A stretch of DNA of 64,000 bases from positions 1 to 64,000 of the forward strand of contig JAQTMZ010000013.1 in assembly GCA_028714075.1 (NCBI GenBank). Direction: 5' to 3'. Within the stretch, counting starts at the first letter, position 1, and each line of letters begins with the position of its first letter. Of this stretch, positions 1 to 64,000 are shown piece by piece. This DNA comes from Gallionella sp. (GTDB taxonomy: Bacteria; Pseudomonadota; Gammaproteobacteria; Burkholderiales; Gallionellaceae). The notes beneath the pieces were generated by a model. It searched no databases. It had not been told where the DNA came from and saw only the letters and a program-made list of their open reading frames with translations. A program made the position numbers and the translations under genes.

Positions 1-102
1 ATGTCTGCCCTCGGTGCGGCAATGCGCAAGCTGGTGCATTTGTGTTTCGGTGTGCTTAAAACACGGCAGCCTTACCAGCCAAATTATGCAAAAATCGCTT
101 GA
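1..102 (+). mobile_element. C-terminal end of an IS110-family transposase
   Basis: The first 33 codons, ending in TGA at 100-102, read as the tail of an IS110/IS116-type transposase, with an AMRKLVHLCFGVLKTRQPY segment close to the stop. Only the tail is visible because the element runs off the left edge of the window. The roughly 60 bases after the stop probably contain the right end of the element, because the mutS coding region begins (its 3' end) at 167. The call rests on remembered family sequence, not on a search. Confidence 0.6.
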
Positions 103-166
103 CTGGAAAGACGGTATCTACGCTTGCTATGCCGAATTCAGGCTGGCGTCCAATTTCTCGCCACCG

Positions 167-3001
167 CTACACTAGCTTCTTCAACTGATACAACCTCCCC
201 AGCGCTTCCTTCGGACTCAACTCATCCGGCTGTACTGCGCGCAACGCCGCCAGTAACGGATGTTCTTCCGGTTCCGGCATCTCCGGTTTGCGGTCGAACA
301 GGTCGCCCTGCGGATTCTGCGCGGCGCTGTTCTGTTCCAGTTTGCGCAGTTGTTTCTTCGCGGCCTTGATGACGTCGTTGGGTACGCCCGCGAGCGCGGC
401 GACTTGCAGGCCGTAGCTCTGGCTCGCGGCTCCTTCGTTGACCGCGTGCAGGAACACGATGCTGTGCTGGTGTTCGATGGCGGCGAGGTGGACGTTGGCG
501 AGTTGGGCGAATTCTTCGGCGAGGCGCGTGAGTTCGAAGTAGTGCGTGGCGAACAGCGTGTAGCTGCGGTTTTTTTCCAGCAGGTGGCGCGCGATCGCGT
601 AGGCCAGCGCGAGGCCGTCGAAGGTGGAGGTGCCGCGCCCGATCTCGTCCACCAAAACTAAACTGCGCTCGGTGGCGTTGTGCAGGATGTTGGCGGCCTC
701 GGTCATCTCGACCATGAAGGTGGAGCGCCCGCTGGCGAGGTCGTCGGATGCGCCGATGCGCGTGAAGATTTGGTCGATCTCGCCGAGCACCGCCTGCTGT
801 GCGGGAACGAAGCAGCCGACATGCGCGAGCAGCGCGATCAGCGCGACCTGGCGCATGTAGGTGGACTTGCCGCCCATGTTCGGGCCGGTGATCAGCAGCA
901 TCTTGCGCGCGGCGTGCAGGGCGGTGTCGTTGGCGATGAAGTTCTCGACCTGCGCTTCCACCACCGGATGGCGGCCTTTGATGATGCTGATCTGTGCGTC
1001 GCCGCTGAACTGCGGCGTGCTGAAATTCAGCGTGGCGGCGCGTTCAGCGAAGGTCGCGAGCACGTCCAGTTCGGCGATCGCGGCGGCGATGCGTTGCAGT
1101 TGCGCGATGAATGGCGCGAGCTGGTCGAGCAGTTGCTCGTAGAGGAATTTTTCGCGCGCCAGCGCGCGGTCGTTGGCGGACAGTGCCTTGTCCTCGAAGG
1201 CCTTCAGTTCCGGCGTGATGTAGCGCTCGGCGTTCTTCAGCGTCTGGCGGCGGCGGTAATCGTCCGGCACGTTCACGGATTGGGCCGCGCTCACTTCGAT
1301 ATAGAAACCATGCACGCGGTTGTATTCCACTTTCAGCGTGGTGATGCCGCTACGCGCGCGTTCGCGCGCTTCCAGCGCCAACAGGAAATCGCCGCAGTTG
1401 GTCTGAATGCCTCTTAACTCATCTAATTCGGCATCGAAGCCGTCGGCGATCACACCGCCTTCGCGCAGCACGGAGGAAGGTTCGGGTTTCAGCAAGTTTT
1501 GTAAAATGGAAATGAGTTCATTACCTTCCGTTCGGGCTGACCCTGTCGAAGTCTGTATGTTTTCGGGTTTGCCGTCGCTGCGCGACGATCCTTCGACAAG
1601 CTCAGGACGAACGGTTAGTGGGGGCGTGGGACGAACGGGCAGGTGGAGTGCGTCGATCAGCGATTGAATGAGTGGCGCATCGCATGTCGCCAGTGCCGCA
1701 TGTAACTGCGGCAAGGTGAGCAGCGTATCGCGCAGGCCGGACAGGTCGCGCGGTCTTGCGCTGCGCAGCGCGATGCGCGCGGTGATGCGCTCTACATCGA
1801 CGCAGGGTTTGAGTTGGTCGTGGACGGCGCGGAATAACTCCCTCTCCCGCAGGCGGGAGAGGGTTGGGGTGAGGGGCGTTGGGGATAGCGCTTCGTCGTG
1901 CGAACCCTCACCATTAATCCCTCTCCCGCCAGCGGGAGAGGGAAATGAATGCATGAGTTGTTCCACCGCATCCAGCCTTCCCCCCAGCACCGTGCGGTCG
2001 CGCAGCGGGTGGTGCAGCCAGTGCGCCAACAGGCGGCTGCCCATGTTGGTGGCGCAGGTGTCGAGCAGGGACAGCAGGGTGGGGGCGGGTTCGCCGCGCA
2101 GGGTCTGGGTGATCTCCAGATTGCGCCGCGTCGCGGCATCCATGCGCACGTATTGATCCGCGCTGTATACCTGCACGCTGCGAATGTGGCTGATGGCCTG
2201 ACCTTGCGTGAGCTTGGCGTAACCGAGCAAGGCACCGGCGGCTTCCAGCCCCACAGTGAAATCATTGCAGCCGAACCCGGCCAGATCGAGCGTGGCGAAT
2301 TGCTGGCATAGTGCGCGGCGCGCCGTCTCAAGGTCGAAGTGCCAGTCGGGCAAGGTCTTGAAAGCCGCATGGATATTGGCTTGCAGGCCGGCGTTTTCGG
2401 CGTGCAGAATTTCCGAAGGTTGCAGGCGTTCCAGTTCGGCGGGCAGGTTTTCGGCGGAGGTTTCGCACACGAAGAATTGGCCGGAGGCGAGGTTCAGCCA
2501 AGACAAGCCAACCTTAACCCCTCCCGGCCTCCCCTTGTCAGGGGAGGAGGCGATTGCCAGCAGCAGGCAGTCGCGCTTTTCTTCCAGCAACGCGGAATCG
2601 GTGACGGTGCCGGGGGTGACGATGCGCACCACCTTGCGCTCGACCGGGCCTTTGCTGGTGGCGGGGTCGCCTATCTGTTCGCAGATGGCAATGGATTCGC
2701 CGAGCTTGACCAGGCGCGCCAGATATTGCTCGGCGGCGTGGTACGGCACGCCCGCCATCTTGATCGGCTGGCCGTTGGACGCGCCGCGCTGGGTTAGCGT
2801 GATGTCGAGCAGCTTGGCGGCGCGCGCCGCATCTTCGTGGAACAGCTCGTAGAAATCCCCCATGCGGTAGAACAGCAGCATGTCGGGGTGCTGTGCCTTG
2901 ATGCGCAAATATTGCTGCATCATCGGGGTGTGTTGGGTACCGGCCTGCTTCGCGCTCCCTATCGCGGCATCGCTATGCGTGTCTGGATGTTGCGCGGCCA
3001 T
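167..3001 (-). CDS. mutS: DNA mismatch repair ATPase MutS with three repeat-derived insertions
   Basis: MutS binds mismatches and small loops and uses ATP to recruit MutL. The N-terminal mismatch-binding motif (GDFYELF, about residue 48) is present, as are the Walker A region [13 protein letters not shown], the STFMVEM segment, Walker [13 protein letters not shown] and the ATHYFEL motif. The length of 944 aa is clearly longer than the usual 850-880. The excess lies in three in-frame insertions at about residues 151-162, 352-389 and 461-495, each encoded by a palindromic repeat of the kind normally found between genes. All catalytic motifs are intact, so the protein may still be functional. 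It is convergent with the IS110 remnant, and suhB lies upstream on the same strand. Confidence 0.97.
1529..1614. repeat. Inverted dispersed repeat inserted in mutS
   Basis: Two imperfect inverted arms, at 1529-1551 and 1591-1614, contain the motif TTCGACAAGCTCAGGACGAA and its complement. This motif is a familiar dispersed repeat in proteobacterial genomes and yields VRPELVEG-type peptides when translated. Here it remains in frame with mutS and adds about 33 residues. Confidence 0.75.
1838..1945. repeat. Paired REP-like palindromes inserted in mutS
   Basis: Two hairpins with the core CCTCTCCCGC/GCGGGAGAGG lie at about 1840-1863 and 1919-1942, separated by about 55 bp. They resemble bacterial REP/BIME units. 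They are read through in frame as a proline-, arginine- and glycine-rich stretch, MutS residues 352-389. A related core occurs between iscU and iscA at 7889-7923. Confidence 0.75.
2515..2553. repeat. Short palindromic repeat inserted in mutS
   Basis: The hairpin CCTCCCCTTGTCAGGGGAGG lies inside mutS and encodes an SPDKGRPGG insertion near residue 155. The sequence looks like an intergenic repeat rather than MutS core sequence. Confidence 0.6.
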
Positions 3002-3011
3002 TGCTTGAGTT

Positions 3012-3809
3012 TCAGTTTTTCAGGGCGGGAGTCAGGTGTGGCGCCATCGTTTGCAGCAGCAACGGGTGGATGTTCGGGTTGCCCGCGCAGACGTAGCCGG
3101 TTTTGAGGTAGGTGTCCGAGCCGTGCAGGTCGCTGACCATGCCGCCCGCTTCGGTGATCAGCAGGCAGCCTGCGGCCATATCCCACGGCTTGAGGCCGAT
3201 CTCGAAGAAGCCGTCGTAGCGCCCTGCGGCCACCCAGGCCAGATCCAGCGCGGCGGAGCCGGGGCGGCGCAGGCCGGAGGTCTTCTGGATCAGCTCCTTG
3301 AAGATCGCCATGTAGGCATCCATGTGTTCGAAGCGGGTGTAGGGGAAGCCGGTGCCGATCAGGCTGTCGATAAGGTGCAGGCGTTTGCTGACGCGCAGGC
3401 GCTTGTCGTTGAGGAACGCGCCGCGTCCGCGCGTGGCGGTGAACAGTTCATTCTTGACCGGGTCGTACACCACCGCCTGGGTGACGATGCCTTTGTGCTG
3501 CAACGCGATGGACACGGAATATTGCGGCAGGCCGTGCAGAAAATTGGTCGTGCCGTCGAGCGGGTCGATGATCCACAGAAACTCCGACTCGCCTTGGGAG
3601 CCGCTCTCTTCTGCTAGAATCGCATGGGTCGGATAGGCTTCCAGCAAGGTCTGGATGATGGCTTGTTCGGCGGCGTGATCCACTTCGCTGACGAAATCCG
3701 CGTGGGATTTTTTGCTGATGGTGAGGTGGTCGATCTTGTCGGCGGAACGGTGGATCAGATTGCCGGCGCGACGCGCGGCCTTCACCGCGATGTTGAGCAT
3801 GGGATGCAT
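3012..3809 (-). CDS. suhB: Inositol-1-monophosphatase family protein SuhB
   Basis: This 265-aa protein is of the Mg-dependent inositol monophosphatase/SuhB family. The metal-binding signature DPLDGTTNF is at residues 82-90 and the upstream glutamates (AEES) are near 67-68. The C-terminal [15 protein letters not shown] block that carries the last metal-binding aspartate is also present. The length is normal for the family. In bacteria SuhB acts both as a phosphatase and as a factor in rRNA transcription and antitermination; that second role cannot be judged here. It is encoded just upstream of mutS on the same strand, with a 10-bp gap. Confidence 0.93.
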
Positions 3810-3898
3810 ATAAGTTACGACCTTTTTAATGAGCTGGAGAATTCAGCGCGCATTTTAGTTTGAATCGGGTATTGAATAAACCCTAAAACACAACTTAT

Positions 3899-3990
3899 CC
3901 GCAGATTACGCAGATTGGCGCAGATTACCCCCCAAAGAACGGGGTGCGTAGTTTTTTGTTTTTATCTGCGTGAATCTGCGTAATCTGCGG
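3899..3990. repeat. 27-bp inverted repeat between suhB and trmJ
   Basis: The left arm at 3899-3925 (CCGCAGATTACGCAGATT...) and the right arm at 3964-3990 are complementary at about 25 of 27 positions and enclose a 38-bp loop. The repeated ATCTGCGTAATCTGCGG unit looks like a dispersed intergenic repeat. It lies between divergent genes and could form a large hairpin in either transcript. Confidence 0.8.
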
Positions 3991-4021
3991 ACAAAGGTTC
4001 GCTTTTGAATCGAGTATTTTA

Positions 4022-4768
4022 ATGTTAAATAACATAAGGGTCGTCCTCAGTCATACCACCCATCCGGGCAATATCGGCGCGGCGGCGCGCGCGATGAAGA
4101 CGATGGGGCTGCGCCATCTGTACCTGGTCAATCCCCGTCATTTTCCCGATCCGCAGGCCGACGCGATGGCCGCCGGGGCCGACGACCTGCTGCGCGCTGC
4201 GGTGGTGTGCGGCTCCATCGACGAGGCCTTGCAGGGCGTGGTGTTTACCGTGGCGATGACGGCGCGGCTGCGCGATATTTCCATCGAAGTAAAGAGCCCG
4301 CGCGAGGCGATGCCGCTGTTGCTGCAGCAGGCCGCGCAACCGGTGGCATTGCTGTTCGGCACTGAGATGTCCGGCCTGAGCAACGAGGAAATGGGCAAGG
4401 CGCAGATGCTGGTGAATATCCCCGCCAACCCGGATTTTTCCTCGCTCAACCTGGCGGCGGCGGTGCAGGTGATGGGTTACGAGCTGAATGTGGCGGCGCA
4501 AGGCGCTATACCGGTCGCGCCGGAAATCCGGCCGGCCACGCACGAGCAGGTGGAGGGATTGTTCGCGCATCTGGAAAAAACCCTGCTGGAAATCGGCTTC
4601 TTCACCACGCAAAATCCGGCACGCCTGATGCAGCGCCTGCGCCGTCTGTATGCCCGCGCGCGGCTGGAGCCGGAGGAGGTCAACATCCTGCGCGGCATAT
4701 TGAGCGTGACAACCGAGTACAATGCGCGGCTTGCAAAACGTTATCTGGAAGAGCATCAGGATGTTTGA
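4022..4768 (+). CDS. trmJ: tRNA (cytidine/uridine-2'-O-)-methyltransferase TrmJ
   Basis: This 248-aa SPOUT-family RNA 2'-O-methyltransferase has the N-terminal [16 protein letters not shown] motif, the [12 protein letters not shown] motif and the [17 protein letters not shown] block that builds the knotted SAM site. Family knowledge places it at position 32 of several tRNAs. The gene overlaps cysE by 8 bp. The order trmJ-cysE-iscR is common in beta- and gammaproteobacteria and supports the assignment. Confidence 0.93.
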
Positions 4769-5492
4769 CAATATTAGAGAAGACATCGCCAGCGTGTTCG
4801 ACCGCGACCCGGCGGCACGCACCACTTTCGAGGTGCTGACCTGCTATCCGGGTCTGCACGCGCGCGTCCTGCACCGCATGGCGAATACCCTGTGGCACGC
4901 CAACCTGAAATGGCTGGCGCGTTTTCTGTCGCATATCGCGCGCTGGTTTACCGGCATCGAGATCCATCCGGGGGCGACCATCGGGCGGCGTTTCTTTATC
5001 GACCACGGCATGGGGGTGGTGATCGGCGAGACCGCCGAGATCGGCGATGATGTCACGCTTTACCACGGCGTCACGCTGGGCGGCACTTCGTGGAAGGAAG
5101 GCAAGCGCCATCCCACGCTGGGCAACGGCGTGGTGGTGGGCGCGGGCGCGAAGATACTCGGCCCGATCACGATCGGCGACGGCGCGAAAATCGGCTCGAA
5201 TGCGGTGGTGGTGAAGGATGTTCCGGCGGGGGCGACGGCGGCGGGCATCCCTGCGCGTATTCTCGATGAGGAGAAGAAAAAGGCCGGCGGCTTCAATGCC
5301 TATGGTATCGGCAACGACCAGAACGACCCGGTAAACAAAGCCCTGCACGGTCTGCTCGGGCATAGCGTGACGGTGGATCAGCGCATCGATTTTATCCTGC
5401 AACAACTCGAAAAGATGGGCGTGCGTATAGACGAGGAGCGTGCTACCGCCGACAAATTCGACCCTAATCACCTGAATAAAATAGTTGACTAA
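4761..5492 (+). CDS. cysE: Serine O-acetyltransferase CysE
   Basis: CysE transfers acetyl from acetyl-CoA to serine, the committed step of cysteine synthesis. That cysteine is the sulfur donor used by IscS downstream. The 243-aa protein has an N-terminal helical region, then left-handed beta-helix hexapeptide repeats ([41 protein letters not shown]). The start at 4761 was chosen because MFDNIREDI matches the family N terminus and gives an ATGTTTGA overlap with the trmJ stop. The final codons lie inside the iscR promoter. Confidence 0.95.
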
Positions 5493-5513
5493 ATAGTTCG
5501 GGTATTCTATTAT
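5481..5513 (+). promoter_or_regulatory. iscR promoter with a type 1 IscR binding site
   Basis: A -35 TTGACT (5485-5490) and a -10 TATTAT (5508-5513) are separated by exactly 17 bp. Overlapping them at 5481-5505 is a 25-bp sequence that fits the E. coli type 1 IscR consensus (ATASYYGACTRWWWYAGTCRRSTAT) at about 22 positions. This implies autorepression by [2Fe-2S]-IscR. The site overlaps the last codons of cysE. Confidence 0.82.
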
Positions 5514-5589
5514 TTGTTCATCGAAGCTTGGAAGGTTTTTCGGGTTATCTGTCGAGCCGTACAAACGCAATCTTAACGATGGAGGGTGC

Positions 5590-6069
5590 ATGCGATTAAC
5601 TACTAAAGGGCGTTTTGCCGTGACGGCAATGGCCGATCTGATGATGTGCGGCGGACAAAGTCCGGTGACCATGGCGGCGATCAGCGAGCGGCAGAAGATT
5701 TCGCTCTCTTATCTGGAGCAGTTGTTCGGCAAGTTGCGCCGCAGCAATATTGTGGAAAGCGTGCGCGGTCCGGGCGGCGGCTATTATCTTGCCAGGCCGG
5801 CGGAGAAAATTACCATAGCCGATATCATCCTGGCGGTGGATGAACCTCTGGATGCGACCAGTTGCGGCGGGTTGGGCAACTGCCATGACGACCGGCAATG
5901 CCTTACCCACGAATTATGGACGGGGCTCAACGAAAAGATTCTGGATTATCTGGCTTCTGTCACGCTGCGGCAACTGGTGGATAGTCAAGCCCACCACAAG
6001 ACAGGCCATGTAACTGCGCATATTGCGGTGAGGAGAAAAGATCCAAAGCCCGCAGTGATTCCGGTTTAG
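5590..6069 (+). CDS. iscR: Iron-sulfur-responsive regulator IscR (Rrf2 family)
   Basis: This 159-aa Rrf2-family regulator has an N-terminal winged helix (MRLTTKGRFAVTAMADL, then SYLEQLFGKLRRSNIVESVRGPGGGY). Three cysteines at residues 92, 98 and 104 ligate a [2Fe-2S] cluster in the family. It senses cluster supply and represses the isc operon when loaded. A GGAGG-type ribosome site precedes the ATG. It is the first gene of the isc operon and has an IscR box at its own promoter. Confidence 0.96.
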   Translation: MRLTTKGRFAVTAMADLMMCGGQSPVTMAAISERQKISLSYLEQLFGKLRRSNIVESVRGPGGGYYLARPAEKITIADIILAVDEPLDATSCGGLGNCHDDRQCLTHELWTGLNEKILDYLASVTLRQLVDSQAHHKTGHVTAHIAVRRKDPKPAVIPV

Positions 6070-6105
6070 CGGGCGCGGGAGTAATGTTGTTTTTGATTAT
6101 GAACC

Positions 6106-7332
6106 ATGAGTGCGATCGATAAAATGAAGCTGCCTATTTACATGGATTACTCAGCGACCACGCCGGTTGACCCGCGCGTGGCGGAGAAAATGATCCCCTA
6201 TCTCACCGAGAAATTCGGCAATCCGGCCAGCCGTTCCCATGCCTTCGGCTGGGAAGCCGATACGGCGGTGGAGCTGGCGCGCGAGCAGGTTGCCGCGCTG
6301 GTGAACGCCGATCCAAAGGAAATCGTCTGGACTTCCGGCGCGACCGAGTCGAACAACCTCGCCATCAAGGGTGCGGCGCACTTCTATCAGGGCAAGGGCA
6401 AGCACATCATCACCATGCGCATCGAGCACAAGGCGGTGATCGATACGGTGCGCGAACTGGAGCGCGAGGGTTTCAGCGCGACCTACCTCGATCCCGAGCC
6501 GAACGGCTTGCTGGATCTGGATAAGTTCAAGGCGGCGTTGCGCCCCGATACCATTCTGGTATCCGTCATGCATGTGAACAATGAAATCGGCGTGATTCAG
6601 GATATTGCCGCCATCGGCGAAATATGCCGCGGCAAGGGCATCCTGTTTCATGTGGATGCGGCGCAGGCGACCGGCAAGGTGGCGATTGATTTGCAGCAAT
6701 TGAAAGTCGACATGATGTCGTTTTCAGCGCACAAGACCTACGGCCCGAAAGGTATCGGCGCGCTGTATGTGCGGCGCAAGCCGCGCGTGCGCCTGGAAGC
6801 GCAGATGCACGGCGGCGGGCACGAGCGCGGCATGCGCTCCGGCACGCTGCCGACGCACCAGATCGTCGGTATGGGCGAGGCGTTCCGCATCGCGCAGGCC
6901 GAGATGGCGCATGAAAACGAGCGCGTGCGCATGTTGCGCGACCGTTTGCTGAACGGCCTGATGGCGATGGAAGAGGTGCATATCAACGGCGACATGGAGC
7001 AGCGCGTGCCGCATAATCTCAACCTGAGTTTTAATTTTGTCGAAGGCGAGTCGCTGATCATGGCGGTCAAGGATCTTGCGGTATCCAGCGGTTCGGCATG
7101 CACTTCGGCGAGCCTGGAGCCGTCCTACGTGCTGCGTGCCCTGGGGCGCAGCGACGAGTTGGCGCACAGCTCGATCCGCTTCAGCGTGGGGCGTTTTACC
7201 ACGGTTGAAGAAGTTGATTACGCCGTTGAATTATTGAAGAGCAAGATCGGCAAGCTGCGCGATTTGTCGCCGCTGTGGGAAATGTACAAGGACGGCGTCG
7301 ATTTGAATTCTGTGCAGTGGGCGGCACATTGA
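6106..7332 (+). CDS. iscS: Cysteine desulfurase IscS
   Basis: This PLP enzyme removes sulfur from cysteine and hands it to IscU and other acceptors. The protein is 408 aa, a few residues longer at the N terminus than the E. coli protein. The PLP lysine is K210 (SAHK) and the catalytic persulfide cysteine is C332 (GSACTSAS); both sit four positions beyond E. coli K206 and C328, as expected from the longer start. It lies 36 bp downstream of iscR. The 113-bp spacer to iscU holds a dispersed repeat. Confidence 0.97.
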
Positions 7333-7336
7333 AAGA

Positions 7337-7425
7337 CAGGGGCTAGAGGATAGGGGCTAGAGATAGAGAGTTGTGGCTGGAAAACTACGAGGTTCCAGCC
7401 CCTAGCCCCCAACCCCTAAGCCCTG
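7337..7425. repeat. Inverted repeat in the iscS-iscU spacer
   Basis: Copies of GGGGCTAGAGGATAGGGGCTAG at 7338-7363 face the complement CCCCTAGCCCCCAACCCCTA at about 7397-7418. This has the form of a dispersed intergenic hairpin. It occupies nearly the whole spacer, apart from the iscU ribosome site AAAGGAG. Confidence 0.65.
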
Positions 7426-7445
7426 CGACTGAAAGGAGCAAAAAA

Positions 7446-7862
7446 ATGGCATACAGCGAAAAAGTTTTAGACCACTACGAGAATCCGCGCAACGTCGGTT
7501 CGTTCACCAAGGACGAAGCAGGCTTGGGGACCGGCATGGTCGGTGCGCCCGCGTGCGGTGACGTGATGAGACTGCAAATCAAAGTGAATAAAGATGGCGT
7601 GATTGAGGATGCCAAATTCAAGACTTATGGTTGCGGCTCGGCAATTGCGTCCAGCTCGCTGGTGACCGAGTGGGTCAAGGGCAAGACGGTCGATCAGGCT
7701 CTGCAAATCAAGAATACGCAGATTGCCGAAGAACTGGCTTTGCCGCCGGTAAAAATTCACTGCTCGATTTTGGCGGAAGATGCGATCAAGGCGGCGGTGG
7801 CGGATTACAAGGCCAAGCACGGCGAGACGGTGGAAACCGCCGCCTGCAAGGGTAGTATTTAA
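7446..7862 (+). CDS. iscU: Iron-sulfur cluster scaffold IscU
   Basis: This 138-aa scaffold is where [2Fe-2S] clusters are assembled from IscS sulfur. The three cluster cysteines are C37, C63 and C106, the same numbers as in E. coli. The LPPVK loop recognised by the HscA chaperone is at residues 99-103. The start at 7446 was chosen because [18 protein letters not shown] is the family N terminus and an AAAGGAG ribosome site lies just upstream. Earlier in-frame starts fall inside the spacer repeat. Confidence 0.97.
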
Positions 7863-7888
7863 TAAAAACTCGCAAAGCGAGACTCTGT

Positions 7889-7923
7889 CCCCCTTTCCCG
7901 CTTGCGGGAAAAGAGGGCAGGGG
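7889..7923. repeat. REP-like hairpin in the iscU-iscA spacer
   Basis: The core CCCTTTCCCGCTTGCGGGAA and its following complement resemble the CCCTCTCCCGC units found in mutS. It fills the short spacer between iscU and iscA and may affect mRNA stability. Confidence 0.6.
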
Positions 7924-7939
7924 TGTAACGACGGAGAGA

Positions 7940-8269
7940 ATGAACATGGCTATTACGCTGAGTGAAAATGCGGCCAAGCATGTGAGAAATTTTATCGCCA
8001 AGCGCGGCAGCGGTGTCGGCTTGCGCATCGGGGTGCGCACCAGCGGTTGCTCCGGTATGGCTTACAAACTGGAGTTTGCCGACGCTGTGGGCAGCGACGA
8101 TCTCCAGTTTGCCAGCCATGGCGTTACGTTGCTGGTCGACCCGAAGAGCTTGCCATACATCGATGGTATGGAACTGGATTACACGCGCGAAGGTTTGAAC
8201 GAGGGGTTCAGGTTCAATAACCCGAATGTCAAGAATCAGTGCGGCTGCGGTGAGAGTTTTGGTGTCTGA
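7940..8269 (+). CDS. iscA: A-type iron-sulfur carrier IscA
   Basis: A-type carriers take clusters or iron from the scaffold to targets such as [4Fe-4S] proteins. The three conserved cysteines are visible: one in [10 protein letters not shown] and two in the C-terminal CGCGESF motif. The protein is 109 aa from the ATG at 7940. A second ATG at 7946 gives the length typical of the family, but the ribosome site GGAGAG fits 7940 better. It lies in the isc operon between iscU and hscB. Confidence 0.95.
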
Positions 8270-8396
8270 AAGCTGCTGCGCCCGGCAGAACTTTGTTGCT
8301 TGAGGGCCCGGAATGTTTATTGGCTCGAATGTATATTGCGCTTCTTCGCCATCGCGCGCCGTGTTTTGTCATCGCGCGTAACATTTTCAAAATTGT

Positions 8397-8939
8397 ATGC
8401 AACTTGCCAGTTTTGATTTCCAGCAAAACCACTTTCAACTGTTTGGCCTCGCGCAGTCCTACCGGATAGACATGCCGCGGCTTGAGCAGCAGTACCGGGC
8501 CTTGCAGGCATTGGTTCATCCCGATAAATCCGCCCACTTGCCCGATGCCGAGCAACGCGTGGCCATGCAGCGCGCCACGCTGGTGAACGAAGCTTACCGG
8601 ACACTGCGCAGCCCGATTCGCCGCGCACGTTACCTGTTGTCATTGCACGGCGTGGACATCCAGGAAGAAAACAACACCGTGATGCCGCAGGATTTTTTGA
8701 TGGCGCAGATGGAGTGGCGCGAAGCGGTTGTCGAAGCGCAGCAAGCGCGCGATGCCACGGCACTGGGGCAACTCGAAACCCGCATGGAACATGAAACACG
8801 CGAGCTGGAAGCGCAACTTGCGGTTAAAATTGACGCTGAGAAAGATTATGCGGCCGCTGCCGGTCTGGTGCGCAAGCTGCGCTTCATGGAAAAACTTGCG
8901 GAAGAAATTCATGCCGCTTACGACGCGATGGATACTTAA
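8397..8939 (+). CDS. hscB: Fe-S co-chaperone HscB
   Basis: This J-domain co-chaperone delivers IscU to HscA and stimulates its ATPase. The N-terminal J domain shows the HPD motif (HPDKSAH, near residue 41), and the C-terminal three-helix region binds IscU. The length of 180 aa is normal. A 127-bp spacer separates it from iscA and a repeat-bearing 82-bp spacer from hscA. Confidence 0.94.
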   Translation: MQLASFDFQQNHFQLFGLAQSYRIDMPRLEQQYRALQALVHPDKSAHLPDAEQRVAMQRATLVNEAYRTLRSPIRRARYLLSLHGVDIQEENNTVMPQDFLMAQMEWREAVVEAQQARDATALGQLETRMEHETRELEAQLAVKIDAEKDYAAAAGLVRKLRFMEKLAEEIHAAYDAMDT

Positions 8940-8955
8940 ATGCAGTAGCTGGTTC

Positions 8956-9020
8956 TTAGTCGTTAGTCGCTAGTTTCATCACTGGCAACTAACGACTAGC
9001 AACTAACGACCAACGACTAA
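8956..9020. repeat. Inverted and tandem repeat in the hscB-hscA spacer
   Basis: TTAGTCGTTAGTCGCTAGT at about 8956-8974 faces the complement AACTAACGACTAGCAACTAA at 8987-9006, followed by a further ACGACCAACGACTAA copy. This is the third dispersed hairpin in spacers of this operon. Confidence 0.65.
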
Positions 9021-9021
9021 A

Positions 9022-10923
9022 ATGGCTTTACTACAAATCTCCGAACCCGGCATGAGCACTGCGCCGCATCAGCACCGGCTGGCGGTAGGCATCGACCTCG
9101 GCACAACCAATTCACTGGTGGCTACGGTGCGCAACGGCATCAGCGTGGTGCTCAACGACGAAAACGGGAGTGCCTTGCTGCCTTCGGTGGTGCGTTATGC
9201 GGCGGATGGCAGCGTCACGGTGGGGGAGGCGGCGCAAGCCATGCAGAGCGAAGATGCCGCCAATACCATCGTCTCGGTGAAGCGCTTTATGGGGCGCGGA
9301 CTGGCGGATATCGGCGAAGTCAGCCGTTTGCCGTATCGCTTTGTGGATACCCCTGCCGCCGACCACAAGCCCGGTCAAGGCGCAGGCATGGTGCAATTGC
9401 GTACCGTGGCCGGTGTGAAAAGCCCGGTCGAAGTGTCTGCGGAGATTCTCAAGGTGTTGCGCCGCCGCGCCGAAGCGGCACTGGGCGGCGAACTGGTCGG
9501 TGCGGTCATCACCGTCCCCGCCTATTTCGATGACGCGCAACGGCAGGCCACCAAGGATGCGGCGCGCCTGGCCGGGCTGAATGTGTTGCGCCTGCTCAAC
9601 GAGCCTACGGCGGCGGCGATTGCCTATGGGCTGGATAACGCCGCCGAGGGCGTGTATGCGGTGTATGACCTGGGCGGCGGCACCTTTGATATTTCCATCC
9701 TGCGCCTGTCGCGCGGCGTGTTCGAGGTGCTGGCGGCCAACGGCGACTCCGCGTTGGGCGGCGACGATTTTGACCAGCGTATCCATTGCTGGTTACTGGA
9801 AAAAAACCACCTTTCCGCGCTCAGCCCGCAGGACACGCGTCTGCTGTTGACCCATGCGCGGGCAGCCAAGGAGCAACTGACCGAGCATGGCGAAACGCAC
9901 ATTACCGCAGTGCTCTCGAACGGCGAGGTAATCGACAACGTGCTGACCCGCAGCGAGTTTCAGGCGATGTCGCAAAATCTGGTGCAGCGCACTTTGCAAC
10001 CGTTGCGCCGCGCCCTGCGCGACGCAAAATTGGGTGTGGCGGATATCAAGGGCGTGGTGATGGTCGGCGGTGCGACGCGCATGCCGCAGGTGCAACATGC
10101 CATAGGGGAATTTTTCGGGCAGGAGCCGCTGACCAATCTCGACCCGGACAAGGTCGTGGCTCTCGGGGCGGCAATCCAGGCAAACCTGCTGGCCGGCAAT
10201 CGCGGCGGCGATGAATGGCTGTTGCTGGACGTGATCCCGTTATCGCTGGGCATCGAAACCATGGGCGGCCTCGCGGAAAAAATTATCCCGCGCAACAGCA
10301 CCATCCCCACCGCGCGCGCGCAGGAATTCACCACCTTCAAGGACGGCCAGACCGCGATGAGCATCCACGTGGTGCAGGGCGAACGCGAACTGGTGAGCGA
10401 TTGCCGCTCGCTGGCGAAATTCGAGTTGCGCGGCATTCCGGCGATGGTGGCGGGCGCGGCGCGCATCCGCGTGACCTTCCAGGTGGATGCCGACGGGTTG
10501 CTGAATGTTTCGGCACGCGAAATGGGCTGCGGGATCGAGGCGGCGATTACCGTCAAGCCTTCCTACGGGCTGTCCGACACCGAGATCACGCGCATGTTGC
10601 AGGAATCCACGCAGCACGCGCAGGACGACATGCAGGCGCGCGCCTTGCGCGAACAGCAGGCCGAGGCGGAGCAGCTGCTCGAAGCGGTGCAACACGCGCT
10701 GGAGCTGGATGGCGGACTGCTTGACCAGGCCGGGCGCGAGAAGATTGAAGCCAGGATGGTTGCGTTGCGCGACACCCTGCAGCTTGCCGATCATCTTGCC
10801 ATCAAACGCGCCGCCACCGCATTGAACGAGGCCACGGTCAGTTTCGCGCAAGCGCGTATGGATAAGAGCGTGGCGAGTGTTCTGGCGGGCAAGAATATTT
10901 CCGATCTGGAGGTTAAACCATAA
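9022..10923 (+). CDS. hscA: Fe-S protein chaperone HscA (Hsp70 family)
   Basis: This specialised Hsp70 releases clusters from IscU to acceptor proteins. The 633-aa protein begins [17 protein letters not shown], the characteristic HscA N terminus. It shows the nucleotide-binding motifs [21 protein letters not shown] and [11 protein letters not shown], then the substrate domain with [16 protein letters not shown]. It overlaps fdx by one base at the TAATG junction, so translation is probably coupled. Confidence 0.97.
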
Positions 10924-11264
10924 TGCCGCAAATTATTGTGCTGCCGCATGAGGAGTTGTGCCCGAAGGGCGCACTGTTCAACGTTGAACCGGGTATTTCG
11001 ATTTGTGACGCGCTGTTGCAGCACGATGTGGAAATCGAACACGCCTGTGAAAAATCCTGCGCCTGCACCACCTGCCATGTCATATTGCGCGAGGGCTTCG
11101 ATTCCCTGCAACCGGCGGAGGAGCTGGAAGAAGATATGCTCGACAAGGCGTGGGGGCTGGAACCCCATTCGCGCCTGTCCTGCCAGGCGCTGGTGACCGA
11201 TAAGGATCTGGTGGTGGAGCTTCCGAAGTACACCATCAACATGGCGAAGGAGGGGCACAAATGA
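10923..11264 (+). CDS. fdx: Isc-type [2Fe-2S] ferredoxin
   Basis: This 113-aa adrenodoxin-like ferredoxin supplies electrons for cluster assembly. The ligands fit the family pattern, with C42, C48 and C51 in the HACEKSCACTTC segment and C87 in RLSCQA. It overlaps hscA by one base and iscX by four bases, so the end of the isc operon is tightly packed. Confidence 0.95.
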   Translation: MPQIIVLPHEELCPKGALFNVEPGISICDALLQHDVEIEHACEKSCACTTCHVILREGFDSLQPAEELEEDMLDKAWGLEPHSRLSCQALVTDKDLVVELPKYTINMAKEGHK

Positions 11265-11455
11265 AATGGACTGATGTAAGGCTGATCGCCATCGAGTTGG
11301 CGGAGGCGCATCCCGAGGTTGACCCGAAAAACATACGCTTCACCGACCTGCACAACTGGGTGCTGGCGCTGGAGGATTTTCACGACGATACGAAACACGG
11401 CGGCGAGAAAGTCCTTGAAGCAATACAGGCGGCATGGATAGAAGAAGCCGAGTAG
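11261..11455 (+). CDS. iscX: Fe-S assembly regulator IscX
   Basis: This 64-aa acidic protein matches IscX/YfhJ: it begins MKWTDVRLIAIELAE and has a PKNIRFTDLHNWV core. IscX binds IscS and tunes iron-dependent sulfur transfer. It overlaps fdx by ATGA and is the last isc gene. dsbB follows with only a two-base gap and may be cotranscribed. Confidence 0.93.
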   Translation: MKWTDVRLIAIELAEAHPEVDPKNIRFTDLHNWVLALEDFHDDTKHGGEKVLEAIQAAWIEEAE

Positions 11456-11457
11456 CA

Positions 11458-11964
11458 ATGCTCAACCTTTGGCGGAACATCTCCAACCGCTGGCTGTACC
11501 TGGCCGGCGCGTTATTTGCCGGCGGCCTGATGGGCTTCGGTTTGTTCCTGCAATACGTCAAACATCAAGACCCGTGCCCGCTGTGCATGGTGCAACGGGT
11601 GATTTTTATCGCCATTCTGGTGCTGTTCGCGCTGGCCGCGCTGCATGGCCCGAAGCGTGCCGCGGAGCGCGTGTATGCCGCATTGGTCGGGCTGTTCTCG
11701 CTATCCGGTATCGGCGTCGCGGCACGCCACATCTGGATCCAGAATCTGCCCAAGGACCAGGTTCCCGCCTGCGGTCCCGGGCTGGACTATATGCTGGAAA
11801 CCATGCCGATGGCTGACGTGCTGAAACAACTCATGCACGGCTCCGGCGAATGTGCGGAAAAAGGCTGGGTGTTTCTTGCTCTCGGCATCCCGGAATGGTC
11901 GCTGCTGTGCTATATCGTGCTGGGTGTGTGGGCAGCGGCGATTGCGTTCAGAAGGAGACAGTAG
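11458..11964 (+). CDS. dsbB: Disulfide bond formation protein DsbB
   Basis: This inner-membrane quinone reductase reoxidises DsbA. The 168-aa protein has four membrane segments, the first-loop cysteine pair CPLC and the second-loop pair (PACGPG and SGEC). The start at 11458 was chosen because MLNLWRNISNRW leads straight into the first membrane helix; an upstream GTG-frame extension would overlap iscX. It lies immediately downstream of iscX. Confidence 0.92.
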   Translation: MLNLWRNISNRWLYLAGALFAGGLMGFGLFLQYVKHQDPCPLCMVQRVIFIAILVLFALAALHGPKRAAERVYAALVGLFSLSGIGVAARHIWIQNLPKDQVPACGPGLDYMLETMPMADVLKQLMHGSGECAEKGWVFLALGIPEWSLLCYIVLGVWAAAIAFRRRQ

Positions 11965-12045
11965 TTATAGTCATCGTGCTACACTTATAGCTTATGTGTT
12001 TGATATTCGGAATGTAGTGTTATCAAAAATTCTTAGCGTATAACT

Positions 12046-15000
12046 GTGACACCCCACCGCACATCCCTGCTTATCAACCGGCCAAGCCCAGCGCGTATGG
12101 CGGGTTGGTATCGCACACATTTGTTGCCCTGGTTAATTCTTGCCGTATGCCTGGCTATCACCTTCCTGGCGTGGAAGAGTGCGCAGCAAAGCGCCGTGCA
12201 GGTGCTGCAAACCCAATTTGATTACCGCGTGCGCGATGTCGTTGACGATATCAACAAGCGCATGAAGGCCTACGAGCAAGTGATGCGCGGGGTGGACGGC
12301 TTGTTCGCCCATGCCGATATCGTCGAGCGCAAGGAATTTCATGACTACATCTTACGGTTGCGGCTGAAGGAAAACTATCCCGGCATCCAGAGTGTCCGCT
12401 TTGCGCCGCTGGTACCGAAGGCGGAAAAAGACCGGCACATCGCAGCTATCCGCAAGGACGGTTCCCCCGCCTACACCATCTGGCCCGATGGCCAGCGCGA
12501 CCTTTACGCCCCCGTTCTCTATTTCGAGCCGCATGACGAGCGCAACCAGCAGGTGTTCGGCTACGACATGTTCTCCGATAACGAATATCCGCGGCCCGGC
12601 GATTCCGGTACCGGCCTACGCCGCGCCGCCATGGAGCAGGCGCGCGATTCCGGCAATGTCGCCATCTCCGGCAAGATAAGGCTGGTGTTTGAAGCCGACA
12701 AGGGCAATCAGGCCGGCTTCGTGATGTTCCTGCCGGTCTATAAACACGATGCCCCGCACGGCACCCTCGCCGAACGCCGCGCCAATATCATCGGCTGGAT
12801 ATGCTCGGTATTCCGTGCGGGCGACCTGATGGACGGCATTCTCGGCGAGAGTTCTAACAATGGCGATGTCGACATCGATCTCTACGACGGCGAGGAATTG
12901 TCGGAAAAGACAAAGATGTACGACCCGGATCAGGATAGTTTTTCCCGCAACCCGCACATGCGCTTCTTCGAAAAAGTCAGCCCTATCGAAATTGCCGGCC
13001 ACAAGTGGACGATGAGGGTTCGCACCCATGATAGCTTCGGGGCGCAACTCGACAAGGATAAACCCCGCACTATTGCCGCTATCGGCATCATTGCGAGCCT
13101 GTTTTTTACGCTGTTTGTCTGGATGCTGGTGCTTGGGCGCACGCGTGCCTGGCAGGCGTCCCAAGTAATAAAACAGGAGCTGGCCGAGCGTCAGCAGGCA
13201 GAGCAGGCGTTGCGCGCGAGCGAGGAGCGGTTCCGCTATATTTTCGATTATTCCAAAGTGGGGATGAATCTGCTCGGCCCGGATTACAAGTACCTGAAGA
13301 CTAACAGTGCCTTCTGTGAAATGACCGGCTACTCCGAACAGGAGTTGCTGGCGTACGATTTCAAGGAAATAACCCACCCCGACGATATCGAGCCGAACTT
13401 GACGTTGTCAAAAAAGTTGCTGGCGGGTGATATCGATCACTTCAATATACAGAAGAGATATATCCGCAAGGATGGCGGCATAGTGCATGGCGATGTCACC
13501 GTTTCCGCGATGCGCGATGAGAACGGAAAATTCGCCTACGGCATAGCCGTTGTTCAGGATGTCACCGAGCGCATTCAGGCCCAGAAAAAACTGCTGATGC
13601 TTTCCCGTGCGGTGGAAAACAGCCCGGCCACCGTGGTCATCACCAACCCGAACGGCATCATCGAGTACGTCAACAAGAAGTTCACTTCAATCACCGGCTA
13701 TTCTTTCGAGGAAGCCATCGGCCGGAATCCGAGCATACTCAATTCCGGCAAGCAGAGCGGGGATTTCTACACACAGCTCTGGAAAACCATATTGGCCGGC
13801 AATGAATGGTATGGCGAGATGTGGAACAGGAAGAAGAATGGCGAGCTGTATCTCGAACAGGTATCCATCTCTCCCATCGTGGACGAGCAAGGGAAGATTG
13901 CCAACTTTGTAGCGGTCAAAGAGGATATCACCGACAAGAAAAAGACCGAAGAGACGATCTGGATGCAGGCCAACTTCGACACTTTGACCGGTTTGCCGAA
14001 CCGCCGCATGTTCCGCGAACGCCTGGAACAGGAAATCAAGAAATCCATCCGCAGCGGTATCCCGATTGCGCTGATGTTCATCGACCTCGACCACTTCAAG
14101 GAAATCAACGACTCGCTGGGGCACGACATGGGCGATGCCCTGTTGATCGAAGCGTCGCAACGCATTGCCGATTGTGTGCGCACGACCGACATTGTGGCGC
14201 GGCTGGGCGGCGACGAGTTCACCGTGTTGCTGTCGGAAGTCGAAGATGTCACCAGCGTCGAGCGCATCGCCCAGTGCATTACCGAGAAACTCGCCGCTTC
14301 TTTCCGGTTGAAAGAGGAAGTGGTTTACGTGTCGGCCAGTATCGGCATCACGTTGTATCCGAACGATGCCTCTGACATAGAAGGGCTGTTCAAGAACGCC
14401 GATCAGGCGATGTATGTCGCCAAGAACCAGGGGCGCAACCGCCACAGCTATTTCACCAGCGCCCTGCAGGAGGCCGCGCAGACCCGGCTGCGCTTGATCA
14501 ACGATTTGCGCGGCGCGTTGGCCGCCAACCAGTTCATGGTTTATTTCCAGCCCATCGTGGAATTGTCCACCGGCCGCATCGACAAGGCGGAAGCGTTGAT
14601 CCGCTGGAAGCATCCCGAGCGGGGTTTGGTCAGTCCCGCCCAATTCATTCCGCTGGCCGAGGAGACCGGGCTTATCCTGGAAATCGGCGACTGGGTGTTC
14701 CGTGAGGCGATGCGCTATAACAAGCGCTGGAGGACGCTGTACAACCCGGTGCTTCAGATCAGCGTGAACAAGTCGCCGATACAATTCTACAAGGACGGCG
14801 ATGACCACGCGGTCTGGCTAGCGTACTTGCGGGATATCGACATGCCCGGGCAAGGCCTGGTTATCGAGATCACCGAGGGGTTGTTGCTGGATTCCAACAC
14901 CTCGATTAACGGCGCGCTGCTCACGCTGCGCAACGCCGACATCCATGTTTCCATCGATGATTTCGGCACCGGCTATTCGTCGCTGTCCTATCTCAAGAAA

Positions 15001-15261
15001 TTTGACATCGACTATCTGAAGATCGACCAGTCATTCGTGCGCCATCTGGAGGTCGATCATAACGATCTGGTGTTGTGCGAGGCGATCATCGTGATGGCGC
15101 ACAAGCTCGGCATCAAGGTGATTGCCGAAGGTGTGGAAACGCAGAAACAGCGCGATATGCTGGCCGCCGCCGAGTGCGACTATGCGCAGGGGTACTTGTA
15201 TTCCAGGCCGATACCGGCAGACGAATTCGAGGAGTTGTTGAAGCGGGGCTTGCCGGTATAG
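12046..15261 (+). CDS. CHASE-PAS-PAS-GGDEF-EAL c-di-GMP enzyme
   Basis: This 1071-aa membrane-bound dual-domain protein starts at a GTG. An N-terminal membrane helix (about residues 29-47) precedes a periplasmic CHASE-type sensor (about 80-320) and a second membrane helix near 345. Two PAS domains follow (about 395-520 and 525-640). The GGDEF motif (RLGGDEF, 721-725) is intact and is preceded by an RxxD product-inhibition site (RTTD). The EAL domain has EAL at 849-851, the EITEG block, DDFGTGYSSL and EGVET, so both synthesis and hydrolysis look possible. The ligand of the CHASE domain cannot be read from the sequence. Confidence 0.92.
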   Translation: MTPHRTSLLINRPSPARMAGWYRTHLLPWLILAVCLAITFLAWKSAQQSAVQVLQTQFDYRVRDVVDDINKRMKAYEQVMRGVDGLFAHADIVERKEFHDYILRLRLKENYPGIQSVRFAPLVPKAEKDRHIAAIRKDGSPAYTIWPDGQRDLYAPVLYFEPHDERNQQVFGYDMFSDNEYPRPGDSGTGLRRAAMEQARDSGNVAISGKIRLVFEADKGNQAGFVMFLPVYKHDAPHGTLAERRANIIGWICSVFRAGDLMDGILGESSNNGDVDIDLYDGEELSEKTKMYDPDQDSFSRNPHMRFFEKVSPIEIAGHKWTMRVRTHDSFGAQLDKDKPRTIAAIGIIASLFFTLFVWMLVLGRTRAWQASQVIKQELAERQQAEQALRASEERFRYIFDYSKVGMNLLGPDYKYLKTNSAFCEMTGYSEQELLAYDFKEITHPDDIEPNLTLSKKLLAGDIDHFNIQKRYIRKDGGIVHGDVTVSAMRDENGKFAYGIAVVQDVTERIQAQKKLLMLSRAVENSPATVVITNPNGIIEYVNKKFTSITGYSFEEAIGRNPSILNSGKQSGDFYTQLWKTILAGNEWYGEMWNRKKNGELYLEQVSISPIVDEQGKIANFVAVKEDITDKKKTEETIWMQANFDTLTGLPNRRMFRERLEQEIKKSIRSGIPIALMFIDLDHFKEINDSLGHDMGDALLIEASQRIADCVRTTDIVARLGGDEFTVLLSEVEDVTSVERIAQCITEKLAASFRLKEEVVYVSASIGITLYPNDASDIEGLFKNADQAMYVAKNQGRNRHSYFTSALQEAAQTRLRLINDLRGALAANQFMVYFQPIVELSTGRIDKAEALIRWKHPERGLVSPAQFIPLAEETGLILEIGDWVFREAMRYNKRWRTLYNPVLQISVNKSPIQFYKDGDDHAVWLAYLRDIDMPGQGLVIEITEGLLLDSNTSINGALLTLRNADIHVSIDDFGTGYSSLSYLKKFDIDYLKIDQSFVRHLEVDHNDLVLCEAIIVMAHKLGIKVIAEGVETQKQRDMLAAAECDYAQGYLYSRPIPADEFEELLKRGLPV

Positions 15262-15366
15262 AGCGTTCGGTTTCCCGGAAAACCGGAAAACCGGAATTTT
15301 CGGGAGGCGGGAAATTGCAGTATAATTTTTGCGGCTGCTATCATTTAAAACCACAAGGAGCGCATC

Positions 15367-16299
15367 ATGGAAAACAAGAAATTTCGCCTGGTCACGCGCA
15401 GCGATTTCGACGGTCTGGTCTGCGCCGTGCTGCTCAAGCACATCAACATGATCGACGAGATCAAGTTCGTTCACCCCAAGGATATGCAGGACGGCAAGAT
15501 CGAGATCGGCCCGCAGGATATCACCACCAACCTGCCCTATGTCGCCGGCGCACACCTGGTGCTCGACCACCATGCCTCCGAAACCGTCCGCGTCACCGGT
15601 GAGCGCGCCAACCACATTATCCATCCCGAGGCACCGTCCGCCGCGCGCGTGGTATTCGAGCACTTCGGCGGATACAAGGTGTTCCCGCGTGAATGGGACG
15701 CCATGATGGCCGCCGTGGACAAGGCCGATTCCGCCCAGTTCTCACGCGAGGAAATCCTCCACCCCACCGGTTGGGTGTTGCTCAATTACCTGATGGATTC
15801 GCGTACCGGCTTGGGGCGATTCCGCGATTTCCGCATTTCCAATTACGATTTGATGATGGAGTTGATCGACTATTGCCGCAAGCACAGCATCGAAGAGATC
15901 ATGCAGCTGCCCGATGTGAAGGAGCGGGCCGATTTGTATTTCAACCATGAAGAAAAATTCAAGGCACAATTGAAGTCTTGCTCGACGGTATACAAAAACC
16001 TGGTGGTGCTCAACCTGCTCAACGAGGAAACCATCTACGCCGGCAACCGTTTCATGATTTACGCGCTGTTCCCCGAAACCAATATTTCCATCCACATGCT
16101 GTGGGGGGTGAAACAACAGAACACGGTATTCGCCGTCGGCAAATCCATCCTTAACCGCACGTCAAAAACCAATATCGGCGAATTGATGCTGCAATACGGT
16201 GGCGGCGGGCATGAAAATGCCGGCACTTGCCAGGTGGATAAAGAGAAAGCGGAAGCGATACTTCAGAAGTTGATAGCCAAAATTAACGCGGACGGCTGA
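15367..16299 (+). CDS. DHH/DHHA1 family phosphoesterase
   Basis: This 310-aa protein has the DHH-superfamily metal motifs: SDFDGLVCA near residue 13, LDHHASE near residue 62, and a C-terminal DHHA1 GGGGHENAG motif. Members hydrolyse short phosphodiester or phosphoanhydride substrates (nanoRNA, cyclic dinucleotides, polyphosphate), and the exact substrate cannot be inferred. An AAGGAG ribosome site precedes the ATG. A strong rho-independent terminator lies 55 bp downstream. The next gene is convergent. Confidence 0.85.
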   Translation: MENKKFRLVTRSDFDGLVCAVLLKHINMIDEIKFVHPKDMQDGKIEIGPQDITTNLPYVAGAHLVLDHHASETVRVTGERANHIIHPEAPSAARVVFEHFGGYKVFPREWDAMMAAVDKADSAQFSREEILHPTGWVLLNYLMDSRTGLGRFRDFRISNYDLMMELIDYCRKHSIEEIMQLPDVKERADLYFNHEEKFKAQLKSCSTVYKNLVVLNLLNEETIYAGNRFMIYALFPETNISIHMLWGVKQQNTVFAVGKSILNRTSKTNIGELMLQYGGGGHENAGTCQVDKEKAEAILQKLIAKINADG

Positions 16300-16354
16300 A
16301 AACAATCAAGCGGCGGGGAGCTGCCGCCAACGCCGTTACGATAACGGGTTATTC

Positions 16355-16383
16355 AAAGGGGGCGTTGCCCCCTTTGTTTTTTG
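16355..16383 (+). terminator. Rho-independent terminator after the DHH gene
   Basis: A 9-bp stem, AAAGGGGGC/GCCCCCTTT with a GTT loop, is followed by GTTTTTTG. It serves the DHH gene. It lies between convergent genes and may also stop transcription arriving from the other side. Confidence 0.9.
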
Positions 16384-16476
16384 CATGAAGCAGTGTGGTT
16401 TTCGCGCACAAAAAAGCATCGCCGACGAAGCTGCCGCGACGCCAGGAAATAGCCGGCCACACCGGCGCAACCAGAC

Positions 16477-17313
16477 TCACCCCAGGAACTTTGCGCTGAT
16501 GTCTTCGTAGTATTCCTGCTCGGTATCCGGGTGAATGCCGAGTTCCGCCAGCACTTCCTTGCGCAGCTTCGGCCATGCCGGATCCTTGACGCGGGTAACG
16601 CGGTGGTAGAAGTGGGTCGCCAGTTGCAATGTTGCCACCAGGGTTCGCACCGCACCGGTCTCTTCGTGCGGCATTTCGTGGTGGTACAGGATCGCCTGGC
16701 AAATGAAATCCGGCAGTTTCCAGTGGTGCGCCATCAGATAGCCGATGCTGCAATGGTCTACATTGAAAAGCGCATCCTCCTCGGCCAGCTTGGGCCAGCA
16801 GGTGGCGGTGTCCAGCTTCAGCTTGGTGCAGTAATCCGGAAAGCGCTGCATCAGCACCGGCACGCCGCACTCATGGAAGATCCCGGCCATGTAAGCCTGA
16901 TCCGGAAAGATGTTGCACACCGAGACGCGGTCGGCGGCGATCAGCGCCGCAATTTGCGCCACTTCCTGCGAACGTGTCCAGAAAATATCGAAGGATTTGC
17001 GCGTGGTGCTGGAAAGGCTGGAGGACAGTACAACGGCCTGCACCAGATTGTAGACTTGCTTGACGCCGATCACCATCAGCGCTTGCTCGACCGAATTGAT
17101 CTTTCTGTCGCCGCTGAATACCGGCGAGCGCACTGTCTTGAACAGCATGGCGGTGATGCCGGGATCGCTGGAGATGATGCCGGCCAAATCTTTCATGTTG
17201 CAGCCTCTGGAGGCTAGCTTCTTTTGTAGTTCGATCAGCACCTTGGGCTGCGGTGGAAGCTTGATGCCTTTGGCGATCAGTTCTTTTATGGCTTTTTCGA
17301 TATCGACATGCAT
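16477..17313 (-). CDS. HDOD domain signalling protein
   Basis: This 278-aa protein is made almost entirely of an HDOD domain, an HD-related domain without a full catalytic HD set that is found in signalling proteins. Recognisable blocks are LPPQPKVLIELQKKLAS, IISSDPGITAMLFKTVRSP, SVEQALMVIGVKQVYNLV and YLMAHHWKLPDFICQAILYHH. No output domain is attached. It is followed upstream on the same strand by a PilZ protein, which suggests a c-di-GMP-related pathway; its partner is unknown. Confidence 0.85.
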   Translation of the reverse strand: MHVDIEKAIKELIAKGIKLPPQPKVLIELQKKLASRGCNMKDLAGIISSDPGITAMLFKTVRSPVFSGDRKINSVEQALMVIGVKQVYNLVQAVVLSSSLSSTTRKSFDIFWTRSQEVAQIAALIAADRVSVCNIFPDQAYMAGIFHECGVPVLMQRFPDYCTKLKLDTATCWPKLAEEDALFNVDHCSIGYLMAHHWKLPDFICQAILYHHEMPHEETGAVRTLVATLQLATHFYHRVTRVKDPAWPKLRKEVLAELGIHPDTEQEYYEDISAKFLG

Positions 17314-17375
17314 GGTTATTTTGTTGGCGGATTTGATTTGCTGTGGCGCGGAACCGGTGTGCTGCTTTTTCGCCG

Positions 17376-17813
17376 CTAAATAATTTCCAGATGGTGGCTC
17401 GTCAGGCGCGCATCCAGGTAGCCGCGGTCTGAAACCATTTCAAATTCGATAAAAGCAATGCCAACCCTGAAGAGCAGATCATCCGCATCGTGTACGGTGT
17501 AGCGCGTCATGCCGTGAACGGTCAGAACTGTCGGTGGGAAAGGGCCGGTTATCGAGGGCATGTAAATACGCAACGTTACTTTGATGTTGGGTTTAAGGTT
17601 GCGCCCAAGCAGGATTGCCGCCCCATGCAGGGAAATATCATTGATTCTCCCGTCATGCGAATCTTGGCCCTCGATGGTGACGTCAACTCTCCACGTGGCC
17701 CTGTAACGGGTTTCCCTGCGGAGTTCACTGCCGCCTTGCGGCGGCAACGATTCAATCGGCGTTACCTCGGCTGGAGCAAACACGCCAAGCGGATCGTTTT
17801 CATCATCGATCAT
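17376..17813 (-). CDS. PilZ domain protein, predicted c-di-GMP receptor
   Basis: This 145-aa single-domain PilZ protein has the RRETRYR (RxxxR-type) motif near residues 32-38 and the NDISLHGA (D/NxSxxG) motif near 58-65, so c-di-GMP binding is plausible. The C terminus (residues 100-145) completes the beta barrel. It lies 62 bp upstream of the HDOD gene and 21 bp downstream of nrdJ on the same strand. Confidence 0.85.
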   Translation of the reverse strand: MIDDENDPLGVFAPAEVTPIESLPPQGGSELRRETRYRATWRVDVTIEGQDSHDGRINDISLHGAAILLGRNLKPNIKVTLRIYMPSITGPFPPTVLTVHGMTRYTVHDADDLLFRVGIAFIEFEMVSDRGYLDARLTSHHLEII

Positions 17814-17834
17814 CGTGTCATTCCTGCAAGCACT

Positions 17835-20657
17835 TTAACCGCATGCGCCAATCGTCCCGCAACTGGTGCAGAACTCGCAGCCGTCCTTTTTGATCAGCGT
17901 GGCGTTGCCGCATTCCTTGCAGATCTTGCCGGTCATCGGCTTGATGCCGGAGGCCTTGTTTTGCGCTTCGGGAACTTCCAGCACGCCCATTTGCTGCACC
18001 GGGTAGCCGTGCTCGTCGAGGATGCCGAGCATGGCGTAGCGGTGGATGATCAGCTTGGCGACGTAGGAGACCGTCGACGGGTAGCTTTCCATCTTTTCCC
18101 CGCCCGGCACGCGCGCCATGAAATCACCCAGCGGTTCGCCGAAATTGAGCAGTTTGCGCAGCTTCATGCCGATCCAGGCCGGGTCGATGACGCGCATGTC
18201 CAGGCTCAACACCTTGCACAGGCCGTCGAGGGCGCGCGGATAAACACCGGCCAGCCACATCGAGTAGGGGCGGCGCTGTCCGTCCGGCAGCTTCAGTTCC
18301 TTCAGCCCCAGCACGAAATCATCGCCGGTGCCGGCGTTGGAAATGTCCACCGTCCAGCTCATCGTGCCGTCGGTGCCGGTCTTCGGTTCCTTCTTGGCGA
18401 ACAGCGCGTCCATCATCGGGGTGGTGACGCCTTCGCTCACTTCCAGTGCGCCCAATTCCTCGATGCGGTATTTCAGCAGGTATGCGAACGCCGCCACCAG
18501 GCTCGGCATGCGCTTCACTTCACCGTCAGGCGGCATCGGCATGTCGAAGGCATCGTCGCCGGCGGTCTTCATCAGCATTTCCAGCTTCATGCGCATCCAT
18601 ACCGGATCGCGCGCGCGCATGTCCATCGACAGCGATTTCGCCAGCGCACCCAACCCGCGCGGTTGCTCCGCGCCGTTTACCCAGACCTCGAACGGATGAT
18701 TTTTGCCATTTTTGGTATGAGAGACGAAGGCCACGAAACTGCCGAGCGGGTGCTTTACCACCTGGGAAACCCAGCCTTCGCTGCCGCCGGGCAGTTCCGG
18801 GCGGCCCGGCCAGCGCAATGATGCGAGCGACGGTTTGGGCGCGGCTTCCAGCATGATGCGCCGGTCCTGGTCGAACAGCAGGTCTTGCGGCTGCTCCTCC
18901 GTTTTGGCCGGTGTGACAGACAGCACGGAGCCCAGCACGCTGTTGGGGCGATAGGTTGCCAGCCCCTTCAGGCCGGCTTTCCACGCCTCGGTATAGAGCT
19001 CCTTGAAATTCTCGTAAGGGTAGTCGGCCGGCACGTTGACCGTCTTGCTGATCGCCGTGTCGATGAACGGCGCGACGGCGGCCACCATGTTCATATGGTC
19101 GATTGCCGAGATTTCCAGTGCGGTGACAAAGGCGGGTGGCAGGTTGTCCACATCGCCGCCCGCTTTCCGGTACATGCGCCAGGCATGGTCCTCCACCTGA
19201 TAATCCTTGGTGGTGCCGTCCATCATGCGCTTCTTGCGCGTATAGAACCAGGAGAACGGCGGCTCGATGCCGTTGGAGGCATTGTCGGCAAACGCCAGCG
19301 AGATGGTACCGGTGGGCGCGATCGACAACAGGTGGCTGTTGCGGATGCCGTGCTTGCGTATCTTGTCCTTGATTTTTTCCGGCAGGCGCGAGGCGAAGCG
19401 CGGTGCGGCCAGATACTGTTCGGCATCCAGCAGCGGGAAAGCGCCGCGTTCGACGGCCAAATCCACCGAGGCGAGGTAAGCCTCATCGCGCATGACGCGG
19501 GTCAGTTCGGCGGCGAATGCCCGCGCTTTTTCGGTGTTATAGGGCAGGCCCAGCATCACCAGCGCATCGCCCAGCCCGGTATAGCCCAGCCCGATGCGCC
19601 GCTTGTTCTGCGCTTCCTGATGCTGTTCGGGCAGCGGCCAGGAGGTGACGTCCAGCACGTTGTCCAGCATGCGCACGCCGACATGCACCAGCTGCTTGAA
19701 CTGTGCATAATTGAAAGCCGCCTGGGCGGTGAAGGCGTTGTCCACCATACGGGTCAGGTTGATCGAACTCAGGCAGCAGCAGCCGTAGGCCGGCAACGGT
19801 TGCTCCGCGCACGGGTTGGTCGCTTCGATCACTTCGATATAGCTGAGGTTGTTGTCGCGGTTCATCAGGTCGATGAACAATACACCCGGCTCGGCGTGGT
19901 CGTAGGTGCTTTCGATGATCTGCTTCCACAGCTCGGCGGCGGGCACTTTGCGGTATATCCAGTTGCCGTCGGCGCGTTTCGTGGCGCCTTGTTCCTTGAA
20001 TAAAGCAGACGGCTCCGCGACATGCACCAGCTCGAAGTCTTCGTTGTTCGCCACGGCGTGCATCAGGGCATCCGTTACACCGACGGAAATGTTGAAGTTG
20101 CGCAGGTCGCCCTTATCCTTGGCGTGGATGAATTTTTCGATATCGGGGTGGTCGCAGCGCAGCACCCCCATCTGCGCGCCGCGCCGCGCACCGGCCGATT
20201 CGACGGTTTCGCAGGAGCGGTCGAATACGCGCATATAGGAGATCGGCCCGCTGGCGCGGGAATTGGTGCCTTTAACCATCGCGCCCTCGGGGCGGATGGT
20301 CGAGAAATCATAGCCGACCCCGCCGCCGCGCCGCATGGTTTCTGCGGCCTGCTGCAACGCGTCGTAAATGCCCGGTTTGCCGTTGCTGATGCCGGAGATC
20401 GAATCTCCGACGGGCTGCACAAAACAGTTGATCAGAGTCGCCTGTATCTTCAATCCTGCCGCCGAATTGATGCGACCGGCAGGCACCAAGCCGTTTTCCT
20501 GCGCCAGAAAAAACGCTTCTTCCCATTTTGCGCGTTGCTCGGGTTTTTCGGCCTGCGCCAAGCCGCGCGCCACGCGGCGGCGCACATCTTCAATGGAGGT
20601 TTCACCGGGCTCCGCATATTTTTCCAGCAAAACTTCGGTGCTGATCTCTTGCGTCAT
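17835..20657 (-). CDS. nrdJ: Adenosylcobalamin-dependent (class II) ribonucleotide reductase
   Basis: This 940-aa class II reductase converts ribonucleotides to deoxyribonucleotides with a B12 radical and needs no oxygen. Family blocks seen are [40 protein letters not shown] and [31 protein letters not shown]. The C-terminal zinc-ribbon-like tail ([22 protein letters not shown], ending GACG) carries the recycling cysteines. No nrdAB genes are visible in the window. I looked for a cobalamin riboswitch upstream and did not find one. Confidence 0.93.
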
Positions 20658-21006
20658 TTCAATTGCTCCTTTTAAAGCTATTTTTTATGGTAATCAGTGG
20701 CTTGCAACCCGGCGTCGGCGCCGTTTACTTGTTGGCAAGGCAGGGGAGGGTAGTAATTTTCCTAGTTGTTACTATCATGCCGGATTGTCAGTTTCATTGC
20801 AGTAAATAGAGGCAATATTGTTTCTATTTTCAATGTTGACATGCAGCCCGATAAATGAACCAAAAGTCGGCATGGCGCGAATGTATACTGGAAACCTTGC
20901 GGTGATTTTGGTATGCGCTTGTTGCTCTGGACGCCGTCCATGCCCGGCTGCTTGATTGAGATGGCTATTTACGCTTTAATGCGCGACTTTTTACTGGGAG
21001 TGCCGT
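20658..21006. other. Divergent intergenic region between nrdJ and the UPF0114 gene
   Basis: This 349-bp region must contain the promoters of both divergent genes. I see a weak inverted repeat (TAGTAA...TTACTA, about 20751-20777) but no B12 box, no NrdR box and no confident -35/-10 pair. Confidence 0.4.
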
Positions 21007-21585
21007 ATGAATTTCTTTGAGAAATTGTTTGAAGGCTCATTGTGGAATAGCCGTTTCGTCATTCTGTTCGCCGTCGTCGGCAGTCTGCTGGCGGGATTCA
21101 CAATTTTCTATATGGCCACGGTGGACGTGGTGTACCTGATCAGCCACGCGCTGCACTACGCTGATTTTAGCATGGCAGAAGACGCGCGCAAGGTGCTGCA
21201 TGACAGTACGGTATCGCATATCGTCGAGGTGGTGGACGGCTATTTGCTGGCAACGGTGATGCTGATTTTTTCGCTGGGCTTGTATGAACTATTCATCAGC
21301 GATATTGACCAAGCGCATGGCAGCAAGGCTTCCAGCAAGATATTGGTGATCAGCAACCTGGACGACCTTAAATCGCGTCTGGCCAAGGTAATTTTGATGA
21401 TTCTTATCGTCACTTTGTTTGAGGAAGCGCTCAACATGAAAATGACCACGCCGCTCGACCTGGTTTATCTGGGCGCGAGCATTGCGCTGATCGCACTGGC
21501 GCTATATTTGACCCATGCCGCGGAACACGGTACGGGTAAAGACGAAGAGCCCGCAGAAGAGGCTCCCGAAAAACACGGGCATTAA
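21007..21585 (+). CDS. UPF0114 (YqhA-like) membrane protein
   Basis: This 192-aa protein has three to four membrane helices (about residues 18-42, 74-95, 122-140 and 150-168) and a charged, glutamate-rich tail with a terminal His pair. The conserved VVDGYLLATVMLIFSLGLYELF block identifies the UPF0114/YqhA family, whose function is unknown. It is followed 15 bp later by a thioredoxin-like gene. A GGGAG ribosome site precedes the ATG. Confidence 0.8.
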   Translation: MNFFEKLFEGSLWNSRFVILFAVVGSLLAGFTIFYMATVDVVYLISHALHYADFSMAEDARKVLHDSTVSHIVEVVDGYLLATVMLIFSLGLYELFISDIDQAHGSKASSKILVISNLDDLKSRLAKVILMILIVTLFEEALNMKMTTPLDLVYLGASIALIALALYLTHAAEHGTGKDEEPAEEAPEKHGH

Positions 21586-21600
21586 AATAGGGCAATTAAT

Positions 21601-22071
21601 ATGGGAATTTTAAACAACCTGATGCGCGGCCTGTTGTTGCTGGCCTTGTCATTTTCCGGCCATGCGTCAGACTTTTCGCTGGAAGACATGCATGGCAAAG
21701 TGCACCGTTTGGAGGATTATCGCGGCAAGTGGGTGCTGGTTAATTTGTGGGCAACCTGGTGCCCGCCATGTCTGAGCGAGATTCCCGAGTTGAGCAGTTT
21801 GCATGATGCGCACAAGGATAGCGACCTGGTGGTGATCGGTATCGCCATAGACTCCGGATCCAGCAGCAAAGTGGCCAGTTTTGCCGAAGCGCACGGCATC
21901 AGTTATCCCATCGTAATGGGTGACCGCAAAATTACCAGGCAAATCGGCGAACTGAAGGTGCTGCCGACCAGTTATCTGTATGCGCCAAACGGCAAGCAGG
22001 TGAGCTACCAGGACGGCGAAGTGACGCGCGCGAGTATCGAGGCCTATATCAGCAGGAAGAAGTTTAACTGA
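21601..22071 (+). CDS. TlpA-like periplasmic thioredoxin
   Basis: This 156-aa protein has a short N-terminal hydrophobic signal (residues 1-23, cut near HAS) and a thioredoxin/TlpA fold with the active site WCPPC near residues 56-60, in the phrase VNLWATWCPPC. Such proteins reduce or shuffle disulfides in the periplasm, often for cytochrome maturation. The cis-proline block VLPTSYLYAPNG is present. It is probably cotranscribed with the UPF0114 gene. The specific partner is unknown. Confidence 0.85.
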   Translation: MGILNNLMRGLLLLALSFSGHASDFSLEDMHGKVHRLEDYRGKWVLVNLWATWCPPCLSEIPELSSLHDAHKDSDLVVIGIAIDSGSSSKVASFAEAHGISYPIVMGDRKITRQIGELKVLPTSYLYAPNGKQVSYQDGEVTRASIEAYISRKKFN

Positions 22072-22098
22072 CGAAACGGTTGGCCATCCTGCCGGTGA

Positions 22099-22782
22099 TC
22101 AGTAGGCGGTTGCCAGGTGGCCGGTTGTAGCGGGAGCAGCCGGCTGGCCGTCCCTGTTGGCAATATGTTGCGGTAATGCCCAGTTGTTGTGCCATGCGGC
22201 ACGTACCAGATTCGGGTATTCGGGACGCCCCAGGCTGCCGTTGTAGCGCCCCAGCGCGCGGTACAGGTCACCGTTTTCCATGTCCAGATAGTGGCGCAGG
22301 ATGGTGCATCCGTAGCGCAGGTTGATGCGCAGGTGGAACAGGTTATGTTTGACGGCGCCGATTTCCTTTACCCAGAACGGCATCACTTGCATGTAGCCGC
22401 GCGCGCCCGCGCCGGAAACGGCATACTTCTTGAAGCCGCTCTCCACCTCGATCAAGCCCAGCACCATCTGCGGATCAAGCCCCGCGCGGGTCGCTTCGTA
22501 ATGCACCGTACCGAGGAAATCGATGCGGTATTCGGCATCCGGGATGCGTTTTTGCAGGCGCCGCGACATTTCGTTCAGCCACATATCCGCTTCGCTGCGC
22601 GTGTCGAACACCAGCTTGGGCGCGGACAGATCCGACACACTTTGCTGCAACACCGCGCGGACACTGGCGGAAAGCGGCGTATAGACCTGCGCTCCGGCCA
22701 ATACGCCGGGGGAGAATAATGCGCCCGCCAAGCACAGCGGCAAGGTGAAGCGGCGCAACAATGTTTCGGTGCTTAGTCGCAT
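22099..22782 (-). CDS. Lytic murein transglycosylase (SLT family)
   Basis: This 227-aa secreted enzyme has a signal peptide (residues 1-30, cut near VLAGA) and a C-terminal SLT-type lysozyme-like domain. The catalytic glutamate lies in [15 protein letters not shown], followed by [12 protein letters not shown] and the LGRYNGSLG block. It cleaves glycan strands of peptidoglycan. The start at 22782 gives the signal peptide directly and overlaps the proS stop by 10 bp, so the two are probably translated in series. Confidence 0.9.
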
Positions 22783-24479
22783 ATTTTTAATTTTACGAAT
22801 TTCGTCGCATTGTTCAAGGGGATGGATTGCGCTTGCGCATCGCACCGCCCCTGATATTCCACGTTGCCTTCCTTCAGGCCGCGCTCGCCGATGACGATGC
22901 GGTGCGGGATGCCGATCAGCTCCATGTCGGCGAACATCACGCCGGGGCGCTCGTCGCGGTCATACAGCAATACTTCAATGCCAGCTTCGACAAGCCCGGT
23001 ATAGAGTTGTTCCGCCGCATCGCGCACCGCCGCGCTCTTGCCCATGCCGATCGGCGCAATGGCGACCTGAAACGGCGCCATTGCGCTTGGCAGAATAATG
23101 CCGCGCTCGTCGTAATTTTGCTCGATGGCGGCGGCCACGATGCGTGAAACACCGATGCCGTAGCAGCCCATTTCCATGATTTGCGTCTTGCCCTGCGCGT
23201 CCAGAAAGGTGGCTTTTAGCGCTTCGGCATACTTGGTGCGCAACTGGAAAATATGCCCGACTTCGATGCCACGGCAGATTTCCAGCGTGCCATTGCCATC
23301 CGGCGACGGATCGCCCGCAACGACATTGCGCAGGTCATGCACGCTCGCCTCGTCCAGATGCACGTCGCGTCCGAAATTCACGCCGGTGTAATGGAAGCCG
23401 TCATCGTTCGCGCCGCAGATGAAATCGCTCAGCGTTGCTGCGGCGCGGTCGGCCAGCATGCGCACGTTGCAGCCAACCGGGCCGATATATCCGGCGCGGC
23501 AGTTCATGTTGCGGTGGATTTCGTCGTCGCTGGCGAAACGGAATTCGCCCAGTATCTTGCCCGTCTTGATCTCGTTCAGGGTGTGGTCGCCGCGCAACAG
23601 TAGCAGCACGAACTCGTCTTCATGCGTCATTACCGCGATGGCTTTCAAGATGCTTTGTGCTGAGGTGTCGAAAAATGCCGCTACTTCCTCAATGGAACGC
23701 TGTCCGGGCGTGATAGTCTTTTGCAGCTCCTGAGTGGACGGCGCACGCGGTGCATTTGGTGCAACCGCCTCCGCCATCTCCACATTCGCGGCGTAATCCG
23801 AAGCGGGGCAGTAAGCCAGCGCGTCTTCGCCGGAATCCGCCAGCACATGGAACTCATGTGAGCCGCTGCCGCCGATCGCGCCGGTATCCGCCGTGACGGC
23901 GCGGAATTGCAGCCCGAGGCGGGTGAAGATGCGGCTGTAGGTGTCGTGCATCACCTGATAGGTATGCTCCAGGCTCGCATAGTCGGCATGGAACGAATAG
24001 GCATCCTTCATCACGAATTCGCGCGCGCGCATCACGCCGAAACGCGGGCGCACCTCGTCGCGGAACTTGGTCTGGATCTGGTAAAAATTGATTGGCAACT
24101 GGCGGTAGCTGCGGATTTCGCGGCGCGCGATGTCGGTGATCACCTCTTCGTGGGTCGGGCCGAAACAGAAATCGTTGTCGTGCCGATCCCTGATCTTTAG
24201 CATCTGCGGGCCGAACACTTCCCAGCGCCCGGTTTCATGCCACAGTTCGGCGGGCTGTACGGCGGGCATCAGCAGTTCGATCCCGCCGCTCTTATCCATT
24301 TCCTCGCGCACGATGTTCTCCACCTTGCGCAGCACGCGCAGGCCGAGCGGCATCCAGGTATACAGACCGCTGGCGAGCTTCCTGATATATCCGGCGCGCA
24401 GCATCAGTTTGTGGCTGGGCAGTTCCGCTTCGGACGGGGCTTCTTTAAGGGTGGAGATGAAAAATTGTGAGACGCGCAT
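22773..24479 (-). CDS. proS: Prolyl-tRNA synthetase
   Basis: This 568-aa class II synthetase is of the bacterial type. Motif 1 and 2 regions are visible ([46 protein letters not shown]). An INS editing domain lies in the middle (about residues 230-400), motif 3 follows at [18 protein letters not shown], and the anticodon-binding domain is at the C terminus. The length is normal. It lies directly upstream of the lytic transglycosylase gene. Confidence 0.97.
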
Positions 24480-25029
24480 GGTGATTCCAACCTGAATATT
24501 ATGAAATTAAATTTTGGATACTGAATGGTGATTTTACAGCATGTGTAGGTTGATTGGCGTTACACCAACGCTTGCCGGCCACAAGCCGTGTCATGCGCTT
24601 AAAATCGAAATCCGGCAGCATCTTGGCATCCATCATGCCAGAAATTTCTTTCGGGTTACCCGCCTAGATGCCCTTATCCTGTTTAAGTGTGGGAAGTTCC
24701 AATATCCGGGCGTCAGCATGGCTACAAGGTAATGGGGTATGAGATTGGCGATTGATAGAGTTAGCCTGTGAGTTTGAATCCAGAATAAGCATTTATTTTT
24801 CCTGCCATATTCTTTTGATTTTCCTGATACGCCCATTTAAATTCCCTGTTGTTTTTTGCATTAAAAGTACGGCGAGGGCCGGAAACTAGCACTGTGTTTG
24901 GGTTTTATGGATAATTCGTGTAGAATGCCGCGCTTGGCTTTGCAGAATTCCCCGTTAACTTCCCTGATAACGGGAATTTAACTGAGCAGGTTGGCTGTAG
25001 GCTAAGCCCACCGCCAGGCAACAATCACC
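24480..25029. other. Intergenic region between proS and tRNA-Arg
   Basis: These 550 bp lie between the divergent proS gene and the tRNA. I find no convincing protein gene; a 63-codon open frame at 24541-24732 has no ribosome site or recognisable product. The right part is AT-rich and holds a promoter candidate for the tRNA at 24898-24926. Confidence 0.5.
24898..24926 (+). promoter_or_regulatory. Probable tRNA-Arg promoter
   Basis: TTGGGT (24898-24903), a 17-bp spacer and TAGAAT (24921-24926) make a plausible sigma-70 promoter about 100 bp upstream of the tRNA, in the right orientation. Confidence 0.5.
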
Positions 25030-25106
25030 GCGCCCGTAGCTCAGCTGGATAGAGTACTTGGCTACGAACCAAGGGGTCGGGCGTTCGAATCGCTCCGGGC
25101 GCACCA
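25030..25106 (+). tRNA. tRNA-Arg(ACG)
   Basis: This 77-nt cloverleaf has acceptor strand GCGCCCG paired with CGGGCGC, discriminator A and an encoded CCA end. The anticodon stem CTTGG/CCAAG encloses the loop CTACGAA, so the anticodon is ACG, and the T-arm contains TTCGAAT. Its 3' half is repeated at 57726-57776, which marks it as the integration site of the island. Confidence 0.97.
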
Positions 25107-25112
25107 GTAACT
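25062..25112 (+). repeat. Left attachment repeat (attL) in tRNA-Arg
   Basis: This 51-bp sequence from the anticodon loop to six bases beyond the CCA end is identical to 57726-57776. The pair flanks 32.6 kb of accessory sequence. A 3'-tRNA direct repeat is the classic footprint of tyrosine-recombinase integration. Confidence 0.93.
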
Positions 25113-25124
25113 TAGTTGTAAATC

Positions 25125-25161
25125 AATCGCTTAGCGTAATATTGCTAGGCGATTTTTCTTT
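25125..25161 (+). terminator. Terminator after tRNA-Arg, supplied by the island
   Basis: The stem AATCGCTTAGC/GCTAGGCGATT (one G-U pair) is followed by TTTTTCTTTT. It differs from the hairpin after the right repeat (57780-57817), so the element seems to have brought its own terminator for the tRNA. Confidence 0.8.
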
Positions 25162-25381
25162 TCAGTAAAGTCATTGCCGGACTTTTGCCGGACTTTCCCC
25201 GGCAAACACGGTTGGCCGCTTCAAGCAACTCATCGATTTCAGGCGCAGAATAGTGCGATGTGATATCACCATTCTTATGCCCCAGCAGAACCTTCCGTGT
25301 TTCCAGTGGAACGCCTGCTGCCCTGAGTCGCCTGCCAAACGTGTGCTTCAGATCATGAACTCTGACTATTGGCAAACCCAA
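25145..25381 (-). pseudogene. C-terminal remnant of a tyrosine integrase
   Basis: The 78 codons read as the C-terminal catalytic part of a phage-type integrase: VHDLKHTFGRRLRAAGVPL, then VLLGHKNGDITSHYSAPE with the tyrosine nucleophile in SHYS. The HxxR-type box has K where R is usual, a variant also seen in related integrases. The N-terminal two thirds and any credible start are missing, and unrelated sequence is joined at about 25380. It sits next to attL and points toward the tRNA, as expected for the integrase of the element. The island probably cannot mobilise itself. Confidence 0.85.
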
Positions 25382-25535
25382 GTATGATCGACTCCATGAA
25401 TTGCCTTAATTCATCGGTAGTCACAATCCCACACTGACTTTCACGCAGCAATTCAGACGGGATGATCTTGCCAGAGGCCATATACATGTTTATCGCAGCC
25501 TTGACCGGCGGCGTTATTGCGAGTCCTTTAATCAT
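25353..25535 (-). CDS. Small phage-like chimeric ORF
   Basis: This 60-aa frame has a good ribosome site (GGAAGGAG) and begins MIKGLAITPPV. That is the opening of a conserved phage/plasmid protein whose usual continuation is absent here. The remaining residues are unfamiliar. It overlaps the integrase remnant, which suggests that a deletion joined two genes. Its function is unknown and it may not make a working protein. Confidence 0.4.
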   Translation of the reverse strand: MIKGLAITPPVKAAINMYMASGKIIPSELLRESQCGIVTTDELRQFMESIILGFANSQSS

Positions 25536-25558
25536 CTCAATTCTCCTTCCCTCAAAAT

Positions 25559-25807
25559 TCAGCCAATAAAAAGCCCCCGCCAATTTCTTGACGGGGGCGC
25601 AGCACTGCAACTACGTTTTATTACTTGCCGACCTGCACTAAAAACCGCCGAGTGCCAAGCTTGGGGGATTTTATACAGTTTTACCCACTCTGGATTTTCC
25701 TCACTCAGCCGCTTGAAGTCCGTCGTGGTGGAATCCTTCGATTTGTGCCAACTGATTCTGGCATCAGCCAGCACCGCACTACTGGCAAACCCAAGCCGTT
25801 CCTGCAA
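25559..25807 (-). pseudogene. Degraded element gene fragment
   Basis: An 82-codon frame lies between the truncated ligase-like gene and the phage-like fragment. It has no clear start or ribosome site, and I do not recognise the product. Its position among truncated genes suggests a leftover of the element's original left arm. Confidence 0.3.
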
Positions 25808-25843
25808 TTGCTGCTTGAGCAGTTCTTCTTGTACTTCGCTGCT

Positions 25844-26305
25844 TCACGTCGCTGCCGGTATGACCAGTAGCCCCTTGCGGTTCATCCCCGTCACGCTACC
25901 GGCAACGGCATGTGCGGCATGCCGTTCACCGTCCATCTTCTCCTGAGCGGCCCAGCGATCATCCTCGACTAGGCGCATGGCCTCATCTTCGGTGATGGGA
26001 TTGAGCAATTGCGGGGTGAAGTCGGTTTTGAGACCGGCATTCTCCGTACCTTGGTAAGCGGCACCGGACACGCCGGGCGTATAGCCTTTGGAAGTTTTTT
26101 CTTTTACGAGCTTGTCGTAGATTTTCTTGGCCTGTGCGAAATCGACCGGCTCAGATGTCTTGGTGCCGGCAGTCAGTGAAGGCCCTCGGCGGCCATACCG
26201 GAAATTGACGACGTTGCCATCTGCGACTGAAACGATTTCGGCGTGGTATTCCTTGTCGCTGCTGCCTTCGGAATAGTACAAGCTGGTTCTTGCGATTGCG
26301 TTCAT
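25844..26305 (-). pseudogene. Truncated WGR-domain / ATP-dependent DNA ligase-like protein
   Basis: This 153-aa protein starts with a WGR domain (YYSEGSSDKEYHAEIV, NFRYGRRGPSLTAGTKT, ending near residue 75). It continues into the start of an adenylation domain (QLLNPITEDEAMRLVEDDRWAAQEKMDGER) whose KMDG is the ligase-type lysine motif. Family members continue for several hundred residues; here the frame ends shortly after GMNRKGLLV. WGR domains bind DNA ends or nucleic acid. It is interpreted as a truncated, probably inactive gene of the island's left arm. Confidence 0.65.
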
Positions 26306-26572
26306 GAATTTCTCCTGAATAGAAAAGCCCACGCCGTCAGGGACGGAACGTGGACTTGGGTTTTAATATCGGGTTAAATTTGAATTGAAAATGAAGGCGT
26401 TAATATGCTGGTTGAGAACAGAACTTTCCCGTTCTCCTATTTGTAATATATGGGTGAAAAATTCTAGGTTACGGTTTATGACGGCATAAAAAACAGGGAT
26501 TTTCCCTGCTCTTTAGTTCTGTTGTGTGGGGTTTGCTTACGGAAGATGGGAGGCACGGGGTAGAATTGCATC

Positions 26573-26752
26573 ATGCATAATTACTACGCCAAACAATCCC
26601 AAACAGGCACCGAAGTTAAGGTGCATGCTTTCAAATCGATGCATGAGCGCGATGCTTGGGTGAAAGAGAACTACGATGCATTAAATGCAAGGCAATGTTC
26701 TGCAGTAGAAGCGAAGCAACTTGCCAAGCCTGAAGATTTTATCGAGCACTAA
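26573..26752 (+). CDS. Small hypothetical protein, 59 aa
   Basis: This short open frame runs from ATG 26573 to TAA 26752, with a purine-rich GGGAGGCACGGGG stretch upstream. The protein begins MHNYYAKQSQTGTEVKVHAF and contains SMHERDAWVKENYDALNAR. This resembles small plasmid- or phage-borne proteins of unknown function, but I cannot name a family. It is oppositely oriented to the truncated ligase-like gene. Confidence 0.45.
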   Translation: MHNYYAKQSQTGTEVKVHAFKSMHERDAWVKENYDALNARQCSAVEAKQLAKPEDFIEH

Positions 26753-26816
26753 CGGGATTGCCAGATGGGGTGGCTCGTTTACTATGGTTTACCGGTAAAA
26801 TTGGCTACCATGAGGC

Positions 26817-27172
26817 TGTTGTTCGCCAGCAACTGCAATGTGCTGCCAATAGCAGAACTTGAAGTCCTGACTTCAACTACAAATCCGACAAAGGCCTATC
26901 GGCAAGCTTATCGTCGCGAAGACGTAATTGCCCAATTACCTCAAGTAACGAATTATCCAAAACGAGTAATGCCGATACAGGCAATGCTTGCAAAGCCTCG
27001 GGCAATATACCTTCCGCTGGGCCGGGTGCGTTTTTTAACAGCTTTAAAGCTTCTTCACTGACTTGCAATCCAACTCGCCGTTGATCTTCTTTGCTGCGCT
27101 CTTTGTTTATCAAGCCGCGAGCCACAAGCTTCTCAACCAGCTGACTTCCGGTGGACTGGTGTATAGATAAGC
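26817..27172. repeat. Left copy of the direct repeat flanking the nxr block
   Basis: This 356-bp segment, covering the 3' part of a MarR gene and 60 bp beyond its stop, matches 36468-36823 with about five mismatches and no gaps (offset 9,651 bp). Beyond 27172 the two copies fall abruptly to roughly 75-80% identity. Confidence 0.93.
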
Positions 27173-27356
27173 GTTCTGCCAGCTCAGAAACTCCTATGCC
27201 GGGAGTTTTGGTCACTTCTTGCAATATCCACATCTGCGATCCGGAAATGCCGCAGGTTTGTTCAACTTCGCGAAATTGCTGGCGAACCGAACCATAAATG
27301 ATGCGGAATTTTTTGAGTACTTGAAGCGAAAATTGATTTTTGGTGCGTTTTTTCAA
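26877..27356 (-). CDS. MarR-family transcriptional regulator (left copy)
   Basis: This 159-aa winged-helix regulator has QVLKKFRIIYGSVRQQFREVE, the recognition region LAERLSIHQSTGSQLVEKLVARGLINKERS, and a wing with DQRRVGLQVSEEALKLL. Family members are usually dimeric repressors that respond to small ligands. The start used is a TTG at 27356 without a strong ribosome site, weaker than that of the right-hand paralogue. The C-terminal two thirds is nearly identical to the protein at 36528-37007, while the N terminus differs. It reads away from nxrA and could control the nxr promoter region, but this is inference. Confidence 0.8.
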   Translation of the reverse strand: MKKRTKNQFSLQVLKKFRIIYGSVRQQFREVEQTCGISGSQMWILQEVTKTPGIGVSELAERLSIHQSTGSQLVEKLVARGLINKERSKEDQRRVGLQVSEEALKLLKNAPGPAEGILPEALQALPVSALLVLDNSLLEVIGQLRLRDDKLADRPLSDL

Positions 27357-27494
27357 TTATAGGCACTCTTTATTAATAATATATATACATTATAGCAACA
27401 AATATTCATTATTTCCCGCATAAGCTGCTGCCGATTTAGCACCACCTGCTGAAAGAGTTTTGCGTCATACGTCAGTGCATGGTTGGGTGTAAAT

Positions 27495-28005
27495 TTTGAA
27501 TCGTAGTTGTGAATCTGGCTTCTGGTACAGGTGGTTTGTAAGCCAGCGAACTATGTGGACTGACCGTGTTGTACCCATTGATTCACCATGGTCTGCGCCT
27601 TCCTGACACCGCAGAAGATTTTCCCATTCAGCAATTCATCACGAGCGTCCCGTTCAAGCTTTTGCAGCAACCATCTCCCAAGGGTTGCCCGGCTCAATAT
27701 AAGCAGTTTTTACCCCTACGCATCGCAGTTAATCACGCGGCCGGTTTGCAGCTAACCCAGGATCGTCATCACTCCTGATGTGCTCCAGGATGCCATGCAC
27801 AATCATTGCATTAGCCGGATGGCCTCACGCAAAGATAGCTCTGCTACCAGTTTTTTTAAGTCTAGCGTTTTCGGTTTCTATTTCCTGGAGCTTCTTGGAC
27901 TGATTAACCTTGATATCCCATATATCTTGCGATACCCGGTAGTAGCTCTCGTTGCTAATTCATGCATGTTTACAGGCTTCTAACAAAGCCTTGCCGCCTG
28001 CCATC
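27495..28005 (-). mobile_element. Degenerate IS3-family transposase remnant
   Basis: Scattered frames on the minus strand preserve IS3-type pieces. One is an OrfB-like RDARDELLNGKIF...AQTMVNQWVQH segment near 27560-27670. Another is an OrfA-like SKKLQEIETENARLKKLVAEL segment near 27830-27900. Stops and frameshifts interrupt them throughout, so the element is dead. It occupies most of the gap between the left MarR gene and the nxrA promoter region. Confidence 0.65.
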
Positions 28006-28380
28006 ATGGCGTCAATCCCGCGAAATAACTGCGGTTCAATAACAGAAAATATTTATTGCTTTTCGCATTTGCATGAATTATAGTTGCGTAAATTATAATT
28101 ACATAAATACAATTTATCATAAACAATTCGGTATCAATTTTTGCATGTGATATCACATAACAACCGGGCAAATAACCACTAATTCTGTATGAAAAGAACG
28201 TAATTCGGCTGTTTTGCATTGTCCTCGAGAGGTTTCTGTTTGGGGTGCAGTTGGAGGGGAGGTAGTTTTTGTTTTTGTTGTAAAGAGCGTGAAAAGCTTT
28301 ATATGTTTTGTGACTTATGGGTTTGAAGAGATTAATCAATATCAAACAGTGGTTTCAATTAATTTTAGGGGGTATAGATA
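28006..28380. promoter_or_regulatory. AT-rich nxrA upstream region
   Basis: This strongly AT-rich 375-bp leader precedes nxrA. It contains a 15-bp tandem pair at 28077-28106 (ATTATAGTTGCGTAA then ATTATAATTACATAA, 12 of 15 identical), a 14-bp perfect palindrome ATGTGATATCACAT at 28145-28158, and an FNR-like near match TTAAT-CAAT-ATCAA at 28332-28345. The nxrA ribosome site is GGGGG at about 28368. No single promoter can be assigned with confidence. Confidence 0.5.
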
Positions 28381-31300
28381 ATGAAGGATGTAATGAAAGA
28401 TATTGGCAGGCGCAGCTTTCTCAAGCTGTCTGCTACGGTTGGGCTCTTGGCAATGGGAAATAGGGCTTTTGCAGCGTCCTCATTTCTGAAGCCTGTTAAG
28501 GTGGACAACCCACTTAAGGCTTACCCAAACAGAGATTGGGAAAAGGTCTACAGGGATATGTACAAGGACGACAGCCATTTTGTATTTTTGTGCGTACCAA
28601 ACGACACACACAACTGCCTGCTCAAGGCGCACGTCAAGAATGACGTGGTTGTCCGCATCTCGCCATCCTATGGTTACGGCAATGCCGACGGCATGGACGG
28701 CACCAAGGCCAGCCACCGGTGGGATCCGCGTTGCTGCAACAAGGGCCTGGTATTGGCAAGACGGGTTTATTCCGACAGGCGGCCCAAGGGCGCAATGGTG
28801 CGGAAGGGATTCAAGGAATGGGCGGATGCAGGATATCCGCGGAATGACCCAATGGGTTTCCCGGAAAAGAAATACCTGCAACGCGGTAAAGATCCCTTTA
28901 TCAAGCTGCCTTGGGACGAGGCTTTCATGCTGGCGGCAAAGACCTTCCAGAATGTCGCCGCGACCTATTCCGGCGAGAGCGGCGCCAAGCTGCTGGAAAA
29001 GCAGGGCTACGACCATGACATGATCCATTCCATGCACGGTGCAGGCACCATGACCATGAAATTCCGCGGCGCAATGGCGCTGCTGGGCATCACACGGATA
29101 TTTGGCATAAAGAGAATGGCGAACATGATGGCCTTGTTGGACGCAAATGTCAGAAAAGTGGGACCGGATGAAGCGCAGGGCTCAAAAGCGCTGGACAGCT
29201 ATTCCTGGCACACCGACCTGGCACCGGGAACCCCGATGACCTCCGGCTTCCAGTGCATGGACTATGATCTTTCCACCATGGAACATGCCAAGGTGATCAT
29301 ACTGATGGGTACCAATCAGGTTGCCACCAAGATGCCGGATTTACACTGGATAAGCGAGGCTAGGCTGAAGGGTACGCATGTCGTTGACATTAGTATTGAT
29401 TACCATGCCACTTGCAACAAGGCGGACGATGTCGTCATCATCCGCCCGGGAACAGATCCTGCGTTTGCGCTTGGTCTGGCCCATGTGCTCATCAACGAGA
29501 AGTTGTACGACGAGAAATATCTGCTGGCCAATACCGATATGCCGTTGCTGGTCAGGACCGATACCTGGACCAACCTGAAGGCGGGGGATGTCATCGCGGG
29601 CTACCAGCAAGCCAAGCTTTCGCACCATATCAAGGTACTCGGGGATAAGGAACCCCTGCCGATGCCGGTAGCGTTCCAGGACACTCACATGGTCAGGGAA
29701 GGCCTGCGCAAGGAGTGGGGCGATGCGATGATATGGGACAAGAAAACCGATAAGGCCGTCCCGTTGTCGCGCGACAAGTGCGGCGCGCAATACACGAGCG
29801 CGGGAGTGGAGCCGGCGCTTAGCGGGGGGTTCTCGGTGAAATTGCTCAACGGGAAAACGGTCAAGGTTGTGCCGGTATTCCAGCTGATCAAGGAATATCT
29901 GGATGAGTACTCGCCGGACAACACGGCTACCCTTTGTGCCTGCCCGAAGGAAGCTGTTATTGATGTCGCACACTTGCTGGCGGCCAACCCGAGAAAGTCT
30001 ATCGTCGCCACCGGCGCCGGCAACAACCACTATTTCAACTCGCACCTGAAGGATCGCGCTCTTCTGCTGGTTGGCGCGCTGACCGACAACATCGGGCATA
30101 TCGGTGGCTGCATGTTCGGCAACTTCGTGGGCAACTATCCTGTTTCACTCTTCGGTGGATTGGGGCAATACCTTCTGGAAGATCCGTTCAACCCGCAACT
30201 GATCCCGCCGCAATTGAAAGACGTGAAGGATCGCAAGGTGGGCATGGCTAGCACCAAGCACTACGCTCATGACGAATCGGCCCACTTCTACAACAATGGC
30301 GACCGTCCGCTGAAAGTCGGCAACCGCATGCTCACCGACCCGGGTCACATGCCTTCGCCGACCAAGGTGATGTGTCAAACAAATTCCAACTCGTCTATCG
30401 GCAATTCGAAATGGCATTATGATCTGGTGATCAACAGCATGCCCAAGTGGGAAATGGTGATGTATAGCGACTGGAACTGGACCGGCGCCTGCGAGTATTC
30501 CGACATCGTCTGGGGTGTCGACAGCTGGATGGAGAACAAGCATACCGACATGTCCGCATCCTGCACCAACTCGTTCTTGTTTACTTTACCCGTTACGCCG
30601 ATGAAACGGGTCCATGACACCAAAGGTGACATGGAGGTGTATGCAGGAATAGCTAAGGCTCTGACCAAGGTTACCGGCGACAAGCGATTTGCCGATTACT
30701 TTCATTTTGTTGGTCCGGCGGGAACCGATGCATCCAAGGATAGCGAGGTTTATCTGCAACGGATTTTCAATGGCAGCAATGGTGCCAGGGGATACAATGT
30801 GGTCGAGGTAAGTGAATTGGCCAAAAAGGGCATTCCTAGGCTGATGATGAACCGCACCTATCCAAAGGTCAAAGGCTGGGAGCAGGTGCAGGAAGGCAAG
30901 CCATATGCCACGAAGACCGGCAGGCTGGAGTTCTATAAGGACGATGCCAGACTCATCGAGGCCGGTGAAAACCTGCCGGTGTACCGCGAGCCTGTCGATT
31001 CGACCCGGTTCGAGCCGAATGTCATCATCGGCAAGTCGCGCGCATTCGCTCTCATGGCGTCACCCGAGAGCTACGGTCTGGAAACCGATGGAAACAGCCT
31101 GCATATTGCCGAAAACCGGCAGGGAAGAAACGTGGTAATGACCACGGCGGAGTTGATGAAGACGCAGCATCCGCTCAAGTCGCAAGGGTATGATTTCTGT
31201 TTCAATACCCCCAAGTATCGCCACGGCGCGCATACCACGCCGATCGAGACCGACCTGATGACGCTGTGGTGGGGTCCGTTTGGCGATATCTACCGCCACG

Positions 31301-31902
31301 ACAAGAGAAAGCCATCGGCCGGTGAAGGTTTTGCCGATATCAACCCGATCGACGCCAAGAAATTTGGTGTCGACGAGGGCGACTATATCTGGATTGACGC
31401 CGACCCGGGAGACAGGCCTTACCGCAACTGGAAAGAAGGCACGGCGGAGTATGAGCTGTCTAGGTTCAAAGTCAGGGCAAGATACTATGGCGGCATCTCC
31501 CCCGGAACCATCCGGATGTACATGAATGCGTACGGAGCAACGTACGGTTCTGTAGAAGGGCAGAAGATCCGAGCCGATGGACTGGCCAAGAACCCGAGAA
31601 CCAACTATCAGGCGATGTACAGAACCGGAAGCCACCAGAGCTGCACGAGGGCATGGCTTGCGCCGACCCTGATGACCGACACCATGACGCACAAGTCGCA
31701 AATTGGGCAGTTAATCGTCAAGGGTCACGAGGCGGATGTTCACTGCGCGAATGGCGCCCCCAAGGAGGCATTCGTGAAGATAGCGTTGTGCGAGAAGGGC
31801 GGCATCAATGGCGGTCTGTGGCGAGTCGCTGCGCTTGGCTGGCGTCCTACCTATGAGAACGATGCGATGAAGAGGTACCTCAAGGGCGGGTTTGTCGGCT
31901 AA
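28381..31902 (+). CDS. nxrA: Nitrite oxidoreductase-like molybdopterin catalytic subunit NxrA
   Basis: This 1173-aa molybdo-bis-MGD enzyme belongs to the type II DMSO-reductase family. It has a Tat signal (GRRSFLK, residues 9-15, cut after AFA), so it acts in the periplasm. Cysteines at 71, 79 and 118/119 can supply the proximal [4Fe-4S] cluster. D279 in WHTDLAPG aligns with the Mo-ligand aspartate of NarG. The blocks THNCLLKAHVKN, RWDPRCCNKGL, KGFKEWADAG, TKMPDLHWISEARLKGT and IRPGTDPAFALGL closely follow NxrA of Nitrospira and Nitrotoga as I remember them. Family knowledge gives nitrite + H2O to nitrate with two electrons, reversibly. A nitrate, chlorate or selenate reductase of the same family is the alternative. 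Genes nxrB and nxrC follow; no TorD-type chaperone gene is adjacent. Confidence 0.85.
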   Translation: MKDVMKDIGRRSFLKLSATVGLLAMGNRAFAASSFLKPVKVDNPLKAYPNRDWEKVYRDMYKDDSHFVFLCVPNDTHNCLLKAHVKNDVVVRISPSYGYGNADGMDGTKASHRWDPRCCNKGLVLARRVYSDRRPKGAMVRKGFKEWADAGYPRNDPMGFPEKKYLQRGKDPFIKLPWDEAFMLAAKTFQNVAATYSGESGAKLLEKQGYDHDMIHSMHGAGTMTMKFRGAMALLGITRIFGIKRMANMMALLDANVRKVGPDEAQGSKALDSYSWHTDLAPGTPMTSGFQCMDYDLSTMEHAKVIILMGTNQVATKMPDLHWISEARLKGTHVVDISIDYHATCNKADDVVIIRPGTDPAFALGLAHVLINEKLYDEKYLLANTDMPLLVRTDTWTNLKAGDVIAGYQQAKLSHHIKVLGDKEPLPMPVAFQDTHMVREGLRKEWGDAMIWDKKTDKAVPLSRDKCGAQYTSAGVEPALSGGFSVKLLNGKTVKVVPVFQLIKEYLDEYSPDNTATLCACPKEAVIDVAHLLAANPRKSIVATGAGNNHYFNSHLKDRALLLVGALTDNIGHIGGCMFGNFVGNYPVSLFGGLGQYLLEDPFNPQLIPPQLKDVKDRKVGMASTKHYAHDESAHFYNNGDRPLKVGNRMLTDPGHMPSPTKVMCQTNSNSSIGNSKWHYDLVINSMPKWEMVMYSDWNWTGACEYSDIVWGVDSWMENKHTDMSASCTNSFLFTLPVTPMKRVHDTKGDMEVYAGIAKALTKVTGDKRFADYFHFVGPAGTDASKDSEVYLQRIFNGSNGARGYNVVEVSELAKKGIPRLMMNRTYPKVKGWEQVQEGKPYATKTGRLEFYKDDARLIEAGENLPVYREPVDSTRFEPNVIIGKSRAFALMASPESYGLETDGNSLHIAENRQGRNVVMTTAELMKTQHPLKSQGYDFCFNTPKYRHGAHTTPIETDLMTLWWGPFGDIYRHDKRKPSAGEGFADINPIDAKKFGVDEGDYIWIDADPGDRPYRNWKEGTAEYELSRFKVRARYYGGISPGTIRMYMNAYGATYGSVEGQKIRADGLAKNPRTNYQAMYRTGSHQSCTRAWLAPTLMTDTMTHKSQIGQLIVKGHEADVHCANGAPKEAFVKIALCEKGGINGGLWRVAALGWRPTYENDAMKRYLKGGFVG

Positions 31903-31915
31903 TTAAGACGTGTGG

Positions 31916-31952
31916 CCGTCGCCTTGAGCTTGAATTTTAATCAGGGCGACGG
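31916..31952 (+). other. Stem-loop in the nxrA-nxrB spacer
   Basis: CCGTCGCC (31916-31923) pairs with GGCGACGG (31945-31952) around a 21-nt loop. There is no T-run, so it is more likely an mRNA stability or processing hairpin than a terminator. Such elements can set different levels of operon proteins. Confidence 0.6.
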
Positions 31953-31990
31953 ACTTAAATCGAAATGATATTTGGAAAAGGGATTACATA

Positions 31991-33133
31991 ATGGCAACAG
32001 TTAAAAACTGGCAACTAGACAGGGAGATGGAATATCCCTACGAAGGCAACAGGCCAAAGCGGCAAATCACCATGTTCTTCGACTTGAACAAGTGCATTGC
32101 ATGCCAAACCTGCACCATGGCCTGCAAGACAACCTGGACTTCGGGCAAGGGACAGGAAGCGGTGTTCTGGAACAACGTGGAATCGAAGCCATACGGCTTC
32201 TATCCGCTGGCCTGGGACGTGAAGGTGCTCGATCTGCTGGGCTCTCAGCCTTGGTCCGGTTCTGTCTACAAAGGCAAGACCATATTCGAAGATGTTTCGT
32301 TCGATGAAAAGGTCAGGGGCTATCTCCCCGACGAAATGGACTATACCAGCCCGAACCTGGGCGAGGACGAGGCCAGCCAAATCCAGACCACCGAAGGCGA
32401 CTATATCAAGGGTCCGGTACACAAGAGCTGGGGATTCTACCTGCCGCGTATCTGCAACCATTGCACCTATCCGGGATGTCTCGCCGCTTGTCCCCGGAAA
32501 GCGATTTACAAGAGGCAGGATGACGGTATCGTTCTGATCGACCAGTCCAAGTGCCGCGGCTACCGTGAGTGCGTGAAGGCTTGCCCGTACAAGAAGGCGT
32601 TCTACAACAACACCACCCGTGTATCGGAGAAGTGCATCTCCTGCTATCCGAAGATCGAAGCGGGCGAAATGTCGCAGTGCGTGACCAACTGTATCGGCAG
32701 AATCCGTATTCAGGCTTTCAAGACAACTGATCTGACCAAGATCAGGAAGAATAATGTGGCTGATTTCCTGATTCATGTACGCAAGATCGCGCTGCCGCTG
32801 TATCCGCAATTTGGCACCGAGCCGAACAATTACTACATTCCGCCCATTCACGTCGATCCGGCCTATCTGACCCAGATGTTCGGCCCGGGCGTCGAGAATG
32901 CGATCAAGCAGTACCGGAATGCAGGCAAGGACAAGGAATTGCTCGCGGCATTGATTCTGTTCGGCAATACCGAGAAGATCAGCGACACATTCAAATATGA
33001 CGCAAAAACCGACGAAGCCGTTTCCTACGATGAGAAGGGAAAGGAAATTGTCAGGGTTCCGTGCACCGAGCCTATCTATATCAGGAAGGTCTTGAACGCG
33101 AAGTCCGGTGCCTTTCTTACTAACAATACGTAA
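31991..33133 (+). CDS. nxrB: Nitrite oxidoreductase-like iron-sulfur subunit NxrB
   Basis: This 380-aa electron-transfer subunit has four cysteine clusters: CIACQTCTMAC near residues 35-45, CNHCTYPGCLAACP near 155-168, CRGYRECVKACP near 188-199, and CISCYPKIEAGEMSQCVTNC near 216-235. The arrangement is that of the NarH/NxrB/DmsB-type beta subunits, carrying three [4Fe-4S] and one [3Fe-4S] or [4Fe-4S]. It has no signal peptide, consistent with export by hitch-hiking on the Tat signal of NxrA. It lies 88 bp after nxrA and 13 bp before nxrC, with an AAGGGA ribosome site. Confidence 0.88.
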   Translation: MATVKNWQLDREMEYPYEGNRPKRQITMFFDLNKCIACQTCTMACKTTWTSGKGQEAVFWNNVESKPYGFYPLAWDVKVLDLLGSQPWSGSVYKGKTIFEDVSFDEKVRGYLPDEMDYTSPNLGEDEASQIQTTEGDYIKGPVHKSWGFYLPRICNHCTYPGCLAACPRKAIYKRQDDGIVLIDQSKCRGYRECVKACPYKKAFYNNTTRVSEKCISCYPKIEAGEMSQCVTNCIGRIRIQAFKTTDLTKIRKNNVADFLIHVRKIALPLYPQFGTEPNNYYIPPIHVDPAYLTQMFGPGVENAIKQYRNAGKDKELLAALILFGNTEKISDTFKYDAKTDEAVSYDEKGKEIVRVPCTEPIYIRKVLNAKSGAFLTNNT

Positions 33134-33146
33134 GGGGGGAGCGATA

Positions 33147-34106
33147 ATGAAAAAGATATTTGTTGGAATAGCAGCACTGTGTTTGGCGGCTTCGTTTGCC
33201 TCTCCTGTCTTTGCCGACGACGATAAGATCGAAATCAGGTCAAAGGCAGTAACCGGCGCGGTACCGCTGGATCCGAACAGCCCTGTCTGGAAAGACGTGA
33301 AGCACCTGATGGTTGGAATGGTTCCGCAGAACTTGGTCGCACCGGGTTTGGCCGAAGGTTCGGTTTCCAACGTGAAGGTTAAGTCGGTTCACAACGGCAA
33401 GGAAATCGCGTATTTGCTGGAGTGGTATGACGCAACTGAAGACGACACGGAAACCATGATGGACAAGTTTTCCGATGCGGCTGCCTTGATGTTCCCGGTA
33501 AAGCAGAAGACGGAGCCGTCGTTCATGATGGGTGATGCGGACAATCCCGTCCAGATCCTTTATTGGAAAGCGGCTTGGCAGAAGGATATCGACAAGGGCT
33601 ACCAGGACGTGAGGGACGCATACCCCAACTATAACTACGACGCTTACCCGATGGTCGATACCATGACCGATGCAAAGGGTAACAAAATTGTAGTTAGGGA
33701 TAACGAAATCTACAAGCCAGTAGATCCGCAAGACCGCGCAATCAATACGCCGATAGGCAAGTATAGCGATGCTGCAAAGGGCTATTTGCCGGGCTTGGCG
33801 GTAAAGAACCCCAGATCCAAGATCGACAGGACAACGCCGGTTGAGGAACTGAATGCAGTGGGTTTCGGTACACTGACTACCCAGGCGGACAGCAAGGCCA
33901 ACGGCAAGGGTGTCAGGAGCTTCGGCTACTGGAAGGTGGTTATCACCCATCCGTTGAAGGCTGAATATACCGGCCAAGATGCGGACTTGACAGCAGGTGA
34001 CCACTTCATCACCGCTATCGCGATATGGGATGGTTCCAAGAAGAACCGCGCCGGGCGCAAGAACTTCTCGAACGGCGGCTGGATCTCGTTATACATGGAA
34101 AAATAG
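33147..34106 (+). CDS. nxrC: Nitrite oxidoreductase-like heme-b gamma subunit NxrC
   Basis: This 319-aa secreted protein has a Sec signal (MKKIFVGIAALCLAASFASPVFA) and an ethylbenzene-dehydrogenase-gamma-like heme-binding fold. The segment FMMGDADNPVQILYWKA carries the methionine region, and a C-terminal lysine-rich part is expected to carry the second heme ligand. In the family this subunit passes electrons to a periplasmic cytochrome. The start at 33147 was chosen for the signal peptide and the GGGGGGAG ribosome site; the frame extends upstream but would overlap nxrB. A strong terminator follows. There is no membrane NarI-like subunit, supporting a soluble periplasmic complex. Confidence 0.85.
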   Translation: MKKIFVGIAALCLAASFASPVFADDDKIEIRSKAVTGAVPLDPNSPVWKDVKHLMVGMVPQNLVAPGLAEGSVSNVKVKSVHNGKEIAYLLEWYDATEDDTETMMDKFSDAAALMFPVKQKTEPSFMMGDADNPVQILYWKAAWQKDIDKGYQDVRDAYPNYNYDAYPMVDTMTDAKGNKIVVRDNEIYKPVDPQDRAINTPIGKYSDAAKGYLPGLAVKNPRSKIDRTTPVEELNAVGFGTLTTQADSKANGKGVRSFGYWKVVITHPLKAEYTGQDADLTAGDHFITAIAIWDGSKKNRAGRKNFSNGGWISLYMEK

Positions 34107-34126
34107 CCGTATAGCATGAAATAAAG

Positions 34127-34160
34127 GGGGCGGCAAGAAATTGCCGCCCCTGTTGTTCTG
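34127..34160 (+). terminator. Terminator of the nxrABC operon
   Basis: The 10-bp GC-rich stem GGGGCGGCAA/TTGCCGCCCC with a GAAA tetraloop is followed by TGTTGTTCTGATTTTT. It ends the nxrABC transcript before the DUF2325 gene. Confidence 0.88.
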
Positions 34161-34331
34161 ATTTTTAGAAAGAGCGCTAGGTATTCAGCAAAATGTTGCA
34201 ATGGCTGATGTGGAGGTATTGAAACCGGAATATTGCGTTTGTGTAAAGTAGCCATCTGGAAACCATGCCAGTTTCTGGAATGGATATAAGCTGTCTTTAT
34301 TCACCATGCCGCAAGGATTGCAGAGGATTCC

Positions 34332-36158
34332 ATGTTAAATTTCACCCACACAATTTTACAAAGACCTATAAATAAAGCGCTTCCATATGCTGTATTTGAG
34401 CAGGATGGTTTGACCATACCCTCCCCCCGTTTTTTGCCGATGAGGCAGTCTGCTTTTAAAACATTATCCGGCGATACAAAACTAGCCAACTTGCTCGGCA
34501 ATGACGTAAGCAATATCTTATGCGCCGCATCCGAAGGCCGACCCTCAATGTTTTTTATGGATGTTGAATTTATCCATGAAATGGAAGCCATTAAAGCGTC
34601 TGCAAAAGAAAGTGGTGACAGAAGCTGTGAAGCGTTGGCTATTGCCTCGTTGACACTTTATAGACTTACCAAAAATAGAACTGCTTTTTCCAGCGCAATA
34701 AAAAAGTGGGCTGGCATGATTGATCGCGATGCAATCATGAGGAACCTCCCTTACATAAGAAAAACGAATGAGGATTTGGTATCTCATATTCATTCGATAT
34801 CACAATGGCGATCACTGAAACAAGGCCCTGAAGCAGTTAGAAAATTTGCTCAAAAACGGATTGATCTTGCTGAACGTATGAAAGCAATTATTCCCAAGGA
34901 AGCTTCTGCATGGGCAATATCGCAGATTACCAACGGGGACTTGAATTCATACTTGCCTGAAATTATAAAAACACGCAATCTTTATTATGTTGCCGCAGTA
35001 ATTTCAGATGGCAATATATTATTTCTGCCAGCACTTGCGGAAAAAATAGCACAGATGGACGACATGGAGTTATGGACGGAAGAGCATCTCATTAATGCAT
35101 TAATTGAGTTTAAAGAAATCCGCTCGCTTTTGACTGATGAATTATATCGTGTGATATTTTCTATCTATGCGACATCGGCAACATCATTATGGACGTTCAT
35201 TGACCAGCATGAACCAATTGAAAACTCTGTACCAAGCAAACTTGACCTGCTTCCCGGAGTAGTCAGCGTCGGCGATTGCGAGGATGACGAATGTCAGCAT
35301 GACCAGCAAATCTCTGGTAATTTTGATCTTGACTGGATGTTCTCAATGGTCGGTAGCGCTGTTTGCGAATCGAAGGCATGGGGAGAGTTTGCGCCTTTCA
35401 TCAAGACTATCTTCGACATGGACAGCGAAGCACGATTCAAGCTGCTGGGGGAAATGAGCAGTGCCAATGCTGTTGTATGGCGTGCCGGGCAAGAGTTGAT
35501 TGAAGAACTCCGCCTGAAAGAAATTACATTAAAAAATGCTCGCAAGGAGAAAAAACAGGCCGCGAAAGACATGGAACACGCCAAAGTGCAAATTGCAAAC
35601 TTGAACCGTCAAGTCGGCGAAATGCGTAAGGCTCGCACAAAACCTGGATCGAAGCCAGTTTCGGTAGACATGTCGCTATTTGAAGAAGAATTGAAACTGT
35701 CCAGAAAAACCAACGATCAGGTGCGTGACGAGCTTGGTAAAAAAGAAGCCGAGCTAAAGCAGGTTTACGAGTTGCTTGACTCCGTGTTGTCATCACAGCA
35801 CGAAGATGGCAGTCATGTACCCGTCAAACTATCACCATCTGAATTGATCGAAAAACGCGGCATCGTGATAGGGGGGCATTACACCCTTATTGCGAAACTG
35901 AGAAAGGAACTTACGAACTGCCAATTCTATTCGCCAGACGCGAAATCACTTGATGACGATGCCGTCAGGAATTGCGAATATATACTGTTCTTCACCGGAT
36001 ACGTAAATCACTGCCTGACCGGTCATGCACTGCGTTTGTCGCGCTTATACAACATTCCCTGCGGCTACACGCATAGAACAAATGTGACACTTGTTTTGAA
36101 TGACATTGAGGCGATATTTGCTGGGAGTGTTTTATCCCCAGTGGCTGCAGTCTGTTAG
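34332..36158 (+). CDS. DUF2325 domain protein with coiled coil
   Basis: This 608-aa protein has a C-terminal DUF2325 domain (about residues 515-600: RGIVIGGHYTLIAKLRKEL, then YILFFTGYVNHCLTGHALRLSRLYNIPCGYTHRTN). A charged coiled coil (about 385-480) precedes it, and the first 380 residues form a helical region I cannot assign. DUF2325 proteins are of unknown function and often occur on mobile elements. It sits after the nxr terminator, so it is probably transcribed separately. It is the only other gene between the two MarR repeats. Codon use is more AT-rich than in the nxr genes. Confidence 0.7.
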   Translation: MLNFTHTILQRPINKALPYAVFEQDGLTIPSPRFLPMRQSAFKTLSGDTKLANLLGNDVSNILCAASEGRPSMFFMDVEFIHEMEAIKASAKESGDRSCEALAIASLTLYRLTKNRTAFSSAIKKWAGMIDRDAIMRNLPYIRKTNEDLVSHIHSISQWRSLKQGPEAVRKFAQKRIDLAERMKAIIPKEASAWAISQITNGDLNSYLPEIIKTRNLYYVAAVISDGNILFLPALAEKIAQMDDMELWTEEHLINALIEFKEIRSLLTDELYRVIFSIYATSATSLWTFIDQHEPIENSVPSKLDLLPGVVSVGDCEDDECQHDQQISGNFDLDWMFSMVGSAVCESKAWGEFAPFIKTIFDMDSEARFKLLGEMSSANAVVWRAGQELIEELRLKEITLKNARKEKKQAAKDMEHAKVQIANLNRQVGEMRKARTKPGSKPVSVDMSLFEEELKLSRKTNDQVRDELGKKEAELKQVYELLDSVLSSQHEDGSHVPVKLSPSELIEKRGIVIGGHYTLIAKLRKELTNCQFYSPDAKSLDDDAVRNCEYILFFTGYVNHCLTGHALRLSRLYNIPCGYTHRTNVTLVLNDIEAIFAGSVLSPVAAVC

Positions 36159-36261
36159 GTAGTTAGTCTTGCTGTGTTATTACATACCTATCCCCACCAC
36201 AGCAAAGGCATCGCTGAAGAGAGGTGGTTCCGCCTAGTATTTCTTAAGTGGAAGCCTTGCT

Positions 36262-36441
36262 ATTAACATCTGAGCTGTTTTTTGCAGAACAGGCGGGTTT
36301 TCGAAGTAGAACTCTCCGGCGTTTTGTCGTTAAACGAAGAATGCTGCCTTTTCTGGTTGTAGAGCCTGAAGTATTTCTCCAAGCCTTTCTTCGCATCGCT
36401 CACGCAGTTGTAGGCGGTATAGGTAAACCTCTTCGTATTTG
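36262..36441 (-). mobile_element. IS3-family OrfB C-terminal remnant
   Basis: On the minus strand, KYEEVYLY continues after a one-base frameshift as CVSDAKKGLEKYFRLYNQKR, then QHSSFNDKTPE. This is the C-terminal part of an IS3-type integrase (rve) domain. The 5' part is absent. The remnant fills most of the 309-bp gap between the DUF2325 gene and the right MarR repeat and differs from the IS3 piece on the left side. Confidence 0.75.
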
Positions 36442-36467
36442 ACGCTGTGCTAGACGTTCTGTGAATA

Positions 36468-36823
36468 TGTTGTTCGCCAGCAGCTGCAATGTGCTGCCAA
36501 TAGCAGAACTTGAAGTCCTGACTTCAGCTACAAATCCGACAAAGGCCTATCGGCAAGCTTATCGTCGCGAAGACGTAATTGCCCAATTACCTCAAGTAAC
36601 GAATTATCCAAAACGAGTAATGCCGATACAGGCAATGCTTGCAAAGCCTCGGGTAATATACCTTCCGCTGGGCCGGGTGCGTTTTTTAACAGCTTTAAAG
36701 CTTCTTCACTGACTTCCAATCCAACTCGCCGTTGATCTTCTTTGCTGCGCTCTTTGTTTATCAAGCCGCGAGCCACAAGCTTCTCAACCAGCTGGCTTCC
36801 GGTGGACTGGTGTATAGATAATT
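36468..36823. repeat. Right copy of the direct repeat flanking the nxr block
   Basis: This is the partner of 26817-27172 (about five mismatches in 356 bp, same orientation). Recombination between the copies would release a 9,651-bp circle carrying nxrABC and the DUF2325 gene. Confidence 0.93.
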
Positions 36824-37007
36824 GTTCTGCCAGCTCAGAAACTCCTATGCTCGGAGTATTTGACACCTCCTGCAATATCCACAACTGCGATCCTGTGACA
36901 CCGCACGATTGCTCAATTTCGCGAAATTGCTGACGAACTGATCCGTAAATAATGCGAAACTTCTTAAGAACTTGAAGAGAAAGTTGATTTTTGCTTTGTT
37001 TGCTCAT
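36528..37007 (-). CDS. MarR-family transcriptional regulator (right copy)
   Basis: This 159-aa paralogue of the left regulator begins MSKQSKNQLSLQVLKKF. The start at 37007 was chosen over an upstream in-frame ATG because a strong AGGGGG ribosome site lies just before it. The winged-helix core (LAEQLSIHQSTGSQLVEKLVARGL) is intact. The gene is divergent from the pal-like lipoprotein gene, with about 160 bp between them, and may regulate it as well as itself. Confidence 0.85.
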   Translation of the reverse strand: MSKQSKNQLSLQVLKKFRIIYGSVRQQFREIEQSCGVTGSQLWILQEVSNTPSIGVSELAEQLSIHQSTGSQLVEKLVARGLINKERSKEDQRRVGLEVSEEALKLLKNAPGPAEGILPEALQALPVSALLVLDNSLLEVIGQLRLRDDKLADRPLSDL

Positions 37008-37165
37008 TTGTTGCCCCCTTTGTATGGGTGAATACTGCTTTTTATTGGATTGTATCACTTGCAAATTACATTCACATCAATTATATTTACGTCAACCGAA
37101 TAGATCGGTATTGCGTCAATGATAGTGTCTCAATTGATTGCAAACTTATAAAAAGGATATTTATC

Positions 37166-37732
37166 ATGAAAAAAATAGCACTTATTCTGGTTCCAATCCT
37201 GCTTGCGGCCTGCGCTTCTACGCCTATGACAGACACTCCACCGACACCTCAGGCAAGGGAGGCTGTAACTAAGCCTCCGGTTGTAGATAATTCAGAAGCA
37301 ATTGAGGCTAACAGGCGCATGTTGGAGGCGAATCGCAAATTGGAAGAAGCGCGCCTATTGGAAGAGTCCCGAAAACTGCAATATGAAGCGCAAGATCTGC
37401 AAAAACAGAGCGTTTTCTTTGACTTTGACAGATACGTTGTCAAGCCAGAATATCAAGGTGTTGTTCAGCGACAAGCGGAATTCATCAAGATGCACAGAAA
37501 TGACATCGTTACTCTGGAAGGAAATGCAGACGAGCGAGGAAGCAACGAATATAACCTTGCACTTGGCGATAAACGTGCCAATGCTGTCCAGAAAGATCTG
37601 GAGTTATTGGGTGTTCCTGCAACGCAAATCAGGGCTGTAAGTATGGGGGAAGAAAAAGCACGGCTTTCGTGCCATGAAGAAAAGTGCTGGAAGGAGAACC
37701 GCAGGGACGATTTTTTCCATAAGCTTAACTAG
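37166..37732 (+). CDS. Pal/OmpA-family peptidoglycan-associated lipoprotein
   Basis: This 188-aa lipoprotein has signal sequence MKKIALILVPILLAAC with cysteine 16 as the lipidation site. A linker and short coiled coil (about residues 45-80) precede a C-terminal OmpA-like peptidoglycan-binding domain with FFDFDRYVVKPEYQ, LEGNADERGSNEYNLALGDKRAN and the VSMGEEK block. It anchors the outer membrane to the wall in the family. Chromosomal Pal normally sits beside tolB; no tol genes are here, so this is probably an accessory paralogue. The start was chosen for the signal peptide and the AAAGGA ribosome site. Confidence 0.88.
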   Translation: MKKIALILVPILLAACASTPMTDTPPTPQAREAVTKPPVVDNSEAIEANRRMLEANRKLEEARLLEESRKLQYEAQDLQKQSVFFDFDRYVVKPEYQGVVQRQAEFIKMHRNDIVTLEGNADERGSNEYNLALGDKRANAVQKDLELLGVPATQIRAVSMGEEKARLSCHEEKCWKENRRDDFFHKLN

Positions 37733-37763
37733 CGGAAAATCTTACATTTAATAGGGGTTTCCT

Positions 37764-37928
37764 ATGAAAGGTAAGATTTTGATTTTTATCATTGCGCTTG
37801 GCATTCTCTGTGGCACCTTCGCCGGCTATTTGAACTGGTTGCTTATTCAGCCAAGACCTATGGTAGTGCAAGCGGAAGCGCCATCCTCATCGACGCACCG
37901 CCTGCATGCAAGGTCGAATATGCACTAG
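37764..37928 (+). CDS. Small membrane-anchored protein, truncated paralogue of the DUF3014 protein
   Basis: This 54-aa protein (MKGKILIFIIALGILCGTF...) has one N-terminal membrane helix and then QPRPMVVQAEAPS. This mirrors the start of the DUF3014 protein downstream (membrane helix, then QPRPAIMQVKASPP). It ends soon after, so it looks like a duplicated and truncated copy or a short single-pass peptide. An AGGGG ribosome site precedes it. Confidence 0.55.
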   Translation: MKGKILIFIIALGILCGTFAGYLNWLLIQPRPMVVQAEAPSSSTHRLHARSNMH

Positions 37929-38022
37929 ATGGGTGATGCTTTCCGGTTGGATTGCCAGCAATCGAATGCAATAGGCGCATCTTGAAATATTAATCAGCAT
38001 AATGCCTTTGAAGAGATTAATC

Positions 38023-38814
38023 ATGAACAAGAGCATGTCGATATTCCTTGCTTCAATTGTTATTCTCGGCAGCATTTTTGCTGCATATTTATACTGGCAG
38101 AATATTCAGCCAAGGCCTGCGATAATGCAAGTAAAGGCGTCGCCGCCTGCACTGCCCAAGCCGGAGGCGCATCAAATCCTCGATACTTCCCCAGTATCGC
38201 CATCATTGCCGACATTGGCTGATAGTGATAATTTCATGCTTAATGTATTGGCTGAACTGGTTGGTAATAAATTATTAATAAGTTTTTTTCATGCCGAACG
38301 AATAATTCACAACATTGTTGCCACCATTGACAATCTGCCGCGCAGGCATGCACCGATGATTGTGTTGCCGGTCAAGCAAGTACCAGGCAGATTTATTGCT
38401 TCGGGTACGGGAAGCAGCCTGACTATCGGTTCTAAGAATGCGGAGCGCTACACGTCCTATGTGAAAATCATCGAGGCGATTGATGCCAAGAAGTTGGTGG
38501 AGATATATGTGCGCCTCTACCCTCTGTTTCAGCAGTCATACGAGGAACTTGGTTATCCAAAAAAATATTTCAATGATCGTCTGATAGAGACACTCGACAA
38601 TCTGCTGGATACTCCGGTCATTAATGAACCCATTAGGCTTATTCAGCCCCAAGTGTATTACCTGTTTGCAAATACTGATCTTGAAGAGCGTTCCATCGGC
38701 CAAAGAATCTTAATGCGGACAGGCAGCAAGAACGGGGCAGAAATCAAGGCAAAGCTACGCAAAATCAAGCAAGAATTGCTGCTCCACATGCATGAGAAGA
38801 AAGTGGAGATGTAG
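38023..38814 (+). CDS. DUF3014 domain membrane-anchored protein
   Basis: This 263-aa protein has an N-terminal membrane helix (residues 5-25), a proline-rich linker and a DUF3014 region (LPTLADSDNFMLNVLAELVG, then RRHAPMIVLPVKQVPGRFIASG, then KKLVEIYVRLYPLFQQSYEELGYP). Its function is unknown; it is probably attached to the inner membrane and faces the periplasm. The start at 38023 was chosen because the membrane helix begins there; an earlier in-frame ATG lies at 38002. Confidence 0.78.
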   Translation: MNKSMSIFLASIVILGSIFAAYLYWQNIQPRPAIMQVKASPPALPKPEAHQILDTSPVSPSLPTLADSDNFMLNVLAELVGNKLLISFFHAERIIHNIVATIDNLPRRHAPMIVLPVKQVPGRFIASGTGSSLTIGSKNAERYTSYVKIIEAIDAKKLVEIYVRLYPLFQQSYEELGYPKKYFNDRLIETLDNLLDTPVINEPIRLIQPQVYYLFANTDLEERSIGQRILMRTGSKNGAEIKAKLRKIKQELLLHMHEKKVEM

Positions 38815-38840
38815 TGAGTATGTGGCTTATGGAGATCAAC

Positions 38841-39128
38841 ATGAAAAGACTACGAATATTGCCAAGTGCTTCAAGAATTATTGCCCTGACCGCGATAATA
38901 GGCTTTGTCGATGGCCAATTCAAAATCGATGCCGAAAGTTTTTCGGGAGGTAAAATTACTTCGGTAAGCACCAAGGCACATATTACGACTATTACTGCTG
39001 GCGGTGCTTTACCCGGTAATCAACAGAATAACAAATCAGACATTCTTGCCTATATAGTCGAAATCAGGCACGGACATAAACTTGCAAATGTATTGATTGA
39101 TGCGGTTACCGGGCGCATATTACTTTGA
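38841..39128 (+). CDS. Small PepSY-like exported protein
   Basis: This 95-aa protein has an N-terminal basic and hydrophobic segment (signal or anchor) and a C-terminal PepSY-like end, AYIVEIRHGHKLANVLIDAVTGRIL, in which the strand-turn-strand ends with the usual DAxTGxIL. The ATG at 38841 has a GGAG site at good spacing; an earlier GTG at 38814 overlaps the DUF3014 stop. The same frame stays open for 108 codons after the TGA, described separately. Confidence 0.6.
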   Translation: MKRLRILPSASRIIALTAIIGFVDGQFKIDAESFSGGKITSVSTKAHITTITAGGALPGNQQNNKSDILAYIVEIRHGHKLANVLIDAVTGRILL

Positions 39129-39636
39129 TATAACGCCTTCCATGAATATGCCGTTGGGTGCAATATCCAAAAAATTGTTGCATATCATTGCCATTTTGAT
39201 CCTGACCTGATTGCCCATGCTTATGCGGCAATCGACGCGAGCATCGCCTATCGTGAAAGTATTGGTGAGGTCTGCGCGGCCATGCAGGAATTCACTGGAC
39301 GGCGGCGTGTGTCGGAAGCGTTTGGTGCGAAGATACCTTTCTATGTTATCGAGATTGTCGGTGTGCAGGATTATGCGAAATTAGCTGTTGTTTTGCGTTG
39401 CCATCAGTTGTGCTGGAACAATAAGGAGTGCTCCGCGAATTCTTGTGATGCATGAAGGGCGCGTTGATGCGCGGTGCATCGATTCTTTATACGCACCGAC
39501 TCTTTACACCAGTCAGTACAAGTAATGAAAAGCACCGGTGTTTCATATGGTAAAGCGGGTTGACGGTGGATGATAGAGATATCCTGGTGCCGGGCAAAGG
39601 TGAGTCTAGCCTTGTTTTTGGTAGAAAAGAGCAGCT
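39129..39636. other. Gap with a long open frame and no start codon
   Basis: Directly after the PepSY-gene TGA, the same frame is open for 108 codons to a TGA at 39453-39455. The frame includes HCHFDPDLIAHAYAAIDAS and a cysteine-rich end, but there is no credible start and I recognise no family. It could be a remnant or chance. From 39456 to 39636 I see no gene. The promoter of the following operon should lie here, but none stands out. Confidence 0.4.
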
Positions 39637-41829
39637 ATGCATAAAAGAAAACAAACAATTATCGTTAGCGATCTCGACGGGACCCTGCTTGACGAGGCGA
39701 CTTACTCCTATGCGGGAGCGCAACCTGCTTTACATTTGATTGCGGAAAGCGGAACGCCACTGGTTCTTTGCTCCAGCAAAACGCGTGCGGAAATCGAGGT
39801 CTATCGCTGCCGTATAAAGAACAGCCATCCGTTCATCGCAGAAAATGGTGGCGGGATATTCATTCCGAAAGAATATTTCCCCGCTACTTATGAAGCCGTG
39901 GAGTACGGCGATTACCAGCTCATCTCGCTTGGTATGCACTATGCGGAAATCAGGAATCAATTTATCCGGCTACGCGAACAACATGGGGTAAATGTGCGTG
40001 GTTTTGGGGATATGACCATTGCTGAAATCGCAACATTGACGGGCCTTCCAGAAAGCGAGGCCGCATTGTCAAAACAGCGTGATTTCGATGAGCCGTTTAT
40101 TTTCGAAGGCGAGCCCGATGAGAGTTTTTTGAGCGCAATCAATGCATCCGGTTTGTGCTGGACTCAGGGGCGCATATTCCATGTTATGGGAAATCACGAC
40201 AAGGGGCGTGCCGTCAGCATACTGATATCGCTATACAAGAAACAGCATGGCGACATTGCAAGTATCGGACTGGGCGATGGCCTGAATGATTTGCCTTTGC
40301 TGATGGCTGTGGATCATCCGGTACTTGTCATGCACAAAGATGGCAGTTTCGATAAACGCATCTTGTTTCCCCAACTATTGAAGACGCAACTTCCCGGCCC
40401 AGCGGGCTGGAATGAAGCTGTGCTGCAATTGCTGGCACAAAATATGGGGGATGGTGGCTCCATCCCGCCAAACCGACAAATTTTGCTGGGTATTTTCAAT
40501 GCCGCCCTCGCGGCAGTTGACTCTTACAATGCCGTGCTCAACGCGATCAGCGTTGCACATGGGCAATTACAGATTACCGGAGTGAAATATGATCTTGCAG
40601 CGTTCGACCGCATCATCGTGGTCGGCGCAGGCAAGGCCACGGCATGCATGGCCTTGGCTATCGAATCTCTGCTTGGCGCGAGAATTGCAGCGGGTTTGAT
40701 TGTTGTCAAGGATGGGCACACGGTGCCGTTATCCATCATCGAACAGGTGGAGGCCGCCCATCCCGTTCCGGATGAGGTTGGGATAATAGGCTCGCAGCGC
40801 ATATTGCAAATGGTGGGGGCAGCCGATGAAAAAACACTCGTCATTTGCCTGCTTTCGGGTGGAGCTTCCGCGCTGCTGGTTGCGCCTGTCGAAGGGGTGA
40901 TGTTGCAAGACAAGCAGGAAACCACCCGCTTGTTGCTGAATGCAGGCGCATCCATAGCCGAATTGAATGCGGTGCGCAAGCATCTTTCCATGGTGAAAGG
41001 CGGCAGACTGGCGCAGGCAGCTTATCCGGCACAGGTGGTAACGCTGATACTCTCCGATGTCATCGGCGACCCGCTCGACGTCATCGCTTCGGGGCCGACG
41101 GTGCCGGACAATTCAACCTTCGCCGATGCTTGGTCAGTGGTTTTGAAATATGGCTTGCAGGAAAAACTTCCGCCGCGCGTTGTGGATTATCTGCAACGCG
41201 GCATCGCCGGGCAGGTCCCGGAAACCGTCAAAAAATACGATTCCAGCCTGTACAACATACACAACGTGATCATTGCCAGTATTCGTCAGGCGCTGGCTGC
41301 GGCAGAAAAAAGAATCTTGCAATTCGGATATACCCCAAAATTGATTTCCGCTACGCTTCAAGGTGAAGCGCGTGACGCTGCACGTTTTCTGGTGCAGACT
41401 GCGCGTGCCGAACTATTCGAAATGAAACCGGGCGAACGGCGCTGCCTGCTTTGCGGCGGCGAAACCACAGTTACCGTGCATGGCCCCGGCAAGGGCGGCA
41501 GGAATCAGGAGTTGGCACTGGCCTTTGCCATTGAAATAGATGGTATACAAGGAATATCCATGCTTTCCGCAGGCACAGATGGCAATGACGGTCCAACCGA
41601 AGCCGCGGGCGCAATGGTCGATGGAACAACGGCAGTGCTGGCACGAGAGTCGGGAATAGACCCGTTGCGCTATCTCGAACAAAACGATTCTTATACTTTC
41701 TTTCAGCAATTTGATGCCATAACAGGCGCGCAGTGTCATTTCATAACCGGACCGACTGGCACAAATGTCATGGATATCCAGATTGTGCTATTGAACAAAC
41801 AGGAGTCACCGTCCGCGCAACCGGACTAA
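39637..41829 (+). CDS. Fused mannosyl/glucosyl-3-phosphoglycerate phosphatase and glycerate kinase
   Basis: This 730-aa fusion has two enzymes. Residues 1 to about 262 form a HAD-family phosphatase of the mannosyl-3-phosphoglycerate phosphatase type: SDLDGTLLD with catalytic D12/D14, the CSSKTRAEI motif, AENGGGIF and GLGDGLNDLPLL. Residues about 275-725 form a MOFRL-type glycerate 2-kinase: VVGAGKATACMA, LLSGGASALLVAP, NAVRKHLSMVKGG, SDVIGDPLDVIASGPTVPD and the GGETTVTVHGPGKGGRNQEL / SAGTDGNDGPTEAAG blocks. The first would dephosphorylate glycosyl-3-phosphoglycerate to the osmolyte. The second would phosphorylate glycerate and so recycle the carbon. It heads a tight operon with two glycosyltransferases. 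Confidence 0.88.
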   Translation: MHKRKQTIIVSDLDGTLLDEATYSYAGAQPALHLIAESGTPLVLCSSKTRAEIEVYRCRIKNSHPFIAENGGGIFIPKEYFPATYEAVEYGDYQLISLGMHYAEIRNQFIRLREQHGVNVRGFGDMTIAEIATLTGLPESEAALSKQRDFDEPFIFEGEPDESFLSAINASGLCWTQGRIFHVMGNHDKGRAVSILISLYKKQHGDIASIGLGDGLNDLPLLMAVDHPVLVMHKDGSFDKRILFPQLLKTQLPGPAGWNEAVLQLLAQNMGDGGSIPPNRQILLGIFNAALAAVDSYNAVLNAISVAHGQLQITGVKYDLAAFDRIIVVGAGKATACMALAIESLLGARIAAGLIVVKDGHTVPLSIIEQVEAAHPVPDEVGIIGSQRILQMVGAADEKTLVICLLSGGASALLVAPVEGVMLQDKQETTRLLLNAGASIAELNAVRKHLSMVKGGRLAQAAYPAQVVTLILSDVIGDPLDVIASGPTVPDNSTFADAWSVVLKYGLQEKLPPRVVDYLQRGIAGQVPETVKKYDSSLYNIHNVIIASIRQALAAAEKRILQFGYTPKLISATLQGEARDAARFLVQTARAELFEMKPGERRCLLCGGETTVTVHGPGKGGRNQELALAFAIEIDGIQGISMLSAGTDGNDGPTEAAGAMVDGTTAVLARESGIDPLRYLEQNDSYTFFQQFDAITGAQCHFITGPTGTNVMDIQIVLLNKQESPSAQPD

Positions 41830-41853
41830 AATTTTCTAAGGAGTTAACCGGCG

Positions 41854-43113
41854 ATGAAGACCACCACCTTCCGGGCGGAAGTGCAAGAGCAACTCGAGCG
41901 CATAGGGCAGGCCGACATCATCGTAGGCATCCCCAGCTTCAATAACGCGCGCACGATCGGCCATGTGGTGCGCGCGGTACAGGGTGGCTTGGCCAAGTAT
42001 TTTCCGGATCACAAGGCAGTGATTGTAAATTCGGACGGTGGTTCCAGCGATGGCACCAGCGACGTGGTGCATAACTCCTCGATTGACGATTTCAACGCCA
42101 TACTCCTGCACCACCGCGTGTCACCTATTTCCAAGATTGTATTTCCTTACTCCGGCATTCCAGGCAAGGGCAGCGCTTTCCGCACTGTTTTCGAGATTGC
42201 CGGAGTGCTGGGGGCTAAAGCATGTGCTGTCGTTGATTCCGACCTCAGGAGCATCACCCCGGAATGGATAGAGCTACTGGTGACACCGATACTGAAGGGG
42301 GGCTACGATTACGTATCGCCGCTGTATCACCGGCACAAATTTGACGGCACTATCACCAATAGCATCGTCTATCCGCTCACCCGCGCGCTCTACGGCAAGC
42401 GGGTGCGGCAACCCATCGGCGGTGACTTCGGTTTTTCCGGTAGCCTCGCGCAGTATTACCTGACCAAGGATGTGTGGGGAACCGACGTGGCGCGCTTCGG
42501 CATAGATATCTGGATGACCACAACGGCAATTGCAAACGGCTTCAAGGTCACGCAATCGTTTCTTGGCGCCAAGATTCACGATGCCAAAGATCCCGGTGCC
42601 GACCTGAGCAGCATGCTTTATCAGGTGGTCAGTGCCACTTTCGAACTCATGGAAACCTATGCAGAAGTGTGGATGCCGATTCACGGCACCGAGCCGGTTC
42701 CAGCCTTCGGTTTCGAATACACCGTCGGCCTCGAACCGGTCAATGTCAATACCGTGAGAATGCTGAACACCTTCCGGGAAGGACTCAGAAACCTTGGGGA
42801 AATCTGGTTTGATATCCTCGGTGCGGGCGACTTCGGCGAAGTCGAAAGATTGGGAGCACTGCCTGACAGTGAATTTCGTTTTCCCATCGGTTTGTGGGCG
42901 CAGGTAGTCTATGACTTTGCGCTCGCTTTTCACAAAAGAAAGTTGCCCGTCGAGCACCTGATCAAATCCATGACCCCGCTCTATATCGGCAAGACAGCTT
43001 CATTTATCCTCGAAGCCAAAGATATGGGGCAAACGGAAGCGGATGCAGAAATCGAAAAACTTTGCATGGAATTTGAAAAACGCAAGGATTACTTGGTAGC
43101 CAACTGGAAATAA
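41854..43113 (+). CDS. Glycosyltransferase, possibly glucosylglycerate synthase-like
   Basis: This 419-aa nucleotide-sugar transferase has a GT-A fold: DIIVGIPSFNNARTIGHVVRA at the N terminus, NSDGGSSDGTSDVV, and the metal-binding AVVDSDLRSITPEW. A conserved QPIGGDFGFSGSLAQYYL acceptor segment follows. It resembles enzymes that make glucosyl- or mannosylglycerate directly, but the sugar and acceptor are not readable. An AAGGAG ribosome site precedes it and it lies 24 bp after the fusion gene. Confidence 0.75.
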   Translation: MKTTTFRAEVQEQLERIGQADIIVGIPSFNNARTIGHVVRAVQGGLAKYFPDHKAVIVNSDGGSSDGTSDVVHNSSIDDFNAILLHHRVSPISKIVFPYSGIPGKGSAFRTVFEIAGVLGAKACAVVDSDLRSITPEWIELLVTPILKGGYDYVSPLYHRHKFDGTITNSIVYPLTRALYGKRVRQPIGGDFGFSGSLAQYYLTKDVWGTDVARFGIDIWMTTTAIANGFKVTQSFLGAKIHDAKDPGADLSSMLYQVVSATFELMETYAEVWMPIHGTEPVPAFGFEYTVGLEPVNVNTVRMLNTFREGLRNLGEIWFDILGAGDFGEVERLGALPDSEFRFPIGLWAQVVYDFALAFHKRKLPVEHLIKSMTPLYIGKTASFILEAKDMGQTEADAEIEKLCMEFEKRKDYLVANWK

Positions 43114-43130
43114 CCACAAGGAGGTATGTT

Positions 43131-43835
43131 ATGGAAAATTTTATCGACCTGATTCTAGACCCTTTGAATGGGCTGTTCCTGAAATTCAAGGTGTTTGTGC
43201 CCAATTTTCTGGCTATGCTGGTGATCCTATTCATTGGAATCCTTATAGCGCTTATCATCAAACGGGCGCTCATGAAATTTCTGACTGCGATCAGCTTCGA
43301 CAGTTGGTCTGACCGCATGGGTTTCACCAAACTCATGCGCAAGGGAGACTTGTGGAGCAAACCTACCGCAACACTTGGTACGATCATCTTCTGGATGCTG
43401 ATCATCGTTACGTTGATGAGCGGCCTGAACGCTCTCCAGATACCGGCGATAGACCAACTGGTGAGCCAGTTTTTCAGTTACATTCCCCGCATCTTTTCCG
43501 CCGCCATGATCCTGATCGTCGGCTACCTGCTTTCCGGATTCATCAGTCGTGCGGTGTTGATTACGGCGGCTAATAGCGGCTTCCACTACGCCAAACTACT
43601 TGCCAAGGCGGTGCATACCCTGCTGATCGTGCTGATCCTGGCGATGATTATGGAACAATTGCAAATTGCCCCCAGCATCGTGCTTGCCGCCTTCTCCATC
43701 ATCTTCGGCGGCATCGTAATCGCCCTTGCCATCGCCTTCGGTGTGGGTGGCATTAATGCGGCCAGACGGGTAATAGAAAAAGATGTTATGCCAAAGCGCG
43801 AAGAAGAAACGAAAGATGAGATTGAACACATCTGA
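43131..43835 (+). CDS. TM-helix channel-like protein (MscS-related, no beta domain)
   Basis: This 234-aa protein has about five membrane helices (near residues 20-42, 80-105, 118-142, 155-172 and 178-200). It contains conserved TM-helix repeats of the kind found in bacterial mechanosensitive-channel relatives (NFLAMLVILFIGILIALIIKR and SYIPRIFSAAMILIVGYLLSGF). It lacks the MscS beta domain and ends in a charged tail. In the middle of an osmolyte operon, a role in solute release or osmosensing is plausible but unproven. An AAGGAGGT site lies before the ATG. Confidence 0.72.
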   Translation: MENFIDLILDPLNGLFLKFKVFVPNFLAMLVILFIGILIALIIKRALMKFLTAISFDSWSDRMGFTKLMRKGDLWSKPTATLGTIIFWMLIIVTLMSGLNALQIPAIDQLVSQFFSYIPRIFSAAMILIVGYLLSGFISRAVLITAANSGFHYAKLLAKAVHTLLIVLILAMIMEQLQIAPSIVLAAFSIIFGGIVIALAIAFGVGGINAARRVIEKDVMPKREEETKDEIEHI

Positions 43836-43849
43836 GAAAGGAATGCGTC

Positions 43850-45061
43850 ATGAGTGATTTTTTTCAAACCGGAATTATTACGACACTGCACCAACTCGGC
43901 AAACCTTCGCTGGAGCGGCTGGAGTCAGAGTTGCACGAATTTTCAAAGGTCAGGCCGATCGCGCTGGTGTTGCCGTCGCTCTATTCCGAATTTGAAGGCC
44001 CGGCCATGCCGGGAATAGTCCAGGAACTGGCCAAGGTAAAGTACTTGAATGAAATCGTGCTTGTCCTGGATAAGGCATCGGAAAAAGAATTTCAAAAGGT
44101 GCGGGAATTCATGTCTCCGATATCGACCGAAATCAAGATCGTCCACAATGACGGCAAGAGGATAAGAGAAATATATGAAACATTCACCCGTAACGGGTTT
44201 AATGTGGGCGAACGCGGCAAGGGGCGTTCCGTATGGCTTGCCTATGGTTATGTGCTTGCGCGAGGCCGTTCTGATGTGATCGCCCTGCATGATTGCGACA
44301 TTGTCACATATAGCCGCGAACTGCTGGCACGATTGTGCTACCCCGTCGTCAATCCCAATCTGGATTATGTGTTTTGCAAGGGATATTACAGCCGCATATC
44401 CAACAAAATGAACGGGCGCGTCACCCGCCTGTTGGTAACCCCGCTGGTCAGATCCCTCCAGCAACTCGTCGGGCCGCATAACTTCCTCGCTTTTCTCGAC
44501 AGCTTCCGCTATCCGCTGGCCGGAGAATTTTGCATGACCACCGACTTGGCTCGCGTGAACAGGATTCCGTGGGACTGGGGGTTGGAGGTAGGCTCCCTTG
44601 CCGAAGTGCACCGCAACTATTCGCCGCGCCGGGTTTGCCAGGTGGACATCGCCGCGAACTACGACCACAAACATCAAGTGCTTTCTGCCGATGATGCGAG
44701 CAAAGGTTTGATGAAAATGACGGTGGATATTTGCAAATCCATTTTCAGGACTCTGGCGTCGGAGGGGGTGATATTCTCGGACGGATTGTTCAAATCCCTG
44801 CTCGTATCTTATCTGCGCCACGCCGAGGATACGATCATGAAATACGAGGCGGATGCGGCAATCAACGGCCTCAAGTTTGACCGGCACGAAGAGGCGATGG
44901 CGGTGGAAGCTTTTACCCGAGCCATCGGCATGGCAACTCAGGTGTTTATGGAAAATCCGATGACCACACCACTCATTCCGAACTGGAACCGGGTGACCTC
45001 GGCCATTCCGGATATTTTCGAGATGCTGCAAATAGCCGTGGATGCAGACAACAAACAATGA
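43850..45061 (+). CDS. gpgS: Glucosyl-3-phosphoglycerate synthase-like glycosyltransferase
   Basis: This 403-aa GT81-type transferase has RPIALVLPSLYSEFEGPAM, the metal motif region IALHDCDIVTY, the NPNLDYVFCKGYYSRI block, LAGEFCMTTDLARVNRIPWDWGLEVG and the YDHKHQVL segment, all typical of GpgS. It would transfer glucose from a nucleotide sugar to 3-phosphoglycerate, giving glucosyl-3-phosphoglycerate, the substrate of the phosphatase domain encoded three genes upstream. It is the last gene of the operon, 14 bp after the channel-like gene. A mannosyl version is the alternative. Confidence 0.82.
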   Translation: MSDFFQTGIITTLHQLGKPSLERLESELHEFSKVRPIALVLPSLYSEFEGPAMPGIVQELAKVKYLNEIVLVLDKASEKEFQKVREFMSPISTEIKIVHNDGKRIREIYETFTRNGFNVGERGKGRSVWLAYGYVLARGRSDVIALHDCDIVTYSRELLARLCYPVVNPNLDYVFCKGYYSRISNKMNGRVTRLLVTPLVRSLQQLVGPHNFLAFLDSFRYPLAGEFCMTTDLARVNRIPWDWGLEVGSLAEVHRNYSPRRVCQVDIAANYDHKHQVLSADDASKGLMKMTVDICKSIFRTLASEGVIFSDGLFKSLLVSYLRHAEDTIMKYEADAAINGLKFDRHEEAMAVEAFTRAIGMATQVFMENPMTTPLIPNWNRVTSAIPDIFEMLQIAVDADNKQ

Positions 45062-45307
45062 AGCTTGCAAGTATTGTTTTTTCAAGTTAACACGGGCACT
45101 CTTTGGTTATATGTGAGTGCAGCGAATCGGAAACAGCCAGAATGCGAATTTCGCTATCCGATTAGGTTGGCAACGCAGATGAAATTTTCAGGTTTATTTG
45201 CGGCAGGCCTCGATCGCCTGCATGCTGGTATGGTGCTAAAGACAAACTCGGCATTAGTTGCTGCCCGAAATACGCCAGCCAATCCAGATAGCGCCGTAAA
45301 GAAATAG

Positions 45308-46546
45308 TTAAAAACCTTTGTCTTTTGGTTCATTGCCATAAAACCATTTAAGAAGAAACGGCGGAGACATGGTGGTGAGCGCGATGACGATGAGCAACGC
45401 AGCGTAAAGCTCACCGTTGAGAATACCTTGGGTGAAGCCCAATTGTGCAAAGATTAATCCTACCTCGCCGCGCGGAATCATCGACAAGCCGATTGCCATC
45501 TGGGTGCGACGCGTTTCGCGGATACAGTAGCCTGAGGCGAATTTGCCGAAGAATGCGGCCAGCAACAGCATCCCGGCCAATTCCCAGACGAACCCAGAAC
45601 CCCAGTTCACCGCATTGAGGTTAAGCGATACGCCGACCATCACAAAGAATACCGGGGAGAAAGTATGGATCAGCGGGCGCATCTGTTCTTCGAGCCGGTG
45701 CGCCAGCTTCGGGCTGGCCCCAAAACGCAATACGGCGCATTGTGTGAACGGTAAGCAGATATTCATATGGATGCGAAAATGCTGGCTGAATGCCAGACCT
45801 GCCGCGAAACCTCCCATGATTTCCGGCACCCCCATCTTATGCGCCAGCCAAGAAAATAACAGGATCAGCGACAGCGCCATGGTTAGCAACAAACCCGGGG
45901 TCGCGGCGTTTTGATCGAGGCGGTCAATCACGATGGAAGCCAGTTTGGCGAAGAGCGGAGCTAGCAGCATGAACAGCATGATGTACAGACTAACCTCGCC
46001 CAGCACCTGTACCGAAGCGTGCTTTTCCACCACAAACTGATAAAGGAACGCCAATGCGAGTACGCCGAGGATGTCGTCCAGCACCGCCGCGCCGATCACG
46101 ATCTGAGCCTCATCGGTATGCCGCTTGCCCAAGTCATTTAGCACGCGTACGGTGATGCCGATACTGGTTGCGGTCAGCGTGCCACCGATAAACAGTGCCG
46201 TCAGTTCTGGCAGGTCAAACAACCACGTACTGACGCTATAGCCGAACAGAAACGGCAATACAAAACCGGCCACTGATACGATGATCGATTTCGCTCCCGA
46301 ACGTGCCAGCCGGTATAGATCGGTATCCATGCCCACCTCGAACAACAACAGGATGATGCCGATCTCGGCAAGCAGTTTCATCGTGACATTCGGTGAAACC
46401 CACCCGAGCAGCGACGGCCCAACCAGCAACCCGGCCAGCAGTTCGCCGATTACGGAAGGAATGCCGAAGCGCGACACCGTTTCGGACAGCAGTCGTGCAG
46501 CAATCAGGACAATGGCGAGAAAAAGGAAGAACTGATGTAGTTCCAT
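45308..46546 (-). CDS. CPA2-type cation/proton antiporter
   Basis: This 412-aa membrane protein has about 12 helices and the Kef/NapA-like fold: FGIPSVIGELLAGLLVGPSLLGW, VGMDTDLYRLARSGAKS, FIGGTLTATSIGITVRVL and IGAAVLDDILGVLALAF, where the DD is the ion-binding aspartate pair. It exchanges Na or K for protons. It has no TrkA-N domain and has a good ribosome site AGGAG. It is convergent with the osmolyte operon. Confidence 0.88.
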   Translation of the reverse strand: MELHQFFLFLAIVLIAARLLSETVSRFGIPSVIGELLAGLLVGPSLLGWVSPNVTMKLLAEIGIILLLFEVGMDTDLYRLARSGAKSIIVSVAGFVLPFLFGYSVSTWLFDLPELTALFIGGTLTATSIGITVRVLNDLGKRHTDEAQIVIGAAVLDDILGVLALAFLYQFVVEKHASVQVLGEVSLYIMLFMLLAPLFAKLASIVIDRLDQNAATPGLLLTMALSLILLFSWLAHKMGVPEIMGGFAAGLAFSQHFRIHMNICLPFTQCAVLRFGASPKLAHRLEEQMRPLIHTFSPVFFVMVGVSLNLNAVNWGSGFVWELAGMLLLAAFFGKFASGYCIRETRRTQMAIGLSMIPRGEVGLIFAQLGFTQGILNGELYAALLIVIALTTMSPPFLLKWFYGNEPKDKGF

Positions 46547-46644
46547 GTGGCGCTCCTGCGTCCTGATTTAATCTGCTGGCAGTTTACCGGCAACCTGAAG
46601 TGTGGTCAGCGTATTGTATTCAACAGTAAGCCATAACAATTAGG

Positions 46645-49290
46645 TCATACAGCCGGAGTATGGTATAGCCACTCTCGACGCACCAACCACTTTTCCACCT
46701 CCACGGCAAAGAATACCACGCTGGATAGGGCCAGGCACAACGCCAATTCACTCATACTCAGGGGTTGTGTCTTGAAAATCGGGTTTAGAGAAGGCATATA
46801 GATCGTTGCCATCTGCAGCATGAAAGTAAAGATGACGGTGGCCGCCATTGCAGGGTTGGAAAGGAAACCGATGGCGAACAGGGATTCCCTTTCCGAGCGT
46901 ATCGCCATTATGTGCGCGAGCTGCGACAGGGTCAGCACGGTGAACACCATGGTTTGCCAGTGTGCCGAGCCGCTATACAATGCCCAAGCCTGTGTCAGCA
47001 GGCATACCCCACCCATCAACAAGCCTACCCAGATCATGTGTTGCCACATACCATGTGAAAACAGGCTTTCTTGCGGTGGGCGCGGCGGGCGGCGCATGAT
47101 GCCACGTTCTGCTGGCTCTGCCGTCAGCGCCAAGCCGGGCAATCCGTCGGTGATCAGATTGACCCACAGTATCTGGATCGGCAGTAGCGGGATCGGCAGA
47201 CCAAGGAAAGGCGCCAGAAAGACTGTCCAGACTTCTGCGGAGTTGGTGGTTATCCCGTAGCGGATAAATTTTCGGATGTTGTCGTAGAGGCGACGGCCAT
47301 GGCGTACGGCTTGAACGATGGTGGCAAAGTTATCGTCGAGCAGCACCATGTGTGCCGCTTCGCGCGCCACATCGGTGCCGCCTTTGCCCATGGCGATACC
47401 GATGTCCGCTGTTTTTAGCGCGGGCGCGTCGTTGACCCCGTCGCCGGTCATCGCGACAATCTCGCCTTTATCTTGTAGCGCGCGGACGATTTTTATTTTC
47501 TGCGCCGGATCGACTCGCGCATAGACCCGCACTTGCTCGACCTCGATCTCGAACGCTGCCTGATCGAGTTGCGCCAGCTCGGTGCCCGTCATTACGCGAT
47601 CATCTCCATCGGTGAGTATGCCAAGTTTGTGGGCAATCGCGCGTGCGGTCACGGGATGGTCGCCGGTAATCATTACCGGTATGATGCCCGCAGATTTACA
47701 TAGGGAAACCGCCTCAGGTACCTCGCTACGTGGTGGATCGATCAGGCCTGAGAGTCCAAGGAACACCAGCCCGTTTTCCAGTTCGTCAGGCTGTTCGCTG
47801 GCTGGCAATGATGTCCAGCGCCGAAAAGCAAAGGCGAGGACGCGTAAACCGTCGGCAGCCATCGCTTCGGCTTGTCGCAACAAGCTTGCCCGATCGATGG
47901 GTTGCTCACCGCCTGCCATGAGTATGCGGGAGCACTGCAAAATGACCGCTTCCGGCGAACCCTTGGTGTAGGCGACGATACCCTCGTCCGTGCCGTGAAA
48001 GGTTGTCATACGCTTGCGTTCGGAGTCAAATGGAAGCTCCATCAGGCGCGGCATTTGCTGCTCCAGCGCGGTTTTGTTGTAGCCCGCCACTTGCGCGGCA
48101 TGCAGCAGCGCCGCCTCGGTCGGTTCGCCGCACGCCTTGTTATGATGATCCAGATGAGCATCGTTGCTTAGCGCCAATGCACGAAACAGCGTCGGCCAAG
48201 GTTCAGTATTTCTTCCCTCGTTCAAAGGATCGCATAATGTGCCATCGGCATAGATCGCCGTCACATACATCTTGTTTTGCGTGAGCGTGCCGGTTTTGTC
48301 GGAGCAAATAAAGGTGACCGACCCCAGCGTTTCTACTGCTGGCAGGCGGCGAATCAGGGCGTTCTGCTTGACCATCTTATGCGCGCCCAGCGCCAACGAG
48401 ATCGTCACCACCGCAGGTAGCGCCGAGGGAATGGCCGCGACGGCAAGACTTAAGGCAGTCATGAACATCAGCAGCATGGGTTCACCACGCAACATGCCGA
48501 TGACGAAGACCAGCACGCAGATGGCCAACGCGGCAATGGCAAGGCGTTTGCCCAGATTCGCCAGACGCTTCTGCATCGGCGTCTTGCTTTCGCTGCTTTC
48601 GTTGAGCAGCGTGGCGATTTTGCCTAGTTCGCTGTTCATGCCGGTTGCCACCACCAAGCCACGCGCTCGCCCGTAAGTTACGATAGTGCCTTTGTAAGCC
48701 ATGCAGGTCTTATCACCAAGTGAAGTGACAGGAATGCTCAGTACCTGGGCTTGCTTTTCCACCGCAACCGATTCGCCGGTAAGTGCAGATTCGTCTATCT
48801 TGAGACGCGCTGCTTCGATGATGCGCAGATCGGCTGGCACTACATTACCAGCCTCCAGCAGCACCATATCACCCGGCACCAGTTTCGAAGCGTTGACGAC
48901 TTTCTTCTGACCATCGCGCAGCACATGAGCGCTTGACTCGGCCATGCGCTTGAGTGCCGCCATCGCGCGCTCCGCACGATATTCCTGGATGAAACCGATC
49001 ACTGCATTAAGGATCACAATGACGATGATGGCAATGGTGTCGCTCACATCGCCAACAATGCCGGAAATAACTGCTGCCGCGATTAGTACGGCGATCATGA
49101 AGTCAGTAAACTGGTCGAGCAGCATGATCCATGGAGGGCGTGCACGCTTTTCCTGCAATGAGTTGAAACCAAAGCGTGCCAGCCTTTCAGCGGCATTAAC
49201 CGAGCTTAATCCGGATTGCAGGTTGGTTTCCAGGCGCTGCGCAACTTCATCGCTACTCAGCATGTGCCAGTGAGTGTTGTTAATGTGCAT
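46645..49290 (-). CDS. P-type cation ATPase (Ca-type IIA/PMA-like)
   Basis: This 881-aa P2-type ATPase has the phosphorylation site CSDKTGTLTQ (D331), the actuator motif LTGESVAV (171-178), MTGDGVNDAPALK and a long M5-M10 region. In M4 the usual PE(G/A)LP is AAIPSALPAVV, so the residue equal to SERCA E309 is serine. The M5 N and E (TTNSAEVW) and the M6 D (NLITDGLPGLAL) are kept. The start at 49290 was chosen over upstream codons because it overlaps the exchanger stop by 11 bp. Transported ion: probably Ca, but the M4 change leaves room for another. Confidence 0.9.
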   Translation of the reverse strand: MHINNTHWHMLSSDEVAQRLETNLQSGLSSVNAAERLARFGFNSLQEKRARPPWIMLLDQFTDFMIAVLIAAAVISGIVGDVSDTIAIIVIVILNAVIGFIQEYRAERAMAALKRMAESSAHVLRDGQKKVVNASKLVPGDMVLLEAGNVVPADLRIIEAARLKIDESALTGESVAVEKQAQVLSIPVTSLGDKTCMAYKGTIVTYGRARGLVVATGMNSELGKIATLLNESSESKTPMQKRLANLGKRLAIAALAICVLVFVIGMLRGEPMLLMFMTALSLAVAAIPSALPAVVTISLALGAHKMVKQNALIRRLPAVETLGSVTFICSDKTGTLTQNKMYVTAIYADGTLCDPLNEGRNTEPWPTLFRALALSNDAHLDHHNKACGEPTEAALLHAAQVAGYNKTALEQQMPRLMELPFDSERKRMTTFHGTDEGIVAYTKGSPEAVILQCSRILMAGGEQPIDRASLLRQAEAMAADGLRVLAFAFRRWTSLPASEQPDELENGLVFLGLSGLIDPPRSEVPEAVSLCKSAGIIPVMITGDHPVTARAIAHKLGILTDGDDRVMTGTELAQLDQAAFEIEVEQVRVYARVDPAQKIKIVRALQDKGEIVAMTGDGVNDAPALKTADIGIAMGKGGTDVAREAAHMVLLDDNFATIVQAVRHGRRLYDNIRKFIRYGITTNSAEVWTVFLAPFLGLPIPLLPIQILWVNLITDGLPGLALTAEPAERGIMRRPPRPPQESLFSHGMWQHMIWVGLLMGGVCLLTQAWALYSGSAHWQTMVFTVLTLSQLAHIMAIRSERESLFAIGFLSNPAMAATVIFTFMLQMATIYMPSLNPIFKTQPLSMSELALCLALSSVVFFAVEVEKWLVRREWLYHTPAV

Positions 49291-50284
49291 GCTCGAAAAG
49301 TATCCAAGTGTTAAGTACATACAGCATAAACAACCCCAGGCTTACCCAGGTAAGCCCGAGCACAATGCGACCCTGCGGGCGGTAGATGAAACCTACGACC
49401 GCCAAGGCGCTCATCATCACTGCGGTGAGTGCGGTCAGCGCGTGGCTGGGCTCGACGTGCATAAGCAAGGAGCCACCGGTGTAAAACAAATCGTCTACCG
49501 CAAGAATGAGGATGTCGAACAGGTTGCTACCGAGCAGGTTGGCAATGGCCATATCAAGCGCACCGATGCGCATCGCCGCAATGGTGACAGCAGCCTCGGG
49601 GGCGGAGGTTACCGCCGCTACCAGCAGGGTTCCGACAAAACTTTGCCCCCATCCCATCAGTTCGGAAATATCCTTGGCGACAAACGGTAGCCAAGAACCC
49701 GCCAATACTATGGCTATTGCCGCCTGCACATATCCTTTGACGGCACTACGCAGTGTCACATCCAAATAACGTTCGGCGGACACCTCGGTGTATTCAGACA
49801 GGATACGGCGTTCATAGCTGTAAACAGCGCGCATTGCAACCAGATAGACCAGGACGATGAATGGCGTATATAACCCCACATGCCTCAACGCCGGACTCAT
49901 TCCCGCATGATCCAGCAGCAGGCTGAAACCGGCGAAGGCGATCAAAATCGTACCCAGCGAAGCCGACAGTATATGGCCCTGTGCCGCGCGGCTATACATG
50001 GACTCGCGCCGGTACAAAGCATCCAGCATCACCAGAATGGCAAGATTGAATACTGTACTGCCCAGCACATCGCCGACTGCAATATTCGGCACGTTAGCAA
50101 ACGTAACTGAAGTGATCCCGGTCACCAGTTCCGGCAGTGAAGTGGCGGTAGATAGCAGGATGAGGCCGACCCAAGAGATGGACATGCCGGTTTTTTCGGC
50201 AATGATGTCACTGTAGCGGGAGGCAAAGTAACCCGCGTAGCCGATGATGGCAAGACAAACCAGAAGTTGGAGCCAAAGCAGCAT
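49280..50284 (-). CDS. Sodium/calcium exchanger family protein
   Basis: This 334-aa CaCA-family antiporter has two alpha repeats. The first is LILLSTATSLPELVTGITSV with GDVLGSTVFNLAIL. The second is VAAVTSAPEAAVTIAAMR with ANLLGSNLFDILIL. Together they carry the two ion-binding acidic residues (in the PEL and PEA motifs). About ten membrane helices are present. It is the first gene of a two-gene operon with the P-type ATPase. The start at 50284 was chosen because of the GGGAG ribosome site. Confidence 0.9.
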   Translation of the reverse strand: MLLWLQLLVCLAIIGYAGYFASRYSDIIAEKTGMSISWVGLILLSTATSLPELVTGITSVTFANVPNIAVGDVLGSTVFNLAILVMLDALYRRESMYSRAAQGHILSASLGTILIAFAGFSLLLDHAGMSPALRHVGLYTPFIVLVYLVAMRAVYSYERRILSEYTEVSAERYLDVTLRSAVKGYVQAAIAIVLAGSWLPFVAKDISELMGWGQSFVGTLLVAAVTSAPEAAVTIAAMRIGALDMAIANLLGSNLFDILILAVDDLFYTGGSLLMHVEPSHALTALTAVMMSALAVVGFIYRPQGRIVLGLTWVSLGLFMLYVLNTWILFEHAH

Positions 50285-50468
50285 GTCAGCACTCCCGTAG
50301 TGATATAGAAGCAAACTGCAAAGCCATTTCTCACACCATTGTACAGTAGCCAGTTTGAGAGCCAGGTATAAGCTGTGCGTATCTTTTGTACGGTGTTGTC
50401 AATCTACAGTTGCTCATTGCTAGGCAGTTGTATAAGCTTTGCCGCAATAAACAACAGGAATCTGTTTT

Positions 50469-51860
50469 ATGGCTAAAGAAGGTGAACCTGATCGGTCGCT
50501 CGTTTCAAGAATTCAGGCAGCGCTGGCCTACCGGTTTAATTTGCACGCTGATCAATCCAGTTTTGACGAAATCGACCGGAATATTCGGGACAGCATTGAA
50601 ATCAAGGGAACCAATCTATGGGTGCTGATGCTGGCGATATTTATCGCCTCCATCGGATTGAATGTCAACTCTACTGCTGTCATCATCGGTGCAATGCTGA
50701 TTTCCCCGCTCATGGGGCCAATTATGGGCGTGGGCTATGGGGTGGGAATCAACGATTACTACCTGATCAGAAAGGCGCTCGGCAATCTGCTCGTCTCATT
50801 TTTGATCGGACTTTTTGCTTCCACGGTCTATTTCCTGCTCAGCCCATTATCTGTCGCACAATCCGAATTACTGGCGCGAACAGCACCAACCATTTGGGAT
50901 GTTTTGATCGCATTGTTTGGCGGATTGGCCGGAATTATTGCTTCAACGCGCAAAGAGAAATCAAATGTTATTCCGGGTGTGGCCATTGCGACGGCGTTGA
51001 TGCCGCCATTGTGTACTGCGGGCTATGGAATAGCCAATGGCTCACCGGAGATGTTCTTCGGTGCGCTTTATCTGTTCTTCATTAACTGTGTATTCATAGC
51101 ATTTGCCACCTTGTTACTGGTTGGCTACATCAATCCCCCGCACAAACGTTTTGTGAGTGAAGAGATGGAGCGCAAGGTGAAACGCTACATCTATACCGTG
51201 GTGCTGGTTACGATTTTGCCAAGTATTTATTTGGCATACGGCCTGGTCACACGAGAGGTATTCAGTTCAAGAGCCAGCGAATTTATTAAAAATGAGCTGG
51301 TATTCGAGAAGAGCTTTATTGCAAAGCAGCAAATTTCAGCAGACAAGCAGATAATCGATATCACACTGGTAGGGCAAAAAATCAGCGATGAGGATCTGGC
51401 GCAACTTTCCAGCAGGCTGGAACGCTACCGGTTGCGAAACGCCAAACTGGTCGTTCACCAAACCGTCATCAAGGAACTGGATGAGGCCACGCTGAAGAAA
51501 TCATTGCTTAATGAAATTTTAAACACCAATCAGGTGATATTCGATTCCAAAAACAAGCAGATACAGGATTTGCAAAATGAAATTTCCAATATGCGGGCAC
51601 AGCAAAACCAGCAAACCATGCGACTTGAGGAACAGCAAAAGATATATGAAGAACTTGTTGCGCAATACCCGCAGGTTCGGAAGCTGGCCATAGCAAAGAC
51701 GGATGAGCATCAGACGAGTCGTCTTGAAAAATCGACCGTATTATTAGCTAATCTCACATCGAAGAAAATATTATCGGGAGGTGATCGACGCAGGATTGCC
51801 GCCTGGTTTAAGGTCAGGGCTGGAGTAGATCAGGTAAAACTCACTGTAGAGGTTGATTAG
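50469..51860 (+). CDS. DUF389 family membrane protein
   Basis: This 463-aa protein has a DUF389 core of about six membrane helices (residues 50-250): NVNSTAVIIGAMLISPLMGPIMG, IASTRKEKSNVIPGVAIATALMPPLCTAGYG. A long C-terminal cytoplasmic part follows, with a coiled coil (about 360-410). The function of the family is not established. It lies divergently from the exchanger operon and directly upstream of a second cation/proton antiporter. Confidence 0.82.
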   Translation: MAKEGEPDRSLVSRIQAALAYRFNLHADQSSFDEIDRNIRDSIEIKGTNLWVLMLAIFIASIGLNVNSTAVIIGAMLISPLMGPIMGVGYGVGINDYYLIRKALGNLLVSFLIGLFASTVYFLLSPLSVAQSELLARTAPTIWDVLIALFGGLAGIIASTRKEKSNVIPGVAIATALMPPLCTAGYGIANGSPEMFFGALYLFFINCVFIAFATLLLVGYINPPHKRFVSEEMERKVKRYIYTVVLVTILPSIYLAYGLVTREVFSSRASEFIKNELVFEKSFIAKQQISADKQIIDITLVGQKISDEDLAQLSSRLERYRLRNAKLVVHQTVIKELDEATLKKSLLNEILNTNQVIFDSKNKQIQDLQNEISNMRAQQNQQTMRLEEQQKIYEELVAQYPQVRKLAIAKTDEHQTSRLEKSTVLLANLTSKKILSGGDRRRIAAWFKVRAGVDQVKLTVEVD

Positions 51861-51912
51861 TGAGGATGATATTGCGTGTTTTCCCATATCCTAAGAAGTA
51901 AGGGCACACCAA

Positions 51913-53292
51913 ATGATCATGACTTTATTAATAATTGCCGGGATTTTGTTTCTGGCATTGCAATTGGAAGATAAGCTCAAGGTTCCATCTCCGCTGAGTT
52001 TGATTACACTCTCATTTGTAGTCCATTATGGCTTTCAACAAGTTCCTGAGTTAACCGGAGATGCCACGCATTTTGCTATGCTTGTTATTTTTTTGCTGCC
52101 AATCCTGCTTATTTCAGATTCACTTGAAATCAAGGTGGGAGACCTTAAGGAGCATGGCTTCAGCCTGTTTTATTTGACTGTAGTGGCAGTAGCTTTGTCA
52201 GTGTTGACTGCGCTACTCATATCCAATTGGCTATTCGCCGACTATGCTCTTTCTAGCGCGGCTGTCATCGTGTTATTCACCATGGTACTGGCAACCGATC
52301 CGGTCTCCGTGGTTAGCATCTTCTCCAAGTTCGATTTGCCCCATCGGCTAAAAATACTTGCCGAGGGCGAGAGCCTGTTTAACGATGCCACTGCGCTGAT
52401 TGTCTTTGTCTTTGTCGGTCTTTATGCCTTGGGTGGTGGCGAAATCACCGCCCTTTATGTGGCCGAAATAAGCAGCGAAGTAGTGCTTGGTTCGGTAGCG
52501 GTTGGCGTGATGGTCGGCTTTGTCGGACTTGTAGCCATGAAGTCAACTGAAAATAGCATCGCTGAAATGATAGTTCTCATCATTACAGGCTATGGTGCAT
52601 TCGAAATGGCCGAGTATTTCTATATTTTGCTTAATTTGTTGGGAGCTCACACACACTCGCATCTGTCAGGCATTCTAGCTTGCATTTTTGCCACAATCAC
52701 AGTCAATCATGTGATGACCAAGGCAATAGCCGAGGATAACAAGCAGATTAATTACGACGAAGCCGAGCTTCAAGATGAAGCACAAAGTCGCGCTACATCC
52801 TTCGGCATTATCGGGAAGGTGTTGCATCGCATCAAGGCCACTCTTGAAGAACGGGATCGCCACCTGCGCACCAAGGAAGATATCCAGCTACTGGCGATGG
52901 TGGCCAATACCATCCTGTTCGTGGCTATGGCGGAAATGATCGATATCCATCTTTTGTGGAAATATAAAGTTGAGATTCTGGCGATGTTCCTGGCAACCAC
53001 GTTGATTCGTGGAGTGATGATTGCTCTGTTTGCCTGGATTGCCAACAAAACCGACAAGATGGTCGATATCAATTTTCGTTGGTGGAGCGTTCTGACATTT
53101 GCCGGCATCAAAGGCGGATTGTCTATTGTGATGCTCACCATGATTCCCGCTTCATTCGAATATCTGGAAATGTTCAAAGCTGTAGTGATCGGGATCATCA
53201 TGTTGTCTACTTTTGTTTATTCAGGCGCACTGCTGATCATTATTAGCAGCAATGCAGAACAATTTCTCGCAGAAAAGATTGATGAAAAATAA
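51913..53292 (+). CDS. CPA1/NhaP-type cation/proton antiporter
   Basis: This 459-aa antiporter has MVLATDPVSVVSIFSKFDLPHRLKILAEGESLFNDATALIVF, the NhaP/CPA1 signature with the ND pair, and RWWSVLTFAGIKGGLSIVML near the end. About 12 helices are present, with a hydrophilic loop around residues 285-325. It exports Na (or K/Ca) in exchange for protons. It lies 52 bp after the DUF389 gene and may share its transcript; the two may be functionally coupled. Confidence 0.88.
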   Translation: MIMTLLIIAGILFLALQLEDKLKVPSPLSLITLSFVVHYGFQQVPELTGDATHFAMLVIFLLPILLISDSLEIKVGDLKEHGFSLFYLTVVAVALSVLTALLISNWLFADYALSSAAVIVLFTMVLATDPVSVVSIFSKFDLPHRLKILAEGESLFNDATALIVFVFVGLYALGGGEITALYVAEISSEVVLGSVAVGVMVGFVGLVAMKSTENSIAEMIVLIITGYGAFEMAEYFYILLNLLGAHTHSHLSGILACIFATITVNHVMTKAIAEDNKQINYDEAELQDEAQSRATSFGIIGKVLHRIKATLEERDRHLRTKEDIQLLAMVANTILFVAMAEMIDIHLLWKYKVEILAMFLATTLIRGVMIALFAWIANKTDKMVDINFRWWSVLTFAGIKGGLSIVMLTMIPASFEYLEMFKAVVIGIIMLSTFVYSGALLIIISSNAEQFLAEKIDEK

Positions 53293-53317
53293 TATGTCTA
53301 TAATTTGGGCAGTAGCT

Positions 53318-53549
53318 ATGAAATACAGAATATTGCTTGACGCTACACAGGACGACTGTCCGGTTGCTATAATTAAAATAAAAGAAATGCTCGATAAAAT
53401 AGAGGTTGGCGCAGTCCTGAAAGTTGTCACAAGCAAGCAAGGAAGGAACAATTAATAACATACGAACATTTGTGAAAAACAACCCCTATGAATTGGTGCG
53501 CGAAACCAATGACAAGGAACGCTTTTACTTCTATGTCAAAAAGCTGTGA
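53318..53549 (+). pseudogene. TusA-like sulfur carrier gene with frameshift
   Basis: The first frame (MKYRILLDATQDDCPVAIIKIKEML, then AVLKVVTSKQG) is a TusA-family protein with the conserved CP motif. After the codons for SKQG, the bases AGGAAGGA form a tandem 4-bp duplication and the frame stops at once. Removing one AGGA restores the frame into INNIRTFVKNNPYELVRE and on to KKL-stop at 53549, the usual TusA C terminus. This is either a recent loss, a sequencing error or a slippage site. It follows the antiporter by 25 bp. Confidence 0.75.
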
Positions 53550-53668
53550 CTTTGATGCGAATGGCACTCAGCCCGACAGGCCAGCAATACTTTTGACTGC
53601 TAACAGAATTCAAATTCATTGGTATGCGTAGCGAACAAAATTATTTTCTTAGAAAACCAGGAGCGGCC

Positions 53669-54010
53669 ATGCAACCTTACAAAAAAATGTTATTTATCGG
53701 CGCTGCAGTGTTATTGATTGCTGGGTTGGTTGGATGCGCCAGCAGGGATCTGATCGGGGTGCGTAAAGGATCTGATCGAGTTTTTCAAGTAGAGGCAAGT
53801 CAGGTTGGCGGCTGTCAGTCCAAGGGAGAAATTAATGTTAGCGTCCTTGCTATAGTTGGATTTATAACTCGCAGTCCTGAAGCCGTGGAAGCTGATTTGT
53901 TACAGTTGGCACGCAATGGTGCGATAGATGCTGGCGGCGATACAGTCGTGAAGGGTAATTCGCCAGAATATGGGAAGCGCACTTTTACAATTTACAAATG
54001 CAAGCAGTAA
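53669..54010 (+). CDS. DUF4156-type lipoprotein
   Basis: This 113-aa predicted lipoprotein has a hydrophobic signal (MLFIGAAVLLIAGLVGC, starting at residue 7) with a cysteine at the lipobox. The mature part runs VGGCQSKGEINVSVL to NGAIDAGGDTVVKGNS, and this arrangement matches DUF4156 family proteins of unknown function. The start at 53669 is one option; an in-frame ATG further upstream exists at 53624. Confidence 0.7.
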   Translation: MQPYKKMLFIGAAVLLIAGLVGCASRDLIGVRKGSDRVFQVEASQVGGCQSKGEINVSVLAIVGFITRSPEAVEADLLQLARNGAIDAGGDTVVKGNSPEYGKRTFTIYKCKQ

Positions 54011-54351
54011 CATTGCACTTAAACTTAAGAGTGCGAGGCAACCACTTCTGGGAAAGCCGAATATCTTCGTATGTGCCGATAACGGCAGGTCGATATCGCA
54101 ATCAACGCCCGGAAGCGGATCTTCTCAGTCAGTAAAATAATCTCCCGCTAGTGCCGAACTTATCCCATCGGGTGCCCCGATGGGGACGGTCAGTAACGCC
54201 CTTCGATGGCTTTGCTGGCATCACTCTTCCGCCTATCCTGCGCATTCCATACGTCGTTTATAAAAAAATATCTCCCTGGCTTATGGTCTGAAGAGCGGGC
54301 AAATTACGTTCCATTTCTTCATTTCTTATCACTCACCAGGAGCAAAACAAA
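54011..54351. other. Intergenic region with a perfect hairpin
   Basis: These 341 bp lack a credible gene. A perfect 9-bp stem, CCCATCGGG/CCCGATGGG with loop TGC, lies at 54164-54184 and has no T-run. The right part, including AAAAAAATATC near 54264, is AT-rich and may hold the promoter of the TIR-domain gene, whose ribosome site AGGAG lies at about 54340. Confidence 0.5.
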
Positions 54352-54912
54352 ATGAACATCTGCATAAACTACGCACATGGCGACAAAGAGTTCGTCGATC
54401 AATTGGCAATTCGATTATGTCGTGAAATTGATTGCGGCATTATGCTATGGGAGATGCCGACGGGCGACTCGCTTATTGAGAAAGACAAAGATAATTCTGT
54501 CGAGATTGATGCCATTATTATCGTTTTATCTAAAGAATCAGCCGCGTCGGACTGGTGTCAGAAAAAGCTGTCTGAAGGGCTTCTGCACAAAATTGAAGAC
54601 AATGGTACAGCCGTAATTCATCTCCTGATTGAGGATTGCGATCTGCCTGACTTTGCGCAAAGTGCGCCTGTTACAGATTTCCGTAATTGCTCTATTAATG
54701 ACATGAGTCGCATTGCCCAATTAGTCGTATGGACTTCGACGTGGAGGAAGGAAATAAGCGACTACAGGAACCAAGAATTGCAAAGCGGCAAAAGCCCAGA
54801 TGATTGCCAAATCAAAAGAATTAAACTGCCATTTAAAAGGCAGCGGATCGGGTCAGGTAACGCCATGCACCCGTTGGATATATTGTGGCGCAAAATGTTC
54901 TTGAGTCGATGA
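54352..54912 (+). CDS. TIR-domain protein with altered catalytic position
   Basis: This 186-aa protein has an N-terminal TIR fold: ICINYAHGDKEFVDQLAIRL, a WEMPTGDSLIEK loop, IDAIIIVLSKESAASDWCQKKLSEGL, and a C-terminal DFRN strand. Bacterial TIR proteins often hydrolyse NAD in defence or act as signalling modules. The catalytic glutamate normally found in WxxxE (WVQKEL-like) is a lysine here (WCQKKL), with a glutamate three residues further on, so NADase activity is uncertain. No partner sensor gene is adjacent. The last 60 residues are unassigned. Confidence 0.72.
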   Translation: MNICINYAHGDKEFVDQLAIRLCREIDCGIMLWEMPTGDSLIEKDKDNSVEIDAIIIVLSKESAASDWCQKKLSEGLLHKIEDNGTAVIHLLIEDCDLPDFAQSAPVTDFRNCSINDMSRIAQLVVWTSTWRKEISDYRNQELQSGKSPDDCQIKRIKLPFKRQRIGSGNAMHPLDILWRKMFLSR

Positions 54913-55028
54913 TACCAACGTAAATGCGGGCGGCATATTTGACTGAGCAATACACAGAGCTTTCCGTGGCTAGCAATATCTAGGCACTTTCTTTTATATC
55001 TCACTCGCTTACTTGGTGAAAATTAAAA

Positions 55029-55412
55029 ATGCTAAAACCTAACACCGACTCAAACAAGAACCTTGAGCAGCCCTCGCCTGATCACCTACGCAGTCTTGCC
55101 GAATTACAAGCCGCAGAGGATTTGCTATTCCACCAAGTCTGGTTCAACCGGAACAAGCACCGTCTCAGTTCTATCCAGGATGGAGGTGTCATGGTCGTGG
55201 ATTTGGATAACTTTCCCAAACGACTACAAGCGATGAGCCCAGTTGAGCGCGACATTTTGAAACGCACGATGCAAACTGCGCGCGACGCCGTACAGCGCTA
55301 CGGCAAAGAAAGCTTTGGGCCTTGGACTGATTTTGAATGGGGGGCGATCAGCGGCAAGCTCTCGGCAATCCGTTGGATGCTCGGCGATGAGTGGGACGTA
55401 CTGGATACGTAA
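55029..55412 (+). CDS. Hypothetical protein, 127 aa
   Basis: This predicted soluble, mostly helical protein has no signal peptide or membrane helix. Phrases include LAELQAAEDLLFHQVWFNR and GPWTDFEWGAISGKLSAIRWMLGDEWD. I do not recognise the family. It lies 10 bp upstream of another small hypothetical gene with a strong ribosome site, so the two probably form an operon in the island's right arm. Confidence 0.65.
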   Translation: MLKPNTDSNKNLEQPSPDHLRSLAELQAAEDLLFHQVWFNRNKHRLSSIQDGGVMVVDLDNFPKRLQAMSPVERDILKRTMQTARDAVQRYGKESFGPWTDFEWGAISGKLSAIRWMLGDEWDVLDT

Positions 55413-55422
55413 GGGAGGTGGA

Positions 55423-55770
55423 ATGGATACCGATAAATCTCTGGAAATAATTCAAGCCTTGGCCAATGGTGTTGATCCGCACACTGGGGAGGAATATTCT
55501 TCAGACAGTCCGTATCAGCACCCGCAAACAGTGCGAGCGCTGTTTGCGGCAATAGAGGCAATGGATAGATTAAAAGAGCGCGCCAAGAAAGCTGAAGACC
55601 GACAAAAACGCCTTCCAGGCAATGCTGGAAAAGCTTGGGCAGAGGAAGAAGATCAACGATTAGTTAAAGCTTTCGACTTGGGCAAAACGGTTCAACAACT
55701 CGCTGCCGATCACGAAAGAACAGATTATTCCATCTGCGCACGGTTAGTTAAGCACGGCAAGATACAGTAA
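55423..55770 (+). CDS. Hypothetical HTH-like protein, 115 aa
   Basis: The protein begins MDTDKSLEIIQALANGVDP and has TGEEYSSDSPYQHPQTVRALFAAIEAM. After a basic middle comes NAGKAWAEEEDQRLVKAFDLGKTVQQLAADHERT, a helix-turn-helix-like tail. It resembles small proteins found next to helicases or in mobile regions, with no established role. The start at 55423 has a GGGAGG ribosome site. Confidence 0.7.
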   Translation: MDTDKSLEIIQALANGVDPHTGEEYSSDSPYQHPQTVRALFAAIEAMDRLKERAKKAEDRQKRLPGNAGKAWAEEEDQRLVKAFDLGKTVQQLAADHERTDYSICARLVKHGKIQ

Positions 55771-55896
55771 TGGCTGGTTATGGGGTAGTCGGTGTGCAGG
55801 GTAACGTCATACAGGGCTTTGAATAACAGGTTGGCAAAGTGCTAAACTCCATGCTTGCTGCAAAGGGCAGCGACAAAATTACAGGGAGATAATCAA

Positions 55897-56181
55897 ATGA
55901 ACCGCAAAGAACTGATTGATGCACTGGCAGCAAAAACCGACTGCACCAAAGCTTGTGCTGACCGCACCCTCGCAGCACTGATTGAAGTTATTACCGCCAC
56001 CCTCAAGAAAGGTGACAACATTGCACTGGTCGGCTTCGGCACATTTGAGGTACGCAAGCGTGCCGCACGTAATGGTCGCAATCCATCTACTGGAGCTGCG
56101 ATTAAAATCAAGGCATCCAAGGCTCCGGCATTTAAGGCTGGTGCAAATCTCAAGGCTGCTGTGAACGGCGGCAAGAAATAA
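55897..56181 (+). CDS. HU-family DNA-binding protein
   Basis: This 94-aa histone-like protein has MNRKELIDALAAKTDCTKA, NIALVGFGTFEVRKRAARNGRNPSTGAAIKI and the C-terminal FKAGANLKAAV, the full HU fold with the proline-tipped DNA-binding arm (GRNPSTG). Its position in the island's right arm beside an IHF-like gene suggests element-encoded nucleoid proteins. The start at 55897 has an AGGGAG ribosome site. Confidence 0.92.
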   Translation: MNRKELIDALAAKTDCTKACADRTLAALIEVITATLKKGDNIALVGFGTFEVRKRAARNGRNPSTGAAIKIKASKAPAFKAGANLKAAVNGGKK

Positions 56182-56231
56182 GTATTCCAAATAGCAACCA
56201 TCAGGGTGTCTTGGTGGTTGCACAATGACCC

Positions 56232-56492
56232 ATGCCTACAAATCAAATTCTGCAATACCTGAAAAAGCATGGTGAGCGGCTCGATACTGAGATTGCTGAA
56301 GCTACAGGCATAAAACTTGCCGCTGTCCGCATTCAATTGTCAGAACTGGCTGCAAAGGGCGAAGTTATGATGTGTCAGTCGATTCTGTTTATTAAGGGCA
56401 AGAAGGTCGAGAGAACAGTCTGTCGAATAGCTGGCTATATCCCACCAGCATCACCGGGTAGAAAATCTAAGGCTCAGTTGAAACTGTCGTAA
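56232..56492 (+). CDS. Small winged-helix regulator-like protein
   Basis: This 86-aa protein is read as a winged helix: QILQYLKKHGERLDTEIAEATGI, then KLAAVRIQLSELAAKGEVMMCQ, with a basic strand after it. Its role is not known; it is of the kind found in phage and island regulation. It lies 50 bp after the HU gene and 59 bp before the IHF-like gene, all on the plus strand. Confidence 0.65.
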   Translation: MPTNQILQYLKKHGERLDTEIAEATGIKLAAVRIQLSELAAKGEVMMCQSILFIKGKKVERTVCRIAGYIPPASPGRKSKAQLKLS

Positions 56493-56551
56493 TCTCGCAC
56501 TGACATGCGATAAAATGTAGCGCAGCAATACTTATTAACAGCAATTGAAAA

Positions 56552-56830
56552 ATGACTCGCGCCGAACTAATTGAACGCCTTGCTCAGCTACACCCCCAAC
56601 TCCAACAGAAAGACGCCGAGCTTACCGTGAAGGCGATTCTGGACGCGCTGTCCAATGCATTGGCAAAGGGCGGTCGTGTCGAGGTGCGTGGCTTTGGTTG
56701 CTTTAGTTTGAATTACAGACCTGCACGGCAAGGGCGTAATCCCAAGACTGGCGCAAAGGTGAAAGTGCCAGCCAAGTATGTGCCGCATTTCAAGGCGGGT
56801 AAGGGACTGCGTGAACGTGTTGACTGTTAA
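56552..56830 (+). CDS. IHF/HU-family protein (IhfB-like)
   Basis: This 92-aa DNA-bending protein has [53 protein letters not shown] and [15 protein letters not shown], as in the beta subunit of IHF. IHF is often needed by tyrosine recombinases at att sites, so an island copy would make sense in that role; this is inference. It is the last plus-strand gene before the toxin-antitoxin pair. Confidence 0.88.
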
Positions 56831-56854
56831 GACTGACGGGGCTGTTGAAAATCG

Positions 56855-57130
56855 TTACACCAATTCGATTTGTACCTTACGACCGACCAAGGCAGCAGCA
56901 CGTTGCAAAGTTGATAGCGTCACATCGCGGGTAGGATCAAGCAGTCGATCGACCTGCGAGCGGCTGGTCTTAAGCATGATGGCCAAGCGTGCCTTAGTTA
57001 GCGATTGTTTTTCCATCGCTTCGGTAAGTTGCCACACCACGACTTCCTTGATGGCCATTGCTTGAGTTTCTTCAAATATTCCCTCTTCCTTGAGAAAGTC
57101 GTCGAGGCTTGATCCGATATGTTTACTCAT
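56855..57130 (-). CDS. HigA-like antitoxin (XRE family)
   Basis: This 91-aa protein has a helix-turn-helix domain: SLTKARLAIMLKTSRSQVDRLLDP, then TLQRAAALVGRKVQIELV. It follows the toxin-first order typical of HigBA, and its start overlaps the toxin stop by four bases. It would bind the operator at 57493-57516 and neutralise the toxin. Confidence 0.82.
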   Translation of the reverse strand: MSKHIGSSLDDFLKEEGIFEETQAMAIKEVVVWQLTEAMEKQSLTKARLAIMLKTSRSQVDRLLDPTRDVTLSTLQRAAALVGRKVQIELV

Positions 57131-57477
57131 GATTTCAACTCCTTTTGGCGTTTCCTCGCCAAGGTAAGATCGTCGTCAGGTGTCTTTTGCGTCTTCTTGA
57201 CGAAGGCGTGCAAGGCCACCAAATTGCCCTTGTGCAAACATATCAGCACACGAGCGATGCGGTTGTTTGGCAAGTCTGTGCGTACTTCCCATAAACCCTG
57301 CCCCATCGGGCGGCATAAGGGCATACCCACCGGCCAGCGCCATTGCGCCCGCATCAGGTCTTGGCCAATTGTGTGCCGGTCTGGCTCGTCCTGTGCCTTG
57401 AGCCATTCGCGCACTGGTTCGTTGCCGCTGTTGTTTTTGTAGAACTGTAGCGGCGTTTTTTGCGATTCATTGACCAT
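57127..57477 (-). CDS. HigB/Gp49-like toxin
   Basis: This 116-aa protein of the phage-derived Gp49/HigB (RelE superfamily) group has QFYKNNSGNEPVREWLKAQ, RWPVGMPLCRPMGQGLWEVRTDLPNNRIARVLI and HAFVKKTQKTPDDDLTLARKRQ. The family cleaves mRNA at the ribosome. It is encoded upstream of its antitoxin, near attR, and may stabilise the island against loss. Confidence 0.85.
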   Translation of the reverse strand: MVNESQKTPLQFYKNNSGNEPVREWLKAQDEPDRHTIGQDLMRAQWRWPVGMPLCRPMGQGLWEVRTDLPNNRIARVLICLHKGNLVALHAFVKKTQKTPDDDLTLARKRQKELKS

Positions 57478-57492
57478 TTATCACCTTAGTGC

Positions 57493-57516
57493 ATTTGTAC
57501 CATATAAGGTACAAAT
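57493..57516 (-). promoter_or_regulatory. Palindromic operator of the higBA-like pair
   Basis: The perfect 9-bp inverted repeat ATTTGTACC-ATATAA-GGTACAAAT lies 16-39 bp upstream of the toxin start. It is the expected position and shape of an autoregulatory toxin-antitoxin operator. Confidence 0.75.
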
Positions 57517-57611
57517 AATGCAAGACAATTTTGCGAGTATAGATATCCTGACCTTATCAATGAAATTCTGGGTTAGTGTCACGCTCATGAAAATATATGG
57601 GTGAATTTTTC

Positions 57612-57634
57612 TTGCCGGACTTTTGCCGGACTTT
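57612..57634. repeat. Integrase-tail repeat near attR
   Basis: The 23-bp TTGCCGGACTTTTGCCGGAC... sequence is identical to 25174-25196, which codes for the last residues of the left integrase remnant. It is a second copy of the integrase end inside the right junction. The following GTTATGCATCGTTATGCGC is itself repetitive. Confidence 0.8.
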
Positions 57635-57725
57635 GTTATGCATCGTTATGCGCTGTTGTGCATGGTTGTAACGGAAGACCTCAGCGCGGGTTAATAAAAT
57701 CAATATGTTACATCTGATAGCTATT

Positions 57726-57776
57726 CTACGAACCAAGGGGTCGGGCGTTCGAATCGCTCCGGGCGCACCAGTAACT
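57726..57776 (+). repeat. Right attachment repeat (attR)
   Basis: This is an exact 51-bp copy of the 3' half of tRNA-Arg (25062-25112). It is preceded by unrelated sequence, so it is not a second tRNA. It marks the right boundary of the island. Confidence 0.93.
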
Positions 57777-57779
57777 AAA

Positions 57780-57817
57780 TGGGTTAGGTCAGAAATGATC
57801 TAGCCCATTTTTCTTTT
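57780..57817 (+). terminator. Original tRNA-Arg terminator, displaced
   Basis: The stem TGGGTTAGGTCA/TGATCTAGCCCA (G-U pairs allowed) with loop GAAA is followed by TTTTTCTTTT. It sits at the same distance from the att copy as a normal tRNA terminator and is probably the pre-integration terminator of tRNA-Arg. Confidence 0.8.
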
Positions 57818-58197
57818 GCAGAAGCCTTGAAGGGTTTCAGTCTTTTCTTGAACAGCATTTGCAACGCTTCATCGGACGTTAGAGCACGAGAATTTGGTGC
57901 TCGAGGAGGAGTGCGGCAATATCACGGTGGCGGGCGCGGATGATTTCATCCGCAAGCCCTAGCGGACAGATGAGATATTTGACTGCCTGACCCGCCATTT
58001 TGGCGCCCGTTTTGTGTATGATGAAACCATGGCAGGCGAAGTCGAGGAGCCGGTTACGGCATTGCGCCCTGAAGCGCGGGCAGTCATGCTGTAGAGTGCC
58101 GGGAACTGGGCAACGTATTGAAGCATCATGCAGGCCGCTTGCTTATCCTGCATACCCTGAAGGTTGACACAAATAACTCAACCGGGAAGGCTACATC
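57818..58197. other. Gap with a response-regulator scar
   Basis: This region after the island's right end holds the response-regulator remnant at 57885-58094 and the promoter/leader of the next gene. TTGACA near 58155 (in GGTTGACACAAAT) and a GGGAAGG ribosome site lie just upstream of the ATG at 58198. Confidence 0.5.
57885..58094 (+). pseudogene. Response-regulator (REC) C-terminal scar
   Basis: The frame reads VAGADDFIRKP, then a TAG at 57960-57962, then RTDEIFDCLTRHFGARFVYDE. This is the end of a receiver domain of the hybrid-kinase type, with the conserved lysine in RKP. The internal stop and missing N terminus make it a pseudogene. It may be what remains of a regulator gene that once occupied this site. 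Confidence 0.75.
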
Positions 58198-61107
58198 ATG
58201 AACCAAGGCGCTATTCTGGTAGTCGACGACACGCTGGCATCGTTGAAGCTGCTGACGGATATCCTGGCTGCCGAGGGCTATCAGGTGCATCCTGCCGACA
58301 GCGGAGAGCTTGCGCTGGCATCGGTTGAGGCCAGTCTGCCGGAATTGATCCTGCTGGACATCCGCATGCCGGGCATGGATGGGTTCGAAGTGCTGCGGCG
58401 GCTCAAGGCACAGGAACGGAGCCGCGACATTCCGGTCATCCTGCTCACCGCATTTGCGGATATAGAATATCGCGTGGAGGGATTCAAGCTGGGCGCCGTG
58501 GATTTCATCTCCAAGCCGTTCCAGCGCGATGAATTGCTGGCCCGTGTCCACACCCATCTGGATCTGTTTCACTTGCGTATCCGCCTCGAGCACCAGACAG
58601 CCGAGTTGCGGCAAACCTGCGAACAACTTCAAATCGCTACCTCCTCCGAGCGCAAGCAGGCCGAGGAGTCACTGCGCGCGAGCGAAGCGCGCTACAAACG
58701 CATCACCGAAGGGCTCACCGATTACCAGTACACGGTACGCATCGAAAACGGCCATGCCGTGGAAACCCGGCAGAGTCCGGCTTGCGTGACGGTGACTGGG
58801 TACACGGCGGAAGAGTTTGCCGCCGACCCTTATCTCTGGATTCAAATGGTCGCAACGGATGACCGCGAACGGGTCAGGGAGCATGTGCGACAAATCCTGG
58901 CGGGTAAAGATATCCCGCCGATCGAACACCGCATCATCCGCAAAGACGGAGAGGTACGCTGGGTGAGCGACACGACCATCCTGCTCAGGGATGCCTTCGG
59001 AAAACTCCTGTCCTACGATGGCGTGATCAAGGACATCACCGGGCGCAAGCAGGCGGAGGAGGCATTGAGAGCGAGCGCGGCGCGCTACCATGCGATCACC
59101 GAGACCACCACCTATGCCATCGTCACCGCCGACATCTCGGGCAATATCAAGGGATGGAATGCGGGGGCGGAGAAAACTTTCGGCTACACCAAGGCAGACG
59201 TGCTCGGGAAACCGCTCACCATGTTGATGCCGCAACGCTACTATGAGGCGCATCTCGGCGGCATAGGCAGGGCGCGGGCAGGCCGGCATGTGAGCGGGAA
59301 GGTGGTCGAACTGCACGGCCTGACCAGAGCGGGGATCGAATTCCCGATGGAGTTGTCGCTGTCGGAATGGGAAACAATGGAAGGGCGATTTTTCACCGGC
59401 ATCATCCGCGATATCAGCGAACGCAAGCAGGCCGAGGAGAATTTGCAAAGATTCTTCAATCTTGTTCCGGACATGGCATGTATCGTATCAACCGAGGGGC
59501 ATTTCCTGAAAATCAATCCCATGTGGCAGGCAGCGCTTGGCTACACCGAGCAGGAAATACTTGCTACCCCACTCATTGAGTTCATCCATCCCGATGACCG
59601 GGATGCAACAATGAAACAGGTGGCACAGATACTGGCTGGCGAGCCGGCTCTTCTGTTCAGCAACCGTTATCGCTGCAAGGACGGTAGTTACAAATGGCTG
59701 GAATGGAGGGCGACACCGGCCATGAACAAGACACTGCTTTTCGCCCTCGCACGCGACACCACCGAGCGCAAGCAAATGGAGGAGGAGCTGAGGGAGAGCG
59801 AAGCGCGCTACAAGCGCATTACCGAAGGGATTACGGATTATCAGTACACGGTGCGCGTCGAAAATGGCCGTGCCGTGGAAACCAGGCAAAGCCCGGCCTG
59901 CGTGACGGTGACGGGGTACACTGCGAGAGAGTTTGCCGCCGATCCCTATCTATGGATCAGGATGGTTGTGCCGGAAGACCGCGAGCGGGTCAGGGGGCAA
60001 GTGCAGCAAATCCTGGCGGGAAACGACGTTCCGCCCATCGAGCATCAAATCACCCGCAAAGACGGAGAGACCCGCTGGGTGAGCGATACAACCATCCTGT
60101 TCAGGGATGCTTCCGGAAAGCTGCTGTCTTACGACGGGGTGGTTAGCGATATCACCAAACGCAAGCAGGCCGAAATAAAAATAATAAAATCCTTGTCATT
60201 GCTGAATGCCACGCTGGAATCCACCAACGATGCCATTCTGGTCGTTGACCTGAACAATACCTGGGTGCTGCACAACCAGCGGTTTATCGACCTGTGGCAT
60301 ATCACGGACGAAATCATCGCGGCCAAGGATGATCGTGCGGCATTGTCATATGTGCTGAATCAACTGGAGGATGCGGAGGGCTTTTTGGATAAAGTGCGCG
60401 AGTTATACTCCACCCCGAAAGCCAACTCTTGCGACGTTATCAAATTCAAGGACGGGAGAATAATTGAGCGGAATTCCATACCGCAGTTTATCGGCGGCGA
60501 AGTGGTAGGCAGGGTGTGGAGCTTCCGCGACATCACCGAGCGCAAGCAAGTCGAAGAACATATCCGCAGCCTGGCCTTCTATGACGCATTGACGCAACTG
60601 CCCAACCGCCGCATGCTGAACGACCGGCTCGGGCAGGCAATGGCCGCCAGCAAGCGTAGCGGCCTGTATGGCGCGCTGATGTTTCTCGATCTGGATAATT
60701 TCAAGCCGCTCAATGACACCTACGGCCACGAGATCGGCGATTTGCTGCTGGTCGAGGTGGCGCGCCGCCTTATCGGTTGCAATCGTGAAATGGATACCGT
60801 CGCGCGTTTTGGCGGCGACGAATTTGTGGTAATGCTCAGTGAGCTGGCTGCGAGCAAAGCAGAATCCATCGCACAGGCCAGCATCGTCGCGGAAAAGATT
60901 CGCGCCACTTTGGCCGAGCCATACCTGCTGTCGAGAAAGCAGGAGGGCAAGGCGGAAATCACCATCGAGCATCATTGCACGTCGAGTATCGGCGTGGTGC
61001 TGTTCATCGATCACGAGGCCAGCCCGGCAGACATTATCAAGTGGGCGGACATGGCGATGTACCAGGCGAAAGACGGCGGGCGCAACAGGTTTTGTTTTTA
61101 TGAATGA
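58198..61107 (+). CDS. REC-PAS-GGDEF diguanylate cyclase
   Basis: This 969-aa soluble protein has a receiver domain (residues 4-120; D10, D11, phospho-acceptor D54, T84, K106). Several PAS/PAC domains follow, two of them near-identical (162-286 and 534-658). The C-terminal GGDEF domain has RFGGDEF at 872-876 preceded by REMD, a product-inhibition site. It should make c-di-GMP when phosphorylated. An AACCGGGAAGG ribosome site precedes the ATG. The next gene overlaps it by 8 bp. Confidence 0.93.
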   Translation: MNQGAILVVDDTLASLKLLTDILAAEGYQVHPADSGELALASVEASLPELILLDIRMPGMDGFEVLRRLKAQERSRDIPVILLTAFADIEYRVEGFKLGAVDFISKPFQRDELLARVHTHLDLFHLRIRLEHQTAELRQTCEQLQIATSSERKQAEESLRASEARYKRITEGLTDYQYTVRIENGHAVETRQSPACVTVTGYTAEEFAADPYLWIQMVATDDRERVREHVRQILAGKDIPPIEHRIIRKDGEVRWVSDTTILLRDAFGKLLSYDGVIKDITGRKQAEEALRASAARYHAITETTTYAIVTADISGNIKGWNAGAEKTFGYTKADVLGKPLTMLMPQRYYEAHLGGIGRARAGRHVSGKVVELHGLTRAGIEFPMELSLSEWETMEGRFFTGIIRDISERKQAEENLQRFFNLVPDMACIVSTEGHFLKINPMWQAALGYTEQEILATPLIEFIHPDDRDATMKQVAQILAGEPALLFSNRYRCKDGSYKWLEWRATPAMNKTLLFALARDTTERKQMEEELRESEARYKRITEGITDYQYTVRVENGRAVETRQSPACVTVTGYTAREFAADPYLWIRMVVPEDRERVRGQVQQILAGNDVPPIEHQITRKDGETRWVSDTTILFRDASGKLLSYDGVVSDITKRKQAEIKIIKSLSLLNATLESTNDAILVVDLNNTWVLHNQRFIDLWHITDEIIAAKDDRAALSYVLNQLEDAEGFLDKVRELYSTPKANSCDVIKFKDGRIIERNSIPQFIGGEVVGRVWSFRDITERKQVEEHIRSLAFYDALTQLPNRRMLNDRLGQAMAASKRSGLYGALMFLDLDNFKPLNDTYGHEIGDLLLVEVARRLIGCNREMDTVARFGGDEFVVMLSELAASKAESIAQASIVAEKIRATLAEPYLLSRKQEGKAEITIEHHCTSSIGVVLFIDHEASPADIIKWADMAMYQAKDGGRNRFCFYE

Positions 61108-62092
61108 TGGAAATACAAACATCTTGCCAAACTTAAAACTTGCGCCTCAAACAGTTTGCATGCCTCCCTCCCCATACAGTTACTCGTTTCAGGCAATGGG
61201 ATCGGATTGCCAGTTAACCTTGTATGCGGAGGATGAACGCAAGGCCGACCAGGCTGCCGACCTGACTATGGCCGAGGTTTGGCGCATCGAGAATAAATAC
61301 TCGCGCTACGTCGACGGCAATGCGCTGTCCGATATCAACCGTGCCGCCCTGGCGGGCGGGAAGGTCGATGTCGATGATGAAACTGCCGGGCTGTTGAACT
61401 ACGCTTTCGCCGCTTTCCAGCTAAGCGCGGGACTGTTTGATGTTTCGTCCGGAGTGCTCCGGCGAGTGTGGGATTTCTCATCCGGCAACACGCCATCGCA
61501 ATCCGCAATAGAACAAATTCTGCCGTTTATCGGGTTGGGCAAGGCAACATGGACATCCCCGCAGCTCCATTTTCTGCATTCCGGAATGGAGTTGGACTTC
61601 GGGGGTATAGGAAAAGAATATGCCGTAGATCGGGGCGCAGATATATGCCGCTCGATGGGCTTCCAATCGGGCTTGCTCGATTTGGGAGGGGATATACGTG
61701 TCCTCGGGCCGCACCCGGACGGTTCACCCTGGGAGATTGGAATCAGGCATCCCAGAAAACCGGATGTTTCACTCGGGAATATTCGATTGGCGTCCGGAGC
61801 CGTCGCAACCAGCGGCGACTATGAACGCTACATCGAGGTAGCAGGGAAACGCTATTGTCACATTTTAAATCCGTTGACCGGTTGGCCGGTAGCCGGGCTG
61901 GCATCGGTAACAATCGTGGCAGAACAATGCCTGCTGGCAGGCACCCTTTCGACCATCGCCATGCTGAAAGAAGAGGCGGGAAAGAAGTGGCTGGAAGATT
62001 TTGGGGTGCAGCATTGCTGGGTGGATGGAGAACTGCGCGTGGGCGGCAACATCCAGCTTCGTCATTCCGGCGAGGCCGGAATGGCGGGGTAG
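61100..62092 (+). CDS. apbE: ApbE-family FAD:protein FMN transferase
   Basis: This 330-aa protein covalently attaches FMN to threonine residues of target proteins in the family. Visible blocks are QAMGSDCQLTLY, SRYVDGNALSDINRAA, LFDVSSGVLRRVWDF, MELDFGGIGKEYAVDRGAD, LLDLGGDIRVLG, SGAVATSGDYERY and HILNPLTGWPV. No signal peptide is seen, so it may act in the cytoplasm, unlike the periplasmic members. The start at 61100 overlaps the diguanylate cyclase stop by 8 bp (ATGAATGA). Confidence 0.88.
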   Translation: MNDGNTNILPNLKLAPQTVCMPPSPYSYSFQAMGSDCQLTLYAEDERKADQAADLTMAEVWRIENKYSRYVDGNALSDINRAALAGGKVDVDDETAGLLNYAFAAFQLSAGLFDVSSGVLRRVWDFSSGNTPSQSAIEQILPFIGLGKATWTSPQLHFLHSGMELDFGGIGKEYAVDRGADICRSMGFQSGLLDLGGDIRVLGPHPDGSPWEIGIRHPRKPDVSLGNIRLASGAVATSGDYERYIEVAGKRYCHILNPLTGWPVAGLASVTIVAEQCLLAGTLSTIAMLKEEAGKKWLEDFGVQHCWVDGELRVGGNIQLRHSGEAGMAG

Positions 62093-62098
62093 CAGAAC

Positions 62099-62518
62099 TC
62101 AGGCAGTCGTATTGATGTTCGATCCAACCACCAGTTGATTCAGTTCATTGAGGTTGGCATCAATGGTCTGCGCCGGTGCCGGAGCGGTTGCCTGTGCAAC
62201 AGACTCATGCCGTTGTTGCCGGATTTGCGACATCATCTGGAGCATACCGTTCTTGAAATCCTGCTTTGAAACCGAACCGGAATTTTTCGGGTCGAGTTTT
62301 GCAAATACCGCGTCGGCTCCCAGAGACTTGAATCCGGAGGGAGGGTTGAGTGTATTGAATGCCAGCTCGAACTGTGTTTTCGTAATCGATCCGGAATTGC
62401 TGGTGTCGATTTGGGAAAAGAGGTCGAACATTTTTTGCGCGGGAGGCATATGCATACTCGCTCCCGTCATTGCCTGCGGCGCCACGGTCATACCCATTCC
62501 AGAAATTGCTGCACTCAT
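62099..62518 (-). CDS. EF-hand calcium-binding protein
   Basis: This 139-aa protein has two EF-hand-like loops, DTSNSGSITKTQ (near residue 38) and DPKNSGSVSKQD (near 76). The twelfth loop positions are Q and D rather than the preferred E. The N terminus is methionine- and alanine-rich, and the C terminus has glutamine and alanine repeats. No clear signal sequence is present. The start at 62518 has a GAAGGGA ribosome site; an upstream in-frame extension is probably not coding. Its function is unknown. Confidence 0.75.
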   Translation of the reverse strand: MSAAISGMGMTVAPQAMTGASMHMPPAQKMFDLFSQIDTSNSGSITKTQFELAFNTLNPPSGFKSLGADAVFAKLDPKNSGSVSKQDFKNGMLQMMSQIRQQRHESVAQATAPAPAQTIDANLNELNQLVVGSNINTTA

Positions 62519-63021
62519 GTTGATCCCTTCAATAAATATATTTACGTACGTTTGATGATGCATTAAAAAACCGACGATAATCGAACACGCTATTCCACTA
62601 CCGGCACACACGTAAAATACTTCAATAAGGAGTTTCATAACAAACGAATAGAGGCAAAAAACCTCCCTTAATCAAGGCAGACTTATATTCCCCGCGCTCT
62701 TGGCGCGAGGACAATGGATTCAAGGGACGATAGCCAAGAAAGCTTATAGCCACAGAAAAAGAGCTGTTCTGGTTTGGTTGAAATGAGATGGGGCATTTTC
62801 GATGCAGCTCAAGTTAAGGAGCTTGAGCCACTCACCCACATATGCGGTGAAGCCGTAACTCAACCTTGAGAACACGTTCTGAGTTAATTCGCTACACCGC
62901 ATGCCGCCATTCGGTTTTCGGAGTAGCATTGCACACTCGGTTTTTGACGGATGCGTTTGAGTTTCGATATGCGCCGACAGTTGTATTATGCGTAACGCAG
63001 CAATCAACGTGAGGAGGTAAA
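62519..63021. other. Intergenic region before the membrane sensor
   Basis: 503 bp with no convincing gene. It contains short hairpins (GAGGCAAAAAACCTC near 62651 and CGCGCTCTTGGCGCG near 62693). A GAGGAGG ribosome site lies just before the TTG start of the next gene. Open frames seen on the minus strand here look like chance. Confidence 0.4.
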
Positions 63022-64000
63022 TTGAACCACTCCGGGCAACCTGCCAAAGCAGAAACATCTTCGTCCACCGGCCTTCTGCATTGGCCGCCGTTCTGGTTTT
63101 TCATCTTTCTGGCGCTGGCGGTCAGCGCCGTCAGTTACACCGCTTTTCTGCGTCATAGCTCGAACATCAGGCAGGGAGAACTGAACGAACTTTCCACCAT
63201 TGCGGATTTGAAAGTGACGGAAGTCGCAAAATGGAGAAAAGAGCGCGAGGGCGATGCCGAGATATTTTCGCGTGCTCCTTTCTTTGCGCGGGCAATAGAA
63301 AAATGGCTGCAACGGGGCGCGCCGCCCGACGAAGACCGGCAGATGATCGTTGAGCGGATGAGGCTGATGCAAAGCGCCTATGACTATCAGGAGGTTTTCC
63401 TGTTCGATGCGCAAGGCAAGCCGGTATTGTCCGCCACTCCCGGTGCCGTACTGCCCGGAGCGCATACCTTGGAACGGGTAAGGCAGGCCATCCAGACACA
63501 AGCCGTCCTGTTTTTGGATATCGGCTCCAGCGACGATCCGGGCAGCATGGGCATGATTGCGCCGGTTCTGGCCGGTCACGGCGGCAAATCCAGAACTGTC
63601 GGCGCGGCCTATCTGCGGATGGATCCATCCCGGTTCCTTTTTCCGCTGCTGAAAGCAATGCCGTCGGATCACAAGAGCATGGAGCTGGTCTTGGTGCGCC
63701 GCGAAGGGGATGACGTGTTGTTCCTGAATGTATCCCGTGCCGAAGACTCCAGCCTGCTGCGGCAGCCGCTGGGTCAGTCGAAATTACCGGCCGCGATGGC
63801 GGTATTGGGAGCACATACGGAAACCGAAGGTGCGGATTACCGCGGTGTGCCGGTAATTGCGGCGATGCGCGAAATTCCCGGTTCCGGCTGGTTCCTGGTT
63901 GCCAAAATGGAGCAGGAAGAAATTTATGCGCCGTTACGCAAGCTGGCATGGCTGGTGGCGGGCACAATTATTGTTCTAGTCACCCTGACCGGCGCGGCGA
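63022..64000 (+). CDS. Membrane sensor with periplasmic dCACHE-like domain (partial)
   Basis: The gene starts at a TTG at 63022 with a GAGGAGG ribosome site and runs off the window after 326 codons. A first membrane helix (WPPFWFFIFLALAVSAVSYTAF) precedes a periplasmic region with QEVFLFDAQGKPVLSA, GMIAPVLAG and MREIPGSGWFLVAKMEQEEIYAPL, then a second membrane helix at the window end. This is the layout of dCACHE sensor kinases and cyclases; the output domain is outside the window. Confidence 0.85.
   Translation, partial: MNHSGQPAKAETSSSTGLLHWPPFWFFIFLALAVSAVSYTAFLRHSSNIRQGELNELSTIADLKVTEVAKWRKEREGDAEIFSRAPFFARAIEKWLQRGAPPDEDRQMIVERMRLMQSAYDYQEVFLFDAQGKPVLSATPGAVLPGAHTLERVRQAIQTQAVLFLDIGSSDDPGSMGMIAPVLAGHGGKSRTVGAAYLRMDPSRFLFPLLKAMPSDHKSMELVLVRREGDDVLFLNVSRAEDSSLLRQPLGQSKLPAAMAVLGAHTETEGADYRGVPVIAAMREIPGSGWFLVAKMEQEEIYAPLRKLAWLVAGTIIVLVTLTGAA

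Follow-up and report, generated by a model that had tools for sequence, protein, structure and literature searches.

P4-type islands target the 3ʹ ends of tRNA genes, where they leave a direct repeat of the tRNA 3ʹ end; their integrase reads towards the tRNA, paired repeats lie near both ends, and accretion in tandem occurs. In the Gallionellaceae, the available part of a survey of 103 genomes recognises two groups, iron oxidisers and the nitrite-oxidising Nitrotoga, and reports nxrAB exclusively in Ca. Nitrotoga (Hoover 2023, PMC10734462), and two nxr loci were reported in N. fabula in the accessible portion of its description (Kitzinger 2018, PMC6050957). Here we analysed a 64-kb window (the whole stretch of DNA under study, on contig C13 of a Gallionella sp. 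genome), which contains a tRNA-Arg island with a decayed integrase, probably carrying one of three nxr loci that form a sister clade to the Nitrotoga type. The features of the locus are listed in Table 1.

Table 1. Features of the tRNA-Arg island and its borders (positions in the 64-kb window)
Feature	Position	Strand	Remark
Inversion junction, left of tRNA-Arg	24480-25029		Homology breaks versus relatives
tRNA-Arg(ACG)	25030-25106	+	Integration target
Left 51-bp core repeat (attL)	25062-25112	+	Repeat of tRNA-Arg 3ʹ end
Tyrosine integrase remnant, broken	25143-25511	-	Corresponds approximately to residues 290-408 of the intact integrase of G125 (409 aa)
Arm-site-like repeat, left end	25174-25196	+	Two 11-bp units
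WGR-domain protein	25844-26332	-	Truncated; related to a C7-encoded protein of 331 aa
MarR-type regulator, copy 1	26877-27356	-	Within 542-bp repeat 26817-27358
nxrA, molybdopterin subunit	28381-31902	+	1173 aa; twin-arginine signal by eye
nxrB, iron-sulphur subunit	31991-33133	+	32153-32967 exactly repeated in C9 copy
nxrC, EB_dh/haem-b-type gamma subunit	33147-34106	+	
608-aa protein, no family assigned	34332-36158	+	79.5% identical homologue precedes nxrA on C12
MarR-type regulator, copy 2	36528-37064	-	Overlaps repeat 36468-37009
OmpA-type and DUF3014 proteins	37028-38814	+	Gene pair present in relatives too
Compatible-solute-type operon	39637-45061	+	Components given in the text
Na+/H+ exchanger family	45308-46546	-	
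P-type cation ATPase and Na+/Ca2+ exchanger-family protein	46645-50314	-	
DUF389, second Na+/H+ exchanger, DUF4156	50469-54010	+	
Element-type module	54352-57477	mixed or not given	TIR protein, small proteins, HU, IHF-beta, HTH, HigB-type
HU-family protein	55855-56181		
IHF-beta	56552-56830		NCBIfam 141.8 bits, cut-off 115
HTH protein	56855-57130	-	Weak HTH_37 match, below cut-off
HigB/Gp49-type toxin	57127-57477	-	Adjoins HTH protein
Arm-site-like repeat, right end	57612-57634	+	Same as left copy
Right 51-bp core repeat (attR)	57726-57776	+	Exact match to attL
Terminator-like hairpin, then what probably remains of the C-terminus of a second, G144-type integrase	57777-57858	-	

The tRNA-Arg(ACG) gene was the sole tRNA detected in the window, and no second near-identical full copy of it was found in the genome. 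The 51-bp repeat of its 3ʹ end, on which the original prediction of an island was built, proved exact, and as the next best ungapped match of the 51-mer in the window reached only 28/51, a chance origin is excluded. The predicted integrase remnant was likewise present beside the intact tRNA; it is a broken C-terminal piece spread over more than one reading frame, and no match to residues 1 to about 290 was left at the tRNA-Arg site. An intact counterpart of 409 aa was found in an element of about 5 kb that occupies the same tRNA-Arg in a relative (G125, L099:6778-11830), has its own second core and lacks nxr. The two elements share the integrase family and are homologous at both ends, with 81% identity over 378 bp at the left end of the island and 79% over 165 bp, including 45 bp of core, at the right. 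Repeats, remnant and matching ends together support insertion by a tyrosine-integrase element, and the island at tRNA-Arg(ACG) is real. Elsewhere in the genome, no intact integrase of the element's own type was found, the best candidate being a 48% relative on contig C5. We also observed a 23-bp exact repeat near the two ends that had been missed earlier; with their paired 11-bp units, the two copies are putative arm sites.

Beyond the right repeat, the resemblance to the C-terminus of a second integrase came from DNA alignment and a translation judged by eye, and the G144 integrase, used as a tblastn query, found no counterpart at 57777-57858. The sequence from 57726 onward was 88.8% identical to L095 over 134 bp, core included. 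The type of hairpin found here directly follows tRNA-Arg in 8 of the 10 relatives' loci read, the exceptions being G125 and G086 (the hairpin alignment took in nine loci, leaving out G086). The claim goes no further than that this hairpin is what follows tRNA-Arg in most relatives read; it may be the native tRNA terminator or, equally, part of a second element.

The proposed comparison with genomes in which the sequence to the right of the island comes straight after an intact tRNA-Arg succeeded only over a short distance. In G102, the sequence from 57726 was 94.7% identical over 95 bp, core included, but at the gene level the comparison failed, the relatives read having other occupants at the site. 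Beyond about 100 bp after tRNA-Arg, their sites were too variable to compare; the genes there mostly differ and often include an integrase or recombinase. Among the loci read, most looked occupied and none was identified as certainly empty. The tRNA-Arg site is a crowded integration hotspot.

On the left side, homology with the relatives' proS region stopped between about 24480 and 24552 and restarted at about 24991-25030, just before or at tRNA-Arg. The lysC and tRNA-Ser genes, which lie 5ʹ of tRNA-Arg in most relatives read, were located on contig C7, where they run into genes lying beyond proS in G125 and G143, and on C13 proS runs into tRNA-Arg. An inversion, both junctions of which are seen, placed proS to the left of tRNA-Arg. 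Because only this inversion puts the two side by side, an empty-site search starting from proS would fail; none of the relatives read has tRNA-Arg next to proS, and no such site was found. The block beyond proS was reversed in G130 and G062, indicating that this neighbourhood was rearranged more than once. When the right flank (57726-64000) was compared with 76 genomes of the genus, long matches were obtained in G125, G144, G149 and G130, none of which adjoins tRNA-Arg in the stretches examined; most of the other matches listed covered only part of a large PAS-GGDEF gene.

Inside the island, the nxrABC-like operon was found as predicted, subject to a join within nxrB that is considered below. 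The NxrA protein matched Kuenenia NxrA (7b04) nearly end to end (E 4.4e-237), and its closest known relatives were the enzymes of a genus (g9), at 66-67% identity. The published Nitrotoga molybdenum-site motif (QM) was present in 10 of the 11 g9 sequences read, the remaining one having QQ, and we infer from this motif that g9 is Nitrotoga. In the NxrA tree, the clade of the window copy was supported at 98/98 and was sister to g9, the two together reaching 100/100. The molybdenum site reads Y-4x-D-11x-Q followed by C in the window, by T on C9 and by C on C12. The nxrC product is hydrophobic at its N-terminus, and strong hydrophobicity does not recur along the rest of the chain. The operon is thus of the nxrABC type and belongs to a supported sister clade of the g9 enzyme, and its product is a predicted periplasmic nitrite oxidoreductase. 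An enzyme that acts instead as a nitrate reductase, or as another oxidoreductase of the type II DMSO reductase family, is unlikely: the wider clade does include nitrate reductases according to the available part of PMC6050957, and the residue after Q is C here versus the M published for Nitrotoga, but the nearest known relatives are the g9 enzymes, all but one of those read having the published motif, and the match to the anammox NxrA is nearly full-length. Nitrite oxidation is the predicted function.

The island as drawn depends on the join inside nxrB, which could be wrong. Over an 815-bp stretch, nxrB and the C9 copy do not differ at all, and contig C12 breaks off after a 127-bp exact overlap common to C13, C12 and C9, as in a short-read assembly with k=127. 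The repeat has three partners on its left but only two on its right, so the left half (tRNA-Arg, integrase remnant and nxrA) might have been misjoined to the right half (nxrC to attR). We regard such a chimera as quite improbable, since each half carries one border of a single tRNA-Arg insertion, and a MarR copy stands on either side of the cassette, the first 300 bp being 98-99% identical, as expected if the halves belong together. Moreover, the window contains only one exact repeat that reaches 100 bp in either orientation (126 bp), and the only 127-mers common to the window and about 0.23 Mb of other genome sequence compared were those in nxrB. Separately, two purC genes, on C21 and C8, were 90.8% identical, which suggests that some of the sequence in the genome bin comes from a second species. 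Contamination by the window contig was considered and rejected, since C13 and C7, the two contigs covered by this test, share the reciprocal junctions of one inversion and so belong together.

Full-length nxrA genes were present on C13, C12 and C9, the latter two outside the island, and among the listed genomes of the host genus only this genome had full-length nxrA. In the tree, the window copy grouped with C12 and two other MAGs, and the C9 protein fell outside this group (97/99), so that the island copy is not the evident ancestor. The order histidine kinase, response regulator, nxrA is common to C12 and G004, and C9 and L007 have the same nxrABC-chaperone order plus an Mrp-type gene; the window copy has neither arrangement. 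A chaperone gene is present at the C9 locus; tblastn detected none in the window. The original suggestion of a discrete mobile unit that could by itself convert a host into a nitrite oxidiser is overstated, given the two full-length nxrA genes and the chaperone gene outside the island, the broken integrase, the cargo modules that recur at other places in the genus, and the lack of relaxase or conjugation families among the island proteins scanned (Pfam or NCBIfam; some small ORFs lay outside the scan). Likewise, the search for the same island elsewhere revealed no second genome among the matches listed. Among 72,556 plasmid records (E 1e-50), nxrA gave one match, in Natronococcus at 44%, and no close carrier; 50,697 phages (E 1e-20) gave one match, at 24% over 43% of the query; and four candidate stretches in viral contigs included no relative. 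That the island brought nitrite oxidation to the lineage as a mobile unit, with the C9 and C12 loci as later copies, is very improbable: its ends are still recognisable and full-length nxrA is confined to this genome within the listed genus members, but the branching of C9, the gene orders missing at the window copy and the broken integrase all speak against it. With nxr at three loci, the contribution of the island is more likely to be copy number or an alternative regulation than the trait itself.

The expectation of a host more GC-rich than the cargo held overall, with 49.9% GC in the island versus a mean of 56.5% (s.d. 2.6) in 81 windows, each of 4 kb, taken from other stretches of this genome, but not throughout, as windows between 44 and 50 kb looked host-like and nxrABC had 54.0%. 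The compatible-solute-type operon encodes a mannosyl-3-phosphoglycerate phosphatase-like/glycerate kinase fusion, a glycosyltransferase, a mechanosensitive-channel-type protein and a 403-aa protein with no family given. Modules for osmolyte synthesis, ion exchange, P-type pumping and OmpA/DUF3014 occur in relatives of the genus at other places. The notion that the right part of the island is cargo common to 75 of 76 genus genomes was rejected: many matches were only the 0.3-kb HU-family gene near 55.9 kb, and the claim of shared cargo rests on the longer modules just named. Of the element-type genes predicted beside the right repeat, HU and IHF-beta were found and a HigBA pair is plausible, because the weak HTH_37 match adjoins the HigB/Gp49-type protein, but a separate wHTH gene was not confirmed. 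Contig C5 carries homologues of the TIR protein, two small proteins and IHF-beta. A further observation, previously missed, was a direct repeat of 542 bp (92%) that contains the MarR gene and flanks the nxr cassette; MarR copy 2 adjoins the OmpA gene, as in three relatives.

We propose that a tyrosine-integrase element, which we take to be P4-like, would have inserted into tRNA-Arg(ACG), at its 3ʹ end, in a member of the Gallionellaceae, leaving the whole tRNA at the left and a partial copy at the right. Subsequent decay of the integrase would have fixed the element or left it movable only with help. The element would form a shell around about 27 kb of DNA, which includes genes for salt, pH and envelope functions whose kinds recur across the genus, as well as the nxrABC cassette between two MarR gene copies.

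The available part of Kitzinger et al. (PMC6050957) left undecided whether Nitrotoga evolved this NXR type itself or acquired it by transfer. A sister clade from a different genus, present at three loci of which one lies in an integration hotspot, offers material on its origin: the type either is older than Nitrotoga or has moved between genera, and the MAGs of the sister clade are candidates for nitrite oxidation. As a tentative possibility, this genome could represent a second nitrite-oxidising Gallionellaceae lineage outside Nitrotoga, in an iron-oxidiser genus (a label that the host takes from its genus alone), with three sister-clade NXR copies, at least one of which travelled on a tRNA-Arg element. 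If so, nitrite oxidation in the Gallionellaceae would be a trait that moves.

Compared with known systems, the island shares with P4-type islands the tRNA target, the direct repeat of the tRNA 3ʹ end, the integrase orientation, the paired end repeats and an apparent tandem accretion at its site, but its integrase is decayed and much of its cargo has counterparts of the same kind elsewhere in the genus. As far as the accessible part of PMC6050957 describes Ca. Nitrotoga nxr, the locus resembles it in the nxrABC order, the Tat-type signal on NxrA (here by eye), an NxrC hydrophobic at its N-terminus only, and several nxr copies per genome, three nxrA being present in each of two single-contig g9 genomes. 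Against the same source, it differs in the divergence of NxrA (66-67% identity), in a molybdenum site with QC, QT or MN versus QM, in a window copy for which no chaperone gene was found, and in having one copy in a tRNA-Arg island. Relative to the Gallionellaceae as presented in the available part of PMC10734462, the family is the same, yet a genome of another genus here carries three nxrA.

The last 45 bases of the tRNA-Arg(ACG) gene and 6 further bases recur exactly 32.7 kb downstream, as the original prediction had it, and the next best ungapped match to this 51-mer within the window was 28/51. The integrase remnant claimed for the left end was likewise recovered: spread over more than one frame, it corresponds to about residues 290–408 of a 409-aa tyrosine integrase. 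Near each end of the island lies one copy of a further exact repeat (23 bp, consisting of two 11-bp units), and by position these copies may represent integrase arm sites. In the relative G125, an intact integrase of the remnant's type adjoins tRNA-Arg, and the core repeat recurs at a distance of 5 kb. The left end of the island matched an end of this element at 81% over 378 bp and the right end at 79% over 165 bp, including 45 bp of the core. The G125 element (L099:6746-11830) is compact, at 5 kb, with two core copies and the same tRNA-Arg. The stretch in the window is a real, decayed tRNA-Arg island, ordinary in kind.

Coordinates of the tRNA, repeats, nxr loci and rearrangement junctions
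Feature	Position	Strand	Remarks
tRNA-Arg(ACG)	25030-25106	+	other full-length matches in the genome only 71–82% identical
Right core repeat, 51 bp	57726-57776		exact
23-bp repeats	25174-25196 and 57612-57634		exact
nxr cassette	27359-36467		between two MarR gene copies
nxrB stretch identical in C13 and C9	32153-32967		
C12 nxr locus	C12:75557		NxrA 89% to window copy; preceded by pgk-pyk-fba, histidine kinase, response regulator, 608-aa protein homologue
C9 nxr locus	C9:29744		NxrA 87% to window copy; nxrABC, NarJ-type chaperone, ferredoxin-like protein, Mrp-type ATPase
Inversion junctions	C7:160496-171237 and window 22773-25106		both visible; split tRNA-Ser from tRNA-Arg and proS from its G125/G143 neighbour

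The tRNA-Arg loci of ten relatives, part of the tRNA-Arg places listed, were then compared, and nine of the ten were aligned. The expectation that relatives would carry tRNA-Arg followed directly by the sequence beyond the right repeat held in part: the type of hairpin found there directly follows the tRNA in eight of the ten (all except G125 and G086), while none of the ten loci was a certainly empty site. The best match from 57726 was in G102 (94.7% over 95 bp, core included). Genes downstream of tRNA-Arg mostly differ among the relatives read, one integrase family being common to G144 and G139; the eight downstream proteins scanned included four phage-type integrases, one resolvase and one with an integrase arm-binding domain only. 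From the right repeat to 57858, 134 bp (core included) matched G144 at 88.8%, and in G144 the last 60 bp of this match make up the terminal part of a gene for a 375-aa integrase. By eye, the minus strand after the right repeat reads like the C-terminus of that integrase; with the G144 protein as query, tblastn found nothing in this stretch. The varied, often integrase-type downstream genes and the G144-like stretch make the site look like a hotspot with stacked elements. At L095:3287-3646 in G144, two core copies, spaced 283 bp apart, flank a run of N, and the 375-aa integrase lies past the second; at L103:10058-11880 in G086, two tRNA-Arg(ACG) genes in tandem are followed by a serine recombinase.

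The usual empty-site test is masked by an inversion. Upstream of tRNA-Arg, tRNA-Ser(GCT) was found in nine of the ten relatives and, by clustering, a lysC-type aspartokinase gene rather than proS in eight. In the window, proS now leads into tRNA-Arg; lysC and tRNA-Ser sit on contig C7 at 160.5–161.9 kb, leading into genes found beyond proS in G125 and G143. A single inversion with breakpoints between tRNA-Ser and tRNA-Arg and between proS and its next gene would explain both junctions. The block beyond proS has the opposite orientation in G130 and G062, and the neighbourhood has therefore been rearranged more than once.

Contig C13, whose first 64,000 bases are the window, is 73,733 b long. 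The genome (2.83 Mb, 27 contigs) is 100% complete with 2.25% contamination. A second copy of purC, on C21 (L169), is 90.8% identical to that on C8 (L170), within 2.9 kb of collinear matches at 82–87% DNA identity, which suggests a little second-species sequence in the bin; C21 may originate in another species. C13 and C7 belong to one genome, since the reciprocal inversion junctions lie on these two contigs. The weak point of the assembly is in nxrB, part of which is identical in C13 and C9; C12 overlaps both exactly over 127 bp and stops there, and the longest exact run shared by the MarR repeats is 126 bp. These lengths are consistent with short-read assembly at k=127, with the join in nxrB guessed or bridged by read pairs. 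Only three sites in the genome encode NxrB, one of them cut by a contig end, so that one right partner is missing. The join as assembled is most likely correct, because each side of it carries one border of a single tRNA-Arg insertion.

Within the island, the nxr cassette is flanked by MarR genes in 542-bp repeats that are 92% identical (98–99% in the first 300 bp). Because one MarR gene precedes the OmpA gene in three of the five OmpA loci read (G094, G056 and G124; MarR was not seen in G143, and the G155 stretch begins at OmpA), MarR2-OmpA seems to be the original arrangement and the cassette to have been inserted with a duplication of MarR; this mechanism is our inference. With 37028-57000 as query, pieces were found in 75 of 76 genus genomes, window genome included, many of which consist of the HU-family gene near 55.9 kb alone. 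An osmolyte operon is collinear over 5 kb in G108 (84%), G134, G083, G096 and others; the P-type pump and its neighbour also occur in G108, G110, G092 and G116, and DUF389 adjoins a Na+/H+ exchanger in G124 and G052. In relatives, the shared modules are spread over different contigs or arranged in another order. Among the outer genes, WGR recurs on C7 and in G074, TIR on C5 and in G074, and the small proteins and IHF-beta on C5. Since the longer modules recur in genus genomes and the outer genes elsewhere, the island gives the impression of a small integrative element that encloses a set of accessory genes already known from the genus. The operon at 39637-45061, collinear in several genus genomes, encodes a fusion of a mannosyl-3-phosphoglycerate phosphatase-like domain with glycerate kinase, a glycosyltransferase and a mechanosensitive-channel-type protein, and looks like one for compatible-solute synthesis. 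A second element-like region (L168, C5:75001-95000), homologous to the island's right end, contains TIR, small proteins and IHF-beta, along with a 375-aa integrase that seems to be intact.

NxrA matched Kuenenia nitrite oxidoreductase A (7b04) over residues 8–1171 of 1173 (E 4.4e-237) and, by eye, begins with a twin-arginine signal. NxrB and NxrC show similarity to the iron-sulphur and haem-b families of type II DMSO reductases, with scores below NCBIfam cut-offs and above those of Pfam for Fer4_11 and EB_dh; NxrC has a single strongly hydrophobic stretch, N-terminal. Near-full-length nxrA was present in 14 of 150 family genomes (the window genome, STA_88, which is the sole genome of its genus among those compared, and 12 of genus g9), and the remaining matches listed were short, with identities up to about 40%. 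Of 399 order genomes, nine matched with an E of 1e-100 or lower: the window genome, one g9 and seven outside the family at 37–50% identity. A search of genome contigs with nxrA gave four loci from three MAGs at 81–87%. The plasmid NC_019976.1 of Natronococcus occultus encodes an NxrA/NarG-type protein, 44% identical, at 115169-118351. Genus g9 is probably Nitrotoga, because 10 of the 11 g9 NxrA read carry Y-4x-D-11x-QM (QQ in the eleventh), a motif published for Nitrotoga (PMC6050957). In the midpoint-rooted NxrA tree, the three copies of our genome, REEB275, a Ferrovaceae-labelled MAG and STA_88 formed one clade (98/98), sister to g9. Members of this clade carry C, T or N in place of M at the Mo site. 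The nxrABC operon of the original prediction lies inside the island, provided that the nxrB join is right, and this Nitrotoga-sister type of operon occurs three times in the genome.

The window copy has neither the C12-type nor the C9-type gene setting, and no chaperone gene for it was found by tblastn. As on C12, kinase and regulator genes lie upstream of nxrA in STA_88, and homologues of the C9 chaperone and Mrp genes come after nxrABC at the locus L007. A 608-aa protein without clear family assignment (its DUF2325 match is below cut-off) adjoins nxr at 34332-36158 and C12:73335-75164. Because the window copy, C12, L007 and L008 form a group that leaves out the C9 copy (97/99), and because the window copy is without either setting, the island copy is not evidently the source of the other two. 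The idea of a mobile unit conferring nitrite oxidation is thus not borne out, the island being decayed and its copy one of three nxr loci.

A literature search covering titles and abstract openings, with few subscription journals and no preprints, returned no report of an nxr-bearing Gallionella or of nxr on a tRNA island. The point of interest is the presence of the enzyme in this host rather than the island: a passage of PMC10734462 states that, of 103 Gallionellaceae genomes, those of Ca. Nitrotoga alone have nxrAB, and the operon described here belongs to a genus other than Nitrotoga.
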